DNA from: Chondrosia reniformis
Taxonomy: Eukaryota; Porifera; Demospongiae; Chondrillida; Chondrillidae
Length of the DNA stretch: 64,000 nucleotides
NCBI GenBank assembly: GCA_947172415.1
Contig: OX359194.1
Location: 5,642,001-5,706,000 of the forward strand
Direction: 5' to 3'
Shown piece after piece: positions 1-64,000 of the stretch. The notes beneath the pieces were generated by a model, which was not told the DNA's origin, ran no database searches, and saw nothing but the letters and a program-made list of their open reading frames with translations. Position 1 is the stretch's first letter; each line of letters starts with the position of its first letter. The position numbers and the translations under genes are program-made.

Positions 1-759
1 CTTACGGGGAAATCCATGAGTGATAGAAATACCATCTACATAGTAAGAGTTGATATTATCTGATACTTCTTCATGAAAGCCATCCATACTAAAATACTGA
101 TATCCAACTGCCTGTCCACAGACACGTTTGTATCTCTTTCCATATGTACTGAATACAGCAGACACACATCCTGAACTAGGTCTGGCACAGAATTTCCTAG
201 GAGAGGTAATCTGTCTATAAGGAGTGGGGCACTGTGCACTGGGTTGAGTCATGTTTATGTGGGCCACTCTCATCCATCCTCCCTTGACTCCACAATGCCA
301 TGTCTCCATATCACAATAGACCTGCCTTGTGTGCTGGACTCCATTGAGCTGAGCATACAACCAGTAGTATCCAGTGGCTGCTCCTGGATCACTTTGATAA
401 ATGTCCAGACAGCAGTTGGCAGGATTACCAGATGACCTACCAATTGTTCCAGGAGAAGTAGTAGATTGATGTTGTTGTTGAGTGTAGTTTTGTAGTGTGT
501 CAGTAAGAATCTGTTTGAGTTGTTGTGTAATGTCATTCTTGAATTCCTTTGCTTGAGAATAGGAGATGTGGCCTTTTCCAGGGGGCCCAGGCATTCCATC
601 CCTCCCATCTCTTCCAGGAGGTCCTTGTAGAAGAGTGCAAGTGTTCTCCTGATCGGTAGACTGTCTCTTTGCTCTTGAGAGAGGAAGGTCATTAATCAAG
701 GCAATGCTGCAGTGGATCATCAGTGTGAGGACAGTCAATGCTGCCATCTTGTAGGTCAT
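1..759 (-). CDS. Collagen/fibrinogen-like secreted protein, array copy 1 (C-terminus beyond window)
   Basis: This is the N-terminal two thirds of the array protein; the reading frame is open from the ATG at 759 to the window edge, so only the C-terminus is missing. The visible V1 patch reads FSMDGFHEEVSDNINS, which matches copy 4 and no other copy. Copies 1 and 4 also share a codon change just before the stretch where the other copies read GCA ACC. The start chosen is the methionine of the NM(T/I)YKM motif present in all copies; further upstream the frame has only non-ATG codons or the leader. Identity as a family member is certain from sequence; function is not known. Confidence 0.88.
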   Translation of the reverse strand, partial: MTYKMAALTVLTLMIHCSIALINDLPLSRAKRQSTDQENTCTLLQGPPGRDGRDGMPGPPGKGHISYSQAKEFKNDITQQLKQILTDTLQNYTQQQHQSTTSPGTIGRSSGNPANCCLDIYQSDPGAATGYYWLYAQLNGVQHTRQVYCDMETWHCGVKGGWMRVAHINMTQPSAQCPTPYRQITSPRKFCARPSSGCVSAVFSTYGKRYKRVCGQAVGYQYFSMDGFHEEVSDNINSYYVDGISITHGFPRK

Positions 760-813
760 ATTCATCAAAGTAACAACTGGAGCATTTGTGGTGTTTTGGT
801 GAAGGAGGGCCAC

Positions 814-820
814 TTTTATA
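814..820 (-). promoter_or_regulatory. TATA box of array copy 1
   Basis: TATAAAA on the minus strand lies 55 bp upstream of the chosen ATG. The same box at the same distance occurs before the other array genes, in otherwise leader-like DNA. Confidence 0.7.
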
Positions 821-3033
821 AGAAATGTCAAATCTATGGTCACATGTACTGTATGAGGTTTAATAGTTTAGAGTCACTAATTATGAAGTGACAATCTTCT
901 AACCAAATCAGTGCCGGATTAATAAATATCATTACACTTACTGTAATAAGGACTATATAATTCACTAATGCCATTTTTAACAATGAATTCTTGAATGTTT
1001 AGTTTGCCAGTGCTACTATATAGTAGTATTTTCAATTAAGTGAAGTACCTTTTTCCTGCAATAGTATAAAGTATCCAAGTAGCAAGTAGTATTCTTGTGT
1101 GTAAGGTGTATGAGTGAAATCTTTTCTACTATTGATATCTGCTTAAGGTATCTTCCTCTATTAAAGACAGCTACATTAGCAAACCTAATCTTCCTGTTAG
1201 ATAGTATATAGTGTAGGTACAGAGGAATTTATAGATTGGTTTATTCGGTGTACTTAGAAACTAATAATACCAGTCTATCATTTTATCAATGGATTGTGTA
1301 AAGAGAGCTATATTAAATAACTTTTACATTCCTTAATGCCAAATGTGCTTATTGAAGCATGTCATAAGGATAGACTTAGTGGTGTGCATGTCTGTAGTAC
1401 ACATAAAACTATTCACTGTATCATCTTCTAGGTAAGGTCCTATAGATGAACTGCGTATATACCTGTGCTCGTTTCCAATTGATTATGTATTTTAACACCT
1501 CTCATCATATGACTGTGAGTTTACACTACTCACTCCTGGAGGAGTACAATCACTTGAAATGGGTGGAACAAGGCGACTTGTTAGGAAACTGGAACCTCCT
1601 TTTATAGTAGCTACTCAAAAATATCCTTATGCCAGGAAGTCTATCATAACACAGTGGCAGGTAATTGGTTGCCTATACCATCTATCCCAGACTAAATTCA
1701 CAGCAATTGCTTCTTTTTTCATAGTGATGAGTGAGAATAATTGTCTTTAGTCTCACTGCGCTATTTACAGTAAAAAGGGAAACCCATTTAGAGTAATGGT
1801 CTATACCTGACCAAATATGTACTTTCAGCACAAAGATTATATATTCTTTTCAGGTCAATGGTTTCAGCTAGTGACGTTCATAGTTTTTCAAGACCTGATC
1901 ATGTCTCCATGAGTAGCGCCCATCATTTAGATCTATAGGAGTAATGGTTGAATATATGCCTTAGTGTTAACTGAACCACACACATATGTAGGTGAGAGAT
2001 GGTTCAGTTCTTAACTTCCATCATTTTATTATATATTATATGATGGGTGTTGGCAAACATTTTTGGGTAGCTCAAAGTACAAAAAAATAGTTGAACACTT
2101 GGAAGGCAAGTTTTCAGACACTTTCAGAGGCCATTTTCATTCTCTACTATTGTTATTTCTTTTAATTATGGACTAAGAGGCTTTCCAGTTTAGAGTCCCA
2201 GTGTTCTTTTGTCTTTGGTTTTGAATGAATAGTATCTTTTAAAATGTCATGTTTATTGAAAGTTGGACGGAAAACACTATATTGTAGTATAATCTATTCA
2301 ATTGTTGGAAGTACCCTAATCCTGTAATATTGTGAAATCTCCAAGTTACCCAAGACAATTTAAACATTCATACAAGGATTGGTTTTTGGTTTTAAGTATG
2401 TGGAACTCATAAAACAAAATGATAGCACAGTCTTAAACTTCAACAATGGATTGTGTAAAGAGAGCTATGTAAGTATATTAAATCATTTCATCTGTATCCC
2501 TTACTTCTGCTATGCTTAATGTAGCATCTCCTGGGTAGATTCTGTAATGTAACACACTTTAAACTGTTCATCATGGTCACCTAGAAAAGGGCCATACAGG
2601 TTACTTATAATTCTTTCAAAATGATTATGGTAACCTGATTGATTGATTAATTCAACTTAAAAGGTACGTATAGTGATTCATTTTTGAATCTGAATCTAAA
2701 CATACATATGTTCCTTCTCTAGATCATTGGCAGTCTATATCTTAAAGATTGTTGGTTGTATTATTTAGACCACTTTAAAATCAACGTCAAGAGTAACAGG
2801 CTGTTTACCTTATTTTTTGTGTAAATATAGACTGCATTTAATTCTCAGTCTGTACCTGTATCTCTCATCAAAAATAATCTTTTAATATATTTTATTCTTA
2901 AATCTGCTGATCATGAATATGTAATGTTCTCTTTTGTCACATACGTACAATTAATGCAATGTGTAAATGGAGTACATTTTAATTTTACCAATAAAGTAGG
3001 GAGGTTTTATTTTGGAATTTGGTAGTTTAGTGC
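821..3033. other. Intergenic spacer between array copies 1 and 2
   Basis: No supported gene. The first part (about 840-1,780) is homologous to the spacers upstream of copies 2 and 4, sharing blocks such as the stretch around 1,290 that reappears near 4,690 and 10,560. The part from about 2,230 to 3,020 is homologous to 8,310-8,920. It is rich in TACGTA-type palindromes. The 3' end of copy 2 has an AATAAA signal on the minus strand near 3,006. Confidence 0.7.
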
Positions 3034-4146
3034 TTAATTAATGTAGATTTCAAGAATCTCCAAGTAGATATCTTCATTATTCACTGGAGCACTGTTTGTA
3101 CAAAGTCTAACTTCAATGTCTTCATCAGTTTCCATTGGAAGTTCTCTACAAAACCAAGGCATTCCGGACTGACTACAGCAGTTGTTACCAGCTCCACAAC
3201 CTTCTCCATCCCAAAGTGGATCATTAGTGTAGACAATATTCTCAAAAACTCCGGTATTCCCAGACTCACAGTAATAGTGATCTCTTACAAATGACGGAGG
3301 AGATGGTCCAGGGTATTTAGCACAGGGACAGTTGCAACAATCATAATTATGATCATCAGAGAGTCCAACTGCATAAGTCCAAATGTGCTTACGGGGAGAT
3401 CCATGAGTGATTGAGATACCATCTACATAGTAAGAGTTGATATCACCTGTTACTCCTGCTTGAAAGCCATCCATACTGTAATACTGATATCCAACTGCCT
3501 GTCCACAGACACGTTTGTATCTCTTTCCATACGTACTGAATACAGCAGACACACATCCTGAACTAGGTCTGGCACAGAATTTCCTAGGAGAGGTAATCTG
3601 TCTATAAGGAGTGGGGCACTGTGCACTGGGTTGAGTCATGTTTATGTGGGCAACCCTCATCCATCCTCCCTTGACTCCACAATGCCATGTCTCCATATCA
3701 CAATAGACCTGCCTTGTGTGCTGGACTCCATTGAGCTGAGCATACAACCAGTAGTATCCAGTGGCTGCTCCTGGATCACTTTGATAAATGTCCAGACAGC
3801 AGTTGGCAGGATTACCAGATGACCTACCAATTGTTCCAGGAGAAGTAGTAGATTGATGTTGTTGTTGAGTGTAGTTTTGTAGTGTTTCAGTAAGAATCTG
3901 TTTGAATTGTTGTGTAATGTCATTCTTGAATTCCTTTGCTTGAGAATAGGAGATGTGGCCTGTTCCGGGAGGCCCAGGCATTCCATCCCTCCCATCTCTT
4001 CCAGGAGGTCCTTGTAGAAGAGTGCAAGTGTTCTCCTGATCAGTAGACTGTCTCTTTGCTCTTGAGAGAGGAAGGTCGTTGATCAAGGCAATGCTGCAGT
4101 GGATCATCAGTGTGAGGACAGTCAATGCTGGCATCTTGTAAGTCAT
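3034..4146 (-). CDS. Collagen/fibrinogen-like secreted protein, array copy 2 (complete)
   Basis: An intact single-exon gene of 370 residues and the reference copy for the array. Residues 6-22 are a hydrophobic signal peptide; RAKR at 29-32 is a furin-type site; residues 46-61 are five to six G-X-Y triplets; residues 66-98 are a polar helical linker that could trimerise; from about 115 a Cys-rich domain opens with CCLDIYQ and VYCDMET, as fibrinogen-like domains do. The later part (PWFCRELP, RLC, EDIYLEILEIYI) is a conserved pattern I recall from unnamed sponge and cnidarian proteins, without an established function. Variable patches are V1 223-235, V2 264-273, V3 297-308 and V4 350-357. V2 here is DCCNCPCA with two extra cysteines. 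A non-ATG extension upstream covers the leader and TATA box and is not coding. Confidence 0.9.
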   Translation of the reverse strand: MTYKMPALTVLTLMIHCSIALINDLPLSRAKRQSTDQENTCTLLQGPPGRDGRDGMPGPPGTGHISYSQAKEFKNDITQQFKQILTETLQNYTQQQHQSTTSPGTIGRSSGNPANCCLDIYQSDPGAATGYYWLYAQLNGVQHTRQVYCDMETWHCGVKGGWMRVAHINMTQPSAQCPTPYRQITSPRKFCARPSSGCVSAVFSTYGKRYKRVCGQAVGYQYYSMDGFQAGVTGDINSYYVDGISITHGSPRKHIWTYAVGLSDDHNYDCCNCPCAKYPGPSPPSFVRDHYYCESGNTGVFENIVYTNDPLWDGEGCGAGNNCCSQSGMPWFCRELPMETDEDIEVRLCTNSAPVNNEDIYLEILEIYIN

Positions 4147-4200
4147 ATTCATCAAAATAACAACTGGAGCATTTGTGGTATTTTGGTGAAGGAGGGCCAC

Positions 4201-4207
4201 TTTTATA
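4201..4207 (-). promoter_or_regulatory. TATA box of array copy 2
   Basis: TATAAAA on the minus strand, 55 bp before the ATG at 4,146. Its presence explains why the sequence upstream of the start is as conserved as the coding part. Confidence 0.7.
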
Positions 4208-6776
4208 AGAAATGTCAAATCTATGGTCACATGTACTGTATGAGGTTCATAAGTTTAGAGTCACTAATTATGAAGTGATAATCCTCTAACCAAATCAGTG
4301 CCGGATTAATAAATATCATTATACTTACTGTAATAAGGACTACATAATTCACTAATGCCATTTTAACAATGAAATCTTGAATATTTAGTTTGCCAGTGCT
4401 ACTATATAGTAGTATTTTAAATTAAGGGAAATACCTTATTCCTGCAATAGTATAAAGTATCCAAGTAGCAAGTAGTATTCTTGTGTTTTTAAAGTTGTAT
4501 GAGTGAAGTCTTTTCTACTATTAATGTCTGCTTAAGGTATCTTTCTCTATTAAAGAGAGCTACATCTGAAAACCTAGTCTTACTGTTAAACAGTACGTAA
4601 AGTGTAGGTACAGAGGAATTTATAGATTTATTTGGTGTACGCAGGGTAAGTCATTACAACTAATAATACCAGTCTATCATTTTAACAATAGATTGTGTAA
4701 AGAGAGCTATATTAAATAACTTTTACATTCCTTAATGCCAAATGTGCTTATTGAAGCATGTCATAAGGATAGACTTAGAGGCGTACATGTTTGTAGTACA
4801 CATAAAACTATTCACTGTATCATCTTCTATGTAAGGTCCTATAGATGAACTACGTATATACCAACGCTGATTATGATAATTGTATTGCAACACACCTCTC
4901 ATCATATGACTGCGAGGAGTACAAGGGCTTGAAATGGGTGGAACAAGGTGACTTGTGAAGTTATGGAAACTGGAACCTCCTTTTATAGTAGCTACTCCAA
5001 AATGTCCTTATGCCAGGAAGTCTATCATAACACAGTGGCAGGTAATTGATTACCCGAACTAAATTTACAGCAATTGCTTGTTTTTTCATAGTGATGAGTA
5101 AGAATAGTTATCTTTAGTCTCACTGTAATATTTGCAGTAAAAAGGGGAACCCCATTTAGAGTCATGGGTTATACAGTACCTGACCAAATACGTATGTACT
5201 TTCAGCATAAAGATTACCATATGGCGCCAAGCTTTCGCGAAATAGTCTTCGCAGATGGAGAGAGTAATCGTATTAATAGGTGTGATATTGAGGTGTCATT
5301 CCAACACTGAAGGATTTTGAAGGAGCAAATCGTGTTAAAGACGTGTAGTCTAGAAATGACAAGGGAAAGCTTCAGCATGGAGGCAATGGTGCACGGCTAT
5401 CATGTGTACAAAGACGTCGTTGCTCTCAAGGAGGAACTCCTGGAGGAGTACAATGGGTGGAACAAGGCGACTTGTTAATATATGGAAACTGGAATCTCCT
5501 TTTATAGTAGCTACTCAAAAATGTCATAGTGTAGTGGCAGGTAATTGTTTACCCATTCCATCAGCAATTGCTTCTTTTTTCATAGTGTTGAGTGAGAATA
5601 ATTATCTTTAGTCTCACTGGACTATTTACAGTAAGAGGTAAGCTCATTTAGAGTAATGGGCTATACCTGACCAAATATGTACGTACTTTCGGTATAGAGA
5701 TTATAGTCTTTTCAGGTCAATGGTTTGAGTTAGTGACTTTCCAAGACTTAATCAGGTCTTCATGAGTAAAACCCATCATTTAGAGCAATAGGAGCAACGG
5801 TTGAATATTATGCTCTGAATATACTTTGCTGTGTTAACTGAACCACACACACACACATAGGTGACAGGAGGGTCAGTTCTTAACTTTCATCATTTCAATA
5901 TGATGGGTATGGGTAAACAATCTAGCGAAGCTCAAAGTACAAAAGATGGCTGACCACTTGGAAGTTTTCAGAGGCCAGTTTATTTATTTCTTCAAGTTTA
6001 CCTTGGACTTAGAGACTTTTCAGTTTAGAGTCCCAGTGTTCTTTTAACTTTTACTGAATCTTGCTTTATTTTTTACTGCCTTTAAGTCTACTTTTAGCTG
6101 GTTCCTGTCATTATCATTAGAGGGCAGTAGTCCAAGTTGATATCAAAGAAAGGGAGAATTGCACAGGGTATAAATAAAATGATTATAATCTAATGAACTC
6201 TTCAGATTAGTGTCTACATACACAGTACTACTTATGTTCTGTACGTATATGAGCTTTGTGTTCTTTGGTAGAAGGGCAGGATTTGTGTGAGGGATTGCTG
6301 TCCACAATTTTTGTTATTCCTAAACTACATATAGTACGTACTCATTTATTCTGTGTATTGTATTGTCATCTACGTATTGGCCATGAAAATGAAAATATAC
6401 TAAGGTTCTAGATTGAACATCTTACACTGTCTTTTGTCTTACTCATTGTTGTCACATTTAGAGGTACTGTATGCATATATGGTGCATTAGTAATGTAATT
6501 ACATATATATATGTACATACAATACTAGGGTAATTCATTGAGTTATCAAACCTTTAATATGTATACTACGTATATCTGTTCAAGTACACAGTAGAACAGA
6601 AAGGTAGTTTAGCCAACTGGCCAACAATTGAATGTAATGATTAAGCATACGTACTTAAAGTAATTCAGTTTATTGATTTAATTAACATATTGTCAAAATG
6701 TCAAATTTTAAGGATTAGTATACGTATATTTGAAATTGACCAAAAATTTGAATGTTTTGCTTGTTATTCATTGATC
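4208..6776. other. Intergenic spacer between array copies 2 and 3
   Basis: About 2.6 kb. The part from 4,240 to 5,110 repeats the spacer upstream of copy 1. The part from about 5,480 to 6,780 repeats 10,850-12,190, upstream of copy 5's end. Apart from the small reading frame at 5,356-5,478, no coding signal was seen. TACGTA palindromes are frequent. Confidence 0.7.
5356..5478 (+). pseudogene. Short YHVYKD-type reading frame, probable transposon-associated fragment
   Basis: A 40-residue frame starting ATGACAAGG and containing AMVHGYHVYKDVVALKEE. This motif resembles a short segment I recall from uncharacterised, probably transposon-linked proteins in sponges and cnidarians. It lies in about 240 bp (5,220-5,460) of less AT-rich DNA that is absent from the matching place in the other spacers, so it looks like an insertion. 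It is probably a fragment rather than a gene. Confidence 0.35.
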
Positions 6777-7883
6777 TTAATAAATGTATATTTCAAGAGT
6801 CTCCAGGTAGATATCTTCATTAGTAATTCCCCCACTTGCACAAAGTCTAACTTCAATGTCATCATCCGTTTCCATTGGAAGTTCTCTACAAAACCAAGGC
6901 ATTCCAGACTGACTACAGCAGTTGTTACCAGTTCCACATCCTTCTCCATCCCAAAGTGGATCATTAGTGTAAACAGTATTGCTATAACCTCCAGTAGCCC
7001 CAGACTCACAGTAATAGTGATCTCTTACAAATGATGGAGGAGATGGTCCAGGATGTTTAGCACAGGGACAGTTGTAATCTTGATAGTCATAATCATCAGA
7101 GAGTCCAACTGCATAAGTCCAAATGTGCTTACGGGGAAATCCATGAGTGATGGAAATACCTTCTACATAGTAAGAGTTGATATCATCCATTCCTAATTGA
7201 AAAGCATCCATACTGTAGTATTGATATCCAACTGCCTGTCCACAGACACGTTTGTATCTCTTTCCATATGTACTGAATACAGCAGACACACATCCTGAAC
7301 TAGGTCTGGCACAGAATTTCCTAGGAGAGGTAATCTGTCTATAAGGAGTGGGGCACTGTGCACTGGGTTGAGTCATGTTTATGTGGGCAACCCTCATCCA
7401 TCCTCCCTTGACTCCACAATGCCATGTCTCCATATCACAATAGACCTGCCTTGTGTGCTGGACTCCATTGAGCTGAGCATACAACCAGTAGTATCCAGTG
7501 GCTGCTCCTGGATCACTTTGATAAATGTCCAGACAGCAGTTGGCAGGATTACCAGATGACCTACCAATTGTTCCAGGAGAAGTAGTAGATTGATGTTTTT
7601 CTTGAGTGTAGTTTTGTAGTGTGTCAGTAAGAATCTGTTTGAGTTGTTGTGTAATGTCATTCTTGAGTTCCTTTGCTTGAGAATAGGAGATGTGGCCTGT
7701 TCCGGGAGGCCCAGGCATTCCATCCCTCCCATCTCTTCCAGGAGGTCCTTGTAGGAGAGTGCAAGTGTTCCCCTGATCAGTTGACTGTCTCTTTGCTCTT
7801 GAGAGAGGAAGGTCGTTGATCAAGGCAATGCTGCAGTGGATCATCAGTGTGAGGACAGTCGATGCTGCCATCTTGTAGATCAT
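6777..7883 (-). CDS. Collagen/fibrinogen-like secreted protein, array copy 3
   Basis: Complete, single exon, 368 residues. Distinctive points: V1 is the shortest in the array (YSMDAFQLGMDDINS); V2 is DDYDYQDYNCPCA without the extra cysteines; V3 (GATGGYSNTVYTND) is identical to copy 4; V4 is ASGGITNEDI. The linker has QEKHQ in place of QQQHQ. The signal peptide has an Ala-to-Ser change (MAASTV). The C-terminus is YIY, as in copy 5, whose 3' flank is also homologous, so the end of this gene travels with its flank. Confidence 0.9.
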   Translation of the reverse strand: MIYKMAASTVLTLMIHCSIALINDLPLSRAKRQSTDQGNTCTLLQGPPGRDGRDGMPGPPGTGHISYSQAKELKNDITQQLKQILTDTLQNYTQEKHQSTTSPGTIGRSSGNPANCCLDIYQSDPGAATGYYWLYAQLNGVQHTRQVYCDMETWHCGVKGGWMRVAHINMTQPSAQCPTPYRQITSPRKFCARPSSGCVSAVFSTYGKRYKRVCGQAVGYQYYSMDAFQLGMDDINSYYVEGISITHGFPRKHIWTYAVGLSDDYDYQDYNCPCAKHPGPSPPSFVRDHYYCESGATGGYSNTVYTNDPLWDGEGCGTGNNCCSQSGMPWFCRELPMETDDDIEVRLCASGGITNEDIYLETLEIYIY

Positions 7884-7937
7884 ATTGATCAAAGTAACAA
7901 CTGGAGCATTTGTGTTGTTTTGGTGAAGGAAGGCCAT

Positions 7938-7944
7938 TTTTATA
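7938..7944 (-). promoter_or_regulatory. TATA box of array copy 3
   Basis: TATAAAAA on the minus strand, 55 bp before the ATG at 7,883. Confidence 0.68.
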
Positions 7945-8930
7945 AGAAATGTCAAATCTATATTTGGTCACGTGTTTACATTATGTATAGTTTAGATCTA
8001 TAGTTGTTAATTTGGAAGTGACAATAACTTCTAACCAAATCAATACCATTTTCAATTACCTATATAATATAGCATTCTTTTAATGTATTACTTAGTGAGA
8101 ACTTTAAGAAATCTGTATAGTTGTACATAATTACTGACTGTATAAACTGTTTGTTTTAAATTTTTGCAAGGTAAAAAGTAATGATGATATAGTAATTATC
8201 TGTGTGGATGTCTATTAATCATTTATGTACATGTTCTGATGTTCTGAGCTTGATTTTACTTCTTTATATAGTTATCTTTTCTTTCTGAATGGGCCATTCA
8301 CCAATTGGATTTTAAAATGTCTTTTTTATTGAAAGTTTGGATGGAAAGCATATAATTTTAGTAGTATAATATTCAATTGAGGGATGTACCCTAATCCTGT
8401 AATATTATCAAATTTCTAAGAAGTGCAAGACACTTGTGAATAAATTCTTTTGGTTTAAGTAGAAGTAAACACTAGCTAGCCGTCTAATAATTAAACAATG
8501 CATTGTGTAAATAGAGCTTTCTTGTATCCCTTATTTATGTTCTACTTTAGCTTGTATCCTGGGAAGGTTCTGAGATATAATAACGTACATTGAATTTTAC
8601 AGTCATTCATTTTTTGAATCTGAATCTGAACATGCAATTTAATTTCCTTCTCTAGATTTACAAGTAAAAACACTGAGTTTGGACATGATTATTGTCTGCT
8701 TTTGTTATAATAATCTGCATTAGAAATCCTCAGTCTGTAACTGTATCTCCCCTTAAAAATATTATTTGAATGTATATTGTTCTTAAGTCTACTGATCATG
8801 AATAATGTCACATACGTACTACATGATAACTGATGTAATATAAGGATATGTGTAAATTAATTTTTAGTTAAACCAATAGACCAATAAAGTAGGGAGGTTT
8901 TATTTTGGAATTCGGTAGTCTAGTGTTTAG
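7945..8930. other. Intergenic spacer between array copies 3 and 4
   Basis: About 1 kb, the shortest spacer. From 8,310 it is a diverged copy of 2,230-3,020, including the region around the poly(A) signal of the gene to its right. No gene seen. Confidence 0.7.
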
Positions 8931-10040
8931 TTAATGTATGTAGATTTCAAGCATCTCCAAGTAGATATCTTCGTCATTCAACGGTCCACTGCTCCCACAC
9001 AATCTAACTTCAATGTCATCATCAGTTTCCATTGGAAGTTCTCTACAAAACCAAGGCATTCCAGACTGACTACAGCAGCTGTTATCAACTCCACATCCTT
9101 CTCCATCCCAAAGTGGATCATTAGTGTAAACAGTATTGCTATAACCTCCAGTAGCCCCAGACTCACAGTAATAGTGATCTCTTACAAATGATGGAGGAGA
9201 TGGTCCAGGGTATTTAGCACAGGGACAGTTGCAACAATCATTATGATCATCAGAGAGTCCAACTGCATAAGTCCAAAGATGCTTCCGGGGAAATCCATGA
9301 GTGATAGAAATACCATCTACATAGTAAGAGTTGATATTATCTGATACTTCTTCATGAAAGCCATCCATACTAAAATACTGATATCCAACTGCCTGTCCAC
9401 ACACACGTTTGTATCTCTTTCCATACGTACTGAATACAGCAGACACACATCCTGAACTAGGTCTGGCACAGAATTTCCTAGGAGAGGTAATCTGTCTATA
9501 AGGAGTGGGACACTGTGCACTGGGTTGAGTCATGTTTATGTGGGCCACTCTCATCCATCCTCCCTTGACTCCACAATGCCATGTCTCCATATCACAATAG
9601 ACCTGCCTTGTGTGCTGGGCTCCATTGAGCTGAGCATACAACCAGTAGTATCCAGTGGCTGCTCCTGGATCACTTTGATAAATGTCCAGACAGCAGTTGG
9701 CAGGATTACCAGATGACCTACCAATTGTTCCAGGAGAGGTAGTAGATTGATGTTGTTGTTGAGTGTAGTTTTGTAGTGTGTCAGTAAGAATCTGTTTGAG
9801 TTGTTGTGTAATGTCATTCTTGAATTCCTTTGCTTGAGAATAGGAGATGTGGCCTGTTCCGGGAGGCCCAGGCATTCCATCCCTCCCATCTCTTCCAGGA
9901 GGTCCTTGTAGAAGAGTGCAAGTGTTCTCCTGATCAGTAGACTGTCTCTTTGCTCTTGAGAGAGGAAGGTCGTTGATCAAGGCAATGCTGCAGTGGATCA
10001 TCAGTGTGAGGACAGTCAATGCTGCCATCTTGTAGATCAT
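8931..10040 (-). CDS. Collagen/fibrinogen-like secreted protein, array copy 4
   Basis: Complete, single exon, 369 residues. V1 (FHEEVSDNINS) matches copy 1, V2 (HNDCCNCPCA) has the double-cysteine form seen in copy 2, V3 matches copy 3, and V4 (GSSGPLNDEDI) is unique. It also differs in HLWTYAVG and GVDNSCC where the other complete copies have HIWTYA and G(A/T)GNNCC. No single relative explains all four patches, which makes this the clearest mosaic in the array. Confidence 0.9.
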   Translation of the reverse strand: MIYKMAALTVLTLMIHCSIALINDLPLSRAKRQSTDQENTCTLLQGPPGRDGRDGMPGPPGTGHISYSQAKEFKNDITQQLKQILTDTLQNYTQQQHQSTTSPGTIGRSSGNPANCCLDIYQSDPGAATGYYWLYAQLNGAQHTRQVYCDMETWHCGVKGGWMRVAHINMTQPSAQCPTPYRQITSPRKFCARPSSGCVSAVFSTYGKRYKRVCGQAVGYQYFSMDGFHEEVSDNINSYYVDGISITHGFPRKHLWTYAVGLSDDHNDCCNCPCAKYPGPSPPSFVRDHYYCESGATGGYSNTVYTNDPLWDGEGCGVDNSCCSQSGMPWFCRELPMETDDDIEVRLCGSSGPLNDEDIYLEMLEIYIH

Positions 10041-10094
10041 ATTGATCAAAGTAACAACTGGAGCAACTGTGGTGTTTTGGTGAAGGAGGGCCTC

Positions 10095-10101
10095 TTTTAT
10101 A
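10095..10101 (-). promoter_or_regulatory. TATA box of array copy 4
   Basis: TATAAAA on the minus strand, 55 bp before the ATG at 10,040. Confidence 0.68.
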
Positions 10102-12192
10102 AGAAATGTCAAATCTATGGTCACATGTGTATGTACTGTATGAGGTTTAATAGTTTAGAGTCACTAATTATGAAGTGATAATCCTCTAACCAAATCAGTG
10201 CCGGATTAATAAATATCATTACACTTACTGTAATAAGGACTATATAATTCACTAATGCCATTTTTAACTTTAATGTTTAGTTTGCCAGTGCTACTACGTA
10301 TATAGTAGTATTTTCAATTAAGTGAAGTACCTTATTCCTGCAATAGTATAAATTATCCAAGTTAGCAAGTAGTATTCTTGTGTTTTTAAAGTTGTATGAG
10401 TGAAGTCTTTTCTGCTATTGATATCTGCTTAAGGTATCTTTCTCTATTAAAGAGAGCTACATCTGAAAACCTAGTCTTACTGTTAAACAGTACGTAAAGT
10501 GTAGATACAGAGGAATTTATATATGATTTATTTGGTGTACGTAGGGTAATCATTTTAACAATGGATTGTGTAAAGAGAGCTATATTAAGTAACTTTTACA
10601 TTCCTTAATGCCAAATGTGCTTATTGAAGCATGTCATATTGACAGACTTAGAGGTGTACATGTCTGTAGTACACATAAAACTATTCACTGTATCATCTTC
10701 TAAGTAAGGTCCTATGCATGAGCTACGTATAATACCTGCACTGGTTTCCAATTGATTATGATAATTGTATTTTAACACCTCTCATCATATGACTGTGATT
10801 TTACACTACTCACTCCAAGAGGAGTGCAATCACTTGAAATGGGTGGAACAAGGTAACTTGTTAATATATGGAAACTAGAACCTCCTTATATAGTAGCTAC
10901 TCCAAAATGTCATATAGTGTAGTGGCAGGTAATTGGTTACCTATACCATCTGTCCCAGACTAAATTCACAGCAATTGCTTCTTTTTTCATAGTGTTGAGT
11001 GAGAATGATTATCTTTAGTCTCACTGGACTATTTACAGTAAAGAGGTAAACCCATTTGGAGTAATCGGCTATACCTGACCAAATGTGTACGTACTTTCGG
11101 TACAGAGATTATAGTCTTTTCAGGTCAATGGTTTGAGTTAGTGACTTTCCAAGACTTAATCATGTCTTCATGAATAAAACCCATCATTTAGAGCAATAGG
11201 AGCAACGATTGAATATTATGCTCTGAATATACTTTGCTGTGTTAATTAAACCGATCACATACGTAGGTGACAGGAGGATCAGTTCTTAACTTTCATCATT
11301 TCAATATGATGGGTATGGGTAAACATTCTAGCGAAGCTCAAAGTACAAAAGATGGCTGACCACTCGAAAGTTTTCAGAGGCCAGTTTATTTATTTCTTCA
11401 AGTTTACCTTGGACATAGAGACTTTCCAGTTTAGAATCCCTGTGTTCTTTTTATCTTTAACAGAATCTCACTTTATTTTTTACTGCCTTTTGAGTCTACT
11501 TCTAGCTGGTTCCTGTCATTATCATTAGAGGGCAGTAGTCCAAGTTGATATCAAAGAAAGGGAGAATTACACAGGGTAATTATTGGTTAAATACAATGAT
11601 TATAATCTAATGAACTCTTCAGATTAGTGTCTACATTCACAGTAATACGTATGTACTGTACGTATATGAGCTTTGTGTTCTTTGGTAGAAGGGCAGAATT
11701 TGTGTGAGGGATTACTGTCCACCAATTTTGTTATTCCAAAACTACATATAGTACGTACTTATTTATTCTTTGTATTGTATTGTCATCTACGTACATATTG
11801 GCCATGAAAATGAAAATATACTAAGGTTCTAGATTGAAATCTTACACTGTCTTTTGTCTTACTCATTGTTGTCACATTTAGAGGTACTGTATGCATATAT
11901 GGTGCATTAGTAATGTAACTACATACGTATACGTACGTATGTGCATACAATACTAGGGTAATTCATTGGGTTATCAAACCTTTAATACAATATCTGTAAA
12001 AGTGCAGAGTAGAACATGAGAAGGTAGTTTAGCCTACTGTCCAACAATTGAATGTAATGATTAAGCATACGTACTTAAAGTAATTCGGTTTATTGATTTA
12101 TTTAACATTTTGTTAAAATGTCAAATTTTAAGGATTAGTATATATTTGAAATTGACCAAAAATTTGGATGTTTTGCTTGTTATTCATTGATC
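10102..12192. other. Intergenic spacer between array copies 4 and 5
   Basis: About 2.1 kb. It repeats the spacer between copies 2 and 3 almost throughout but lacks the 5,220-5,460 insertion. No gene seen. Confidence 0.7.
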
Positions 12193-13311
12193 TTAATAAA
12201 TGTATATTTCAAGAATCTCCAAGTAGATATCTTCATTAGTAATTCCCTCATTTGCACACAATCTAACTTCAATGTCATCATCCGTTTCCATTGGAAGTTC
12301 TCTACAAAACCAAGGCATTCCAGACTGACTACAGCAGTTATTACCAGCTCCACAACCTTCTCCATCCCAAAGTGGATCAGTAATGAAAACATAGTTTTTA
12401 TCATTGTGAACTCCAGTATTCCCAGACTCACAGTAATAGTGATCTCTTACAAATGATGGAGGAGCTGGTCCAGGGTATTTAGCACAGGGACAGTTATTGT
12501 TACCTCCATAGTTATGATCATCAGAGAGTCCAACTGCATAAGTCCAAATGTGCTTACGGGGAGATCCATGAGTGATGGAAATACCATCCACATAGTAAGA
12601 GTTGATATCACCTGTTACTCCTGCTTGAAAGGCATTCATACTGTAATACTGATATCCAACTGCCTGTCCACAGACACGTTTGTATCTCTTTCCATACGTA
12701 CTGAATACAGCAGACACACATCCTGAACTAGGTCTGGCACAGAATTTCCTAGGAGAGGTAATCTGTCTATAAGGAGTGGGGCACTGTGCACTGGGTTGAG
12801 TCATGTTTATGTGGGCAACCCTCATCCATCCTCCCTTGACTCCACAATGCCATGTCTCCATATCACAATAGACCTGCCTTGTGTGCTGGACTCCATTGAG
12901 CTGAGCATACAACCAGTAGTATCCAGTGGCTGCTCCTGGATCACTTTGATAAATGTCCAGACAGCAGTTGGCAGGATTACCAGATGACCTACCAATTGTT
13001 CCAGGAGAAGTAGTAGATTGATGTTGTTGTTGAGTGTAGTTTTGTAGTGTGTCAGTAAGAAGCTGTTTGAGTTGTTGTGTAATGTCATTCTTGAATTCCT
13101 TTGCTTGAGAATAGGAGATGTGGCCTGTTCCGGGAGGCCCAGGCATTCCATCCCTCCCATCTCTTCCAGGAGGTCCTTGTAGAAGAGTGCAAGTGTTCTC
13201 TTGATCAGTAGACTGTCTCTTTGCTCTTGAGAGAGGAAGGTCGTTGATCAAGGCAATGCTGCAGTGGATCATCAGTGTGAGGACAGTCAATGCTGCCATC
13301 TTGTAAGTCAT
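12193..13311 (-). CDS. Collagen/fibrinogen-like secreted protein, array copy 5
   Basis: Complete, single exon, 372 residues. V1 (YSMNAFQAGVTGDINS) is identical to copy 7. V2 is NYGGNNNCPCA. V3 is the most divergent in the set (GVHNDKNYVFITD, replacing the usual VYTND). V4 is ANEGITNEDI. One Ser-to-Ala change gives GPAPPSF in an otherwise invariant stretch. The collagen segment and linker match copy 6. Confidence 0.9.
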   Translation of the reverse strand: MTYKMAALTVLTLMIHCSIALINDLPLSRAKRQSTDQENTCTLLQGPPGRDGRDGMPGPPGTGHISYSQAKEFKNDITQQLKQLLTDTLQNYTQQQHQSTTSPGTIGRSSGNPANCCLDIYQSDPGAATGYYWLYAQLNGVQHTRQVYCDMETWHCGVKGGWMRVAHINMTQPSAQCPTPYRQITSPRKFCARPSSGCVSAVFSTYGKRYKRVCGQAVGYQYYSMNAFQAGVTGDINSYYVDGISITHGSPRKHIWTYAVGLSDDHNYGGNNNCPCAKYPGPAPPSFVRDHYYCESGNTGVHNDKNYVFITDPLWDGEGCGAGNNCCSQSGMPWFCRELPMETDDDIEVRLCANEGITNEDIYLEILEIYIY

Positions 13312-13365
13312 ATTCATCAAAGTAACAACTGGAGCAATTGTGGTGCTTTGGTGAAGGAGGGCCAC

Positions 13366-13372
13366 TTTTATA
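13366..13372 (-). promoter_or_regulatory. TATA box of array copy 5
   Basis: TATAAAA on the minus strand, 55 bp before the ATG at 13,311. Confidence 0.68.
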
Positions 13373-14757
13373 AGAAATGTCAAATCTATGGTCACATGTA
13401 CTGTATGAGGTTTATAAGTCTTTAATTAGGAAGTGACAATATATACCTCCTAACTCGATAAATACCATATTTCATGCTCCAAATAAATTGTAAATGTCAT
13501 TTACTTACTTAGTATGGACTTTAAAATTCACTAATGCCATGTTTTCTAAAGGTTTAATTTACTAGGTTTATTGTATAGTGGTTTTTAAATATGTCTTTAA
13601 TGTTATAATCCCTAAGTTGCAAGTAGTGTTCTTGTGTTTTTAAGGTGATGCCTTTACCTTGTTATTTACTGAATGTAGATACCTTTGACTCTTAATGTCA
13701 ATTGTATGCTCAATATACTGTACATATATACGTACTGTACCTCAAACCTAGGATTACCTGAAGACAGTAGGCACAGAGGAATCAATTATACGTATAGCAA
13801 AATTACAATGAATGATACTAGTGAACTATATTCCATAGTTCTTTATGATGGATTTTGTGGGCAGACTCAGACATGTAGTGCAACTCTACTCTATACATAG
13901 GTAAAGATTCTAATAATAAGATCTACTGGTGATCATTTTCAGCTAAGTGTGATAATGTATTGTGAAAAAAGCTGATATGTGTTCATATATCTCATTATGT
14001 GACTGTGGTACTATGTTGACTGTGGTACTGTGCCAACAATGGATTGTGTAAAGAAAGCTATATATTAAATCACTTGTAATGCCACTTACAAGTACACAGC
14101 TTAATTGAAGCATGTCCTAGGCAGACACAGAGATGTGGTATATAGCTGCATTAGCAGACAGTTATGCATTGTCTTATAATTCTGTATTTGTAGTAATGTA
14201 TTAAATGTAATATTTGATCTTATTGTGTAAGTATTCTTGCATCAGTTAACTTATGATTTCCTCTTACTGCTCTTGTCTGTTTATATGTCCTGATACACCA
14301 ATCGATCAGGAGAAACCTTCGATCCTATTTTAATGGATTGTCTTGTTTATTTCCACTTCTTGGGCAGAGAATAATTTGTTTGTATGTATGTAATTACTAT
14401 TAAGAGGAGGACACAGAACATGCTCTTTCATTATTTCTCGGTGACAGAGCACTTTTTGCTTAAACCAGTCATCCTTAATTGAATTCCCAATCAATTCTTT
14501 AATATTTTGTTGTACCAATACATGTGATTAAGGTATTCAAAAATATTCATAGTTAAGGAGCTTTAGAACTGTGAGCTATACCGGACTTAATATATACGTA
14601 TGTGGATATGAGGCACTAATGTTCACATACAAGGGTTACAAGTTGTTAACTTGTACGTATGTGTATGTACACAGCTACAGATTGAATTACTAGACTAAAT
14701 TTCCCCCTTGCATGTATCTATTTATTAAATTACCTTTGAGCATCTGATTCAATAAGG
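13373..14757. other. Intergenic spacer between array copies 5 and 6, proximal part
   Basis: No supported gene. This stretch is homologous to 16,800-17,890 upstream of copy 6, so copies 5 and 6 arose by duplication of a unit that included the upstream spacer. The 17-bp minisatellite present in the second spacer is represented here by little more than a single unit near 14,000. Confidence 0.65.
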
Positions 14758-15330
14758 CTACTTGGATGCATAAATTAAACGTTTAGACCCACTGGTCTTC
14801 ATCAGTAATGAATGAGGAGATATACAATAGAAGAGGGGTGGCATGAGATGAGTGATGTTTTTTTGCTCTGAAGATATTAAATTGTAATAAATATGATAGA
14901 TATGTAAGAGTGTTAAGGTGTTAATGAAGGTGTCATTCCAAATGTGGTCTACATGCCTTCCTGGATCCATGTTTAGACAAGGGGTACTTTGTATTATTAA
15001 AACTTCTTTAATTTTCCTCCTTGTCTTGTTACCTTCTCCTTGAACTACTTTGGTATCTTCCCATGCGATATCATGCATCATCTCCTGTACATGGACTGCT
15101 AAAGAGTTGTTCTGGTTCATTCTTTTGAAAGCTTTCTTGTGCTCATTCCTTTGTTCAGTAATGTTCTTGCAAGTCTCTCCTTAGTAGGTGTCTTGATCGT
15201 GGTTAGAAGAGATCTCAGAGTGTTGGTGGCTTTGTTCACTACTATAACATTGAGAGGTTGACATGTTCTTTGCAGGTTCTTACTTAATCCTTTCACCTAT
15301 GGAATGCAGAGGATGTACTCGTGCTCTCTT
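14758..15330 (-). mobile_element. Penelope-like retroelement remnant with GIY-YIG endonuclease region
   Basis: The minus strand encodes, with stops and shifts, the typical end of a Penelope-like element: VKGLSKNLQRTC, then NTLRSLLTTIKTP, then GETCKNI, then NSLAVHVQEMMHDIAWED and a C-terminal TRRKIKEVLIIQSTP followed by HIWNDTF. These correspond to the connector and GIY-YIG endonuclease of Penelope elements. In-frame stops (for example before VKGLSK) show it is dead. A damaged hammerhead motif lies at 14,778-14,808 on the same strand. Confidence 0.7.
14778..14808 (-). ncRNA. Degraded hammerhead ribozyme of a Penelope-like element
   Basis: The minus strand reads CTGATGA, a helix II with arms AGACC and GGGTC around AGT, then TAAAC where GAAAC is required. 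Loss of the invariant G makes activity unlikely. Its place in the Penelope remnant fits the known association of small hammerheads with these elements. Confidence 0.55.
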
Positions 15331-15593
15331 CTTGTATGGTCTTGTTCATTGTTGATGAAGGCATGCAGATTGAAACATTCAATTTCTGTATGCACGTAGT
15401 GTTGCTCAGAGATAATCAATTTTCTACTCTTATCATTTCATATTAAATTATATAATGGTATTACGCTCTCATAAGCTTATGATATGAATATTTGTTACAT
15501 GTTTGTAATGTTTTGTAAATGCAGTGTAATTTTATTTGACAAAATTACAATGAAAATGTTATGTAATTCTATCACCATTTAATGGTCTAGTGT
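15331..15593. other. Spacer downstream of array copy 6
   Basis: AT-rich, no gene. Homologous to about 19,580-19,820, downstream of the orphan gene end before copy 7. Confidence 0.6.
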
Positions 15594-16712
15594 TTAGTTA
15601 ATGTATATTTCAAGAATCTCCAGGTAGATATCTTCATTAGTAATTCTCTCATTTGCACACAATCTAACTTCAATGTCATCATCAGTTTCCATTGGAAGTT
15701 CTCTACAAAACCAAGGCATTCCAGACTGGCTACAGCAGTTGTTACCAGCTCCACAGCCTTCTCCGTCCCAAAGTGGATCATTAGTGTAGACAATATTCTC
15801 ATGAACTCCAGTATTCCCAGACTCACAGTAATAGTGATCTCTTACAAATGATGGAGGAGATGGTCCAGGATATTTAGCACAGGGACAGTTATTGGTACCT
15901 CCATAGTTATAATCATCAGAGAGTCCAACTGCATAAGTCCAAATGTGCTTACGGGGAAATCCATGAGTGATGGAAATACCTTCTACATAGTGAGAGTTGA
16001 TATCAACCGTTACTCCTCTAGCTACTTGAAAGGCATCCATATTGCTATACTGATATCCAACTGCCTGTCCACAGACACGTTTGTATCTCTTTCCATATGT
16101 ACTGAATACAGCAGACACACATCCTGAACTAGGTCTGGCACAGAATTTCCTAGGAGAGGTAATCTGTCTATAAGGAGTGGGGCACTGTGCACTGGGTTGA
16201 GTCATGTTTATGTGGGCAACCCTCATCCATCCTCCCTTGACTCCACAATGCCATGTCTCCATATCACAATAGACCTGCCTTGTGTGCTGGACTCCATTGA
16301 GCTGAGCATACAACCAGTAGTATCCAGTGGCTGCTCCTGGATCACTTTGATAAATGTCCAGACAGCAGTTGGCAGGATTACCAGATGACCTACCAATTGT
16401 TCCAGGAGAAGTAGTAGATTGATGTTGTTGTTGAGTGTAGTTTTGTAGTGTGTCAGTAAGAAGCTGTTTGAGTTGTTGTGTAATGTCATTCTTGAATTCC
16501 TTTGCTTGAGAATAGGAGATGTGGCCTGTTCCGGGAGGCCCAGGCATTCCATCCCTCCCATCTCTTCCAGGAGGTCCTTGTAGAAGAGTGCAAGTGTTCT
16601 CCTGATCAGTAGACTGTCTCTTTGCTCTTGAGAGAGGAAGGTCATTGATCAAGGCAATGCTGCAGTGGATCATCAGTGTGAGGACAGTCAATGCTGCCAT
16701 CTTGTAGATCAT
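15594..16712 (-). CDS. Collagen/fibrinogen-like secreted protein, array copy 6
   Basis: Complete, single exon, 372 residues. It has the longest V1 (SNMDAFQVARGVTVDINS) and a Tyr-to-His change in the flanking SHYVEG. V2 is NYGGTNNCPCA, one residue different from copy 5. V3 (GVHENIVYTND) is half copy 5 and half copy 2. V4 is ANERITNEDI. It shares NM(I)YKM and the VEG/GFPRK block with copy 3, showing block exchange outside the patches too. Confidence 0.9.
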   Translation of the reverse strand: MIYKMAALTVLTLMIHCSIALINDLPLSRAKRQSTDQENTCTLLQGPPGRDGRDGMPGPPGTGHISYSQAKEFKNDITQQLKQLLTDTLQNYTQQQHQSTTSPGTIGRSSGNPANCCLDIYQSDPGAATGYYWLYAQLNGVQHTRQVYCDMETWHCGVKGGWMRVAHINMTQPSAQCPTPYRQITSPRKFCARPSSGCVSAVFSTYGKRYKRVCGQAVGYQYSNMDAFQVARGVTVDINSHYVEGISITHGFPRKHIWTYAVGLSDDYNYGGTNNCPCAKYPGPSPPSFVRDHYYCESGNTGVHENIVYTNDPLWDGEGCGAGNNCCSQSGMPWFCRELPMETDDDIEVRLCANERITNEDIYLEILEIYIN

Positions 16713-16766
16713 ATTGATCAAAGTAACAACTGGAGCATCTGTGGTGTTTTGGTGAAGGAGGGCCAC

Positions 16767-16773
16767 TTTTATA
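16767..16773 (-). promoter_or_regulatory. TATA box of array copy 6
   Basis: TATAAAA on the minus strand, 55 bp before the ATG at 16,712. Confidence 0.68.
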
Positions 16774-17389
16774 AGAAATGTCAAATCTATGGTCACATGT
16801 ACTGTATGAGGTTTATAAGTCTTTAATTAGGAAGTGACAATATATACCTCCTAACTCGATAAATACCATATTTCATGCTCCAAATATATTGTAAATGTCA
16901 TTTACTTACTTAGAATGGACTTTAAAATTCACTAATGTCATGTTTTCTAAAGGTTTAGATTACCAGGTCTATTGTATAGTGGTTTTTAAATAAGGGAAAC
17001 ATTTCTTTAATGTTATAGTCTCTAAGTTGCAAGTAGTGTACTTGTGTTTTTTAAGGTGTACGTATGTCTTTACCTTGTTATTTATGTAGATATGAATGTA
17101 GATACCTTTGACTCTTAATGAGAATTGTATGCTCAATATATGTATATACATACCTCTAACCTAGGATTACAGTAGGCATATAGGAATAGAGAAATCGATT
17201 GTCTATATACGTACGTATGTAGCAAAATAAGAATGAATGGTACAAAGTTAGCTAAATTCCTTAATTCTTAATGATGGACTTCATGGGCAGACTCAAATAT
17301 GTAGTGCAACTCTACACCATAGGTAAAGGTCCTAATGATATGACCTACTGGTGATCATTTTCAGCTAAGTGTGATATATATCTCATTAT
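16774..17389. other. Intergenic spacer upstream of array copy 6
   Basis: Homologous to 13,400-13,970; no gene seen. Confidence 0.6.
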
Positions 17390-17568
17390 GTGACTGTGGT
17401 TCTATGTTGACTGTGGTTCTATGTTGACTGTGGTTCTATGTTGACGGTGGTTCTATGTTGACTGTGGTTCTATGTTGACTGTGGTTCTATGTTGACTTTG
17501 GTTCTATGTTGACTGTGGTTCTATGTTGACTGTGGTTCTATGTTGACTGTGGTTCTTTGCTGACTTTG
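17390..17568. repeat. 17-bp minisatellite, about 10 copies
   Basis: Unit TGACTGTGGTTCTATGT repeated with few changes (for example one GACGG and two GACTT variants). The duplicated spacer at about 13,990-14,030 has about one unit, so the expansion followed the spacer duplication. Confidence 0.9.
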
Positions 17569-17861
17569 GGATTCTGCTTCCCACACTTGAGAGAACAATG
17601 ACTGTCTAACAATTCAACAATGGATTGTGTAAAGAAAGCTATATTAAATCAATTGTAATGCCACTTACAAGTACACATGGCTAATGAAGCATGTCCTAGG
17701 CAGATACAGAGATGTGGTATACACAGTTCTCTAGCTGCATTTTATTTAGCAGATGGTTATGCATTATATTAAATTTCTGTTTATGTAGTAATCTATTAAA
17801 TGTAATATTTGATCTTATTGTGTAAGTGGTTTTTCATCGGTTAACTTAGGACTTCCTCTTA

Positions 17862-19560
17862 CTGCTTTGGTACCTTCCTATGCAATGTCATGCATGGTAT
17901 TAACCAGTCTCTAGACAACGAGAGCACCCCCCAGGAATGGAGACAAGCAGGTCTGCTACCTCCCTACAAGAAGGGTGACAGGAACTGTTGTGCCAACTGC
18001 AGAGGGATCTCGTTTATGTCCATGGTGGGGAAGCTCTATAACAGAGTGCTACTAAATCAGATAAGGGGAGACGTCGAACCACTTTTACGTTACAACCAGA
18101 ATGGTTTCCATCCACAGTGCAGCATGTGCTATCCCTCCACCAAATCCTGGACCAGTGTAGAGTGAGGCAGAACACTAATTGTGTTGCAGTTTTTGTGGAC
18201 TTTGACTCTTAATGAGAATTGTATACTCAATATATGTGTATACGTATGTACCTCAAGCCTAGGATTATTTGAAGACAGTAAAATGTAGAAGTGGAATCCT
18301 GCAAGGCATTTGACAGTGTCTCAAGGTCCAGGATGGAATTGATACTATCAAATTATGGCATTCCTTGTAAGATTGTCAAGACCATTATGTCCATATACTC
18401 ATGAACTTCTGCCACAGTGATCACACCTGATGGGCATAGTGATCCATTTGACGTCACAACCAGAGTGCTACGTACATGCAAGGAGACACATTATTTCCTT
18501 TCCTGTTTATCTATGAATAGTGGTTGACTACATCATGAGACTGACTGTACCTGATCCTAGTGTCGGTTTCAGGTGGAGGAGACATGAAGACTCATGGAAG
18601 CCTACTGCATACATCACGGACCTTGACTACACCGGCTTCGCTCTCCTGGCCAACTCAATTGGAAACACTCAGCAATTGCTTACTACCCTTGAGATTTGAG
18701 ACTATATAATGCCAGAATGGTGGGCCTCAAGATCAAGGCAGAATTCATGCTAGCAGGAGATTTCCTTGTACAACCTGTACTCACAACATCTAGTGGCCCA
18801 ATTAAACAGGTGGATGATTTCAGATACCTAGGATGCTGGCTCAAGGACTCAATGAAATTTTTTTTAACCTGGTGGGCACAAGCGTTCGATGCTGCGAATC
18901 AGATGTGGTATATCTGGAAGTCAGACTTCTCCAAGAGCCTAAAGATCAGGCTCTTCTGTGCCACCATTGAGAGTGTTCTTCTGCATGGCAGTGAGACCTG
19001 GTGTACATATGACCCAGTGGATGGAAAAGAGGCTCAACAAAGTGTACACTCGTCTGCTATGGAAAGCTCTCAATATAAACTGGAAAATGAAAGTCCCCAA
19101 TGTCCAATTGTACAGAGCGATGCAAAGGCCATCCATACTGGTCACAATGTGGAGGTTGCAACTTGCTGACCACTGTTTCAGAGCATGTGGCACACGACAC
19201 AAACCAGCCAGTGATCTGGCCTTATGGCAGAGCCAAGAGAGGTTCCAGGTAGGACAAGCCAACCGCTTGACCTACATTCGGATGTTCTGACATGACAGTG
19301 TATTTGTACTTATTTTGTTTTTTAATTAATGCATGGTCTACTGGACATGGACTGCTAAAGAGAGTTCTGGTCCATTCTTCTGAAAGCTTTCTTGTGTAAT
19401 GTTATTGCAGGTCTCTCCTTAGAAGGTGATTGTGGTTAGAAGAGATCTCAAAGTGTTGGTGGCTTTGTTCACTACTTTAACATTGAGGGGTTGACATGTT
19501 CTTTGCAGATTCTTGCTTAATCCTTTCACCTATGGAATGCAGAGGATGTACTCATGCTCT
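17862..19560 (-). mobile_element. Second Penelope-like remnant, split by a LINE
   Basis: Sequence at 17,866-17,898 and again from 19,338 to about 19,560 matches the Penelope remnant at 15,050-15,310 (for example the blocks around GGACTGCTAAAGAG and TTAGAAGAGATCTCA). The two halves are separated by the LINE at 17,899-19,329. The hammerhead end found in the first remnant is deleted here. Confidence 0.65.
17899..19329 (+). mobile_element. 5'-truncated non-LTR retrotransposon (LINE), dead
   Basis: Translated pieces match LINE reverse transcriptase: PQEWRQAGLLPPYKKGD and a following RGISFMSMVGKLYNRVLLNQI at 17,930-18,080, GFHPQC after that, a KAFDSVS remnant near 18,310, and the later DDFRYLGCWLKDS with LKIRLFCATIESVLLHGSETW at 18,810-19,000. 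Frames are broken. An 8-bp target-site duplication TGCATGGT flanks it (17,891-17,898 and 19,330-19,337), inside the Penelope remnant. Confidence 0.78.
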
Positions 19561-19819
19561 CTTATTGTATGATCTTGTTCATTGCTGATGAAGACATGCA
19601 GATTGAAACATTCAATTTCTGTATGCACGTAGTGTTGCTCAGAGATAATCAATTTTCTACTATGAACACATGCAACTAAAAGCCTCTTACCATTTCATAT
19701 TAAATTTCGCGCTCTTATAATATGAGCATGTTTACATGTTTGTAATGTTTGTAAATGCAGTGCAATTTTAATTGATAAAATTATAAATGTAATTGTTTCA
19801 CCATTTAATGGCCTAGTGC
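19561..19819. other. Spacer between the LINE/Penelope nest and the orphan gene end
   Basis: AT-rich; homologous to 15,330-15,590. No gene. Confidence 0.55.
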
Positions 19820-19867
19820 TTAGTTAATGTAGATTTTAAGAATCTCCAAGTAGATATCTTCAGTATT
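19820..19867 (-). pseudogene. Orphan 3' end of an eighth array gene
   Basis: On the minus strand this encodes a variant of the array C-terminus (EDIYLEILKIYIN then stop) with nothing upstream in frame. It is joined to 3'-flank-like DNA (19,875-20,000) and then to intact copy 7. It marks an old breakpoint, probably from unequal crossing-over. Confidence 0.75.
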
Positions 19868-20010
19868 TACTACCTCAAGTTAGTCTGCTGATCATAAATA
19901 TGTAATGTTCTCTTTGTCATATACAACTGATGCAATGTAAATATGTGTACATGTTGATCCAAAAAAGTAGGGAGGTTTTATTTTGGAATTTGTTAGTCTA
20001 GATCTAGTGC

Positions 20011-21126
20011 TTAGTTAATGTAGATTTCAAGAATCTCCAGGTAGATATCTTCATTATTAAATGGTCCTTCATTTGCACAAAGTCTAACTTCAATTTCATC
20101 ATCAGTTTCCATTGGAAGTTCTCTACAAAACCAAGGCATTCCAGACTGACTACAGCAGTTGTTACCAGCTCCACAACCTTCTCCATCCCAAAGTGGATCA
20201 TTAGTGTAAACAGTGTTACTGGGACCTCCAGTATTCCCAGACTCACAGTAATAGTGATCTCTTACAAATGATGGAGGAGATGGTCCAGGATGTACAGCAC
20301 AGGGACAGTTTTCATTTGGATCATAATTATGATCATCAGAATAGCCAATTGCATAAGTCCAAATGTGCTTACGGGGATATCCATGAGTGATTGAGATACC
20401 GTCTACATAGTAAGAGTTGATATCACCTGTTACTCCTGCTTGAAAGGCATTCATACTGTAATACTGATATCCAACTGCCTGTCCACAGACACGTTTGTAT
20501 CTCTTTCCATATGAACTGAATACAGCAGACACACATCCTGAACTAGGTCTGGCACAGAATTTCCTAGGAGAGGTAATCTGTCTATAAGGAGTGGGGCACT
20601 GTGCACTGGGTTGAGTCATGTTTATGTGGGCAACCCTCATCCATCCTCCCTTGACTCCACAATGCCATGTCTCCATATCACAATAGACCTGCCTTGTGTG
20701 CTGGACTCCATTGAGCTGAGCATACAACCAGTAGTATCCAGTGGCTGCTCCTGGATCACTTTGATAAATGTCCAGACAGCAGTTGGCAGGATTACCAGAT
20801 GACCTACCAATTGTTCCAGGAGAAGTAGTAGATTGATGTTGTTGTTGAGTGTAGTTTTGTAGAGTGTCAGTAAGAATCTGTTTGAGTTGTTGTGTAATGT
20901 CATTCTTGAATTCCTTTGCTTGAGAATAGGAGATGTGGCCTGTTCCGGGAGGCCCAGGCATTCCATCCCTCCCATCTCTTCCAGGAGGTCCTTGTAGAAG
21001 AGTGCAAGTGTTCTCCTGATCAGTAGACTGTCTCTTTGCTCTTGAGAGAGGAAGGTCATTGATCAAGGCAATGCTGCAGTGGATCATCAGTGTGAGGACA
21101 GTCAATGCTGCCATTTTGTAGGTCAT
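20011..21126 (-). CDS. Collagen/fibrinogen-like secreted protein, array copy 7
   Basis: Complete, single exon, 371 residues; the last gene of the array. V1 equals copy 5. V2 is NYDPNENCPCAVHPG, V3 is GGPSNTVYTND, V4 is ANEGPFNNEDI. Unlike all others it has GYPRK, AIGYSDD (others AVGLSDD) and SSYGKRY (others STYGKRY), so changes extend slightly into the constant parts. ECM29 exons begin 0.86 kb to its right on the other strand. Confidence 0.9.
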   Translation of the reverse strand: MTYKMAALTVLTLMIHCSIALINDLPLSRAKRQSTDQENTCTLLQGPPGRDGRDGMPGPPGTGHISYSQAKEFKNDITQQLKQILTDTLQNYTQQQHQSTTSPGTIGRSSGNPANCCLDIYQSDPGAATGYYWLYAQLNGVQHTRQVYCDMETWHCGVKGGWMRVAHINMTQPSAQCPTPYRQITSPRKFCARPSSGCVSAVFSSYGKRYKRVCGQAVGYQYYSMNAFQAGVTGDINSYYVDGISITHGYPRKHIWTYAIGYSDDHNYDPNENCPCAVHPGPSPPSFVRDHYYCESGNTGGPSNTVYTNDPLWDGEGCGAGNNCCSQSGMPWFCRELPMETDDEIEVRLCANEGPFNNEDIYLEILEIYIN

Positions 21127-21180
21127 ATTCATCAAAGTAGCAACTGGAGCAATTGTGGTGTTTTGGTGAAGGAGGGCCAC

Positions 21181-21187
21181 TTTTATA
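21181..21187 (-). promoter_or_regulatory. TATA box of array copy 7
   Basis: TATAAAA on the minus strand, 55 bp before the ATG at 21,126. Confidence 0.68.
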
Positions 21188-21299
21188 ATAAATGTCAAAT
21201 CTATGGTCACATGTGTACATACATACTGTATAAGCCATCTGCTGATAGTGTAAATTTAATCAAATAATTTAGGATGCCTACTTGTAGCTGCTGTATATG

Positions 21300-21720
21300 T
21301 AATTTTTATTTAGCCAAGATTAGACTGTTGTCAGTTTGGCCTAATGCGTACATTCGAGATATGATTTGCTTATCATCTTAGCCTTTGCACGGCTCAGTGC
21401 AATTATTTCCACTAGTTCATTGTGAGCGCTCAGTCTCGCATAGATTGTAGCAGTTATTATGAAACCAGTGGATTAATAAGTGAAAACAGTCATCCAAACT
21501 CACCAATATTAAAGTGTACCACACTGATGAGCCCAAATGAGGGCGAAACATCTGTCTGTGGTTCTTGATGAATTATTTGACTAGCTATAGGAGCTACCAT
21601 GGTTGCCAATTTAATAGGACTTTGTCCCCCAGCCAAGGTTAGGCTGCGGTCACTTGGATGGTTTGGTGTAATATGTTCCAGTCATTATTTGCTTATCAAT
21701 TTTAATTTACTCACTTTTGT
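21300..21720 (+). mobile_element. Retrozyme-like element with partial direct repeats around a hammerhead
   Basis: Two diverged direct repeats, around 21,310-21,400 and 21,632-21,715 (both contain AGCCAAG(A/G)TTAG then ATTTGCTTATCA), lie about 325 bp apart with one hammerhead ribozyme between them. This is what a partial dimer of a roughly 325-bp unit would look like. No protein is encoded. The element class is inference. Confidence 0.5.
21518..21562 (+). ncRNA. Hammerhead self-cleaving ribozyme, full consensus core
   Basis: All required parts are present in order: helix I strand ACCACA (21,518-21,523), core CTGATGA (21,524-21,530), helix II GCCC/GGGC with loop AAATGA (21,531-21,544), GAAA (21,545-21,548), a very short helix III (ACA/TGT with loop TC), cleavage triplet GTC (21,554-21,556), and the second helix I strand TGTGGT (21,557-21,562) fully complementary to the first. 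Small hammerheads with short helix III are known from Penelope-like and retrozyme elements. Cleavage would be after 21,556. Confidence 0.85.
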
Positions 21721-21981
21721 CTGCCAATCATGATTTATACGTACATTCCTTATGAATATGTTAACTATTATCATTGATGAAGTTTGCATGTTTCCTGGTC
21801 TATCTGTCTGTCATTGAGCCATTTACAATTGGTAATATACGTACATATCTTTCTGACTTTCTCTCATGGTTAACTATTTCATTTTAGTGGGAGTGTTAAG
21901 ATTTTGTTTATGTTCATTAGTGATCACCAATCTATTTCTGTTATATTGTATTGTGTATATACTTAATGTACATGCTCGTAG

Positions 21982-24900
21982 GGAGAGAAGCGAATTCAGA
22001 GAAGTAAAGGGTACTCAACGAGCAGTGGAGTGCTGCCATTTCTTCCTGATGCCTTTTCAAGCATGCTAATGTTTTGCCAAACCTGTATCCACAAGAATGC
22101 AGGGGTCTCAGCGGATGAGGAAATTACCAGAACATTCCTTTCAACCCTGAGCCAACATGTAACAAAATTATGCCGTACCACAGAAGGTAAGGATAGCTGG
22201 TCTGATCTACATACCTACGTACATGCCAACATATCTGGGACCTCTTAATGTGAAAGGCTAAGAAGCTCTCCTTTCTAAATGTCTATTATATTGTATTTTA
22301 CATGAGAAAAATCTAATACACCATTTTCCTACATGCTTTGCCTATTCTGTAAAAAAGCCTATAGGGGAACTAAACATACATATAACATATATTGCATGAT
22401 TTCATGATTTGAGGTACACAGTTTATACATATAATGTGTGTGTATAGGGAGTTAATTGCACTAAGCAAAGGCTATGATGATGATGACATAACACCTGACC
22501 AACCAACTACAGACAGTCAGTCACTTGGTTGGTCAGGAGTATGTCTGTACATATGTCACGTATTTTTTTAATTCCTTGTCCATTGTCTTCTCTGTTCTCA
22601 AATGATTGATTTAGGAGAAAACGCACTGAAAACATTTCTTAATCTAATAAAGCAAGCCCTTTCACCAGCAGGAGGTACAGCAAGTTGTCATTGTTCTTTT
22701 AGTGCTTATCCAATTGGTTAATTTGAAAGTTAACAGACAGTTTTATTTTATTAGATAATGTTTATACAGGTGCTAACTGAATAAGCTATAGTGTGTTTAT
22801 ATTCCTTTCAACTTATCACCTCAATCTTACTCATATTTCTAGGAGGTAATCTTCACTGTGTAGCTTTAGGATGTCTTTTGGAAATAATTGCCTCTTCCCC
22901 AAAATCGGCCATCCAGAGCTTGATACCTGATAAAGAATGGATTAGGGTCAGTACCTTTGTCTAACGTTCAACCTGTTATTTGATAAGTATTGATGTACGG
23001 TAGATACAAGCTTTTCAATCAATAATAACAGCATGTTAGATGATATTGGAATGCTCCTGTTTCTGTAGCATTTCCTCTCCTCTCCAAGGAGTGATACTCA
23101 CGAGCTGGCTGCTCAGCTAATGGGACTGCTGTGTAAATCACTCTCTCAAGATGCTGTCTCTGCTTTAATGAGTTCCTTTTTGGAAAATTGTACTCATCCA
23201 GTAAGTTGTATCTGCTCTTCCTAATATCAAGCTTCCCAATGTTGTTAGACTGATATGGTTTATTGTTATACACTGTTACAGTACGTACGTACAGTACATG
23301 TGGTTGATCTAAAACACCATTTTTCCCATACTATGTATATCTATAAAAGCCCTATATACTGTACCTAGAACTTAGGATGAGGATATACGTATATACGTAC
23401 ATATGTGTCTTCTTTTGTACTCTTCAGTGTCCATGTCTACTTATAATTTTGATTAATGGGGTTTAGCTGAACTCTGTATATTTTGGTCAGAAAGAACAAC
23501 AATAATATAAAACACAATTACCAGTTAAATATAGAAGAACAGTAACTAATTTGATGTTTGTACAATGGAATAATTAATAGATCAATGTCAACTTCCCATG
23601 TACGTAAATACATGTTATTTATCAGTTAAAAGACATCACACTATTTTGATTTTTCTCATTAAGTGTATGTAGTTACAGTAGGTATGTGTATATCATAACA
23701 GTCACTTCATACCTATATACTGTGGATATAGTGTACGTATTCACATGTATTATTTAGAAAATAATATCGTCTTTTAAATACGTATGTTGTCCTAAATCTA
23801 TGTTAGCTTACTGACGTTTCTGTAGCAACTGTCCTTTCCTACCTACTCTTCTAAATCAGCTTTTTCTCCTTAATTCCTGATAGACCATGGAATTCCAACA
23901 TGGAGCCATCCTTGCATTAGGTTATGTTGGACGACACTGTCTTCTGTATGACCTTTCTAAATCAAATGGGGAGGACTCTACCAGGACATTAGAGGAGGAT
24001 ACTGAAGAACTAGCAGCCAAGAGATTAAGAAGCACTGATTGTATTATGGAAGCACTCACTAAACTAGGTAGGACCTCTGTAGTTCACTATTATTGGTATG
24101 TGGACTCAAATTATGTTTTAACTTGTGTCATTATACTGTCTAGAGTAATTAAATAATCCAATTGAGTATTTGCAGTCACACTGGTACTGTACCTGATTAA
24201 ATTACTTGTGTTGTATATTTCATACAGACATCTAACAGTCTGCCATATACGTATGTACAATACATGATAAACCTGTATTAAAGTAAAAGATAAGAGAGTG
24301 CAACTGCCTTTCTCCTCACACGTTAACAGTATTTTTCCAAAATGACTATTAATGTATCACATGTAGGCATAGCAATGATATTAACATTACCTTTACATAG
24401 GAATATTAATATACAGTGTAGTTACCATGCCTACTTGTGACTCATTAATACACGTTTTTGTAAAATGCCGTACAAGGTACAGGTATGCCGTGGCACACTC
24501 TTATCTTTTATGTTCTCTTACCTGTTTATATCCTCCTAACTTTTATATACATACGTATGGAACCTACATGGGAATAGACTCAGTATTTTTACTGTTATAT
24601 AAATTAGACTGAATTGCTTTATAGTTGGAAATATTTGTCACAGCCATACGTATGAGAGATGTACTTAATGGTGCATGTGTATCTTCTATAGTGTCATTTG
24701 TATCTGTGGACCAACCTAAGCTGTTGAGTGCTGCTGGATGTATTGCTATTGGAGAGCTGGCCAAAGTGTGTCCATTGCCTATTGCTAATGAGTCTGATGG
24801 TGACATGTCAAAGTTATATATTGTTGAAAGATTGCTAAAGTACCTTCAAGAGGTTTCAGATGTCAGAGTATGTGATCACAAAGAGTACTTTTACTGTATT

Positions 24901-27900
24901 CCTACTACTTGTACGTACATACATATAAATATTTACGTAGCAATATGGTAATGTTAATGTTGATTTGTTTATTTATTTATATTGTTATTGAGCTTTTGTA
25001 TGAGGTTTATAACATAGACTCTTGCATTATCTTATTTACTCATTTCCAAGTATCTAATTTTAAAAATCTAATTTACCTTTTTTTTCAATAATGTTTCTCT
25101 ATAAAGTGTAAGGAAAGTGCTTCAGCTTCTCTCAGCATGCTGCCAGTTGGTGACATAACCTTTCCTTACACCCTAAAGATACTGGAAGGACTCTTCAAAA
25201 CAGCAAAGGTAGAACAGACACATGTTCTGCTAGGAACATGTTTATATGTATATACTTGTGTTTCTTACCAATTTCATCTTATTTTCTTAACCGGTTTTTA
25301 TAAAAGTGTGTGTGTGCATCTGTCCATGTGTGTGTAGAATGACATCTCAAATTCCTAACTCTTCTTATCTGACCCTTTTCCAGTTGAAGCACTTTGAATT
25401 ACACATTTCTGTTGGTGAGGCTATATCTAGTGCAGCCTGCGGTCCTCTGTCTAGAGCCATCTCTGACACATGGAATACATTGCCTGAGAGAGTAGAAACT
25501 AGAGAGCTCCTGGAAGCAGTCACGCCTAACATCAAGTGGACTCTGAAGACTTTAATGGGAAGTGATTATGCCACCTCTGGGAACCCGTCCATTAGACAAG
25601 TACTTATACAGTATTACATACTGGTGTAAATACGTATATACGTACCATAATGATAAATTTGCAACATACAATACGTACTGTATATATATATAGTCTGTAT
25701 GTTCATATGCATCTGCCTCATACATACGTACGTATGAAACTCTCTGTATGTAGGCTACTTGTATATGGTTGGTTGCACTATTGAAATTTTGTGGGCACCA
25801 TCCAATCTTCAAGGTGAGACTAACTTGATCCTTCCGTCCCTCACATGATTATACCTTTGTATATGCCATACTCTTTCTCCATATTAGGAATATCTGAGCA
25901 GCCTTCAAATTGTGTTTGTCAATATGCTTAGTGATGATGGTATGCCAGTACTGCACATACCTGGGGAGATTAACTAAGATGAAATCTCCCCCCTTCCTTC
26001 CTCTCGTTGACTGCTGGTCTTTGCTTAGCCTATTGATTGTTGCATTATGATAAGACATATGTATATTGGATATATGTACGTATATTGGATATACGTTATG
26101 TGTAAATCACATGTGGACCATATTATATACCTATACAAGAATTAAACATGTTTACACATACTTTACATATACGTACACATACAGTACCACGACAGAATCC
26201 CTTGTATATGCAAGCCATGTTAAATCTTTCTATTATAATATTTCCACCACATTCACCTATATGTACCTACCTACGTACATACGTATGTATACTTTGTTTA
26301 GATATATCTCAAGATGTAGCCTCAAGAGGATTTGGACTTATATATGATTTGAGTAGCAAAGAAGAGAGAAAGCAGATTGTTTCCATGCTCACCAGCATCC
26401 TAACAAGTGGGAAAAAGTACGTTAGTTTTATTCTATACTTTTAATTTGGTTGCAACACCAAGTTCTTTCATTTGCAAGTAAAGCCGTTACTGTATAGTTT
26501 TATATATTGTTTTTAGATGTAGTCTATAGGTGTAGTTACTTATGCAATAATGTGCTGCATCCCTTTGTACAGGGCAACCATTCCAGTCGATGCTAAGGTT
26601 GAAATATTTCCAGAAGGTGTACTTGGCAAGACTCCTCAGAAGTGAGTGAGGACAATTTGAATAAACGTGTATCACTCCATTTTTACTTTCCCCTCTATAG
26701 GGAAGGCTTGACAACATATCGTGAACTCTGTTCAGTTGCTAGTGATATGAACCAACCAGATCTCATATACAAGTTTCTAGCCTTAGCCAATCATCATGCT
26801 CTGTGGAATTCAAGGAAGGTACTGTTGCCATGGTGTTTGTATGTTGTGTCCTTGTCCATCTGTCATTCCTGAAACTTTAGGGGGCTGCTTTTGGCTTCCA
26901 TCACATAGCTTCTAAAGCCCAAGATGAATTGAAACCATATTTGGACACTTTGATACCTAGGATATACAGGTAAAATGTCTTAGTTGATCGTTTTGCACTT
27001 GCATTTTACAGCTTTCACACTCAATGAATCCTAAAAACCAATCCTCAAGCCATACTACGAGTAACACATACGTAAATTGATAAAATTCATGAGTATGCAG
27101 TAACTTTTGGTATGGTAATAAACAATACACATACTTTATCAAATCTATGAGATAAAAATTTGAAAATAGAAAACCTATTTTCAACAGTTTAATATTATGT
27201 CACTTCCTTCAGCTTAATGCGTATCTTACGTAAGTGTTACATGAAACTCTAATCTTAGTGTCTATGGTATGCTATTAGATTCAAATGTTTTACCACAAGG
27301 GAACTCTTTGACTATACATAGATAAACAGTTTCATAACAAATGCAAGAAAGAGTATGCTTATAAAGCAGAATAATATGTATACGTGCATGTGAAAATTAA
27401 ATCCATCTTTGGTCACTTGGCTGGTTTGGAACAACATTTTCTAGTGATTATCCATATTCATTATGACTTTGTTCATCCATCTGTGTAATTAATTTCCATT
27501 TTCATATTGTATGTATGTGCATAATTAGACACTATTAATGGTTTGTTTTACCTGTGTATTCACTGCTGTATGTACGTAGGTACCAGTTTGATCCCCACAT
27601 GGGTATCCAAGTAGCAATGAAAAGTATATGGTCTTCAGTTGTTCCTGATGACAAGAGAGCTGTTAGTCAATACAATTTCATGTTAAAATAAAACAATATA
27701 GTTGTATTTGTTTGTTAAAATAGCTTATTAAGTGAATTTTTATGTACGTATGTACAGTAAACCTCTCTTATCCGGACAGCGTGGGACCAAAGGGTGTCCC
27801 TAACTCTAAATTTGCCCGTAACTAAGAAACAGTACTGAATTTGATGCCATCAGGATCTTCTGCTTTACTGAAACTTAAAAATTAAATCTAGTGCTAAAAA

Positions 27901-30900
27901 CTACAGCATTTCACAGCGAGTAACATGATAAAATGGCCACTCGTACAGAAACAAATGCCTGGTAGATGGAGGTGCCTGTAACTTAGATGACCTAATAATT
28001 GAGGTTTGACTGTACATTTGATTAATTGGTTGTTTAGGTGGAAAAGCATATCAAACCTATTATGAGAGACATCATGAAGAATCTATGTGATAACTTATGG
28101 AGGAATAGAGAATCGAGGTTAGCCATATGATAGCAGTTGCAGCTTACTCATATTAACTGCATATAAGCATTCGTACGTACAGTATATCAATTTCGAAAAA
28201 AGCAATGTTAGTGTGATTTTTTAAAATGCTCATCTTAATTTCATTGTATACTATTTTACATTTTGTACGCACATACATACGTACTATTTATTAATTCCTT
28301 TATACTTAGTAGACTTTTTGGTATTTGATATTTCAAATACCAACAGCTGTGTTCCATTACCTTATATACGTAAATAATCAATACAGCATTTTTCTTAAAG
28401 TACATGCTATACTTTAGATTAAAAGGCCTATCGGGAACTAAACCTATGAGAGCTTTGTATAATGATACAAGGGGTTTCTCCTTTTACTTTTCTTTTTCCT
28501 GCTTCTCCACTGGGCCAGACAGTTGTTTCTGGGAATTCCACCCTTCATCAGTAACCCTGGGAATTTTTTATTTTCGTCTTGACCTTCTGTGAGTCCTTAT
28601 ATGTATGTACAGTATATACGTGCATTTCGAGAAATGTACAGTATATATGGAACACGTAGAGTACGTACGTATGTTTCTCTATTAGTTACATACAGTATAT
28701 GTGCATTTTTACATGTGTATTTTATATGTGAATTGAATGGACCAGGGAACTAATACAGATACTCTATTCCATTCACTTCTCTTATAAAATGCACATCCAA
28801 AGACTGTTAATAAGGATACTAAAATAATAGTGCATAATGTGTCAGATGTGCATTAATTTTCAACAAGTTGCACCATATATCTGTGATTACATTGGGGAAT
28901 TGCATGTAATGTGTATGGTACATACTCTCTGTAGTTGCCATGCCCTGAGTGATGTCTTTGGTACCTGTCAAGCTGCAGATATTGTCCCCTACTTACCTGA
29001 GCTATGGGACCTCTGTCTTAAAGTTCAAGATGATATCAAGGTACATATATGTACACAAAGTCAACTGATATTTGGACTGTATATCCTATAGACTTCTACT
29101 ATATCACCATACTTATAATTACATATCTTAATGACCTCCAAAATGAACCTGTAAAGACAGAACCTTTAATAACCTCCGTGTGAAGATCAGGGATTGTTGT
29201 ATGACAAATTGCGTTTAGAGCTTGATGTGTTTAGTCTGTTGTGGTTCCCTAGAAGTTTAAAACTGGCTAGATCAGACTTTTATATTGAACAGGTGTGTGG
29301 CCTGAAGTTCCTACGCTGTTTTAAACTCCCTATTCAATGAAAGCAGTCATCTCTGTTATACACGTAAAATATAGTCTCTATAGTGGTTGTTATATTATGT
29401 GACAGTTCCATTCCAAGTACTGTTTTAAGATGCTCTAAATGTGTATATACGCACGTATTTATGAACAAAATTCTAATGTCATCTGACTAAATGTGGACCC
29501 ATTTCTTTGGTATTTGATTAGCTTGTACAGTGCTACATTGGGCAAAGGCCCTAGTGTGCTATATACATTGGGCAAAGGCCCTAGTGTGCTATATACATTG
29601 GGCAAAGGCCCTAGTGTGCTATATACATTGGGCAAAGGCCCTAGTGTGCTATATACATTGGGCAAAGGCCCTAGTGTGCTATGCACATTGGGCAAAGGCC
29701 CTAGTGTACTATATACATTGGGCAAAGGCCCTAGTGTGCTATATACATTGGGCAAAGACCCTAGTGTGCTATATACATTGGGCAAAGGCCCTAGTGTGCT
29801 ATATACATTGGGCAAAGGCCCTAGTGTGCTATATACATTGGGCAAAGGCCCTAGTGTGCTATATACATTGGGCAAAGGCCCTAGTGTGCTATATACATTG
29901 GGCAAAGGCCCTAGTGTGCTATATACATTGGGCAAAGGCCCTAGTGTGCTATATACATTGGGCAAAGGCCCTAGTGTGCTATGCACATGGAACATCTAAA
30001 GATTTAATAATAAAAATCACAATACTGTAGGAGACGGTGAGATTAGCTGCTTCAGTGACATGCATAATGTTGTCCAAAGTGACCATTCGGGTGTGTGATC
30101 CAAGTGGTCCTGTGCCTGCACCTCTGGTTACCAAGGCGATGGGAGAGCTGCTGCCCATTCTACTGAATAAGGGAGTGCCAAGCACTGCTGATGAGGTCAG
30201 AGGAGTCAGGTAATTACCAAATGCATCCAATAAGGAGTGTGGTCAAAATGTTAATATGAAATACGTACTGTAGCAGTAGCTCAATTGAGTTAACTTTGTG
30301 ATTTATGGAATGACCAGTTTTCCTTTGTTATAGTTTGTTGACTATTCTGAAGATCACCAAAAATGCTGTAAGTTTATAAATTAAAATTATTTCATAGATT
30401 ATGTAGACAGACTATAGTCTAGTGCATAGTCATCCTGGACTGATAAGCTCTTTAATGCATTCATGACTTTTATGGAAATAAGACTCTATAGACTTGTGAT
30501 TATATAATTATGTCTGTCCTTATCTCTGGATTGTAGGGTACACTCCTAAAGCCTCATATACCATTGCTTGTTCCTGTTCTGTTGGAGTCAGTTAGCTCTT
30601 TGGAACCGCAGGTACATGAGCCATACAGGGTTCACTGTCACTGTGTTGTCATGTCACTATATACAGTACTGTCACTGTGTTTATCATGTCACTATATACA
30701 GTACTGTCACTGTGTTGTCATGTCACAATATACAGTACTGTCACTGTGTTGTCATGTCACTATATACAGTACTGTCACTGTGTTTATCATGTCACTATAT
30801 ACAGTACTGTCACTGTGTTGTCATGTCACAATATACAGTACTGTCACTGTGTTGTCATGTCACAATATACAGTACTGTCACTGTGTTGTCATGTCACAAT

Positions 30901-33900
30901 ATACAGTACTGTCACTGTGTTGTCATGTCACTATATACAGTACTGTCACTGTGTTGTCATGTCACAATATACAGTACTGTCACTGTGTTGTCATGTCACA
31001 ATATACAGTACTGTCACTGTGTTGTCATGTCACTATATACAGTATTGTCACTGTGTTGTCATGTCCCTATATACAGTACTGTCACTGTGTTGTCATGTCA
31101 CTATATACAGTACTGTCACTGTGTTTATCATGTCACTATATACAGTATTGTCACTGTGTTGTCATGTCCCTATATACAGTACTGTCACTGTGTTGTCATG
31201 TCACTATATACAGTACTGTCACTGTGTTGTCATGTCACAATATACAGTACTGTCACTGTGTTGTCATGTCACTATATACAGTACTGTCACTGTGTTGTCA
31301 TGTCACTATATACAGTACTTATCATTTGAAAGTATCATTTTTTCAAAAGATACGATCGACACAGTTAGAAGAAATCCTTATTTTATTATATACGTACAAT
31401 ACTGTCACTGTGTTTTCATGTCAATATAATTTAAACCATATTATATATCTGAGAGACCAATGATCCTCCGTAACATTGGTCAACAGATTTGTATATACAT
31501 TTACGTACCTGTTAGGCTACCTCCCTAATATAGTAAATAGTGCTACGTATATACAGTACCACATTCTTAACTTGTGTATGTGCATATATGTATGTCTAAT
31601 ATGTGAATACAGTGCATTGGGCAACTATGTACATTTATGCTTGCTGCATGCAGTGTTTTGAAATCAGATCATATATTTCCCTGTACACAAAGTATACATG
31701 TATGTATACTGTAGATTCTTTTGTGGTGTTAAGTTGGCTACAAAGGAACAGCAGAATGAAAATCATTTCATACTATATACCCTTTTGTACAGGTACTGAA
31801 CTACCTGTCCCTCAAATTAGGAGAAGATTCAGACACTCAGGAAAAGGTAGGTTGGGTGTTCTCTCTTTAATGTTCACTTTAAGCAATGCAGTACAACACA
31901 CCACAAATTATGTATGCTATATTTTTCTCAGCTGGACAACATTCGAATATCTGCAGCCAAATCTAGTCCTGTAGTTGAAGCAATTAACTTCTGCCTTCCC
32001 TTCACTGATGGTGAAGTAATGGAAGAACTTATTCCCCATTTGGTTACTGTTATCAAAGGAGGAGTAGGAATGGCTACAAAGGTAAAACTTGTCACCTCCT
32101 TACCCTTAATGTTACAAAGGTTTTGGTAAATCTGTTAAATGTGCATTGGGATACTGACTACCAGGGTCACTGATGATGAGTGAAATTCCTAGAAACAGCT
32201 GTCTAACCCAGTGGAGAAGAAGAGAAGTAGAAAGAGAAAATTATTGTATCCTCATCCAAAGCTCTTACTAGGTTTAGTTCACTATAGACCTTTTACTCTA
32301 AAGTATATAGATGTTCGTAGCATGTTGAAAAATGTGTGTTAGATTATTTTGTATGAAATGCTGTATTGACGTGTCTAATTTCTAGACACACCCTAAACCT
32401 ATGCATCTCAACATGTATTATGTATTGTGCAGACTTTAGTTTATATACAGAAATTGAATGAGGTAGAGATGTTTGTGGAGGTATTGCTAATATTAAACCA
32501 ACGTGTAATTGCATTAATCATAGCTTTAGATTCTATGGTAATGTGTTCTATCCAACTAGAGCTGTAACAACAGGTCTTTTTTAAACCACAGGTGAACTCT
32601 GTGATGTTTGCAGTGTCCCTCTCAAAGCTTGCTCCATCAGCTCTCTCTCCACATGTTGGTAAGTGTGCATTTTGTTGTTTGGAAATGTTTAAGTTTAACC
32701 TAATGAGTCCAAGAGTATTATCTTCCTTAGAGTAACCCTTTATTTCCTACATTGCGTTACTCCAGGAAGTACTGTAATTTATTGTTTGTAATCGTTCATA
32801 AGATAACGTGATTTATCAGTCACGTTGGTCATGTATTATTAGCTAGTTCTCTACATCAGAGTATGATAATACCCTCTAAGTAGGGATGACAAAATACCTA
32901 CTGTATGCAGGTTATATACGTATATGGTTGTATGTACATTATATTATATCTTAGGAAAGCTTATGGCAGCCATGTTGTCTGGTCTGGGTGACAGGAATGG
33001 GGGAGTGAGGAAAACCTATGCTGATGCTATAGGACAGCTAGTGAAAGTATGTACCTATGTCTATATACTGTATAACTACTGGCAGTGCTTGATTCACTGC
33101 ATGAGGTATTCAAATATACGTATACGTATATGCATGCTTTCATACCCATGTTCCTACAGTAAATGTACATATGTTTAAAGTACTGCATTCAATTTTGTGT
33201 AGATTGCCAAGTTGTCTAGCTTGCAAAAATTGAATGAAAAATTGAAAACCAGATTTTTTGAAAAACCTGGTACGTATGTATGTAATCTAAATGTAATCCT
33301 GGTAGATCATATTAACATTTCTATGCTTGTGCTAATGTTATACAATTAGTAAATTGAATGATGTTGTGTACGTACATGACTACAAATACTAACTAAACTA
33401 CTCTACTCTCTACTACTCTAATAAAGTAAAAATACATACGTACATCTGTATCATGTCTACAAGTTTCTTTGCTTTGAATTTAGTATAAACTTATGCACCT
33501 TTGATTGGTCCTGCAATATATGTTCCCATGCATTCTGATAAATTACCTTTAAACAATTTTGATATTGGGAGGTACTTATATTTGCATATATAAGTAATGC
33601 ATTGTTCATTGCGTGTAAATGAAGTCATTTTACTAAGGTGGTTAACAAACATAGGATCACTTGAGGTTATTCTTGTTATTGTGGAGAAGTGATAAACATG
33701 TAACAAGTAGTCAGGCTATTTGGATTCCATTCACATTATAACTCCTTTTTCATGTTTTTATCTGAATTAGATCCCACATCAATTGCCACTATTGGTCAGG
33801 TGTATTACTCAATGGTGATGCATTCATCAGATGTGTTGAAGTCTGTTCTGGTGGATATAGTACCACTTGTGTTCCTGGCCATGCACAATAGGCCGGATTC

Positions 33901-36900
33901 AGAAGGAGGTAGGTGATGGAACACCTGTCTTACCGCCATCTCTCACACCCCGTCACCACACCCCTTCACCACACACCCCTTAACCACACCCCTAATTGTA
34001 TGCCTTAGTGTATTTTGCATACAAATTTGTGTAAAAATTATGAACACTGTAAGTTCAACTTGCATCCATTGGATACACATGTACACCCGTATAATAGTCG
34101 GTTGTTAGTAATTTTGCTCTTCTAGGAGAAGGAGGAAGCACAGATTACCAAACAGCTCAAAAGATTTGGAGTGATGTATGGGATGAACTGGTGACAGGTA
34201 AATGCTTCTCACTATAATGAGTACATGATAGGGAAATTAGGTATAACTTGCTGCTCTAGTGGAACAAGTACAAATATATAAATGAGTTCTGGGACAAGAA
34301 CAGATCACAGATGCATAGTCAGCCTGGGCCCAACTCCCAGTATCTACCTATTTCATTGTTTACTGTTTATAGATTAATAATGTACGTACATAAAATGTAG
34401 CTAGATATTGGTTATCATTTCTAGTCTCACCAATAAGCTATGTACATATACGTACTCTATGTGCATCTCTGGACATTAGCACAAGGTGCATGCATCAGCA
34501 TATACACGTATCATGTCTTTTTTCATTATAATATGCTGTAGGCTGTATTCGTTCATTTGTGCCTCATACAGCTACATACGTACGTAGCTTGTAAAACATT
34601 CTTATATTATTGCTGCACTTTTTATAAGTATTTCATAGCTTCCTATGGGTTGTGGGTTTTTGCACAGGTACAGAGTCAGCAATGAAAATGTACCTGGGGG
34701 AAATTGTATCTTTTCTCTGTCCTACCCTTGAAGTCAGTTCTTGGAGTCTCAAGTCACAAGGGGCTGCTGCCATTGCAACACTAGCGGATAAAGCAGGTAA
34801 CGTAGGACTGTTTGTATGTTTATATGGTAAATGGGCATCTGTAGTGTGCTTGTATGAGTCACAAAATATCAAGAAGGAGACAAAGATTCCCAGGGTCACT
34901 GATGAAGGGTGGAATTCCCAGAAGCAGCTGTCTGGCCCAGTGGAGAAGACGAAGGAGAAATCCTCTTGTATCTTCATGATCATCCACAGCTCTTACTAGG
35001 TTTCATTCACTATAGGCCTTTACTCTAAAGTATATAGATGTAGCATGTTGAAAAAATGTGTGTTAGATTATCTTGTATGTATTCAAGTAAAGTGTCTAAA
35101 ATAGTAATTTCTAGATGCACCCAAAATTTATGCATCTCAATATGTGCTATGTATATTGCTAATATTAAACCAACTTGTGGTAATTGGCAGTGATTGCATT
35201 ATAATCAATAGCTTTATAAGGAGCAAGTGAACTAATAGCTTTGTATTTGATAACAACTCTTTGTTGATGACTTCAGAATGCCCCTAAAGTTTGGTTACAG
35301 TTCCAAACTGATAGTCTTTGTGATATGCAAGCCCACCTGTACCTATTAGGATATACTATTTGTTTCTTTATCTTGTTCATATGTACGTAGGCATGTAAGC
35401 CTGTATAAGTACGTATATGTACTATATACATATGCAGTACACACTATTACGTACATATGTGCAGCCAGTATTGTATAACTCTTTTAGGCTCAAACCTCAA
35501 GCCACCTCATCTAAGTTTAGTGATGAATGCTCTAAAGACTGGTCTATCTGGTAGAGTTTGGGAAGGGAAGGAATCTCTCCTGAAGGCAACAAAGAAAGTC
35601 AGTATTTCATGCAAGGCAGAAATTGAAGAAAGCAAAGACTCTACGCAACCAACCATCCAAGAGGTCAGCATTCCAACTGCCAAAACATTAAATAATCCAA
35701 GTGCTGTTACTACCATAAACACTTATTAAAAACAATATAAAGTTTGTGATAGCCTCATTGTTGCATTCTATGGCTTCTTTATGTAATATCTGAAACCTTT
35801 AGATGGCTGAATCAGTTTTCAAGGAATGCAGGAAAAGAAAAGCAACATATCGAATCATAGCCTTTGATGCTCTTGGTACCATATGTGAAACTTACGAAAT
35901 TGACATTTTTAAAGATGTACATGCAATGTTGACTCCAATTGTCAATCCAGTAAGCTATGCAGTACTTCACATTGCTAATCATGTGTTCTCATACATTTAA
36001 AGATAAACAAATAAACTTTGCTAAGCGATATGAATGAAATCATTTTTAATTGGCCCAATTCTATAGCATTTCCTGATATACAAACATATATCATACAATT
36101 ATGCAATTTAGTTTATCATACTTATGTATATACTTTTGTAATTATCAAATCCTTTATGGTTCACACATATGTCACTGAAGTTCTAAGTTTTTGTTGATTT
36201 TATTTAACCATATTAGGATGGAAAGTATGGAGAAAGTAGTGATGATGACGGTGATGTGACAGATAAAGAGAAGTTGAGGGAAGAAAGGATAAAGTCTGCC
36301 TCGTTGAAAACTGACTTACTAGTTGCTTCATGCACTTTATTGGGACAAGCTTGGCCTAAAACCACAGAAACGCAAGGTATGTCGGTTAATGCCTATTTTG
36401 CTCAAAACAGTGTATATACAGTAAATTCTCTCCAATTGAAATGATCACTTTGGGCAAGCAACTGCATTCCATTATAATTCAAACACTCCAGGCATAAGAT
36501 TGTGGATAAAGGATATTGGGGAAACTTGTGAGGGTTTGATTAAAGTGTAAGAATTAAAAGACCTGAAATGATAAGGCTGTAAAGATAACAGTTACGTATA
36601 TATATACGTACCTATACTCTCTATAGGTGTGCAGTATATTCTCTCTCTGTATGTACGTACAATCTACTTTAATGTACATTTTTTCGTCACTTTTAGCTAA
36701 CTTTTTTGACAAGGTTTTATCAATAGTTTGCAAGCTGGCACAAAAGTGTACATGGAAAGAGCAATCTGCCATCATGAAAACATGTGAAGTCATCTTCAAA
36801 AGGTAAAGGAACTAACCTTGAGTCCACACAAGAAATTATAATGATAATGTGTTTATATTAACTTATAGTTTATTCTGTTAAGCTTATTCGTCACTAAAGC

Positions 36901-38077
36901 ATTTTTATGTTGCAAGGTGTTAGTTGTATTGCTGCTGCTAGATCAGCAATATGTGCATGCATCATAATGATAATATTACATTAACTTATAGTTTATTCTA
37001 TTAAGCTTATTCATCTTTGAATTGGTTCATCTTGAGTCTTGTGAGCGTCTAGATGCACCAATTCAAAGATAAGTCTGGTGCAGTTAGAAGAAACCCTTCA
37101 TCATCTAAAGCTTATTCGTCACTAAAGCATTTTTATGTTGCAAGGTGTTAGTTGTATTGTTGCTGCTAGATCAGCAATAAGTATCATACTAAATGTCTCC
37201 CTCTCATTACACAGATGACTAGTGCATGACATCTAATGAGTGATCTCAATGGACTGACATTGTGTATAGATAAATATACCCTTATGTTGATATACCCTTA
37301 TGTTGATATAGGGCACAGAATGTATAGATAAATATACCCTTATGTTGATATAGGGCACAGAATGTATGTGATCTAAGGGAAAATCACCTGGTGGAGTTCA
37401 TATCAGCTATTATTTTGTGCATCAACAATGCTAAATATACCAGTGTGAGAATGAAGGCCCTTGATGCTCTGAAAGCCTTCACAGTTTATGCTTCACGTAA
37501 GCACAAGATGAATGCTGTAATTTCCTATTGGAATCTATCTTTGAGGTGGTTCAACTTCAGTCTTTTTAGCATTTAGAGATATACATACATGTACATTACG
37601 TAGTTTATTTCTTGAGAATCCGCCTGACATTTCAACCCTGGTGACTGCTGGAGTTTGCCTCTTTTATAGAGAATTTTTCTTGCCATTTTAAGAAAGCAAA
37701 CTACATCTTTAGATGCTCAAAATGAACCATCTCAAAGATATATTTGGTACATAGTTACATATAAGAAATCCGTATCACATATCACCTAAATATTGGAATG
37801 TAGTTATATATCATTCAATTCTATATATACAGCTGTTATAGTAATACTTACATAGGTATCAGCCCCTGTATGTACGTATGTATATACCTATTCTATGTAA
37901 GTATTCTGAGATAATTTAATCTATTATTGTATTATATACTATATGTTTGTAGATCATAAGAAACATCTTCTTGAATCTCTCTTCACTTGTGAGCTAGTGG
38001 GAGCCCTGAATGGTCTTAAGAACCCCAGAGAGAAGGAGTTTGCAGCTGATGTACTATCAAAGAAGCCATCCAAATAA
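21982..38077 (+). CDS. ECM29: Proteasome adaptor/scaffold ECM29, 34 exons; N-terminal ~600 residues not found
   Basis: HEAT-repeat protein that tethers 26S proteasomes. Exons (all GT-AG, phases consistent): 21982-22186, 22615-22674, 22843-22946, 23069-23200, 23884-24067, 24692-24867, 25107-25208, 25384-25599, 25754-25813, 25888-25939, 26302-26416, 26573-26641, 26701-26818, 26881-26969, 27580-27661, 28038-28117, 28935-29040, 30031-30209, 30334-30367, 30537-30611, 31793-31846, 31932-32081, 32592-32658, 32955-33046, 33203-33269, 33771-33908, 34126-34197, 34668-34796, 35488-35663, 35803-35949, 36217-36376, 36697-36802, 37354-37496, 37953-38077 (stop). About 1,287 residues match the animal protein colinearly, for example [68 protein letters not shown] and [13 protein letters not shown]. 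The first exon seen begins at an acceptor, not a start codon. Introns hold two minisatellites, three hammerhead elements and a MITE. Confidence 0.92.
22306..22372 (-). repeat. Truncated copy of the hammerhead element (no ribozyme)
   Basis: Matches 49,355-49,420 of the element copy near 49.4 kb (shared CATTTTCCTACATGC and CCTATTCTGTAAAAAA) but stops before the ribozyme part. Lies in an ECM29 intron. Confidence 0.6.
27755..28012. mobile_element. 258-bp MITE of the Tc1/mariner-pogo type
   Basis: Ends CAGTAAACCTC and GAGGTTTGACTG are inverted near-matches, flanked on both sides by TA (27,753-54 and 28,013-14), the target duplication of this superfamily. No coding capacity. It lies in an ECM29 intron just before the exon at 28,038. 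Confidence 0.75.
28420..28565 (-). repeat. Hammerhead element copy F (intron of ECM29, antisense)
   Basis: Minus-strand copy of the dispersed element, including its conserved tail (CTAAAGTATAGCATG-like stretch near 28,410) and a well preserved ribozyme. Confidence 0.7.
28512..28557 (-). ncRNA. Hammerhead ribozyme, copy F
   Basis: On the minus strand: helix I GGGTTA pairing with TGGCCC using two G-U pairs, core CTGATGA, helix II GGG/CCC, GAAAC, near-palindromic helix III ACAACTGT, cleavage triplet GTC. All core bases are intact. Confidence 0.75.
29535..29988. repeat. 30-bp minisatellite, about 15 copies
   Basis: Unit TTGGGCAAAGGCCCTAGTGT plus GCTATATACA. Because 30 is divisible by three it creates long open frames in several frames on both strands; these are artefacts. 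It sits in the ECM29 intron that ends at 30,030, about 40 bp before the acceptor. Confidence 0.95.
30631..31320. repeat. 34-bp minisatellite, about 20 copies
   Basis: Unit TCACTATATACAGTACTGTC plus ACTGTGTTGTCATG, with a variant carrying TTATC and others with CACAA or CCC. It starts about 20 bp after the donor of the ECM29 exon 30,537-30,611 and contains the palindrome CAGTACTG. Confidence 0.95.
32155..32535 (+). repeat. Hammerhead element copy A (intron of ECM29, sense)
   Basis: Longest copy, colinear with copy B at 34,880-35,220, including a shared 3' portion with GGTTTAGTTCACTATAG, GTATATAGATG and GCTAATATTAAACCAAC. Together they suggest a full element of about 350-380 bp. Confidence 0.7.
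32164..32209 (+). ncRNA. Hammerhead ribozyme, copy A (helix II damaged)
   Basis: Core CTGATGA and GAAAC, perfectly palindromic helix III ACAGCTGT and GTC are intact. Helix I GGGTCA/TAACCC has one mismatch and helix II (GAG versus CCT) is weak. Confidence 0.65.
34880..35220 (+). repeat. Hammerhead element copy B (intron of ECM29, sense)
   Basis: Colinear with copy A through its whole length; located in the intron between 34,796 and 35,488. Confidence 0.7.
34893..34938 (+). ncRNA. Hammerhead ribozyme, copy B (one core change)
   Basis: Helix I GGGTCA/TGGCCC is fully paired, core CTGATGA, helix II GGG/CCC, then GAAGC instead of GAAAC, with GTC and the palindromic helix III otherwise intact. The A-to-G change at 15.1 could form a G-U pair but probably lowers activity. 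Confidence 0.7.
36860..37353. repeat. Internally duplicated ECM29 intron, including a duplicated 3' splice site
   Basis: The block around GTCACTAAAGCATTTTTATG (36,890-36,950) recurs at 37,110-37,180. Near the end, GTTGATATAGGGCACAGAAT occurs twice (about 37,301 and 37,343), so two identical acceptors precede the exon; the second is in frame as exon 37,354. An inverted repeat (ATCTTTGAATTGGT / ACCAATTCAAAGAT) lies at about 37,012-37,067. Confidence 0.75.
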
Positions 38078-38761
38078 TAATTGTTTTGGTTCAACAGTAA
38101 TTACATTACTATTATGGAATAGTTAATACAGCCTCATCCTATAATGTTTAGATGTATATAGAAATAATACAACATGTTACATAATTAATGTGCAAATGTG
38201 TAAATGTGGAAAAATAATATTCAGTGCAAACATGTTTAATGCAACTTACAAAATTTGACACATGTATACGTATATACGTACATGCATATTATGGAAGGTA
38301 CATTTGCTTTATACAGTATAGTTTACACTGTAGACACCATAAAGATTGGGCCATGCAAAAAAGTCATTAATTTAGTTTTTGCCGTTTTGACCTCTTCTGT
38401 TTGGCCTGTACACCTCTTGAACAGTCCAGGGAGACTGTTGTAAAGCTTTTTCTTCTCCAAAGATTTGGGTATAACTGATTTTTTTTCTTTTAGAGACAAA
38501 GATCTTCCTAGGCCTAGACAATTCTGCATAATACAATATGCATAACATTATATACATATACATTAAAATTATTGTGTCAACGTCAACCTCATTAAGATCC
38601 TATATATATGTATAGGTTTTAGTAATATGCATACATACGTATGAGCATAAGCATGCACCACTGTGTACATGCATCGTGTGCACAAAATGTAAACATATAT
38701 ATGCATGCAAGTATTATATATAAAATAAAAATTGCACTATTATATGTCCTTAATTTTCAAG
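38078..38761. other. Convergent 3' region between ECM29 and the CARD gene
   Basis: Mostly AT-rich with TACGTA palindromes. One coding-like segment on the minus strand at 38,372-38,513 (PRKIFVSKRKKISYTQIFG then SPWTVQEVYRPNRRGQNG, stop at 38,372) could be an alternative last exon of the CARD gene. Confidence 0.5.
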
Positions 38762-40061
38762 TCATTGGCTCACTTTTTTATGAGGGACCCGGGTGCACAT
38801 GCCTAGCTGTACATGTGCATGTGGCAGTCGAGTATGTTCTACTGAAATTAACACATCTTCAATGCCATACCCATCCATGCTTAAGTGTGATGGACATCTG
38901 CTAAAATGTGAATAGTATTCTCCATCATAGCTTCCATCAAAATCTGAACCCCTTGATTCCATCCGAGATAAGCAGCTTTTGACCTCGCTATCCCGCTCCA
39001 ATTGATGGCTTTCCAGGCCAAGCAACCTTTGCTTGATTTCATCATACTCCCTTTCCACTCTGACAAGGGATAACATGGATGATGACAGTTGCTTTTCCAA
39101 TGAACACACCTTTTCTGTGAGCAGAGAGCAATCCTTTTCCAGCTCATTATTTCTATCTATTAAATCTTTTTCTTTCCTTCTGCTTGCTTCCAAGGATTGG
39201 TTCATTTCTTGAAGAGCTTCATTAAAGAATTGGTGCATCATATTTTTAGTTTCTTTTGCTATTCCAGTCAAGTAATTGTCCACTAAATGGTCAACTTTGA
39301 CTGTTTCTGGAGGCACTGTACTGCAGACAGACAAGTCATCAAAACCAGAATCTTGGCTCTAAAACAAAAGGTCATGAAAGAGTTTTGTAGTAGGTATCTG
39401 GAACAGACATGCATGCTTTTCCATTAAAAGTATAATATACAGTCAGACATATGAACCCTCATCAAGCAACATTGTGTGTTTGTTGCAATCATTATGAGAA
39501 TAAAGCCTGAAGATAAAAATGATTTGGTTAATGAGTGGGTAATTTAGTGGACTGCATGAAGTGTTAATGAGTTAGTTGGTATATGCGTGTATACATGCGC
39601 TTTCACTGCATGGATGAGTGCCGCTATATGGTGCATGCACGTTACATTAGTTCAAAATATCTGAATATCTATGTCTGAACCTTGTAGCTGGTGGGACGCT
39701 TTTTTAATTGGTCCGAACCCAAGGTCTGTTCTTTCAAATATTTTTCCATCTCCTGGCAAATATGCTCCAATCCAGTGTGTTCGTAGTTTGTGTCAATCAA
39801 GCAGGTTCGAATAGTTTCGAAAAATCTGGTAAAACTTCCAGGACCTTTCGCTACTACCATCTCAACCATTTTGATCGCCCTGCTTGCGCTTTTCTTTCTG
39901 AAAAGGCCCCTTCCGTCATCCTTCTTTAGAGCTAGGTATTCGCTGCGTGTCAAAAGCCTTGCTTGAATTAAATACGGACCAACTTCATCAATTGGGAAGT
40001 ACTTATCTAGAAGGGGCAAGAAGTGGTCAAACAATTCGGAAGAATCCCTTTCCTCGTCCAT
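38762..40061 (-). CDS. CARD plus coiled-coil protein
   Basis: Two exons, 39,681-40,061 and 38,762-39,358, phase 0, about 325 residues. Residues 1-95 fit a CARD death-fold (DEVGPYLIQARLLTRSEYLAL as helix 2-3 region, then AIKMVEMVVAKGPGSFTRFF, as in known CARDs). Residues about 140-240 are a long charged coiled coil (MNQSLEASRRKEKDLIDRNN, then LEKDCSLLTEKVCSLEKQLS). This order matches the CARD-CC adaptors (CARD9/CARMA type) that nucleate BCL10; membership of that family is inference. The last 40 residues after a possible donor in SMDG look like intron, so a third exon at 38,372-38,513 may replace them. Confidence 0.72.
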
Positions 40062-40674
40062 CGTTAATTACCACAAACAAGCCCAACAAATTTGATGATC
40101 ATTCTATTCATTCTATTCCTTATATATTCGACACACTGACCTATTACGGTATCTGTTTACATGTACATGGAGTCACTTGCAAACTCGGGTTACCCAAACC
40201 CATTAAATTTGAATCGGTTTACAATAGTGCCTACATGTAGGCCCATGCATAGGACTGATCAATGGAATAGACTATGCTACACTACCCCAATACATGGGTA
40301 GCTTAATTAGCATGAAGTTGTTAATGTATGCCAGAAATAAACTGACAAGACTTGTCACTTGAATTGCTCATTGTGTATAGGAACTGCCAGAAGGAGTCAC
40401 TGATGACTGGCAGTATTCCTAGAAACAGCCGTCTGGCACATTGGACCAAATAATAAAGAGAAGACTCTTGCATCCTCAACCAAAGCTCTCACTGTGTTTG
40501 GTTCCCTGTATTACTGTAGGATGGATGTAGTATGTAGGAAAATGGAGTTTCAGATTACTCATGCAATAGTAAGAGCCAAAGAGTGTTTGTACATAAAGAT
40601 GATTATAGAGACGGTGAATAGGACAGTTTAAATGATAATTACAAAACAGTCAGTACTGAACTAGCTAAAGTCTC
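40062..40674. other. Intergenic region between the CARD gene and NDUFB9
   Basis: Contains hammerhead element copy C (40,388-40,530) and otherwise nothing recognised; the upstream 100 bp of the CARD gene is likely its promoter but has no clear box. Confidence 0.55.
40394..40439 (+). ncRNA. Hammerhead ribozyme, copy C (diverged)
   Basis: Core CTGATGA, GAAAC and GTC are kept. Helix I GAGTCA/TGGCAC has one mismatch, helix III ACAGCCGT has one change from the palindrome, and helix II is rebuilt (CTGG and CAG elements) and weak. Confidence 0.55.
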
Positions 40675-43428
40675 TCAACTGTTACTATTTTTCTTGTGAT
40701 ATTGTATCCACTCATCAAGCCATTGTTTCTCTTCCGGAAGTAATTCTAGAACCTGCAATAGAAACATTATATACGTATGTATATACACTTTCTGGTAAGT
40801 GTTAGCTAGACCTGCATAGGATAGACTCTTGAACCATTTGAAACATTTAAAACACAGAAAACTAAACATTAAGTAGTGATGTGGCAAAATTGATTAAGTT
40901 TGTTATGTATTACTTAATGGCAAATATTTTAATTAACAGTTGGATGAAATAATATCAGTACATTTTATGGTAAACTAATTGGGGTAGGGATTTCTTCTTA
41001 CTGCATCTTAGGATAAAGCTGGGACCCTAGGCTTAAAGAGCATTTGGAGATCACTGAAGAAGATCCATAGGATTGAAACGTTTGACCATGAAGCATTGAA
41101 CTCAAGAAGAACCAACTGCATCTCCCACCCTTATCAAAACTAATTGATGGGCTCACTGTAGCAGCTTGAAACAATTATTAATCAGTCCCCAGACCTTCAA
41201 CAGCTGAATAAGACTTATCTGTAAGTTACACCTCCAGTATAAACAAGATAATAAAAAATATGACCTGTTATGATATTATCAATGATGATGTAATACTTCT
41301 AAAAATAGAAATGATTGATGCTGCTGTGAGCTACAAAAGGTTGTTGTCCAAATTGCTGGAAGGGGCTGCCATTGTTTCCCCATATCACCTGTGGTAGCCA
41401 ACCTATAAATGGAAGCTTTTGATGAAAGAACACTTTGAGGAAATCCAAAGACGCTGCAGGAACCTCAACATCAGGACTATTTTCAAGTCCTTCAACACCA
41501 TCAGAAACTTCCTGACCAAAGTCAAGACTCCACAACCCACTCACAAGAAGGTTAAACTTGTACACGAGATCCGATGCCAGAATTGTGATAAGGTGTACAT
41601 AGGGGAAACAGGTAGAAGCTTGCAGAAGAGGATCTCAGAACATAAGATGGCAGTGAAAAGAGGAGACAGGAATAGCCTGGGACTCCCAACATCAGGTTAC
41701 CCAGGAGGGTGCCACAGTGAAGGAGAAACCTCTTGGGAGCCATTCACATTATGAGCCACCCCAGGACCAGCAATTGGTATGTGGACTCAACTCCAACAAC
41801 ATTTGGCACCCTTTTGTAGCTCCATAGCAACATCAATAACCCACTTTTAGCATCCATTTCTATTATTAGAACTATTACATCATTATTTATCAAGTAATGA
41901 TTTTTATACACTTGTGAGGATACAAGAAATGTAGCAACGAAACTTTTTCTATCATTAGTACATCTTCTAGCTCCTTCATACATCTAAAGTCTACCACAGT
42001 TACCAAGGTGGTTTATATAAAGTGCATGTAAGGATATAGTGCAGTCCACTAAACTCAAACTTGCTAAGCCTGGATAAGCAGAATGTGTATCTTTGTCAAA
42101 GTACCCATTTTATGCATACTATAAAACTGAAAAGTCAAACTTCATTATTCAAATGTCTTAGACTAATCATTCATTATTTTCTTTCCTTTGTACATAACAT
42201 GTTTTGACATTTAAAATAGGCGAGGTCTGAAGGACTTACAGAGGGAGGCGTGGTCTGAAAGATTTAAAGAGGGAGGCGAGGTCTGAAAGATTTACAGAGG
42301 GAGGCGAGGTCTGAAAGATTTACAGAGGGAGGCGAGGTCTGAAGGACTTACAGAGGGAGGCGTGGTCTGAAGGACTTACAGAGGGAGGCGTGGTCTGAAG
42401 GACTTACAGAGGGAGGCGAGGTCTGAAGGACTTACAGAGGGAGGCGTGGTCTGAAGGACTTACAGAGGGAGGCGTGGTCTGAAGGACTTACAGAGTGAGG
42501 CGTGGTCTGAAGGACTTACAGAGGGAGGCGTGGTCTGAAGGACTTACAGAGGGAGGCGAGGTCTGAAAGATTTACAGAGGGAGGCGAGGTCTGAAAGATT
42601 TACAGAGGGAGGCGAGGTCTGAAGGACTTACAGAGGGAGGCGTGGTCTGAAGGACTTACAGAGGGAGGTGTGGTCTGAAGGACTTACAGAGGGAGGCGAG
42701 GTCTGAAGGACTTACAGAGGGAGGTGTGGTCTGAAGGACTTACAGAGGGAGGCGTGGTCTGAAGGACTTACAGAGTGAGGCGTGGTCTGAAGGACTTACA
42801 GAGGGAGGCGTGGTCTGAAGGACTTACAGAGGGAGGCGTGGTCTGAAGGACTTACAGAGGGAGGCGAGGTCTGAAGGACTTACAGAGGGAGGCATGGTCT
42901 GAAGGACTTACAGAGGAAGGCGTGGTCTGAAGGACTTACAGAGGGAGGCGTGGTCTGAAGGACTTACATGAGGTGGTGGTGGCATGTTTCTCTCCCATTT
43001 GCTTCCATCAGGTGCTCCAGGCACTATAAAAGAGAGGAACTTTGAAAAAAAGCAGTAATAAAATCTTTAAGCTAGTTCTGCAATATGAACGAAGGGAAAG
43101 TGAGTCTTAACATTCAAAACGTAGGATTTCATAACTTAGGACACTTTAAGTACATATCGAATAATATAATGAGATTTCGGAGTTACTCACTTATGTACGG
43201 ATCAGGATGCTTGTTCTTTTCAAATTCCGCTTCTCCCTCTTCGAGCAACTTCCTTGCTCGCCTAACATCGTTTATGTTTTTGGCAGCATCGAAACGTTCT
43301 CTGAGCTTGACTGCTTCTACCCTCCACAATTGTCGGTCGACAGTCCAAGATAATAAATGCTTTAAAGAGTTTCTATAAAGGCGAACTACTCGCTGGGTGT
43401 GCGTCAAAATTTCGCCAGGATACGCCAT
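40675..43428 (-). CDS. NDUFB9: NADH dehydrogenase (ubiquinone) 1 beta subcomplex subunit 9
   Basis: Accessory subunit (B22, LYR protein family) of mitochondrial complex I. Exons 43,191-43,428, 42,968-43,023 and 40,675-40,752 give about 123 residues. The N-terminus has THTQRVVRLYRNSLKHLLSW with the LYR motif, then RERFDAAKNI and HPDPYIMPGAPDGSKWERN, matching the animal protein. Human NDUFB9 is about 179 residues; this one ends soon after WLDEWIQYHKK, closer in length to plant and fungal forms. The large second intron holds a Penelope remnant and a 28-bp minisatellite that starts at the donor of exon 2. Confidence 0.88.
41049..41087 (+). ncRNA. Penelope-type hammerhead motif
   Basis: CTGAAGA (position 7 is free in the consensus), helix II arms GATCC and GGATT around ATA, then GAAACGTT with a loop-less ACGT helix III, typical of Penelope-associated small hammerheads, then TGA pairing with TCA as a short helix I. 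Some 330 bp upstream of a GIY-YIG fragment in the same direction. Confidence 0.6.
41400..41760 (+). mobile_element. Penelope-like element fragment, GIY-YIG endonuclease
   Basis: The + strand frame from 41,419 encodes FEEIQRRCRNLNIRTIFKSF, then LTKVKTP, then CQNCDKVYIGETGRSLQKRI and EHKMAVKRGD. The VYIGETGR segment with the following R is the GIY-YIG active-site region as found in Penelope elements. The frame is lost after LGLPTSG, so it is a remnant. It lies in the second NDUFB9 intron, antisense to the gene. Confidence 0.78.
42219..42967. repeat. 28-bp minisatellite, about 27 copies, starting at an NDUFB9 splice donor
   Basis: On the gene strand each unit reads GTAAGTCCTTCAGACC followed by ACGCCTCCCTCT. 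The first GTAAGT is the real donor of the NDUFB9 exon 42,968-43,023, so nearly every unit carries a consensus 5' splice site. Variants differ mainly at one position (ACGCC/TCGCC). Confidence 0.93.
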
Positions 43429-43582
43429 TTTAATTTTTTGGACCTTGTATTTTTATAATGTTACATTGGTTAGTAAAATGTATAAATTAGTGTATAAATT
43501 AGACTAAGATATATATTATAACTATTTGTACCTTCCTGTATAAAAAGAAGTCTGCGAAAAACCCGCCAAAGTTGAGAAAAAC
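43429..43582. promoter_or_regulatory. Bidirectional promoter region of NDUFB9 and ASF1
   Basis: Only 154 bp separate the divergent start codons at 43,428 (-) and 43,583 (+). No TATA box like that of the array genes was seen. That both promoters lie here is inference from spacing. Confidence 0.6.
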
Positions 43583-45868
43583 ATGGCAAAGGTGCAAGTG
43601 ACGAATGTAACAGTGCTTGACAATCCTTCGCCTTTTCATAATCCTTTTCAGTTTGAGGTCACCTTTGAGTGCTTTGAAGACCTTCAGGAAGGTACATAGC
43701 CATGCTTCCTTCACTTCAATAGCAATGAATATGTATACTCATGTGGCATACTCACTGTGGCAGGTTTTGATTAGGAGTACTGCTTGCTTGCTAACTGGTT
43801 GATAAAGGTTAAGTAAATTGACTTTATTATAACCTTTTCAAATTTAGTTTGAAAAAAGATGTAAAGAAAAAACAAAGATTTGATGTCGATTTAAATTTAA
43901 AGCGTCCCCTAGGCCAATTTACAGGTAGTTTCCATTTTGATTTTTAGATTTAGAATGGAAGATTGTCTATGTGGGATCAGCAGCCAGTGAGGATCATGAT
44001 CAGACACTTGATTCCATCTTAGTTGGACCAGTTCCTGCTGGTCGCCATATGTTTGTGTTTCAAGTAAGTCACTCCGTCAAGTGTATCTACTTGCTGATAA
44101 AGTAATGTATTGCTACATACTCTCTTTACGTATAGTTCATATCTTTTGGATTGTGATTCTTTTAAAAATGCAATTTAGTTTTAAATCCTTTGATTAAATA
44201 TTTGGTCTCCAATAAATTAAACTTAAATGCTTTTTTAAACACCCAAAGAGTCGAAATATGTACCCTCCAAAAGATAAGTCGGATACAGTTATAAGGTATC
44301 CTTATTTCTTTACATACTTTAAGTGTAAATTGTAATGTGACCATATGCACAAACGGCATGCAGTTGATCCCACAAATATGTCTGTTGTAAAAAGTACGTA
44401 CATCTCTGTATGCACTATTGTAATGAACTATTTCACTAGTACCCTAAAACTACGTAGAAGTTGTAAATCTAGAAGTTGTGCTTTTATGTATCCATTATGC
44501 AATTCACATGAATTACACTATTTTATGATGTAGCGAACCCATTCTGTTTATAATTTTGACTAACAGGTGCTTACAAACACTTTGCACTAGTAAACAACCG
44601 ATCATTTGTTCAACATTTTGAAGGTTTAGTCATATCTGGTAACAAAATCTTCATGTCATGTATTCCTCGGTGGACACTGCATGACTTTATGATTATTACA
44701 ATCAAAAGATTTTATCAAGCCTTTTACAAAGATTCACCTGATATCACTCTGATGTTACATGAAAACCTAGTGTTTAGTGTTTTACCAAACACATATTCTG
44801 CAACCTGGCTGGTCAGCTTGTATACTGACAACTTTAATAGTAATAATATATAATAATATATATTCTGCATGTTGCTAGAACTTTGAAATGCTCAGCTTTT
44901 AAATTTTATAGTCTAAAAAGTAAAGATTATTAACTGATTTTATCTTTCCTTGAAGGCTGCAGCTCCAGATTCAACACTGATTCCTGTCAACGATGTCTTG
45001 GGGGTGACTGTGGTCTTATTAACGTGTTCATATAAAGGTCATGAGTTTGTGAGGGTCGGATACTATGTCAATGTTGAATATGAAATCCCAGAAATGAATG
45101 AAAATCCACCAGAAAAACCTCTTTATGAAAAAGTATGCATTTTATGTACATGTATACATGTATAAAATTATATAAATTATATAGTGCAGTATTATGTACG
45201 TACTGTATGTAAACTAACTTTTTCAATAAGTAGAGCCACATGTGGCCACACTTCTTTCCCTTAATACGATAATCAGTCAACCTTAAATAGTGTTTCTAAA
45301 GAGGGGAGCCTGCCTTTTAAGAGCTTACTAGGTTCCAGGTTTCAGTATTTCATTTATTTGGGAAATGCAATCACGGCCCATGCATTACTAGGTCAATCAA
45401 TGTTACAATGTACGTAATGGCATATTTCATTCCATCACTCTTTCCTACTGAGAATTTAAACCATACTCTTTAGGATAACTTAGCTTCATATAATGCTTAA
45501 CATAAGGTTAGTCTGTAGAATTTTTTTCCTGAAACACATCACGATCCTTGACCATTTAGTTTCCTCAAAATTATAAAGAATGATAGAAAAGTTAAGTAAC
45601 TTCAGCTTGGCTATCATCGTCATTTGCAAATAGGTATACATAATATTCCATATGAACCAGTATTATATATTATATCTGTATATTTATAATACTTAATATG
45701 AGGTGAGCCCGGGCTTAAGGATAATCTTAATACAGCGTGTGTAATTTCCAAGTGTTATATACTATAAACGTATGTCATATTAAATTACTGTATTTGTACT
45801 TGCAGATGGTGAGGAACATTCTAGCAACTGATCCTCGTGTCACAAAGTTTAAAATCGACTGGGACTGA
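43583..45868 (+). CDS. ASF1: Histone chaperone ASF1
   Basis: Binds H3-H4 dimers and hands them to CAF-1 or HIRA in the nucleus. Exons 43,583-43,691, 43,948-44,063, 44,956-45,132 and 45,806-45,868 encode 154 residues, the length of the conserved core. [20 protein letters not shown], then [56 protein letters not shown] and [10 protein letters not shown] match animal ASF1 throughout. The acidic tail seen in some relatives is absent. The intron at 44,064-44,955 holds nothing recognised. Confidence 0.95.
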
Positions 45869-46426
45869 CATTGTTGTCCAAAATGGAAGAAAAAGAATGA
45901 TTTTACCAAAATATGATTGCACGTCTGTTTTCTTATTTTAAGCACTATCTTAATGTACGTAACAGTGACTGTTAGTTTATTACTTTGTTCATTGTATTTG
46001 TATTAATATTGTTTCTTTTGGTGTGATTCGTGTAATGTACTTAGGGTTGAATGATTTAGCTACATACATGTATTTTCCAGCCAAAAACTGTGATATGATT
46101 ATATTAAACATAAACAACATTGATACAATTTACCTTCCTATATATTCAAGCTACATAAAAGCTATATAATGTGTATGATGTGATCAAATATTAAGATTAA
46201 AAATATATGAGATCGTATTTCATTACAAGTTACTCAACTTGTTATGTGTAATGATTGCTGTAATCATTCATACACTCCTTAATTACGAATATACATGTTT
46301 CATGCATTTTTTGATTACATTTTGAACTAAAGGATACACCTTGATTATAATTAATAATAGTTGATTATCTATAGTATGACTACTTTATTTCCTTGTTTTT
46401 GTACAACTATGATTGTATATAGCCCT
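45869..46426. other. Convergent 3' region between ASF1 and the amine oxidase gene
   Basis: AT-rich UTR-like sequence; no gene or repeat recognised. Confidence 0.6.
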
Positions 46427-48970
46427 TTAACTTTCATTGTGTTTGTAGAACTGGTAGGCAGCTCTCAATGATGACTCCAATGCACCTTGGATCCAACCAT
46501 TACACCAGGAGAGGGCTTCTCCGGCAAAGTAGATGTTACGGTATGGCTTAAACATCAGGAACTTAATTTCTTTGTATTCTTGCGGTTTAAGCAAAGCAAA
46601 AGCCCCTTGAGCTGAGTGATCACTATACCACGCTTGCATAGCCCCAACTTCGAATTCATCCTTAATCTCTGGGTGGATTGTAGATATTTCCTCTACTGCT
46701 TCCTTTACTGCTGAGGCCTCAGATTGAGATCCGAAGAGAAGGGCCTCTTGTTTCCAAGTGTAGACCAAAAGAATACCACGCTTTTCCTTTGACTGAAAAC
46801 CTGAGTCACTCGGGTAATGAATCTGTCGAACGGGAAGATCTGTATGAGAGAAACCACCTTGAATGCCCTTCTTTTCCCAAAACTGTGTTTTACATTGGAG
46901 CATGATTTTGGTGGATGCAACGTAGTTGACATTCATCATGGCTTTGTAATACTTCTGTGGCAGTATAGGATTGAAATCCAGTTGACGCATAATGTTCAGT
47001 GGCACTGTAAGAATAACTGCATCGCCAAAAAATTCCCTTTCTTTCCCTGTTTGTCTGTTGTAGGCAACAATCTTTACAGTCTCATCATCAGGATGATGTA
47101 CGGAACGAACCTCAAAGCCAAAGTGTATTTTCTTTGATAAATCTACATCTTTGTTCCAGCCATGACTGTTTTTCTCCATAAAAGCTAAAGGTAGCATGCT
47201 TAATCCTTCAGTGAATGTGTATATGGGATCCTTCCACCATTCACCTAGTTCTTCTCGCAACCATTCAGTGATTGAGAGATCAAATCCAGCATCATAGGTA
47301 AAAGTAGTCTGGGCTATTATAGCTTCATCTGGCCATGGTAAGAGATCAGCCAAGGTCGGGTATGTTGTACTGCCCTTAAAATCATTTGACTTCAAGAATG
47401 AATAGAGGGAATAGTGACTCCAGCGATCCACCCATTTTTTCCAAGCAAGATCTGGTTTCTCCACCAAGAGGCTCCTCAGGTCATCTATCACTGGTTTCAC
47501 AGTTGCCTCATAATAAGAACCTATGTATATAGTAAATAGATGGTTTTGATTAATTATATACGTAATAAGTATATATGTATATCTATACCCTAAATTTATA
47601 CAAGAACTATAAACCTTAATTTCATTGAAAAAAATAATTACTATAAGATGTACATAAATGAAAAATCAAAATGCATGAAAATTAATATACAGTATGTGTG
47701 AATTTCTTGTTTATAGGGTATAATTGTAAACACATGATTGTCTCTTTTCAAACTTAGTAGTGTTAAACAGTACTGAAAAATTAATCATTGTAGATTAAAG
47801 CATGTATTTGAAAATACATATTTGCTGTCCATTTGTACTACGTACATACGTACTTATATCATTTATCTTGTATTTCTGTTTCAGCTTTTTTTGGTTCAAT
47901 TCTTTATCCCAGCCTTCCCAAAACATTGTGCAATATTCTCCAGGGTGTTTATTCCATTCTGCAAAGTTTAAACACATGTACATGTATAATAAATGTACTT
48001 ACAGGCATTTAAATACTGTACGTAAAGTAATTTGAGGAAAGCATTTAACTCTATATACATGAATATTTATGTACCTTCGTATGTTATTGCCTTTTCTCTA
48101 TAGAAGTAATAAAGCTGTTTCCCATGTTTTGGGTTTTGGTTCATAAATGGCTTTCGTTGAAGTTTAAAGTGGTTGCCATACCAGTCACTCAAAAAGTGGC
48201 TTTTCCCTGGAACATCTTTTTTGGTATATGCGTCACCAGGAAGCCGCATAGCTCCACCTAAAAAGCAAGTGCATGCATAGCTGGATTACATAGGGTCACT
48301 TGGGGCCGTTGTCTGACCAATTGCAAGGCTGGTATGTAATTAAGCATTTCATCCTCAGCTCTACTTTAATATAATTTTATGTGATATTATCTAGAGGTGA
48401 TATAATATATGATTATATGCATATGCTAGATTTAAATTCATTTCTTTCATATATTACAGAAAGAAGACATCTACGTATATATAATACATACATATATAAT
48501 TTATTTCTAGATCTGCTGCATGCTATATTATTATACTCACTATCAGCCCAGAGTCCTTTTTCAAAAGGCTCAGTTAAAGTTTTAACCCTCCCTCCAACTC
48601 TCTGCTGCAGTTCTACTATTTCAACCTCGTGTCCGACTTGTGCTAACTCGCGAGCAGCTGACAAGCCGGCCGGACCAGCACCAACAACAATTACTTTCTT
48701 CGGGTTACTCGTCTTGGCATACTTTACAGGGTGCGGATCTCTCAGGCAATATTTTTGTCTTGCGTATTCAAATCCGTAATTAAGACAGTCAAAGTAGAGC
48801 GGCCTGAATGCATCGCTCTGCATCAGGGGACCTTTCTTAAAATCTAGGTCTGGTACCAACGGTTCTGTTGTGGTTTCGGTTGCAGATCTCACCCAACTGT
48901 AAGGCATAGAGTACCAGTCAGGACCATTTTCCAAGTCGGTTACTGATACTGCGGACATCTTAATTCCCAT
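46427..48970 (-). CDS. Flavin amine oxidase, L-amino-acid-oxidase-like
   Basis: Exons 48,541-48,970, 48,075-48,257, 47,854-47,958 and 46,427-47,520 join in phase to about 603 residues. Dinucleotide-binding motif [20 protein letters not shown] at residues about 91-110, then VGGRV; GAMRLPG at the exon 1/2 junction, as in L-amino-acid oxidases; C-terminal [20 protein letters not shown] is the flavin-binding end of the amine oxidase family. It would oxidise an amine or amino acid with release of hydrogen peroxide and ammonia. No signal peptide is apparent, so a cytosolic location is likely. The substrate cannot be told from sequence; monoamine oxidase-like or polyamine oxidase-like activity is possible. 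Confidence 0.8.
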
Positions 48971-49342
48971 ATAGCTAACTACTACTTACTTTAGTACAAA
49001 TATAGCTCCCTTATATATCATGCAGATCGTATATATGTTTCAAAGAAATATTACTTCTCTGCAATTCAATTCAATTCAATGGAATTGAAAAACTACCTAA
49101 TATGGGATGGCCAAGGCGGTCCTACCTATTCAATGAGAATTAAGCTCTGATGCTATCGTATATACGCGTATAGGTGTGTGGTTTGTTGTGATGCAAATAA
49201 ATAAATATCCATGTACAAATATTTTATAGGTATCTAAATACAGAATATATCATCATCATGAAACTCAAAAGGATGTGCATATGTACATGTGTGTGTGATG
49301 GTATGACACCACTGATGGGCCACAAAGTCATCCACATATACA

Positions 49343-49550
49343 TGAAAAATTTAATAAACCATTTTCCTACATGCTATGCCTATTCTGTAAAAAAACCTAT
49401 AGAGGAACTAAACCTGAAGAGAGCTTTGGATGAAGATACAGGAGTCTTTGCTTTCTTCTTTTCCTTTCTTTCATCTTCTTCTCCACTGGGTCAGACAGCT
49501 GTTTCTGGGAATTCCATCCTCATCAATGATCCTGGAAGTCTTTGTCTTTT
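49343..49550 (-). repeat. Hammerhead element copy G
   Basis: Minus-strand copy with the element tail (CTATGCCTATTCTG near 49,374) and a damaged ribozyme at one end. Confidence 0.65.
49488..49532 (-). ncRNA. Hammerhead ribozyme, copy G (inactive core)
   Basis: TTGATGA replaces CTGATGA, changing the essential C3. GAAAC, the palindromic helix III and GTC remain, and helix I GGATCA/TGACCC has one mismatch. Confidence 0.6.
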
Positions 49551-49822
49551 TCTTTATGTTGATCTTAATTCTGTGAATCCTTCATATATATTGTACTTGA
49601 GCTCGTTTACAAAATTAAAAAGAATATTGATCATAAACTTGTTGTTTACTTCTTTGGACTTAGATGACATGATAGAAATTGTGCATTAATTTTCTATTTA
49701 TATAAATTCTCATATATATAGTCCACATCATATAATATATACAGTATCTGTAAATGCAAATATACATTGCAATTGTACGTATATATATAGAGAGAACTAC
49801 AGCTAGAAATTTACTACAACTA

Positions 49823-49917
49823 AAATCCCCCAAGGTTATATAGTCTGGCGGTGACATAGTGACAATCAGGCAGAAATGGGAGACAGATCAGAGGCTCTGG
49901 CTAACCTTGGGGGATTT
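49823..49917. repeat. 95-bp element with 16-bp perfect inverted ends
   Basis: AAATCCCCCAAGGTTA at 49,823-49,838 is the exact reverse complement of 49,902-49,917. No target duplication was clear. A related GGGGATTTTAG stretch lies at about 51,020. Confidence 0.7.
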
Positions 49918-50035
49918 ACGTATATAAGTGGTTAACTTCTATAGATTCTTTTATAATAATTGAATTCTGTATGGCTTTGGTAATTGTAAGGCTAATAATA
50001 TAAGTTAATAAAAACATTTAAAAAATGAAATGAGA

Positions 50036-50432
50036 AGTAGGGATGGCAGTCCCTGCAACAGTACCTATCACATCTAGAAAAAGTAACGAAACAAGAAAGT
50101 GATCATATGGTAAGGCTAACATTGCAGAATGTATAGGGAAAACGAAACAACCCGTACCATCCCTACATAGACAGTACTACCGTACTCTCTGATAAGAATA
50201 ATAATAATAAGAAGAAGAAGAAAATGAGGAAAACCGGAAGTAGGCCTGAAACCGTTTTACAAACTTGGAGCCTTTATGCGCTCTTGAAAACAGCTTCCCT
50301 CAATTGAAATCGTACAAAAAAGACACATTATGAGTTTAAAAGAGGTAAAAACGCATTCGCTGCCTACTTATAAGGTGTTAACCCGTAATACATTGAATAC
50401 GGCATCCATTTTTTTTTCGGGCCATCCCTACT
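50036..50432. mobile_element. MITE-like element of about 397 bp
   Basis: Terminal AGTAGGGATGGC and GCCATCCCTACT are perfect 12-bp inverted repeats. A second copy of the right end, together with AGTACTACCGTACTCTCTG, lies inside at 50,157-50,194 and again just outside at 50,438-50,460, suggesting a nested or tandem arrangement. Non-coding. Confidence 0.6.
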
Positions 50433-51625
50433 TAGAGAGTACTACCGTACTCTCTGATAAATGGTGTGCATGCAATATAAATTGAGATTCAGCTGCATGT
50501 ATTAAATCCATATGTATTAAATCCATATGTATTATGAGCATCATATATGTATATTCAAATTAAAAATGCAAATATTCTACAATCAGACTACGTACCTTAA
50601 TTTATAGAGAGTAAACATGCAGTATATGTAAAAGTAATTATTGAAAGTAGAACATTTTACTTTCAGTGTGGTATTTAAATTCCTAAGTTGAAAGCTACTG
50701 TATAACTTTTTGACACACTGACAATGACCATTATTATATAATGTATAAAAGTTGAAAGCTATTGTTACAGTACCATTTGTGCATAATTATACTATGGTAT
50801 ACCTAATTACAACCCACATATTAAAAGGAAGAAAAAATATTGTTTACTTCTGCAAAAGTTGCAGAGCAGTGAAACATGTTTTGGTATTAAGAAAAGCTTT
50901 AATAAATTAGGGGAATGTACTCGATCGAAGAAATTGCATCGTTGTTGATTTATTAGATGTTGATTGATTACAGGGAAGCCATGTTATCCTAGACAGGTTG
51001 GTGGTACACCTTTACCTTAGGGGATTTTAGTGGTAAAATTCCAATGTAAATTAGTCATGTGGACAAACTTCAGGGTTAATTCAAGTTATCATGTATATAT
51101 TCCATTTACTGTGAAATGACCCATCAAAAGTTGAGGTTTTAAGTCTAAGTTTGTGTTATTTTTAGCTATTTCATGTATATACATACCTACATATATACAA
51201 AGTGTACGACAAAATTTTTTAAGCTATATATTTTAACATGCTACAACAAATAGTGTTAAATTTAGACCAGCTTTGTGATTGTCCAAGATTACAGCATTGC
51301 ATATAGAGTATAAAAATCAGCAGGTCCAGATTAGTTTTAATACTGTCGCACAATTAACAAAAATAACAATTCTAAATACACTGTTTTTAGCTTACACGGG
51401 ATTATGGGTTTAATACAGCTGCGCAACTACGTATATTCAGTGAAGAATCTTTCTAAATAAATAAAGCCATCATTTTGTATACCATTCCTATTTAAAACCA
51501 CACCCTCTGATGCAATACTACGTACTTTAATGTGCACCGTAACACACACTTGATTAATATTGCATGTAAGCAAAAATAAAACATAGATGGTACAGGAACA
51601 TATACTACAATACTACAGGGGCACC

Positions 51626-54600
51626 TTAGTGAGTCATTTTGGAAAGTCTACTTTGTAAATGTTCGTAGTCATTCAGGGTCTTCCTTAGATGAGGCAGGCT
51701 GGGGTCCATAGTCTGAAGACGGATGATGAAATCACTCACAGCACTCATAAGTTGACCAATGAATCGATTTCTAGATACAAATATATAAATAATATTGTGA
51801 GATAAACAATTCTTTACTTTTTGCCCAAACACTACAAATAGCAAATTAATATAAATGCATTTGAGGAAGCACTTGTCACAGTAGTGCCTTGCATTTATCA
51901 TGTACAAGTATCATATAATTAATCATATAATTATTATAAATGAAGCATATCACAAATCTTAAATAGAAAGTAAATAATTGTTGGCCAATACACACACCTA
52001 CGTAGCTACGTATGTATGCATGTACATGTTCGTAATATACATACGTATACATACGTATATATTTTTTAAACTCACCTTTCACGTATTGGTACAGAATCTG
52101 GTTTGGCAAAGAAATCATCTACAAGAACTCTGACAACCCAAAATAAATGAAGTGGATTGTTGTCGTGACTGCTCCAAATGGGATCCTTAGAATTAAAAAA
52201 AAAAACATTTAGCAGGATGTGTGCAAAAATAGAAGAACTGTCTTATCAACTGTAAGTATTTAATGAACACAAGCATAGGTAGTTCACACTGTGTTAGAGG
52301 AACCACTAGCTGTTATTTTAATGTTTACATCAACAAAACATCAGCATTGCCCCTAAAAAAAAGGAGAGTACATGTTATACATGTGTGGCTTGCTCTATAC
52401 CATTGCTTTACTTGTCAACCCTATAAAAACTCTACCATGAAGTCAAATTATAAATAGAAATTAACTATTTGTATAAGAGATAATTCATAACGATAGATTG
52501 CTTTACAATAATTTGCAGAGCAATTGTTGGTTTTTTAAAGTAAAGATGAAAGAAAAAAGTACACCATTCAGGATTTGTCTAATTGAATGAAATAAAAACC
52601 CTTTGTTTCTTACTGTATTTCGTTTCATTCCTTTTACAATACTATACGTAGTTTGTTTAAAGAGTGTTTTACCACAAACAGATCCTTAAAGAGCTCCTTT
52701 AGTTTACGTAGTATGTACGTATATATACATGTACTGTCAAAGTCTAACATGCACGTACATACTACAAGTAAATTGTAAAGTTGTTCTCACATTAGCCTGC
52801 ATAAGTTTATTGTATATGTCCAATAAGGTTTCCAAAGACATTCCCACTTTCCGAAATGTTTGTTGAATAAACCCTTCATTCCATTCCAACCTACAACTCT
52901 GAATTTCCAGCAATTTGATGAGATAGCCTGAAAGTGAGAAAATGGAAATACACTGTTCTACACATGTGTATACATGTGCATGAGGTGTATATTTAAATAA
53001 ATTGGTATATAGGGATGGCAATAATGGCATTGACCTCTCAGTATCCAGTGACACAACATAAACCTCTTGAAGAGTCATATAACAGTTAAATAGTCAAAAT
53101 CAGTCTACATGTTTATATCATCATTCATACCTACTACTAACATTCTCTTGTAAACAGATTTGCTCCATAACATGCATCATAAATATTTTTCACTGTGATA
53201 CGTACATATGTACAAACATAAAGGACTGACATTAAGTAATTAGCTATATACATACCAACAGGAAAATATCTTTCAGTTTGTCCATACAACTGTCCAAGTG
53301 TCAGCAACTTGTTTTCTACTTTCCTCATTCGTTCTTCTACAGTACAATCCTCATCAATGACTACATATTCAAGTAAAAATGTTGGCTGCACTATACATAC
53401 ATGTCATAAAATGGATATCTTTAAAATTCTCAACATTAAAGGATTTACACAAATGGGCAACAGGAGTAGGCCTTACAATCATACCAGACTTAATGATGTT
53501 CCTCCAGAGAGTCTCTACAAGTCCGCTGTCATAATGGCCAGCACAATGCAGGATTGCAAGCTTACATTCATGAAGGTCAAACTCATCGGCAAATTGGCCA
53601 TACAGTGTTGAAATGTCCATCAAGGAGCCATTAAGGATCCGAATAGCTTCATCCACTGATGGGTCAGAAGGGAGATTCCCCATTTCATTCAAGATCATCA
53701 GCTGTATCCTAGCAACCTGATATAAAGCATACTTATAACCAACTGTAAACAGCACTGCAAATACCATAGGAATTAAAGACAGTTTAATGGTATGTCTAAA
53801 TTATAAGATTCTCTTCAAAGGTAAAAACACATACATATGTACATGATTCATAATGTATGCTATTCTAGTAATTAGAGAGAGGAGTAAAAAACAATAGTAC
53901 AGTTGAAATGCTAGGTAATATGTGTAGATGGACAATAACTTAAACACATACTTACTTCCATCTTATCTTGAAGGTCATGCAAATAGCTCCCATCGCTAGA
54001 GTGCCCAGTAACACTAACACTCTTGGCACACATGACGGCTCTTGAGAGATACTCAATCCTCTCCCCAAGGTTGAAGTGAGAGCCTTCTCCTTCTGCCAGT
54101 CGGCCAAGTATATTTGCAGCAGATCCATAGTTCTTCACTCGCTCATAATACCGCCACAAAAGATCCAAAATGGTTAGTTTCTTACTCAGTTCTTCAGGAG
54201 CAAGGGCAGAAAGCTTCAAGTCACTTTCAATACACTGGTGGAGGAACTGCTCCAGAAAAGGTGACTTCACATGGATAAGCTTGAATTTTAAGTCATTCTG
54301 GATCATCCAAGTGTAGAGAACGTAGTGAAAGAGCTCATCCTGGGACCTCAAGACAGAACTGAGGGTTTCCTCAAACTATGTACATATATAAGCAAGCAAT
54401 TTATGGGCCTATGGACACAAAAGGGCTACATAGAGGGGGGCAAGGAGGGGCATTTGCCCCCCCTAGACTTTTGGAAATTATTACAAAAATTCTTCCACAC
54501 CCTCATACAATTGCTGCCCTCAAAACTTTTATTTTTTTATTTTGAAGTCTACATATCATTTTCAAATGTACTAAAATTAATTTGAGGTAATATTCAAGTT

Positions 54601-57600
54601 ATCATTTTCCTAGAAATAGCTCCACTTAAGGTAATTTAACTTCCCATAATACACAATGGGTTCTAATGAAATTGCTATTCTCAGGAAATACCTATTTTAA
54701 AGGCTTCCAATAAAATTGGATTTTCACCCAACCTTACAATAGCATCAACTAACCTCGGCTTCATGGTCAATTTGTGGTGCTGGAGGTCCAGGAGGCCCAG
54801 GCTCCAGTGGAACAGGTGACTGAGACACACTGATCCTGAAGCAAGCTTTGTGCAGAGTGGTTAGGAGACTCAGAATGGGCTCATAGCAGGACAACCTGCA
54901 CAAGTATAGACAACCATGAGTAACAAAATGAAGTGTACTCTGGCAGATTGAACAGCAGTTGATTGGTCTACTCCAAGCAATGAAAAAGGCACTTAAGGGT
55001 TAAGTTTATTAGAGGTACATACATCAAATTGGAGCAGATTCATTGCAAGTGAGGTCATAGCAAATGCTACACAATTTTATGAGACACTGTGAAAATTCCC
55101 TAACATTTACATTTTAATCATTTCCTGATGACTAAACACTATCACACTTCCCAGCCTTCACCCCACTGTTCCCTTGTTTTATATATCAAGAGAAATGACT
55201 CAACTACGTACGTAGTATACACCACTGTTTGTGACATTACGTATGTACATCACTCATCAACAAATGCCATGCTTCCCTATTTGGCTCTGCAAACCACCTC
55301 ATTATCATTGCTAATGTGGACCCATCAGAATGTTAACTTAAGTTCAATAAGTGTTACTGATGTTCAAAATAATTATCAAGTTCCATAATGATTGCTACAA
55401 CCCTTGTCATTTCAAGAAATAGTAAGTATGCTATACAAATACCTTTGGTCGTACAGTGTGGCCCCTTCTATGTCATCCTGGGGAGATCCCTTCTTGTAGT
55501 AATGCAAAGCAAGGTCCTTTTTGTCTGCTTGACTGGCAGCGCAGATACAGAGATTAATAATGCCACTATAGTAGTGAGCTATACCGGATATACAAGAGGA
55601 AGTTAATAGCACTACTACTACTACAGTGCCATGTTGTATTCACAGGGAATGAGTGCTACTACAGTGCCATGTTGTATTCACAGGGAATGAGTGCTACTAC
55701 AGTGCCATGTTGTACTGATACTGCATCCTTACCAAAGTAATACTCCTGGCATGTAGTGGTGAGGTTCAGCTTGCCTGTCACTCTACTTAGTAGCTTTAGG
55801 GAGTCCTTCAACATTGTTCCCCTGACATGAAGGTCTTCATTCCTTTTGGATAAGCTTATCAGTTCATGTGCTAAGTGAACAGGAAAAGGGGAGAAAGAAA
55901 TAAAGTTGCAAGTGTGGACTTCACTAAACAGACATTACTGAAAACAGAGCTGAGAACAGTAATAAGACATTAGAAAGGCAATCTGTAGGAGAGATCTAAC
56001 AGCAAAGCTATAGTTGTATACATACATACGTATGTATAGCTGAAGTACATAGCTTCTCAATATGGCACACAAATACAGCTTAAATGTATACATACTGAGT
56101 GTGTCTAGATAAAAGAAGTATTAATAATTTGATTTAGCATACCAACGGGAGTAGAAAAGAACGACTACACAAAATGTTCTGCTAACTTATTTCACATTTC
56201 TGCTTTCCTAAGTCAAGAGACTTTTCAATAGTCAAATGTGTTACTTTAACTGTTCAATTGTAAGATTATTTTCTCACTGATGAGGACCCAGGATTGGGTT
56301 GAAATGTTTGAATTATTTGACAATAACATCTGTCTAACGATTTTGGCTAGTGGAGTTTCCTTATTGATCAAAAGAATGGAAGAACCTAGCCATACAGAAA
56401 CTTTTCAAAAAGTAACGTAAAACATTGGAACAATATCAGTTTCAGTACAAAATTTTATGTTTCAGAATAGGCTTGTAACCCTCTCGCTTCTGGCCACCAT
56501 ATTAATGGAAGTGAGATGGCAAGGACATTACTACGTACCAATGTAAGAAATTGGAAGAAATTAAATCTAAGTGGAAAAAGTTATGGTAACACGATTGCAT
56601 AACCAATCAGGTTGTACGTACCTTTAGATATAGTTGCATCATCTTCGCTGAAGAGACAAGGAGCTGTTTCCCTCAATCTGGCCGTCAGCGTATCCGTCAT
56701 GTGGACATCTCCAATGTACATATCCAACAGTGTTCGTATTAACTCACTGCACACACCCTTACCTTGAACAACCAAGTCACAGAAGGTTATACTCCTCAGC
56801 TGTAACTTCACATTCTACACATGATGAATTGTACATATAAACAATAGGTCATTCACAACGGCTACTCTACTTACGTATAATATACGTATATTGATTCACA
56901 GCGGCTACTCTACTTAAAATGTGCATATTCCCAGGGTCACTGATGAAGGGTGGATTCCCAGAAACAACTGTCTGGCCCAGTGGAGAAGAAGAGAAGTACG
57001 TAGAAGCAGAAAACTCTTGTATCCTCATCCTAAGCTGTCACTAAGCATAGTCTCCTATAGGCCTTTTACTCTAAAGTAGATGTATGTACATGTAGCATGT
57101 TGAACATCTTTAGACTATTCATATGCATGTCATCAACAGCAAACAAGTTACTAGCTCAATCAACACTACAAATATAATATCAGGTCACACAGGACACTTA
57201 CTGCACTAAGCCTGCCAATAACCTGGCTAACTTGGGCTTCACAGAGGAGCCTCCAAAGTGATGCACACTCACAACACATCACCACCAGTTGGTACACCTC
57301 GTGGAGAGACTTCTGCTCCATTGCTCTAGCCTCTGTCCTGTACTTGGCCTGCATGTTCTGCTGCAGCTGCAGTGGTGCACTGGTTGCCATGGTATCTGGT
57401 CTCATAAAGTCCAACATCTGGCGATGTAAATTATGGTCCTTTTGTCTAGAAGAAGGTAAAATATATTGATTACTGGACATATAATACTACACACTACTAA
57501 TACAGTATTTGAGTGATACAGATAGACATAAAATATAAACTATAAATTAATGGAACAAACTACTGAAAACTTATATCAAAATTGTTTCCATTTCCTGCAA

Positions 57601-60600
57601 CATGTCAAGGATTTACGAAAATGACAATGATTCCCAGGGTCACTGATGAAGGATGGAATTCACAAAAATAAATATCTGACCCAGTAGAGCAAAAGAAGAA
57701 AGAGAAGACTCCTGTATCCCCATCGCAAGCTCTCACCAGGTTTAGTTCCTCTATAGAGGCTTTTTAATTTATTACAGAGTAGGCATAGCTGTAGGAAATG
57801 GTCAGGTGTATTAGAATATCCATGTTAAAGAGACATATTTGAATCAGTTGGGCTGTGCTTTTAGTCACAGGTATCTAATGCTAGTACACAATCCTTCATA
57901 CATGTTCAACCGCATCATCTGACACTTACTGGGATGCCTCTTTTTCAGGCTGCTTACAAAGTTGAGGATTGGCATCTAGAAATTGCTTCAGATTACATAA
58001 TTCCTTGGAAAAGGCTAATAATTCGTCCACAGTAACGCGACTAGATCCCTACGAGTGAAACAAAAAAGAAATTGGAAAAAAAAGTTAAAAAAGAGGGGGC
58101 ACCCGGGATTGAACCAGGGACCTCTCGATCTGCAGTCGAATGCTCTACCACTGAGCTATACCCCCGACACAACAATCACGGCAAAAATTGGACTATATAA
58201 ACGGCATACAAAATTGATTGACTAAACGTACCAATTCTTCGTTAGCGTGGCTGCGCCTAAATTCTAAGAGAGGTAGCTTCCACAATGGCCTAGAAAACAA
58301 CGTAAATGTAAGAGTTATTGCATGAGTATAAATTACATGCCACGTTTCGATAGTTAATGTTTTAACTGCTACTACATGAGCTCCTTACCTAACTAAACGT
58401 GCCAGATATAAGCATAAGCCGTTGTGCTTTCCAGAGAGAACCAGTTCAGGACCCAGTATAGCTTTCCCCAGTGTCCCTTGACCTCCCATAGTGGTAGTGG
58501 ATACAGGAGGCATCGTGCTGATCTGACTAGGGCTGCTGTAGGGTTGGGATCCCAGGCCCAGAGAAGGGGAGGCCATTGTATTGGTGGGCTGAACTGCTGG
58601 GGACGACTGTGGAAAGGTGATGCAAGGTTCTCCTCCAAACCTGAAGTATGCTTCAGTTGCTAAATGGGCCATCTACAGACAAGAGCACATGTACATACAT
58701 ATGTAGCATTAAACATTTCAGCAAATCATAATACTATCCCCATATACGTATGTACATGATTATTTTACTGATATAAATGGATATTAGTGTATACATAAGT
58801 ACGTACATATCAGTGGAAAGATAGTCAGAAAAAAATGCATTTTTGTTCAAAACAGCTGAATAATGGGCTGAATATGATGTGTATCAATAACCCAAATGTC
58901 TTGTTTAATGGTAAGGGGGGGAGTGGACACTGGTTCACTCAATGGGAACCACTCCCCCCTAAAGCAAGGGGGAGTGGTTCCCATTGAGTGAACCAGTGTC
59001 TCAGATAACTATATCTGGACAGTGGTGAATAATTCACATGAATACCACAGTACATATCTACCTGCACATATACTATATACTTGTATGAATATACATAAGA
59101 ATAATCTAATACACCATACGTATGCATGAAATGTATACCTGATCATCACTAGTAGCCAAAATTAGGCACATCGCACAAGCCTGAGCATCCTAAACACAAA
59201 AGGAATATCAATGGTGTAAACAGCTTGAGTGGAAGGATTATATCTTACACATGTCCAAATATAACACACATGTACTGGACAGAATTTTATCATGTAATGA
59301 TACGTATATATGATGTTTTATCATGTTATATTTAGAGATCATTGGGTAATGTGTGAAATATTAATGAGGTTAGGTACGTATATGCGGAAACGTTTGCATA
59401 AATGCCATTGCTGTATCACTGACTGTATATGATTTGTGTATGTGTTTGCTTATGTATGTACGTATGTACTGGTTTTTCATTGAAAGCCAAAGTCTAGGTC
59501 AGTTAGGCTTACTAGATCATTAGACTTACTTATGTACATATGTACCTTATGCAATTGGAAAAAGGCAGATATTTCTTCCTCTTTCCCATTCTCCAACACA
59601 TGTCTCAACTGATCTACAGGCTTCAGCTTCACAAAGGAATAGGTTCCCTGGGCAGTTACCATGACAAATTCCCGTTGCAAGTCAGCATGTTGGGTCACCA
59701 CTTTCGGAGGCAGCAGACCACCCAAATGAGCCCTGTTCCATGTGTTTTCTCTCTCGCTAAGGGCCCAGGTACGTCCATTCACAGGTATTATGACTCTAGA
59801 TTCAATTAGGCAATTCTGAAATGGAAACATATCTGAATCAATCATCCATAAGTAATCCATCTGATCGTCTTCTTTGGCAGATAAAAACAGAGTTCCCTGT
59901 CTGCAAAGTGATTGGTGCACAGTGACTCCTATCTTGGGGCCAGTAGACCAGGAGGGGGTGTGGCCAGGGGGCAGCCTCACATGAACCAGTGACAGAATGG
60001 TTGGTCTGGACTTTACCATATTAGGAGTTGTAGTAAAATACAACCTAACACCTGAAAAACAAAAGATATACAGTGGAAAATCAATATAGTGAAACTCCAG
60101 AAAAAGTTCCTTTATCGCATACTCACTATATTGAATGTACATAAAAGTAAAAAACTTTTGTTGGGGCTAGCAAAGAATTTTACTATACTGAGATATTCAC
60201 TATAAGTTCATTATAATGAAATTCTACTGTATTTACATATATGTAGAACAAAGAAAATATACAATAAAAAATATCATTTTAGTGAAATTCAAGGGGGACC
60301 AGAAAAAGTTATTGAATATTCACTATATTGAATGTATAAAAAAGATAAAAGTTTGGTGAGGTTAGCAAAGAATTTTATTATACTGAGATATTCACTATAA
60401 GTTCGTTATAGAACACAAAATATATACAATAAAATACTAATTTTTGTCACTGATAAAGACTCTCCCGGTCAAAACATTCAAAATTGAATTTTTTGTTATT
60501 CAAAGAATAAAAATACAATTTACACAGTATTTATACAATATATTAGTAAGTGCAAGTACGAAGAAATACATATTATATATATTAACTTCTATTGAAACCA

Positions 60601-63600
60601 AAACAAATCTATAATGATAATAGGTTGAATACTTGTTTGGAAACTGGCAGGAGCAAGATAAATGGACAATGTATGGTACCTGCTTTGGTAACAGCCAGTA
60701 GGTGCACCTGCATGGCTTCACTCTGAGGAATCACTGACATGGAAATTAGCGGTCTGAAGAGGTTTCTATCATTTTTCCTAATCATAATACAAGATGTACA
60801 TAACAAGAGCAACTTTATGCCAAAAATCATATACATGTACACATACGTACTCTAGAGGCATTAGAGTTCAGCTACAGCTATAAACTGAATAAGACTACTT
60901 ACCCCGAGTACTGTATAGCTCTCTGTATTATATAGTCCACAGAGATACCTGCTACCCTGTTAGTGCTGAGACCATCCCCTCCCAGGTCGTACACCTCAAT
61001 GGATCCCCCTGTAGATAAAGTGTAGAGTATGTTTCTTGACATATCCACAGTCATCTGGCACAATGAGTCTATAAAGGATCAAGGAAAAAGACACAATAAG
61101 AATATACATACATGTATATTCGAAATATGTTGGCACCATTGTGATTTTAAGAGTGAAAGTGAATTGTGACTTAGGTTGGAGAAAAGGAGTAATTATGTAA
61201 CAAAGAGAAATGACGCTAAACAAACAAGAGAATCCTTACAAAAAAGATATACATTTTTATGTTCATTAAGAATTTACTGCATATACGTAACATTGAATTT
61301 GGTTATACTGAGTCCCGTCAATAAGGATTACACTGTTATAATATAATTGACTGGTTTAGAACCATGTCCTGCATATGTATAACTATATTGTATGTACATT
61401 CAAATTTCCTGCCCACAAATAATCATTCCTGGTGGTAAAATACCAGACGCACTAGTGAAACTGTCTACAGCTGAATGCAGCCTGAAAGTAATCTAATGTA
61501 TTGTATGTATCTGATTTTGATATACATACATGTACAGGTTTCTTCTTTGAAAGGATGCATCTTTTGATGTTCAAAAGAGATTGAAAGATGAACCCTTTCA
61601 AAGAAATGCATACCTGTACATAATATATATATAGATACCCACACATACATACTACACACACCACACACACCACACCACATCCTCCACACATACACACCAC
61701 ACACATACACACATACACACCACACACCACACACCACACACCACACACCACATACACACCACACATAAGTACCTGGTTTAGAGGTGAGGAAGGAGGGAAT
61801 GAGGTAGGACATCAGAGAGGAGGAATGATTGATCTTCCTACACTTCCTGTGAAACCAGCCATCTTCTGCTTGGTAGCCTATTTCATACAGACATCCGTCA
61901 TCACCAGCTAAAAATATTCTACAGATTGAAAAACTATCTGAACTAGACATGATACTAAATAAACGCATCAACTACTTAAATACTAACAATAAATTATTTG
62001 CATATGGACAAATCACATTGTAAGCCTTTAATATTCAGCAAACGGTACGCACTGTGTACGTACGTACGTATGTATCAAAGATGTACACAGCACATATATA
62101 CGTACATACTTATAGGTATATGTGCAGCTCAAGTTAAGAAGTCGTGATTTAAAATTCTATAACTTGTGTACAATAGCATTCATACAATATACGTACGTAC
62201 AGTAAATACATACGTATGTATGTATGTACATACCTTCCATTTTCAGTTCCTCTGATTTCTAGCATACCAATATTGTCAGAGGGCAGTGAGAAGAGTGGCT
62301 CGGGGAGTAGATGCATTTCCATAAAGGGATCTTCACTTGAACCTAAAAGGCACACAAACATACATATACGTACATACGGATTGTATCATACGTATATATA
62401 AGGATTGCATCATACGTATAAGGATTGCATCATACTGTACGTCATTGCATAATACAGTAAATACTATTCTGCACATTTCCCAGTGAGGGAACAGTCCTGT
62501 TTGGATAATGGCCAGTAACTGTCTTCCACAAGCCCAAAGATGTATTAAATAGCTGTTAATATTTTAAGAGCCCATTCTTAAAATATTTTACCCCCCCCCC
62601 CTTATAAAGAAGTCAATAACAGCTTTTTAGTATACATTAAACGGGTACTTGCTGGGACAAAGATAGCTATTCAACTAATCCATAAATTCGAGCTAGCAGA
62701 GAGATCGACGTACTTGTGAAACTGACTCCCAAAATGACAATATCTACTGTAGTACAGAGGACTAGCAGATGCACAACGTGGTCTTGAAATATTCCAGGCT
62801 TAGGTCGGACGAGTCCAACCGAAAGTATGACTTCATTTAATCCATCAAAGAATGCCAAATCTCCACTACATATCATAAGAGACAGATACTGTATGTACAC
62901 ATTTACACACAACCTAATAATCACTGTCAACCCACCCATCTCACTCTCAACCCACCCATCTCACTCTCAACCCACCCATCTCACTGTCAACCCACCCATC
63001 TCACTCTCAACCCACCCATCTCACTGTCAACCCACCCATCTCACTCTCAACCCACCCATCTCACTCTCAACCCACCCATCTCACTCTCAACCCACCCATC
63101 TCACTCTTAACCCACCCATCTCACTGTCAACCCACCCATCTCACTCTCAACCCACCCATCTCACTGTCAACCAACCCATCTCACTGTCAACCCACCCATC
63201 TCACTCTCAACCCGCCCATCTCACTCTCAACCCACCCATCTCACTCTCAACCCACCCATCTCACTCTCAACCCACCCATCTCACTCTCAACCCACCCATC
63301 TCACTCTCAACCCACCCATCTCACTGTCAACCCACCCATCTCACTGTCAACCAACCCATCTCACCGTCAACCAACCCATCTCACTGTCAGCCAACCCATC
63401 TCACTGTCAACCCACCCATCCTCATAGTTCCATATGTACAGATTGCTATCAATGGTCAACCAAGCTCGATTTATTTCTGGGAACACTCCCATGGCACAGT
63501 TACATTGCATCTCTGGTAGTCATCAGTTAAGTCATCATACAAATCTGTTACAGTGAATCATACAGACTAAATGGCATTAAACCAAACAATTGTAAAAAAA

Positions 63601-63857
63601 AACAACTAAAATTAGGCACAAACAGACAAAATGAAATGCTTCATATAAGAATAGGCTTTTAGAAACAATGTGATCATACACTAAAGTACAACCAACTGGT
63701 TTCATTTGATGGAGGATACGGTCAAAGTGCTCTACAAGTTCAGGTGGTAGAGGCGTGTGTTTGAAGCTCCCGACATACGGCAGGCCTGAAAGTGCTGGCA
63801 GCTGCATTGAAAGTGTTGGGTAATCCACATCCCTAACACCACTCACGGTTGTATGGG
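51626..63857 (-). CDS. NUP155: Nucleoporin NUP155, 23 exons, N-terminal exon(s) beyond window
   Basis: Inner-ring scaffold nucleoporin: N-terminal beta-propeller, C-terminal alpha-solenoid. Exons from 5' to 3': 63720-63857, 63416-63512, 62714-62865, 62234-62342, 61773-61918, 60903-61068, 60680-60777, 59546-60051, 59139-59189, 58389-58672, 58232-58289, 57930-58048, 57202-57445, 56622-56814, 55733-55870, 55443-55578, 54754-54895, 53956-54375, 53485-53716, 53256-53360, 52791-52927, 52076-52185, 51626-51770 (stop). Phases agree throughout and give about 1,307 residues; human is about 1,391. Diagnostic stretches: [112 protein letters not shown] and [20 protein letters not shown]. The 5' end seen is an acceptor, so the first 60-70 residues are to the right of the window. 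Confidence 0.94.
55616..55715. repeat. 38-bp tandem repeat, 2.6 copies, just after a NUP155 donor
   Basis: Unit CAGTGCCATGTTGTATTCAC plus AGGGAATGAGTGCTACTA. It starts about 15 bp downstream (gene strand) of the donor of exon 55,733-55,870. Confidence 0.85.
56274..56313 (+). ncRNA. Penelope-type hammerhead-like motif (weak)
   Basis: CTGATGA, helix II arms GACCC and GGGTT, then GAAATGTTTGA. Helix III has a U-G in place of C-G and helix I is three pairs at most. No endonuclease remnant was seen beside it. It lies in a NUP155 intron, antisense. Confidence 0.4.
56925..57120 (+). repeat. Hammerhead element copy D (NUP155 intron, antisense)
   Basis: Contains the ribozyme and the CTCTTGTATCCTCATCC and GGCCTTTTACTCTAAAGTA segments of the element in the usual order. 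Confidence 0.7.
56934..56978 (+). ncRNA. Hammerhead ribozyme, copy D (intact)
   Basis: Helix I GGGTCA (56,934-56,939) pairs fully with TGGCCC (56,973-56,978), core CTGATGA, helix II GGG/CCC, GAAAC, helix III ACA/TGT and cleavage triplet GTC ending at 56,972. Best preserved copy of this family. Confidence 0.8.
57628..57775 (+). repeat. Hammerhead element copy E (NUP155 intron, antisense)
   Basis: Same element, truncated downstream. Ribozyme at 57,637-57,682 has lost GAAA and most of helix III, although helix I GGGTCA/TGACCC is fully Watson-Crick. Confidence 0.65.
58087..58092 (-). terminator. RNA polymerase III terminator of tRNA-Cys
   Basis: A run of six T on the minus strand directly after the tRNA 3' end. 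Confidence 0.65.
58095..58165 (-). tRNA. tRNA-Cys (GCA), nested in a NUP155 intron
   Basis: 71 nt, no encoded CCA. Acceptor GGGGGTA pairs with TGCCCCC (one G-U); D arm GCTC/GAGC; anticodon stem TTCGA/TCGAG with loop CTGCAGA and anticodon GCA; T arm CCTGG/CCGGG around TTCAATC. Internal A and B boxes (TAGCTCAGTGG, GGTTCAATCC) are present. It sits in the 183-bp intron between NUP155 exons 58,232-58,289 and 57,930-58,048, on the same strand. Confidence 0.95.
58927..58999. repeat. Perfect 32-bp inverted repeat with 9-bp loop
   Basis: 58,927-58,958 (starting ACACTGGTTCACTCAATG) is the exact reverse complement of 58,968-58,999. It lies in the NUP155 intron between exons 59,139-59,189 and 58,389-58,672, and as RNA would form a long hairpin in either orientation. 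Confidence 0.9.
60070..60412. mobile_element. Two copies of a Tc1/mariner-type MITE in a NUP155 intron
   Basis: 60,070-60,229 has inverted ends near CAGTGGAAAATC and GAATTCTACTG flanked by TA. A second, end-less copy at about 60,282-60,412 repeats the blocks CACTATATTGAATGTA and GAGATATTCACTATAAGTTC. Confidence 0.6.
61640..61767. repeat. CA/CCA-rich low-complexity repeat at a NUP155 donor
   Basis: On the gene strand this GTGTGG-type repeat starts about 6 bp after the donor of exon 61,773-61,918. Apparent Cys/Val-rich reading frames through it are artefacts. Confidence 0.85.
62923..63415. repeat. 20-bp minisatellite, about 25 copies, starting at a NUP155 splice donor
   Basis: On the gene strand the unit is GTGGGTTGAGAGTGAGATGG (or with ACAGT). 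The first GTGGGT is the donor of exon 63,416-63,512, and the exon's last bases (GATGG) match the end of the unit, so each unit repeats the exon/intron boundary. Open frames through it are artefacts. Confidence 0.93.
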
Positions 63858-64000
63858 CTGCAGAGAAAGAAATTAGGTATATATGACACTCAGAAAATCA
63901 ACTACACTTTGAGAGAGCAAATGAAAATATACAGCTGCGTTGTCCTTTTAATAGCAAACTGTGCATATACGTACATATGGGTCCAATAATACATAATGTG

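Follow-up and report, generated by a model that had tools for sequence, protein, structure and literature searches.

The locus examined here raises the question of what function is served, in a sponge, by tandem genes whose protein products differ mainly in four short patches of one domain. The window, by which we mean the whole 64,000-nucleotide stretch of Chondrosia reniformis DNA that was analyzed, includes part of a chromosome 6 array (C6) that spans 28 kb and holds nine copies with intact frames and one internally deleted copy. A preliminary description of seven same-strand genes, six of them complete, was borne out: seven open frames lie on the minus strand within positions 1–21126, one of them cut by the window start, and two further complete copies and the internally deleted one lie close by, to the left. 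The copies in the window, all on the minus strand, are C (1..759, its 3′ end lying about 350 bases outside, to the left), D (3034..4146, 370 aa, with the stop codon counted in the coordinates), E (6777..7883, 368 aa), F (8931..10040, 369 aa), G (12193..13311, 372 aa), H (15594..16712, 372 aa), and I (20011..21126, 371 aa), the last of which was described by sequence and model; protein lengths across C6 range from 368 to 372 aa. A TATAAAA motif (21181..21187 for copy I, minus strand) stands 55–61 bases before the ATG, at the same position in all nine copies, and its presence together with the open frame suggests that the C6 genes are single-exon. The GTG and TTG starts listed by the program were set aside as artefacts, an in-frame ATG following the TATAAAA (−61 to −55) in 9/9 copies.

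Copy I begins with a signal-like segment, a RAKR furin-like site (both judged by eye) and a Cys, followed by a collagen stalk of six G-X-Y triplets starting at residue 46 and ending in GTG, a helix (67–98) and a C-propeptide-like domain (105–371). The six-triplet stretch is present in all nine aligned C6 copies, copy C carrying a single substitution beyond it. Inspection by eye of the proteins in the window showed no membrane anchor. Collectins and ficolins, the collagen-stalked lectins of vertebrates, are likewise secreted proteins with a Cys before a short collagen stalk, a helix and a C-terminal recognition-type domain. The sequence and model of copy I fit this layout of stalk, helix and C-terminal domain, the secretion signal being judged by eye only. 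The C6 domain differs, however, in that Pfam assigns it, in the copies scanned, to no C-type lectin or fibrinogen family, and the family has hundreds of copies where collectins and ficolins have few.

The genes had been called collagen/fibrinogen-like, and a classical fibrinogen-related identity did not hold. In three window copies scanned against Pfam, the fibrinogen family PF00147 was not listed at E ≤ 1, and the sole match was COLFI (PF01410), at 24.6, 23.8, and 24.0 bits against a cut-off of 26.2. A genome search placed copy F above this cut-off when taken together with its in-frame neighbours (26.5) and listed seven other C6 copies below it, copy B being unlisted. PF00147 appeared at E ≤ 0.1 in 4 of 125 family members (best E 0.0046), and the weak similarity of an alignment profile to the fibrinogen beta chain and to intelectins was limited to the domain's first part (best E 1.5e-4 to 3.2e-4). 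The domain model (pLDDT 94.6, pTM 0.92) was matched by Foldseek to the procollagen C-propeptide trimer, the only full-domain alignment among the 50 matches listed, and an angiopoietin FReD and a fibrinogen chain gave weak matches only. The procollagen C-propeptide, and not classical fibrinogen, thus appears to be the nearest match to the domain. The protein nevertheless departs from fibrillar procollagen in having six Gly-X-Y triplets where fibrillar collagen has a long uninterrupted helix, four hypervariable loops, 10–14% identity across the domain, and sub-cut-off Pfam scores in three copies.

The differences among C6 copies are clustered as had been proposed, in four C-terminal patches whose length changes by whole codons. 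In copy I these are V1 (residues 222–236; 20419..20463), V2 (262–273; 20308..20343), V3 (298–310; 20197..20235), and V4 (351–359; 20050..20076), all on the minus strand; they make up 49 of its 371 residues, and carry 672 of the 1109 pairwise amino-acid differences in C6 and all 106 gap differences, every one whole-codon. On the domain model all four lie between strands, and a location in the buried core was not seen, which agrees with their having been described as exposed in so far as loop position indicates exposure. Two other long loops (274–291 and 311–331) are nearly constant in C6. The same four loops vary in all four arrays compared (C6, C7, C13, and C5). Positional variability over residues 205–371 was correlated among C6, C7, and C13 (rho 0.45–0.53) at values that no circular shift reached, and the sharing of patch positions therefore exceeds chance. 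Database proteins were taken from the best 120 of 2000, the best 120 of 682 and the best 120 of 214 matches; the same patches vary in five protein sets from database contigs, probably from other sponges, and no member of these sets exceeds 58% identity to any of 78 loci. The combination of V1–V4 is distinct in every analyzed copy (9/9 in C6, 11/11 in C7, 15/15 in C13, and 9/9 in C5).

How the copies were kept alike was examined along their length. C6 homology runs from the common TATA box to the stop codon, the block reaching a median of 188 bp upstream of the ATG and 14 bp downstream of the stop (36 pairs). Because the flanks of most pairs are unalignable while coding identity per 50-base window is 0.82–1.00, and because a PHI-type test gave p ≤ 0.001, the smallest attainable value, in C6 (as in C7 and C13), we regard this as a multigene family homogenized by conversion. 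Loops are also exchanged: of the 19 sites that distinguish the 3′ parts of copies C and F, 18 fall within columns 761–842, such that a tract of about 80 bp carrying V2 is nearly the sole 3′ difference between them. The V2 of copy C is identical to that of copy E over the last nine codons, with the first and third printed codons differing, and the V2 of copy F is that of copy D minus one codon. Copies G and I share their V1 and are unlike in the remaining patches. Patch-to-patch distances are mostly uncorrelated in C6 and C5, and several patches are correlated in C13. It is thus well supported that conversion both homogenizes the family and moves loops between copies; the earlier view that it maintains uniformity except at the loops stands for the homogenization, but the loops are moved as well, not merely spared.

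We consider it fairly likely that these genes encode secreted, collectin-like recognition proteins forming an inherited soluble repertoire diversified by duplication and conversion. The C6 copies are old tandem duplicates in which gene conversion holds the promoter, the stalk and the first half of the domain nearly identical, and short conversion tracts carry the four loop patches between copies. Stalk and helix probably form trimers and the four loops probably make a varied binding face, so that the locus would supply an inherited recognition repertoire, its targets most likely being microbes or symbionts. Of the multigene recognition or self-marking family first proposed, the multigene, conversion-homogenized part is thus upheld, and the recognition role is one that we infer.

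It is possible, though unlikely, that the proteins are instead components of the extracellular matrix, with the many copies setting the dose of a structural short-chain collagen, and with loops that are relaxed and unconstrained. Loops are variable in most protein families, the nearest fold is a procollagen C-propeptide, and the collagen stalks, including that of a C5 copy with runs of 33 and 12 triplets, suit such a role. So does patch dN/dS, which by counting was 0.66–0.94 (upper limits of the pN/pS ratio 1.07–1.49) and by maximum likelihood 0.51–0.56, on trees that assume no recombination; it is raised, but not above 1. Silent divergence points the other way, since relaxation should not raise it. 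At codons for the same amino acid, synonymous divergence in patches versus frame was 0.269 versus 0.113 in C6 (p = 0.0025), 0.178 versus 0.095 in C5 (p = 0.049), 0.201 versus 0.134 in C7 (p = 0.11), and 0.242 versus 0.173 in C13 (p = 0.10), the direction being the same in 4/4 arrays, with C7 and C13 not significant alone. Confinement of the variation to some of the loops also argues against relaxation, and dosage would require neither a unique loop combination in each analyzed copy nor copy sets that differ, as they do in two arrays (below).

The frame itself had been described as nearly invariant, with few silent differences over about its first 220 residues. This is correct for the first 205 codons of C6 (pS = 0.043, pN = 0.012, 36 pairs) and for the homogenized core in particular (codons 46–210 of copy I, 20497..20991, minus strand; pS 0–0.10 and pN 0–0.04 per 15-codon window across the nine aligned copies). 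In the C-terminal frame synonymous differences are higher, at 0.124, compared with 0.334 in the patches. Silent divergence rises across the last third overall, to 0.28–0.31 in the final two 15-codon windows, and the patches are not the sole change at residues ~210–220; in C6 the step near codon 220 is of marginal significance (p = 0.06 by circular shift). With growing distance from the patches, silent divergence does not fall in C6 (0.133, 0.105, 0.126), falls partially in C7 (0.181, 0.064, 0.094), and falls in C13 (0.311, 0.190, 0.072). These counts leave out, from C7, L013 (internal stop) and three partial copies (L025, L028, and L032), from C13, L047 and L055 (internal stops), and from C5, L073 and L078 (broken), and the codon sets leave out L056–L063, which lie in other places or have shorter frames.

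The family comprises at least 212 loci, a count that includes broken copies and pieces, in at least 25 clusters across all 14 chromosomes; C9, C3, C14 and further clusters enter this count, and the alignments cover C6, C7, C13, and C5. A second contig set, apparently of the same species, allowed copy sets to be compared. None of six listed proteins on one database contig was identical to any of the 25 loci L039–L063, and none of six on another matched any of 11 C5 loci. For C7, six of the listed proteins match copies here exactly and a seventh at 99.7% identity, so not every array differs. Copy variation is thus seen in two of the three arrays examined, and the two contig sets may represent the two haplotypes of a single sponge.

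Such differences between contig sets, along with a mosaic pattern of variation whose silent differences are old, would suit an allorecognition or self-marking system in which a receptor reads an individual-specific combination of secreted loops when tissues meet. We consider this improbable, given that the family is spread over at least 25 clusters on many chromosomes instead of occupying a single locus, that the window's proteins have no membrane anchor by eye, and that C7 proteins are common to the other contig set. Very improbable is a chain-selection code, whereby patches decide which chains trimerize and so separate paralogues, as in procollagen, whose C-propeptide trimer is the fold match and whose petal region is described, in an excerpt, as bearing a variable, discontinuous chain recognition sequence (PMC5353611): the stalk and helix, the presumed drivers of assembly, are nearly identical in all nine copies, and four patches over ~140 residues with whole-codon length changes would better suit an outer face than an interface.

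A soluble recognition repertoire, the reading we favour, has partial counterparts elsewhere. Like snail FREPs and other invertebrate fibrinogen-related proteins, this is an expanded, diversified secreted family, but the Ig domain and the PF00147 match are absent in the three copies scanned (Pfam, E ≤ 1). Sea urchin SpTransformer (185/333) genes are described, in part of one account, as clustered, with a mosaic second exon and allelic differences (PMC8634487). Clusters, mosaic copies and differing haplotypes likewise fit here, but the diversity lies in four loops that hold constant positions within a folded domain. The SpTransformer protein is presumably unrelated to the C6 proteins. Sponges also show large receptor expansions of NLR and SRCR genes (PMC12909245, PMC10855680), which resemble this family as expansions and differ in domains; the passages on the former paper's NACHT-domain genes mention no loop shuffling.

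More speculatively, and in our view doubtfully, an early-branching animal could here possess a combinatorial germline soluble repertoire on a procollagen C-propeptide fold, in which stalk and assembly parts stay interchangeable through conversion, permitting heterotrimers across loci, and four binding loops are shuffled as cassettes and set per haplotype, a repertoire anticipatory without somatic recombination.

Parts of the sponge repertoire papers tally immune genes by Pfam-type domains, and in the copies scanned the scores of this family lie at or below the sole Pfam cut-off that detects it. Its loci, at least 212, stand against 17,340 genes annotated for C. reniformis in the assembly paper, and in number the family is comparable to the 230 NACHT-domain genes given for Dysidea avara in an excerpt (PMC12909245). 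If the loops recognize microbes or kin, the discrimination of symbiont from stranger without adaptive immunity would become open to direct experiment, because the loops are defined, pairs of copies with exchanged loops occur naturally and the protein would be soluble.

The array under study lies on chromosome 6 (C6) of the Chondrosia reniformis (kidney sponge) genome assembly, odChoReni1.1 (PMC12181767), which as analyzed here (G000) comprises 117,379,552 bases in 15 contigs, the window being G000:C6:5642001-5706000. A protein search of this genome returned nine copies with 90–100% identity, all on the minus strand at C6:5636121-5663210, with six complete copies and one cut copy falling in the window. 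The same search gave a partial tenth copy at C6:5635161-5635580; left of the window, this copy (G000:C6:5635161-5636118) has an internal deletion of ~650 bp, its promoter and signal region being fused, in a different frame, to the part running from V1, the first of four variable patches (V1–V4), to the stop. Judged from genomic sequence alone, the coding region of the nine C6 copies is a single open frame of 368–372 codons, and TATAAAA lies 61 to 55 bases upstream of the ATG in 9/9. Read by eye, the N-terminal part of the product contains a signal peptide, an RAKR site and a Cys, after which six G-X-Y triplets begin at residue 46; the predicted structure has a helix at residues 67–98 and then a folded domain from about 105 onward. 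In BFVD, the domain model was also matched by two phage proteins, one named as a fibrinogen C-terminal domain protein (74 columns, 30% identity) and the other as a fibrillar collagen NC1 domain protein (68 columns, 40% identity).

Elsewhere in the window, we found an open frame with a below-threshold CARD match (E 0.0017; 39669-40061), fragments of two genes, one for an amine oxidase and one for a nucleoporin (46427-48970 and 53369-61971), which are probably separate exons, the nucleoporin pieces matching Nup133 N-terminal-like and nucleoporin C models, and a tRNA-Cys (58093-58165). Long tandem arrays have units of 30 bp (29534-29982), 34 bp (30634-31319), 28 bp (42218-42973) and 20 bp (62921-63420).

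The preliminary description had reported a nearly uniform first part and four variable patches in the window copies, and this observation stands: the patches make up 49 of the 371 residues of copy I and account for 672/1109 pairwise amino-acid differences and all 106 gap differences. When the nine units were aligned, 50-base windows of the coding region were 0.82–1.00 identical and the flanks dropped to ~0.4–0.6. Across 36 pairs, the homologous block reached a median of 188 bp upstream of the ATG and 14 bp downstream of the stop; a few pairs have 1 to 2.3 kb of flank in common, and the gradual upstream decay of similarity fits conversion tracts. The tandem copies have been homogenized in their stalk and first half, since their synonymous sites differ by only 4% (codons 1–205) though their flanks no longer align. 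Synonymous divergence rises from 0.043 in these codons to 0.124 in the frame (the rest of the C-terminal part) and 0.334 in the patches, with 0.28–0.31 in the last two windows of the alignment; a conversion gradient thus appears to run from the near-invariant first part into the variable last third. A single breakpoint is best placed at codon 220, the N-versus-C contrast being marginal (circular shift p = 0.06).

It had also been proposed that conversion acts everywhere except in the loops, and this needs changing: loops are also swapped between copies by short conversion. Between copies C and F, 18 of the 19 differing sites in the 3′ part fall within the V2-bearing columns 761–842; the V2 of C equals that of copy E over its last nine codons, and the V2 of F is that of copy D minus one codon. 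A custom-written PHI-type test (smallest attainable p = 0.001) gave p ≤ 0.001 in C6 and in the arrays on C7 and C13. Patch-to-patch distances correlated (p < 0.05) only for V1–V4 in C6 and V3–V4 in C5, for no pair in C7, and for 4/6 in C13. Pairs of copies in which one patch is the same at every codon and another at least 40% different numbered 5/36 (C6), 2/55 (C7), 8/105 (C13) and 1/36 (C5).

The family is large and clustered. Merging four single-copy searches gave at least 212 loci, a minimum figure, since only the best candidates were scored, that includes broken copies. Of these loci, 208 span 400 bp or more; each of the 14 chromosomes carries some, and 25 clusters with three or more members take in 165. 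Four variable, length-changing loops recur in separate arrays, at the same places in C7 (11 copies analyzed), C13 (15) and C5 (9). Positional entropy correlated among C6, C7 and C13 with rho 0.45–0.53 (residues 205–371) and 0.38–0.44 (160–371), and no circular shift attained any of these six values. Five sets of proteins on database contigs (n = 29) share at most 58% identity with any of 78 family loci compared, and therefore probably come from other sponges. These sets correlated with C6 at rho 0.46–0.53, with no shift that high, and their entropy was 0.92–1.13 in the patches vs. 0.15–0.43 in the frame; the 29 proteins represent 90% clusters, which biases toward differences but not toward where they fall.

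Several further observations concern the loci themselves. C-terminal-only pieces are listed in C9 and C13 and N-terminal-only pieces in C9. Two arrays of the nearest subfamily, C7:6417032-6447962 (−) and C7:6665675-6712281 (+), lie in opposite orientation ~218 kb apart. Across two subtypes of the C13 loci L039–L054, the collagen-and-helix region is nearly identical, the next ~80–90 residues differ strongly, and the variable part is again common, a pattern that amounts to a second level of mosaic. By eye, their open frames apparently start at a splice site, and these genes are therefore probably not single-exon. The C5 loci L037 and L069–L078 share the folded domain and have a much longer collagen stalk (triplet runs of 33 and 12 in L037).

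Proteins on database contigs, listed as cluster representatives, pointed to two sets of copies. Among the best 120 of 682 matches to a C13 query, 7/7 proteins from a 536,731-base contig were 100% identical to genome loci, and 0/6 on a contig of 7,076,433 bases were identical to any of 25 genome loci compared (best rows 79–99.5%). One of these six, P0122, is 99.5% identical to L039, which suggests that the latter contig is from the same species. Its proteins carry re-sorted patches: P0127 has the V2 and V3 of L048 following a first half of the other type, and P0173 has the V2 of L040. Among the best 120 of 214 matches to a C5 query, 5/5 on a contig of 8,967,804 bases matched genome loci (one with a single difference, one compared over 410 of 450 residues), and 0/6 on a contig of 431,981 bases matched any of 11 C5 loci. 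For C7, no difference between copy sets was seen among the matches listed, six proteins being identical to copies in this genome and one 99.7%. Since an alternate haplotype of C. reniformis has been deposited (PMC12181767), the simplest reading is that the sets are two haplotypes of one specimen; one set may instead come from another individual.

By counting, dN/dS in C6 was 0.26 in the first part, 0.22 in the frame and 0.66 in the patches (ratio CI 0.49–1.07), and patch values were 0.94 in C7 and 0.77 in C13; maximum likelihood (ML) gave 0.51–0.56 for patches and 0.15–0.20 for the frame. Patch values above 1 were not found by counting (C6, C7, C13) or by ML, and the first part of C7 was likewise high (0.62 counting, 0.74 ML). 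Silent sites, too, are older in the patches: between codons for the same amino acid, synonymous divergence was higher there in 4/4 arrays (permutation p = 0.0025 in C6, 0.11 in C7, 0.10 in C13, 0.049 in C5). Linked silent sites near the patches were raised in C13, partly in C7 and not in C6. This silent-site pattern favors diversity that may have been kept or imported over mere relaxation. The name "fibrinogen" previously given to these proteins needs changing; they are likely to be secreted trimers with a varied putative binding face.
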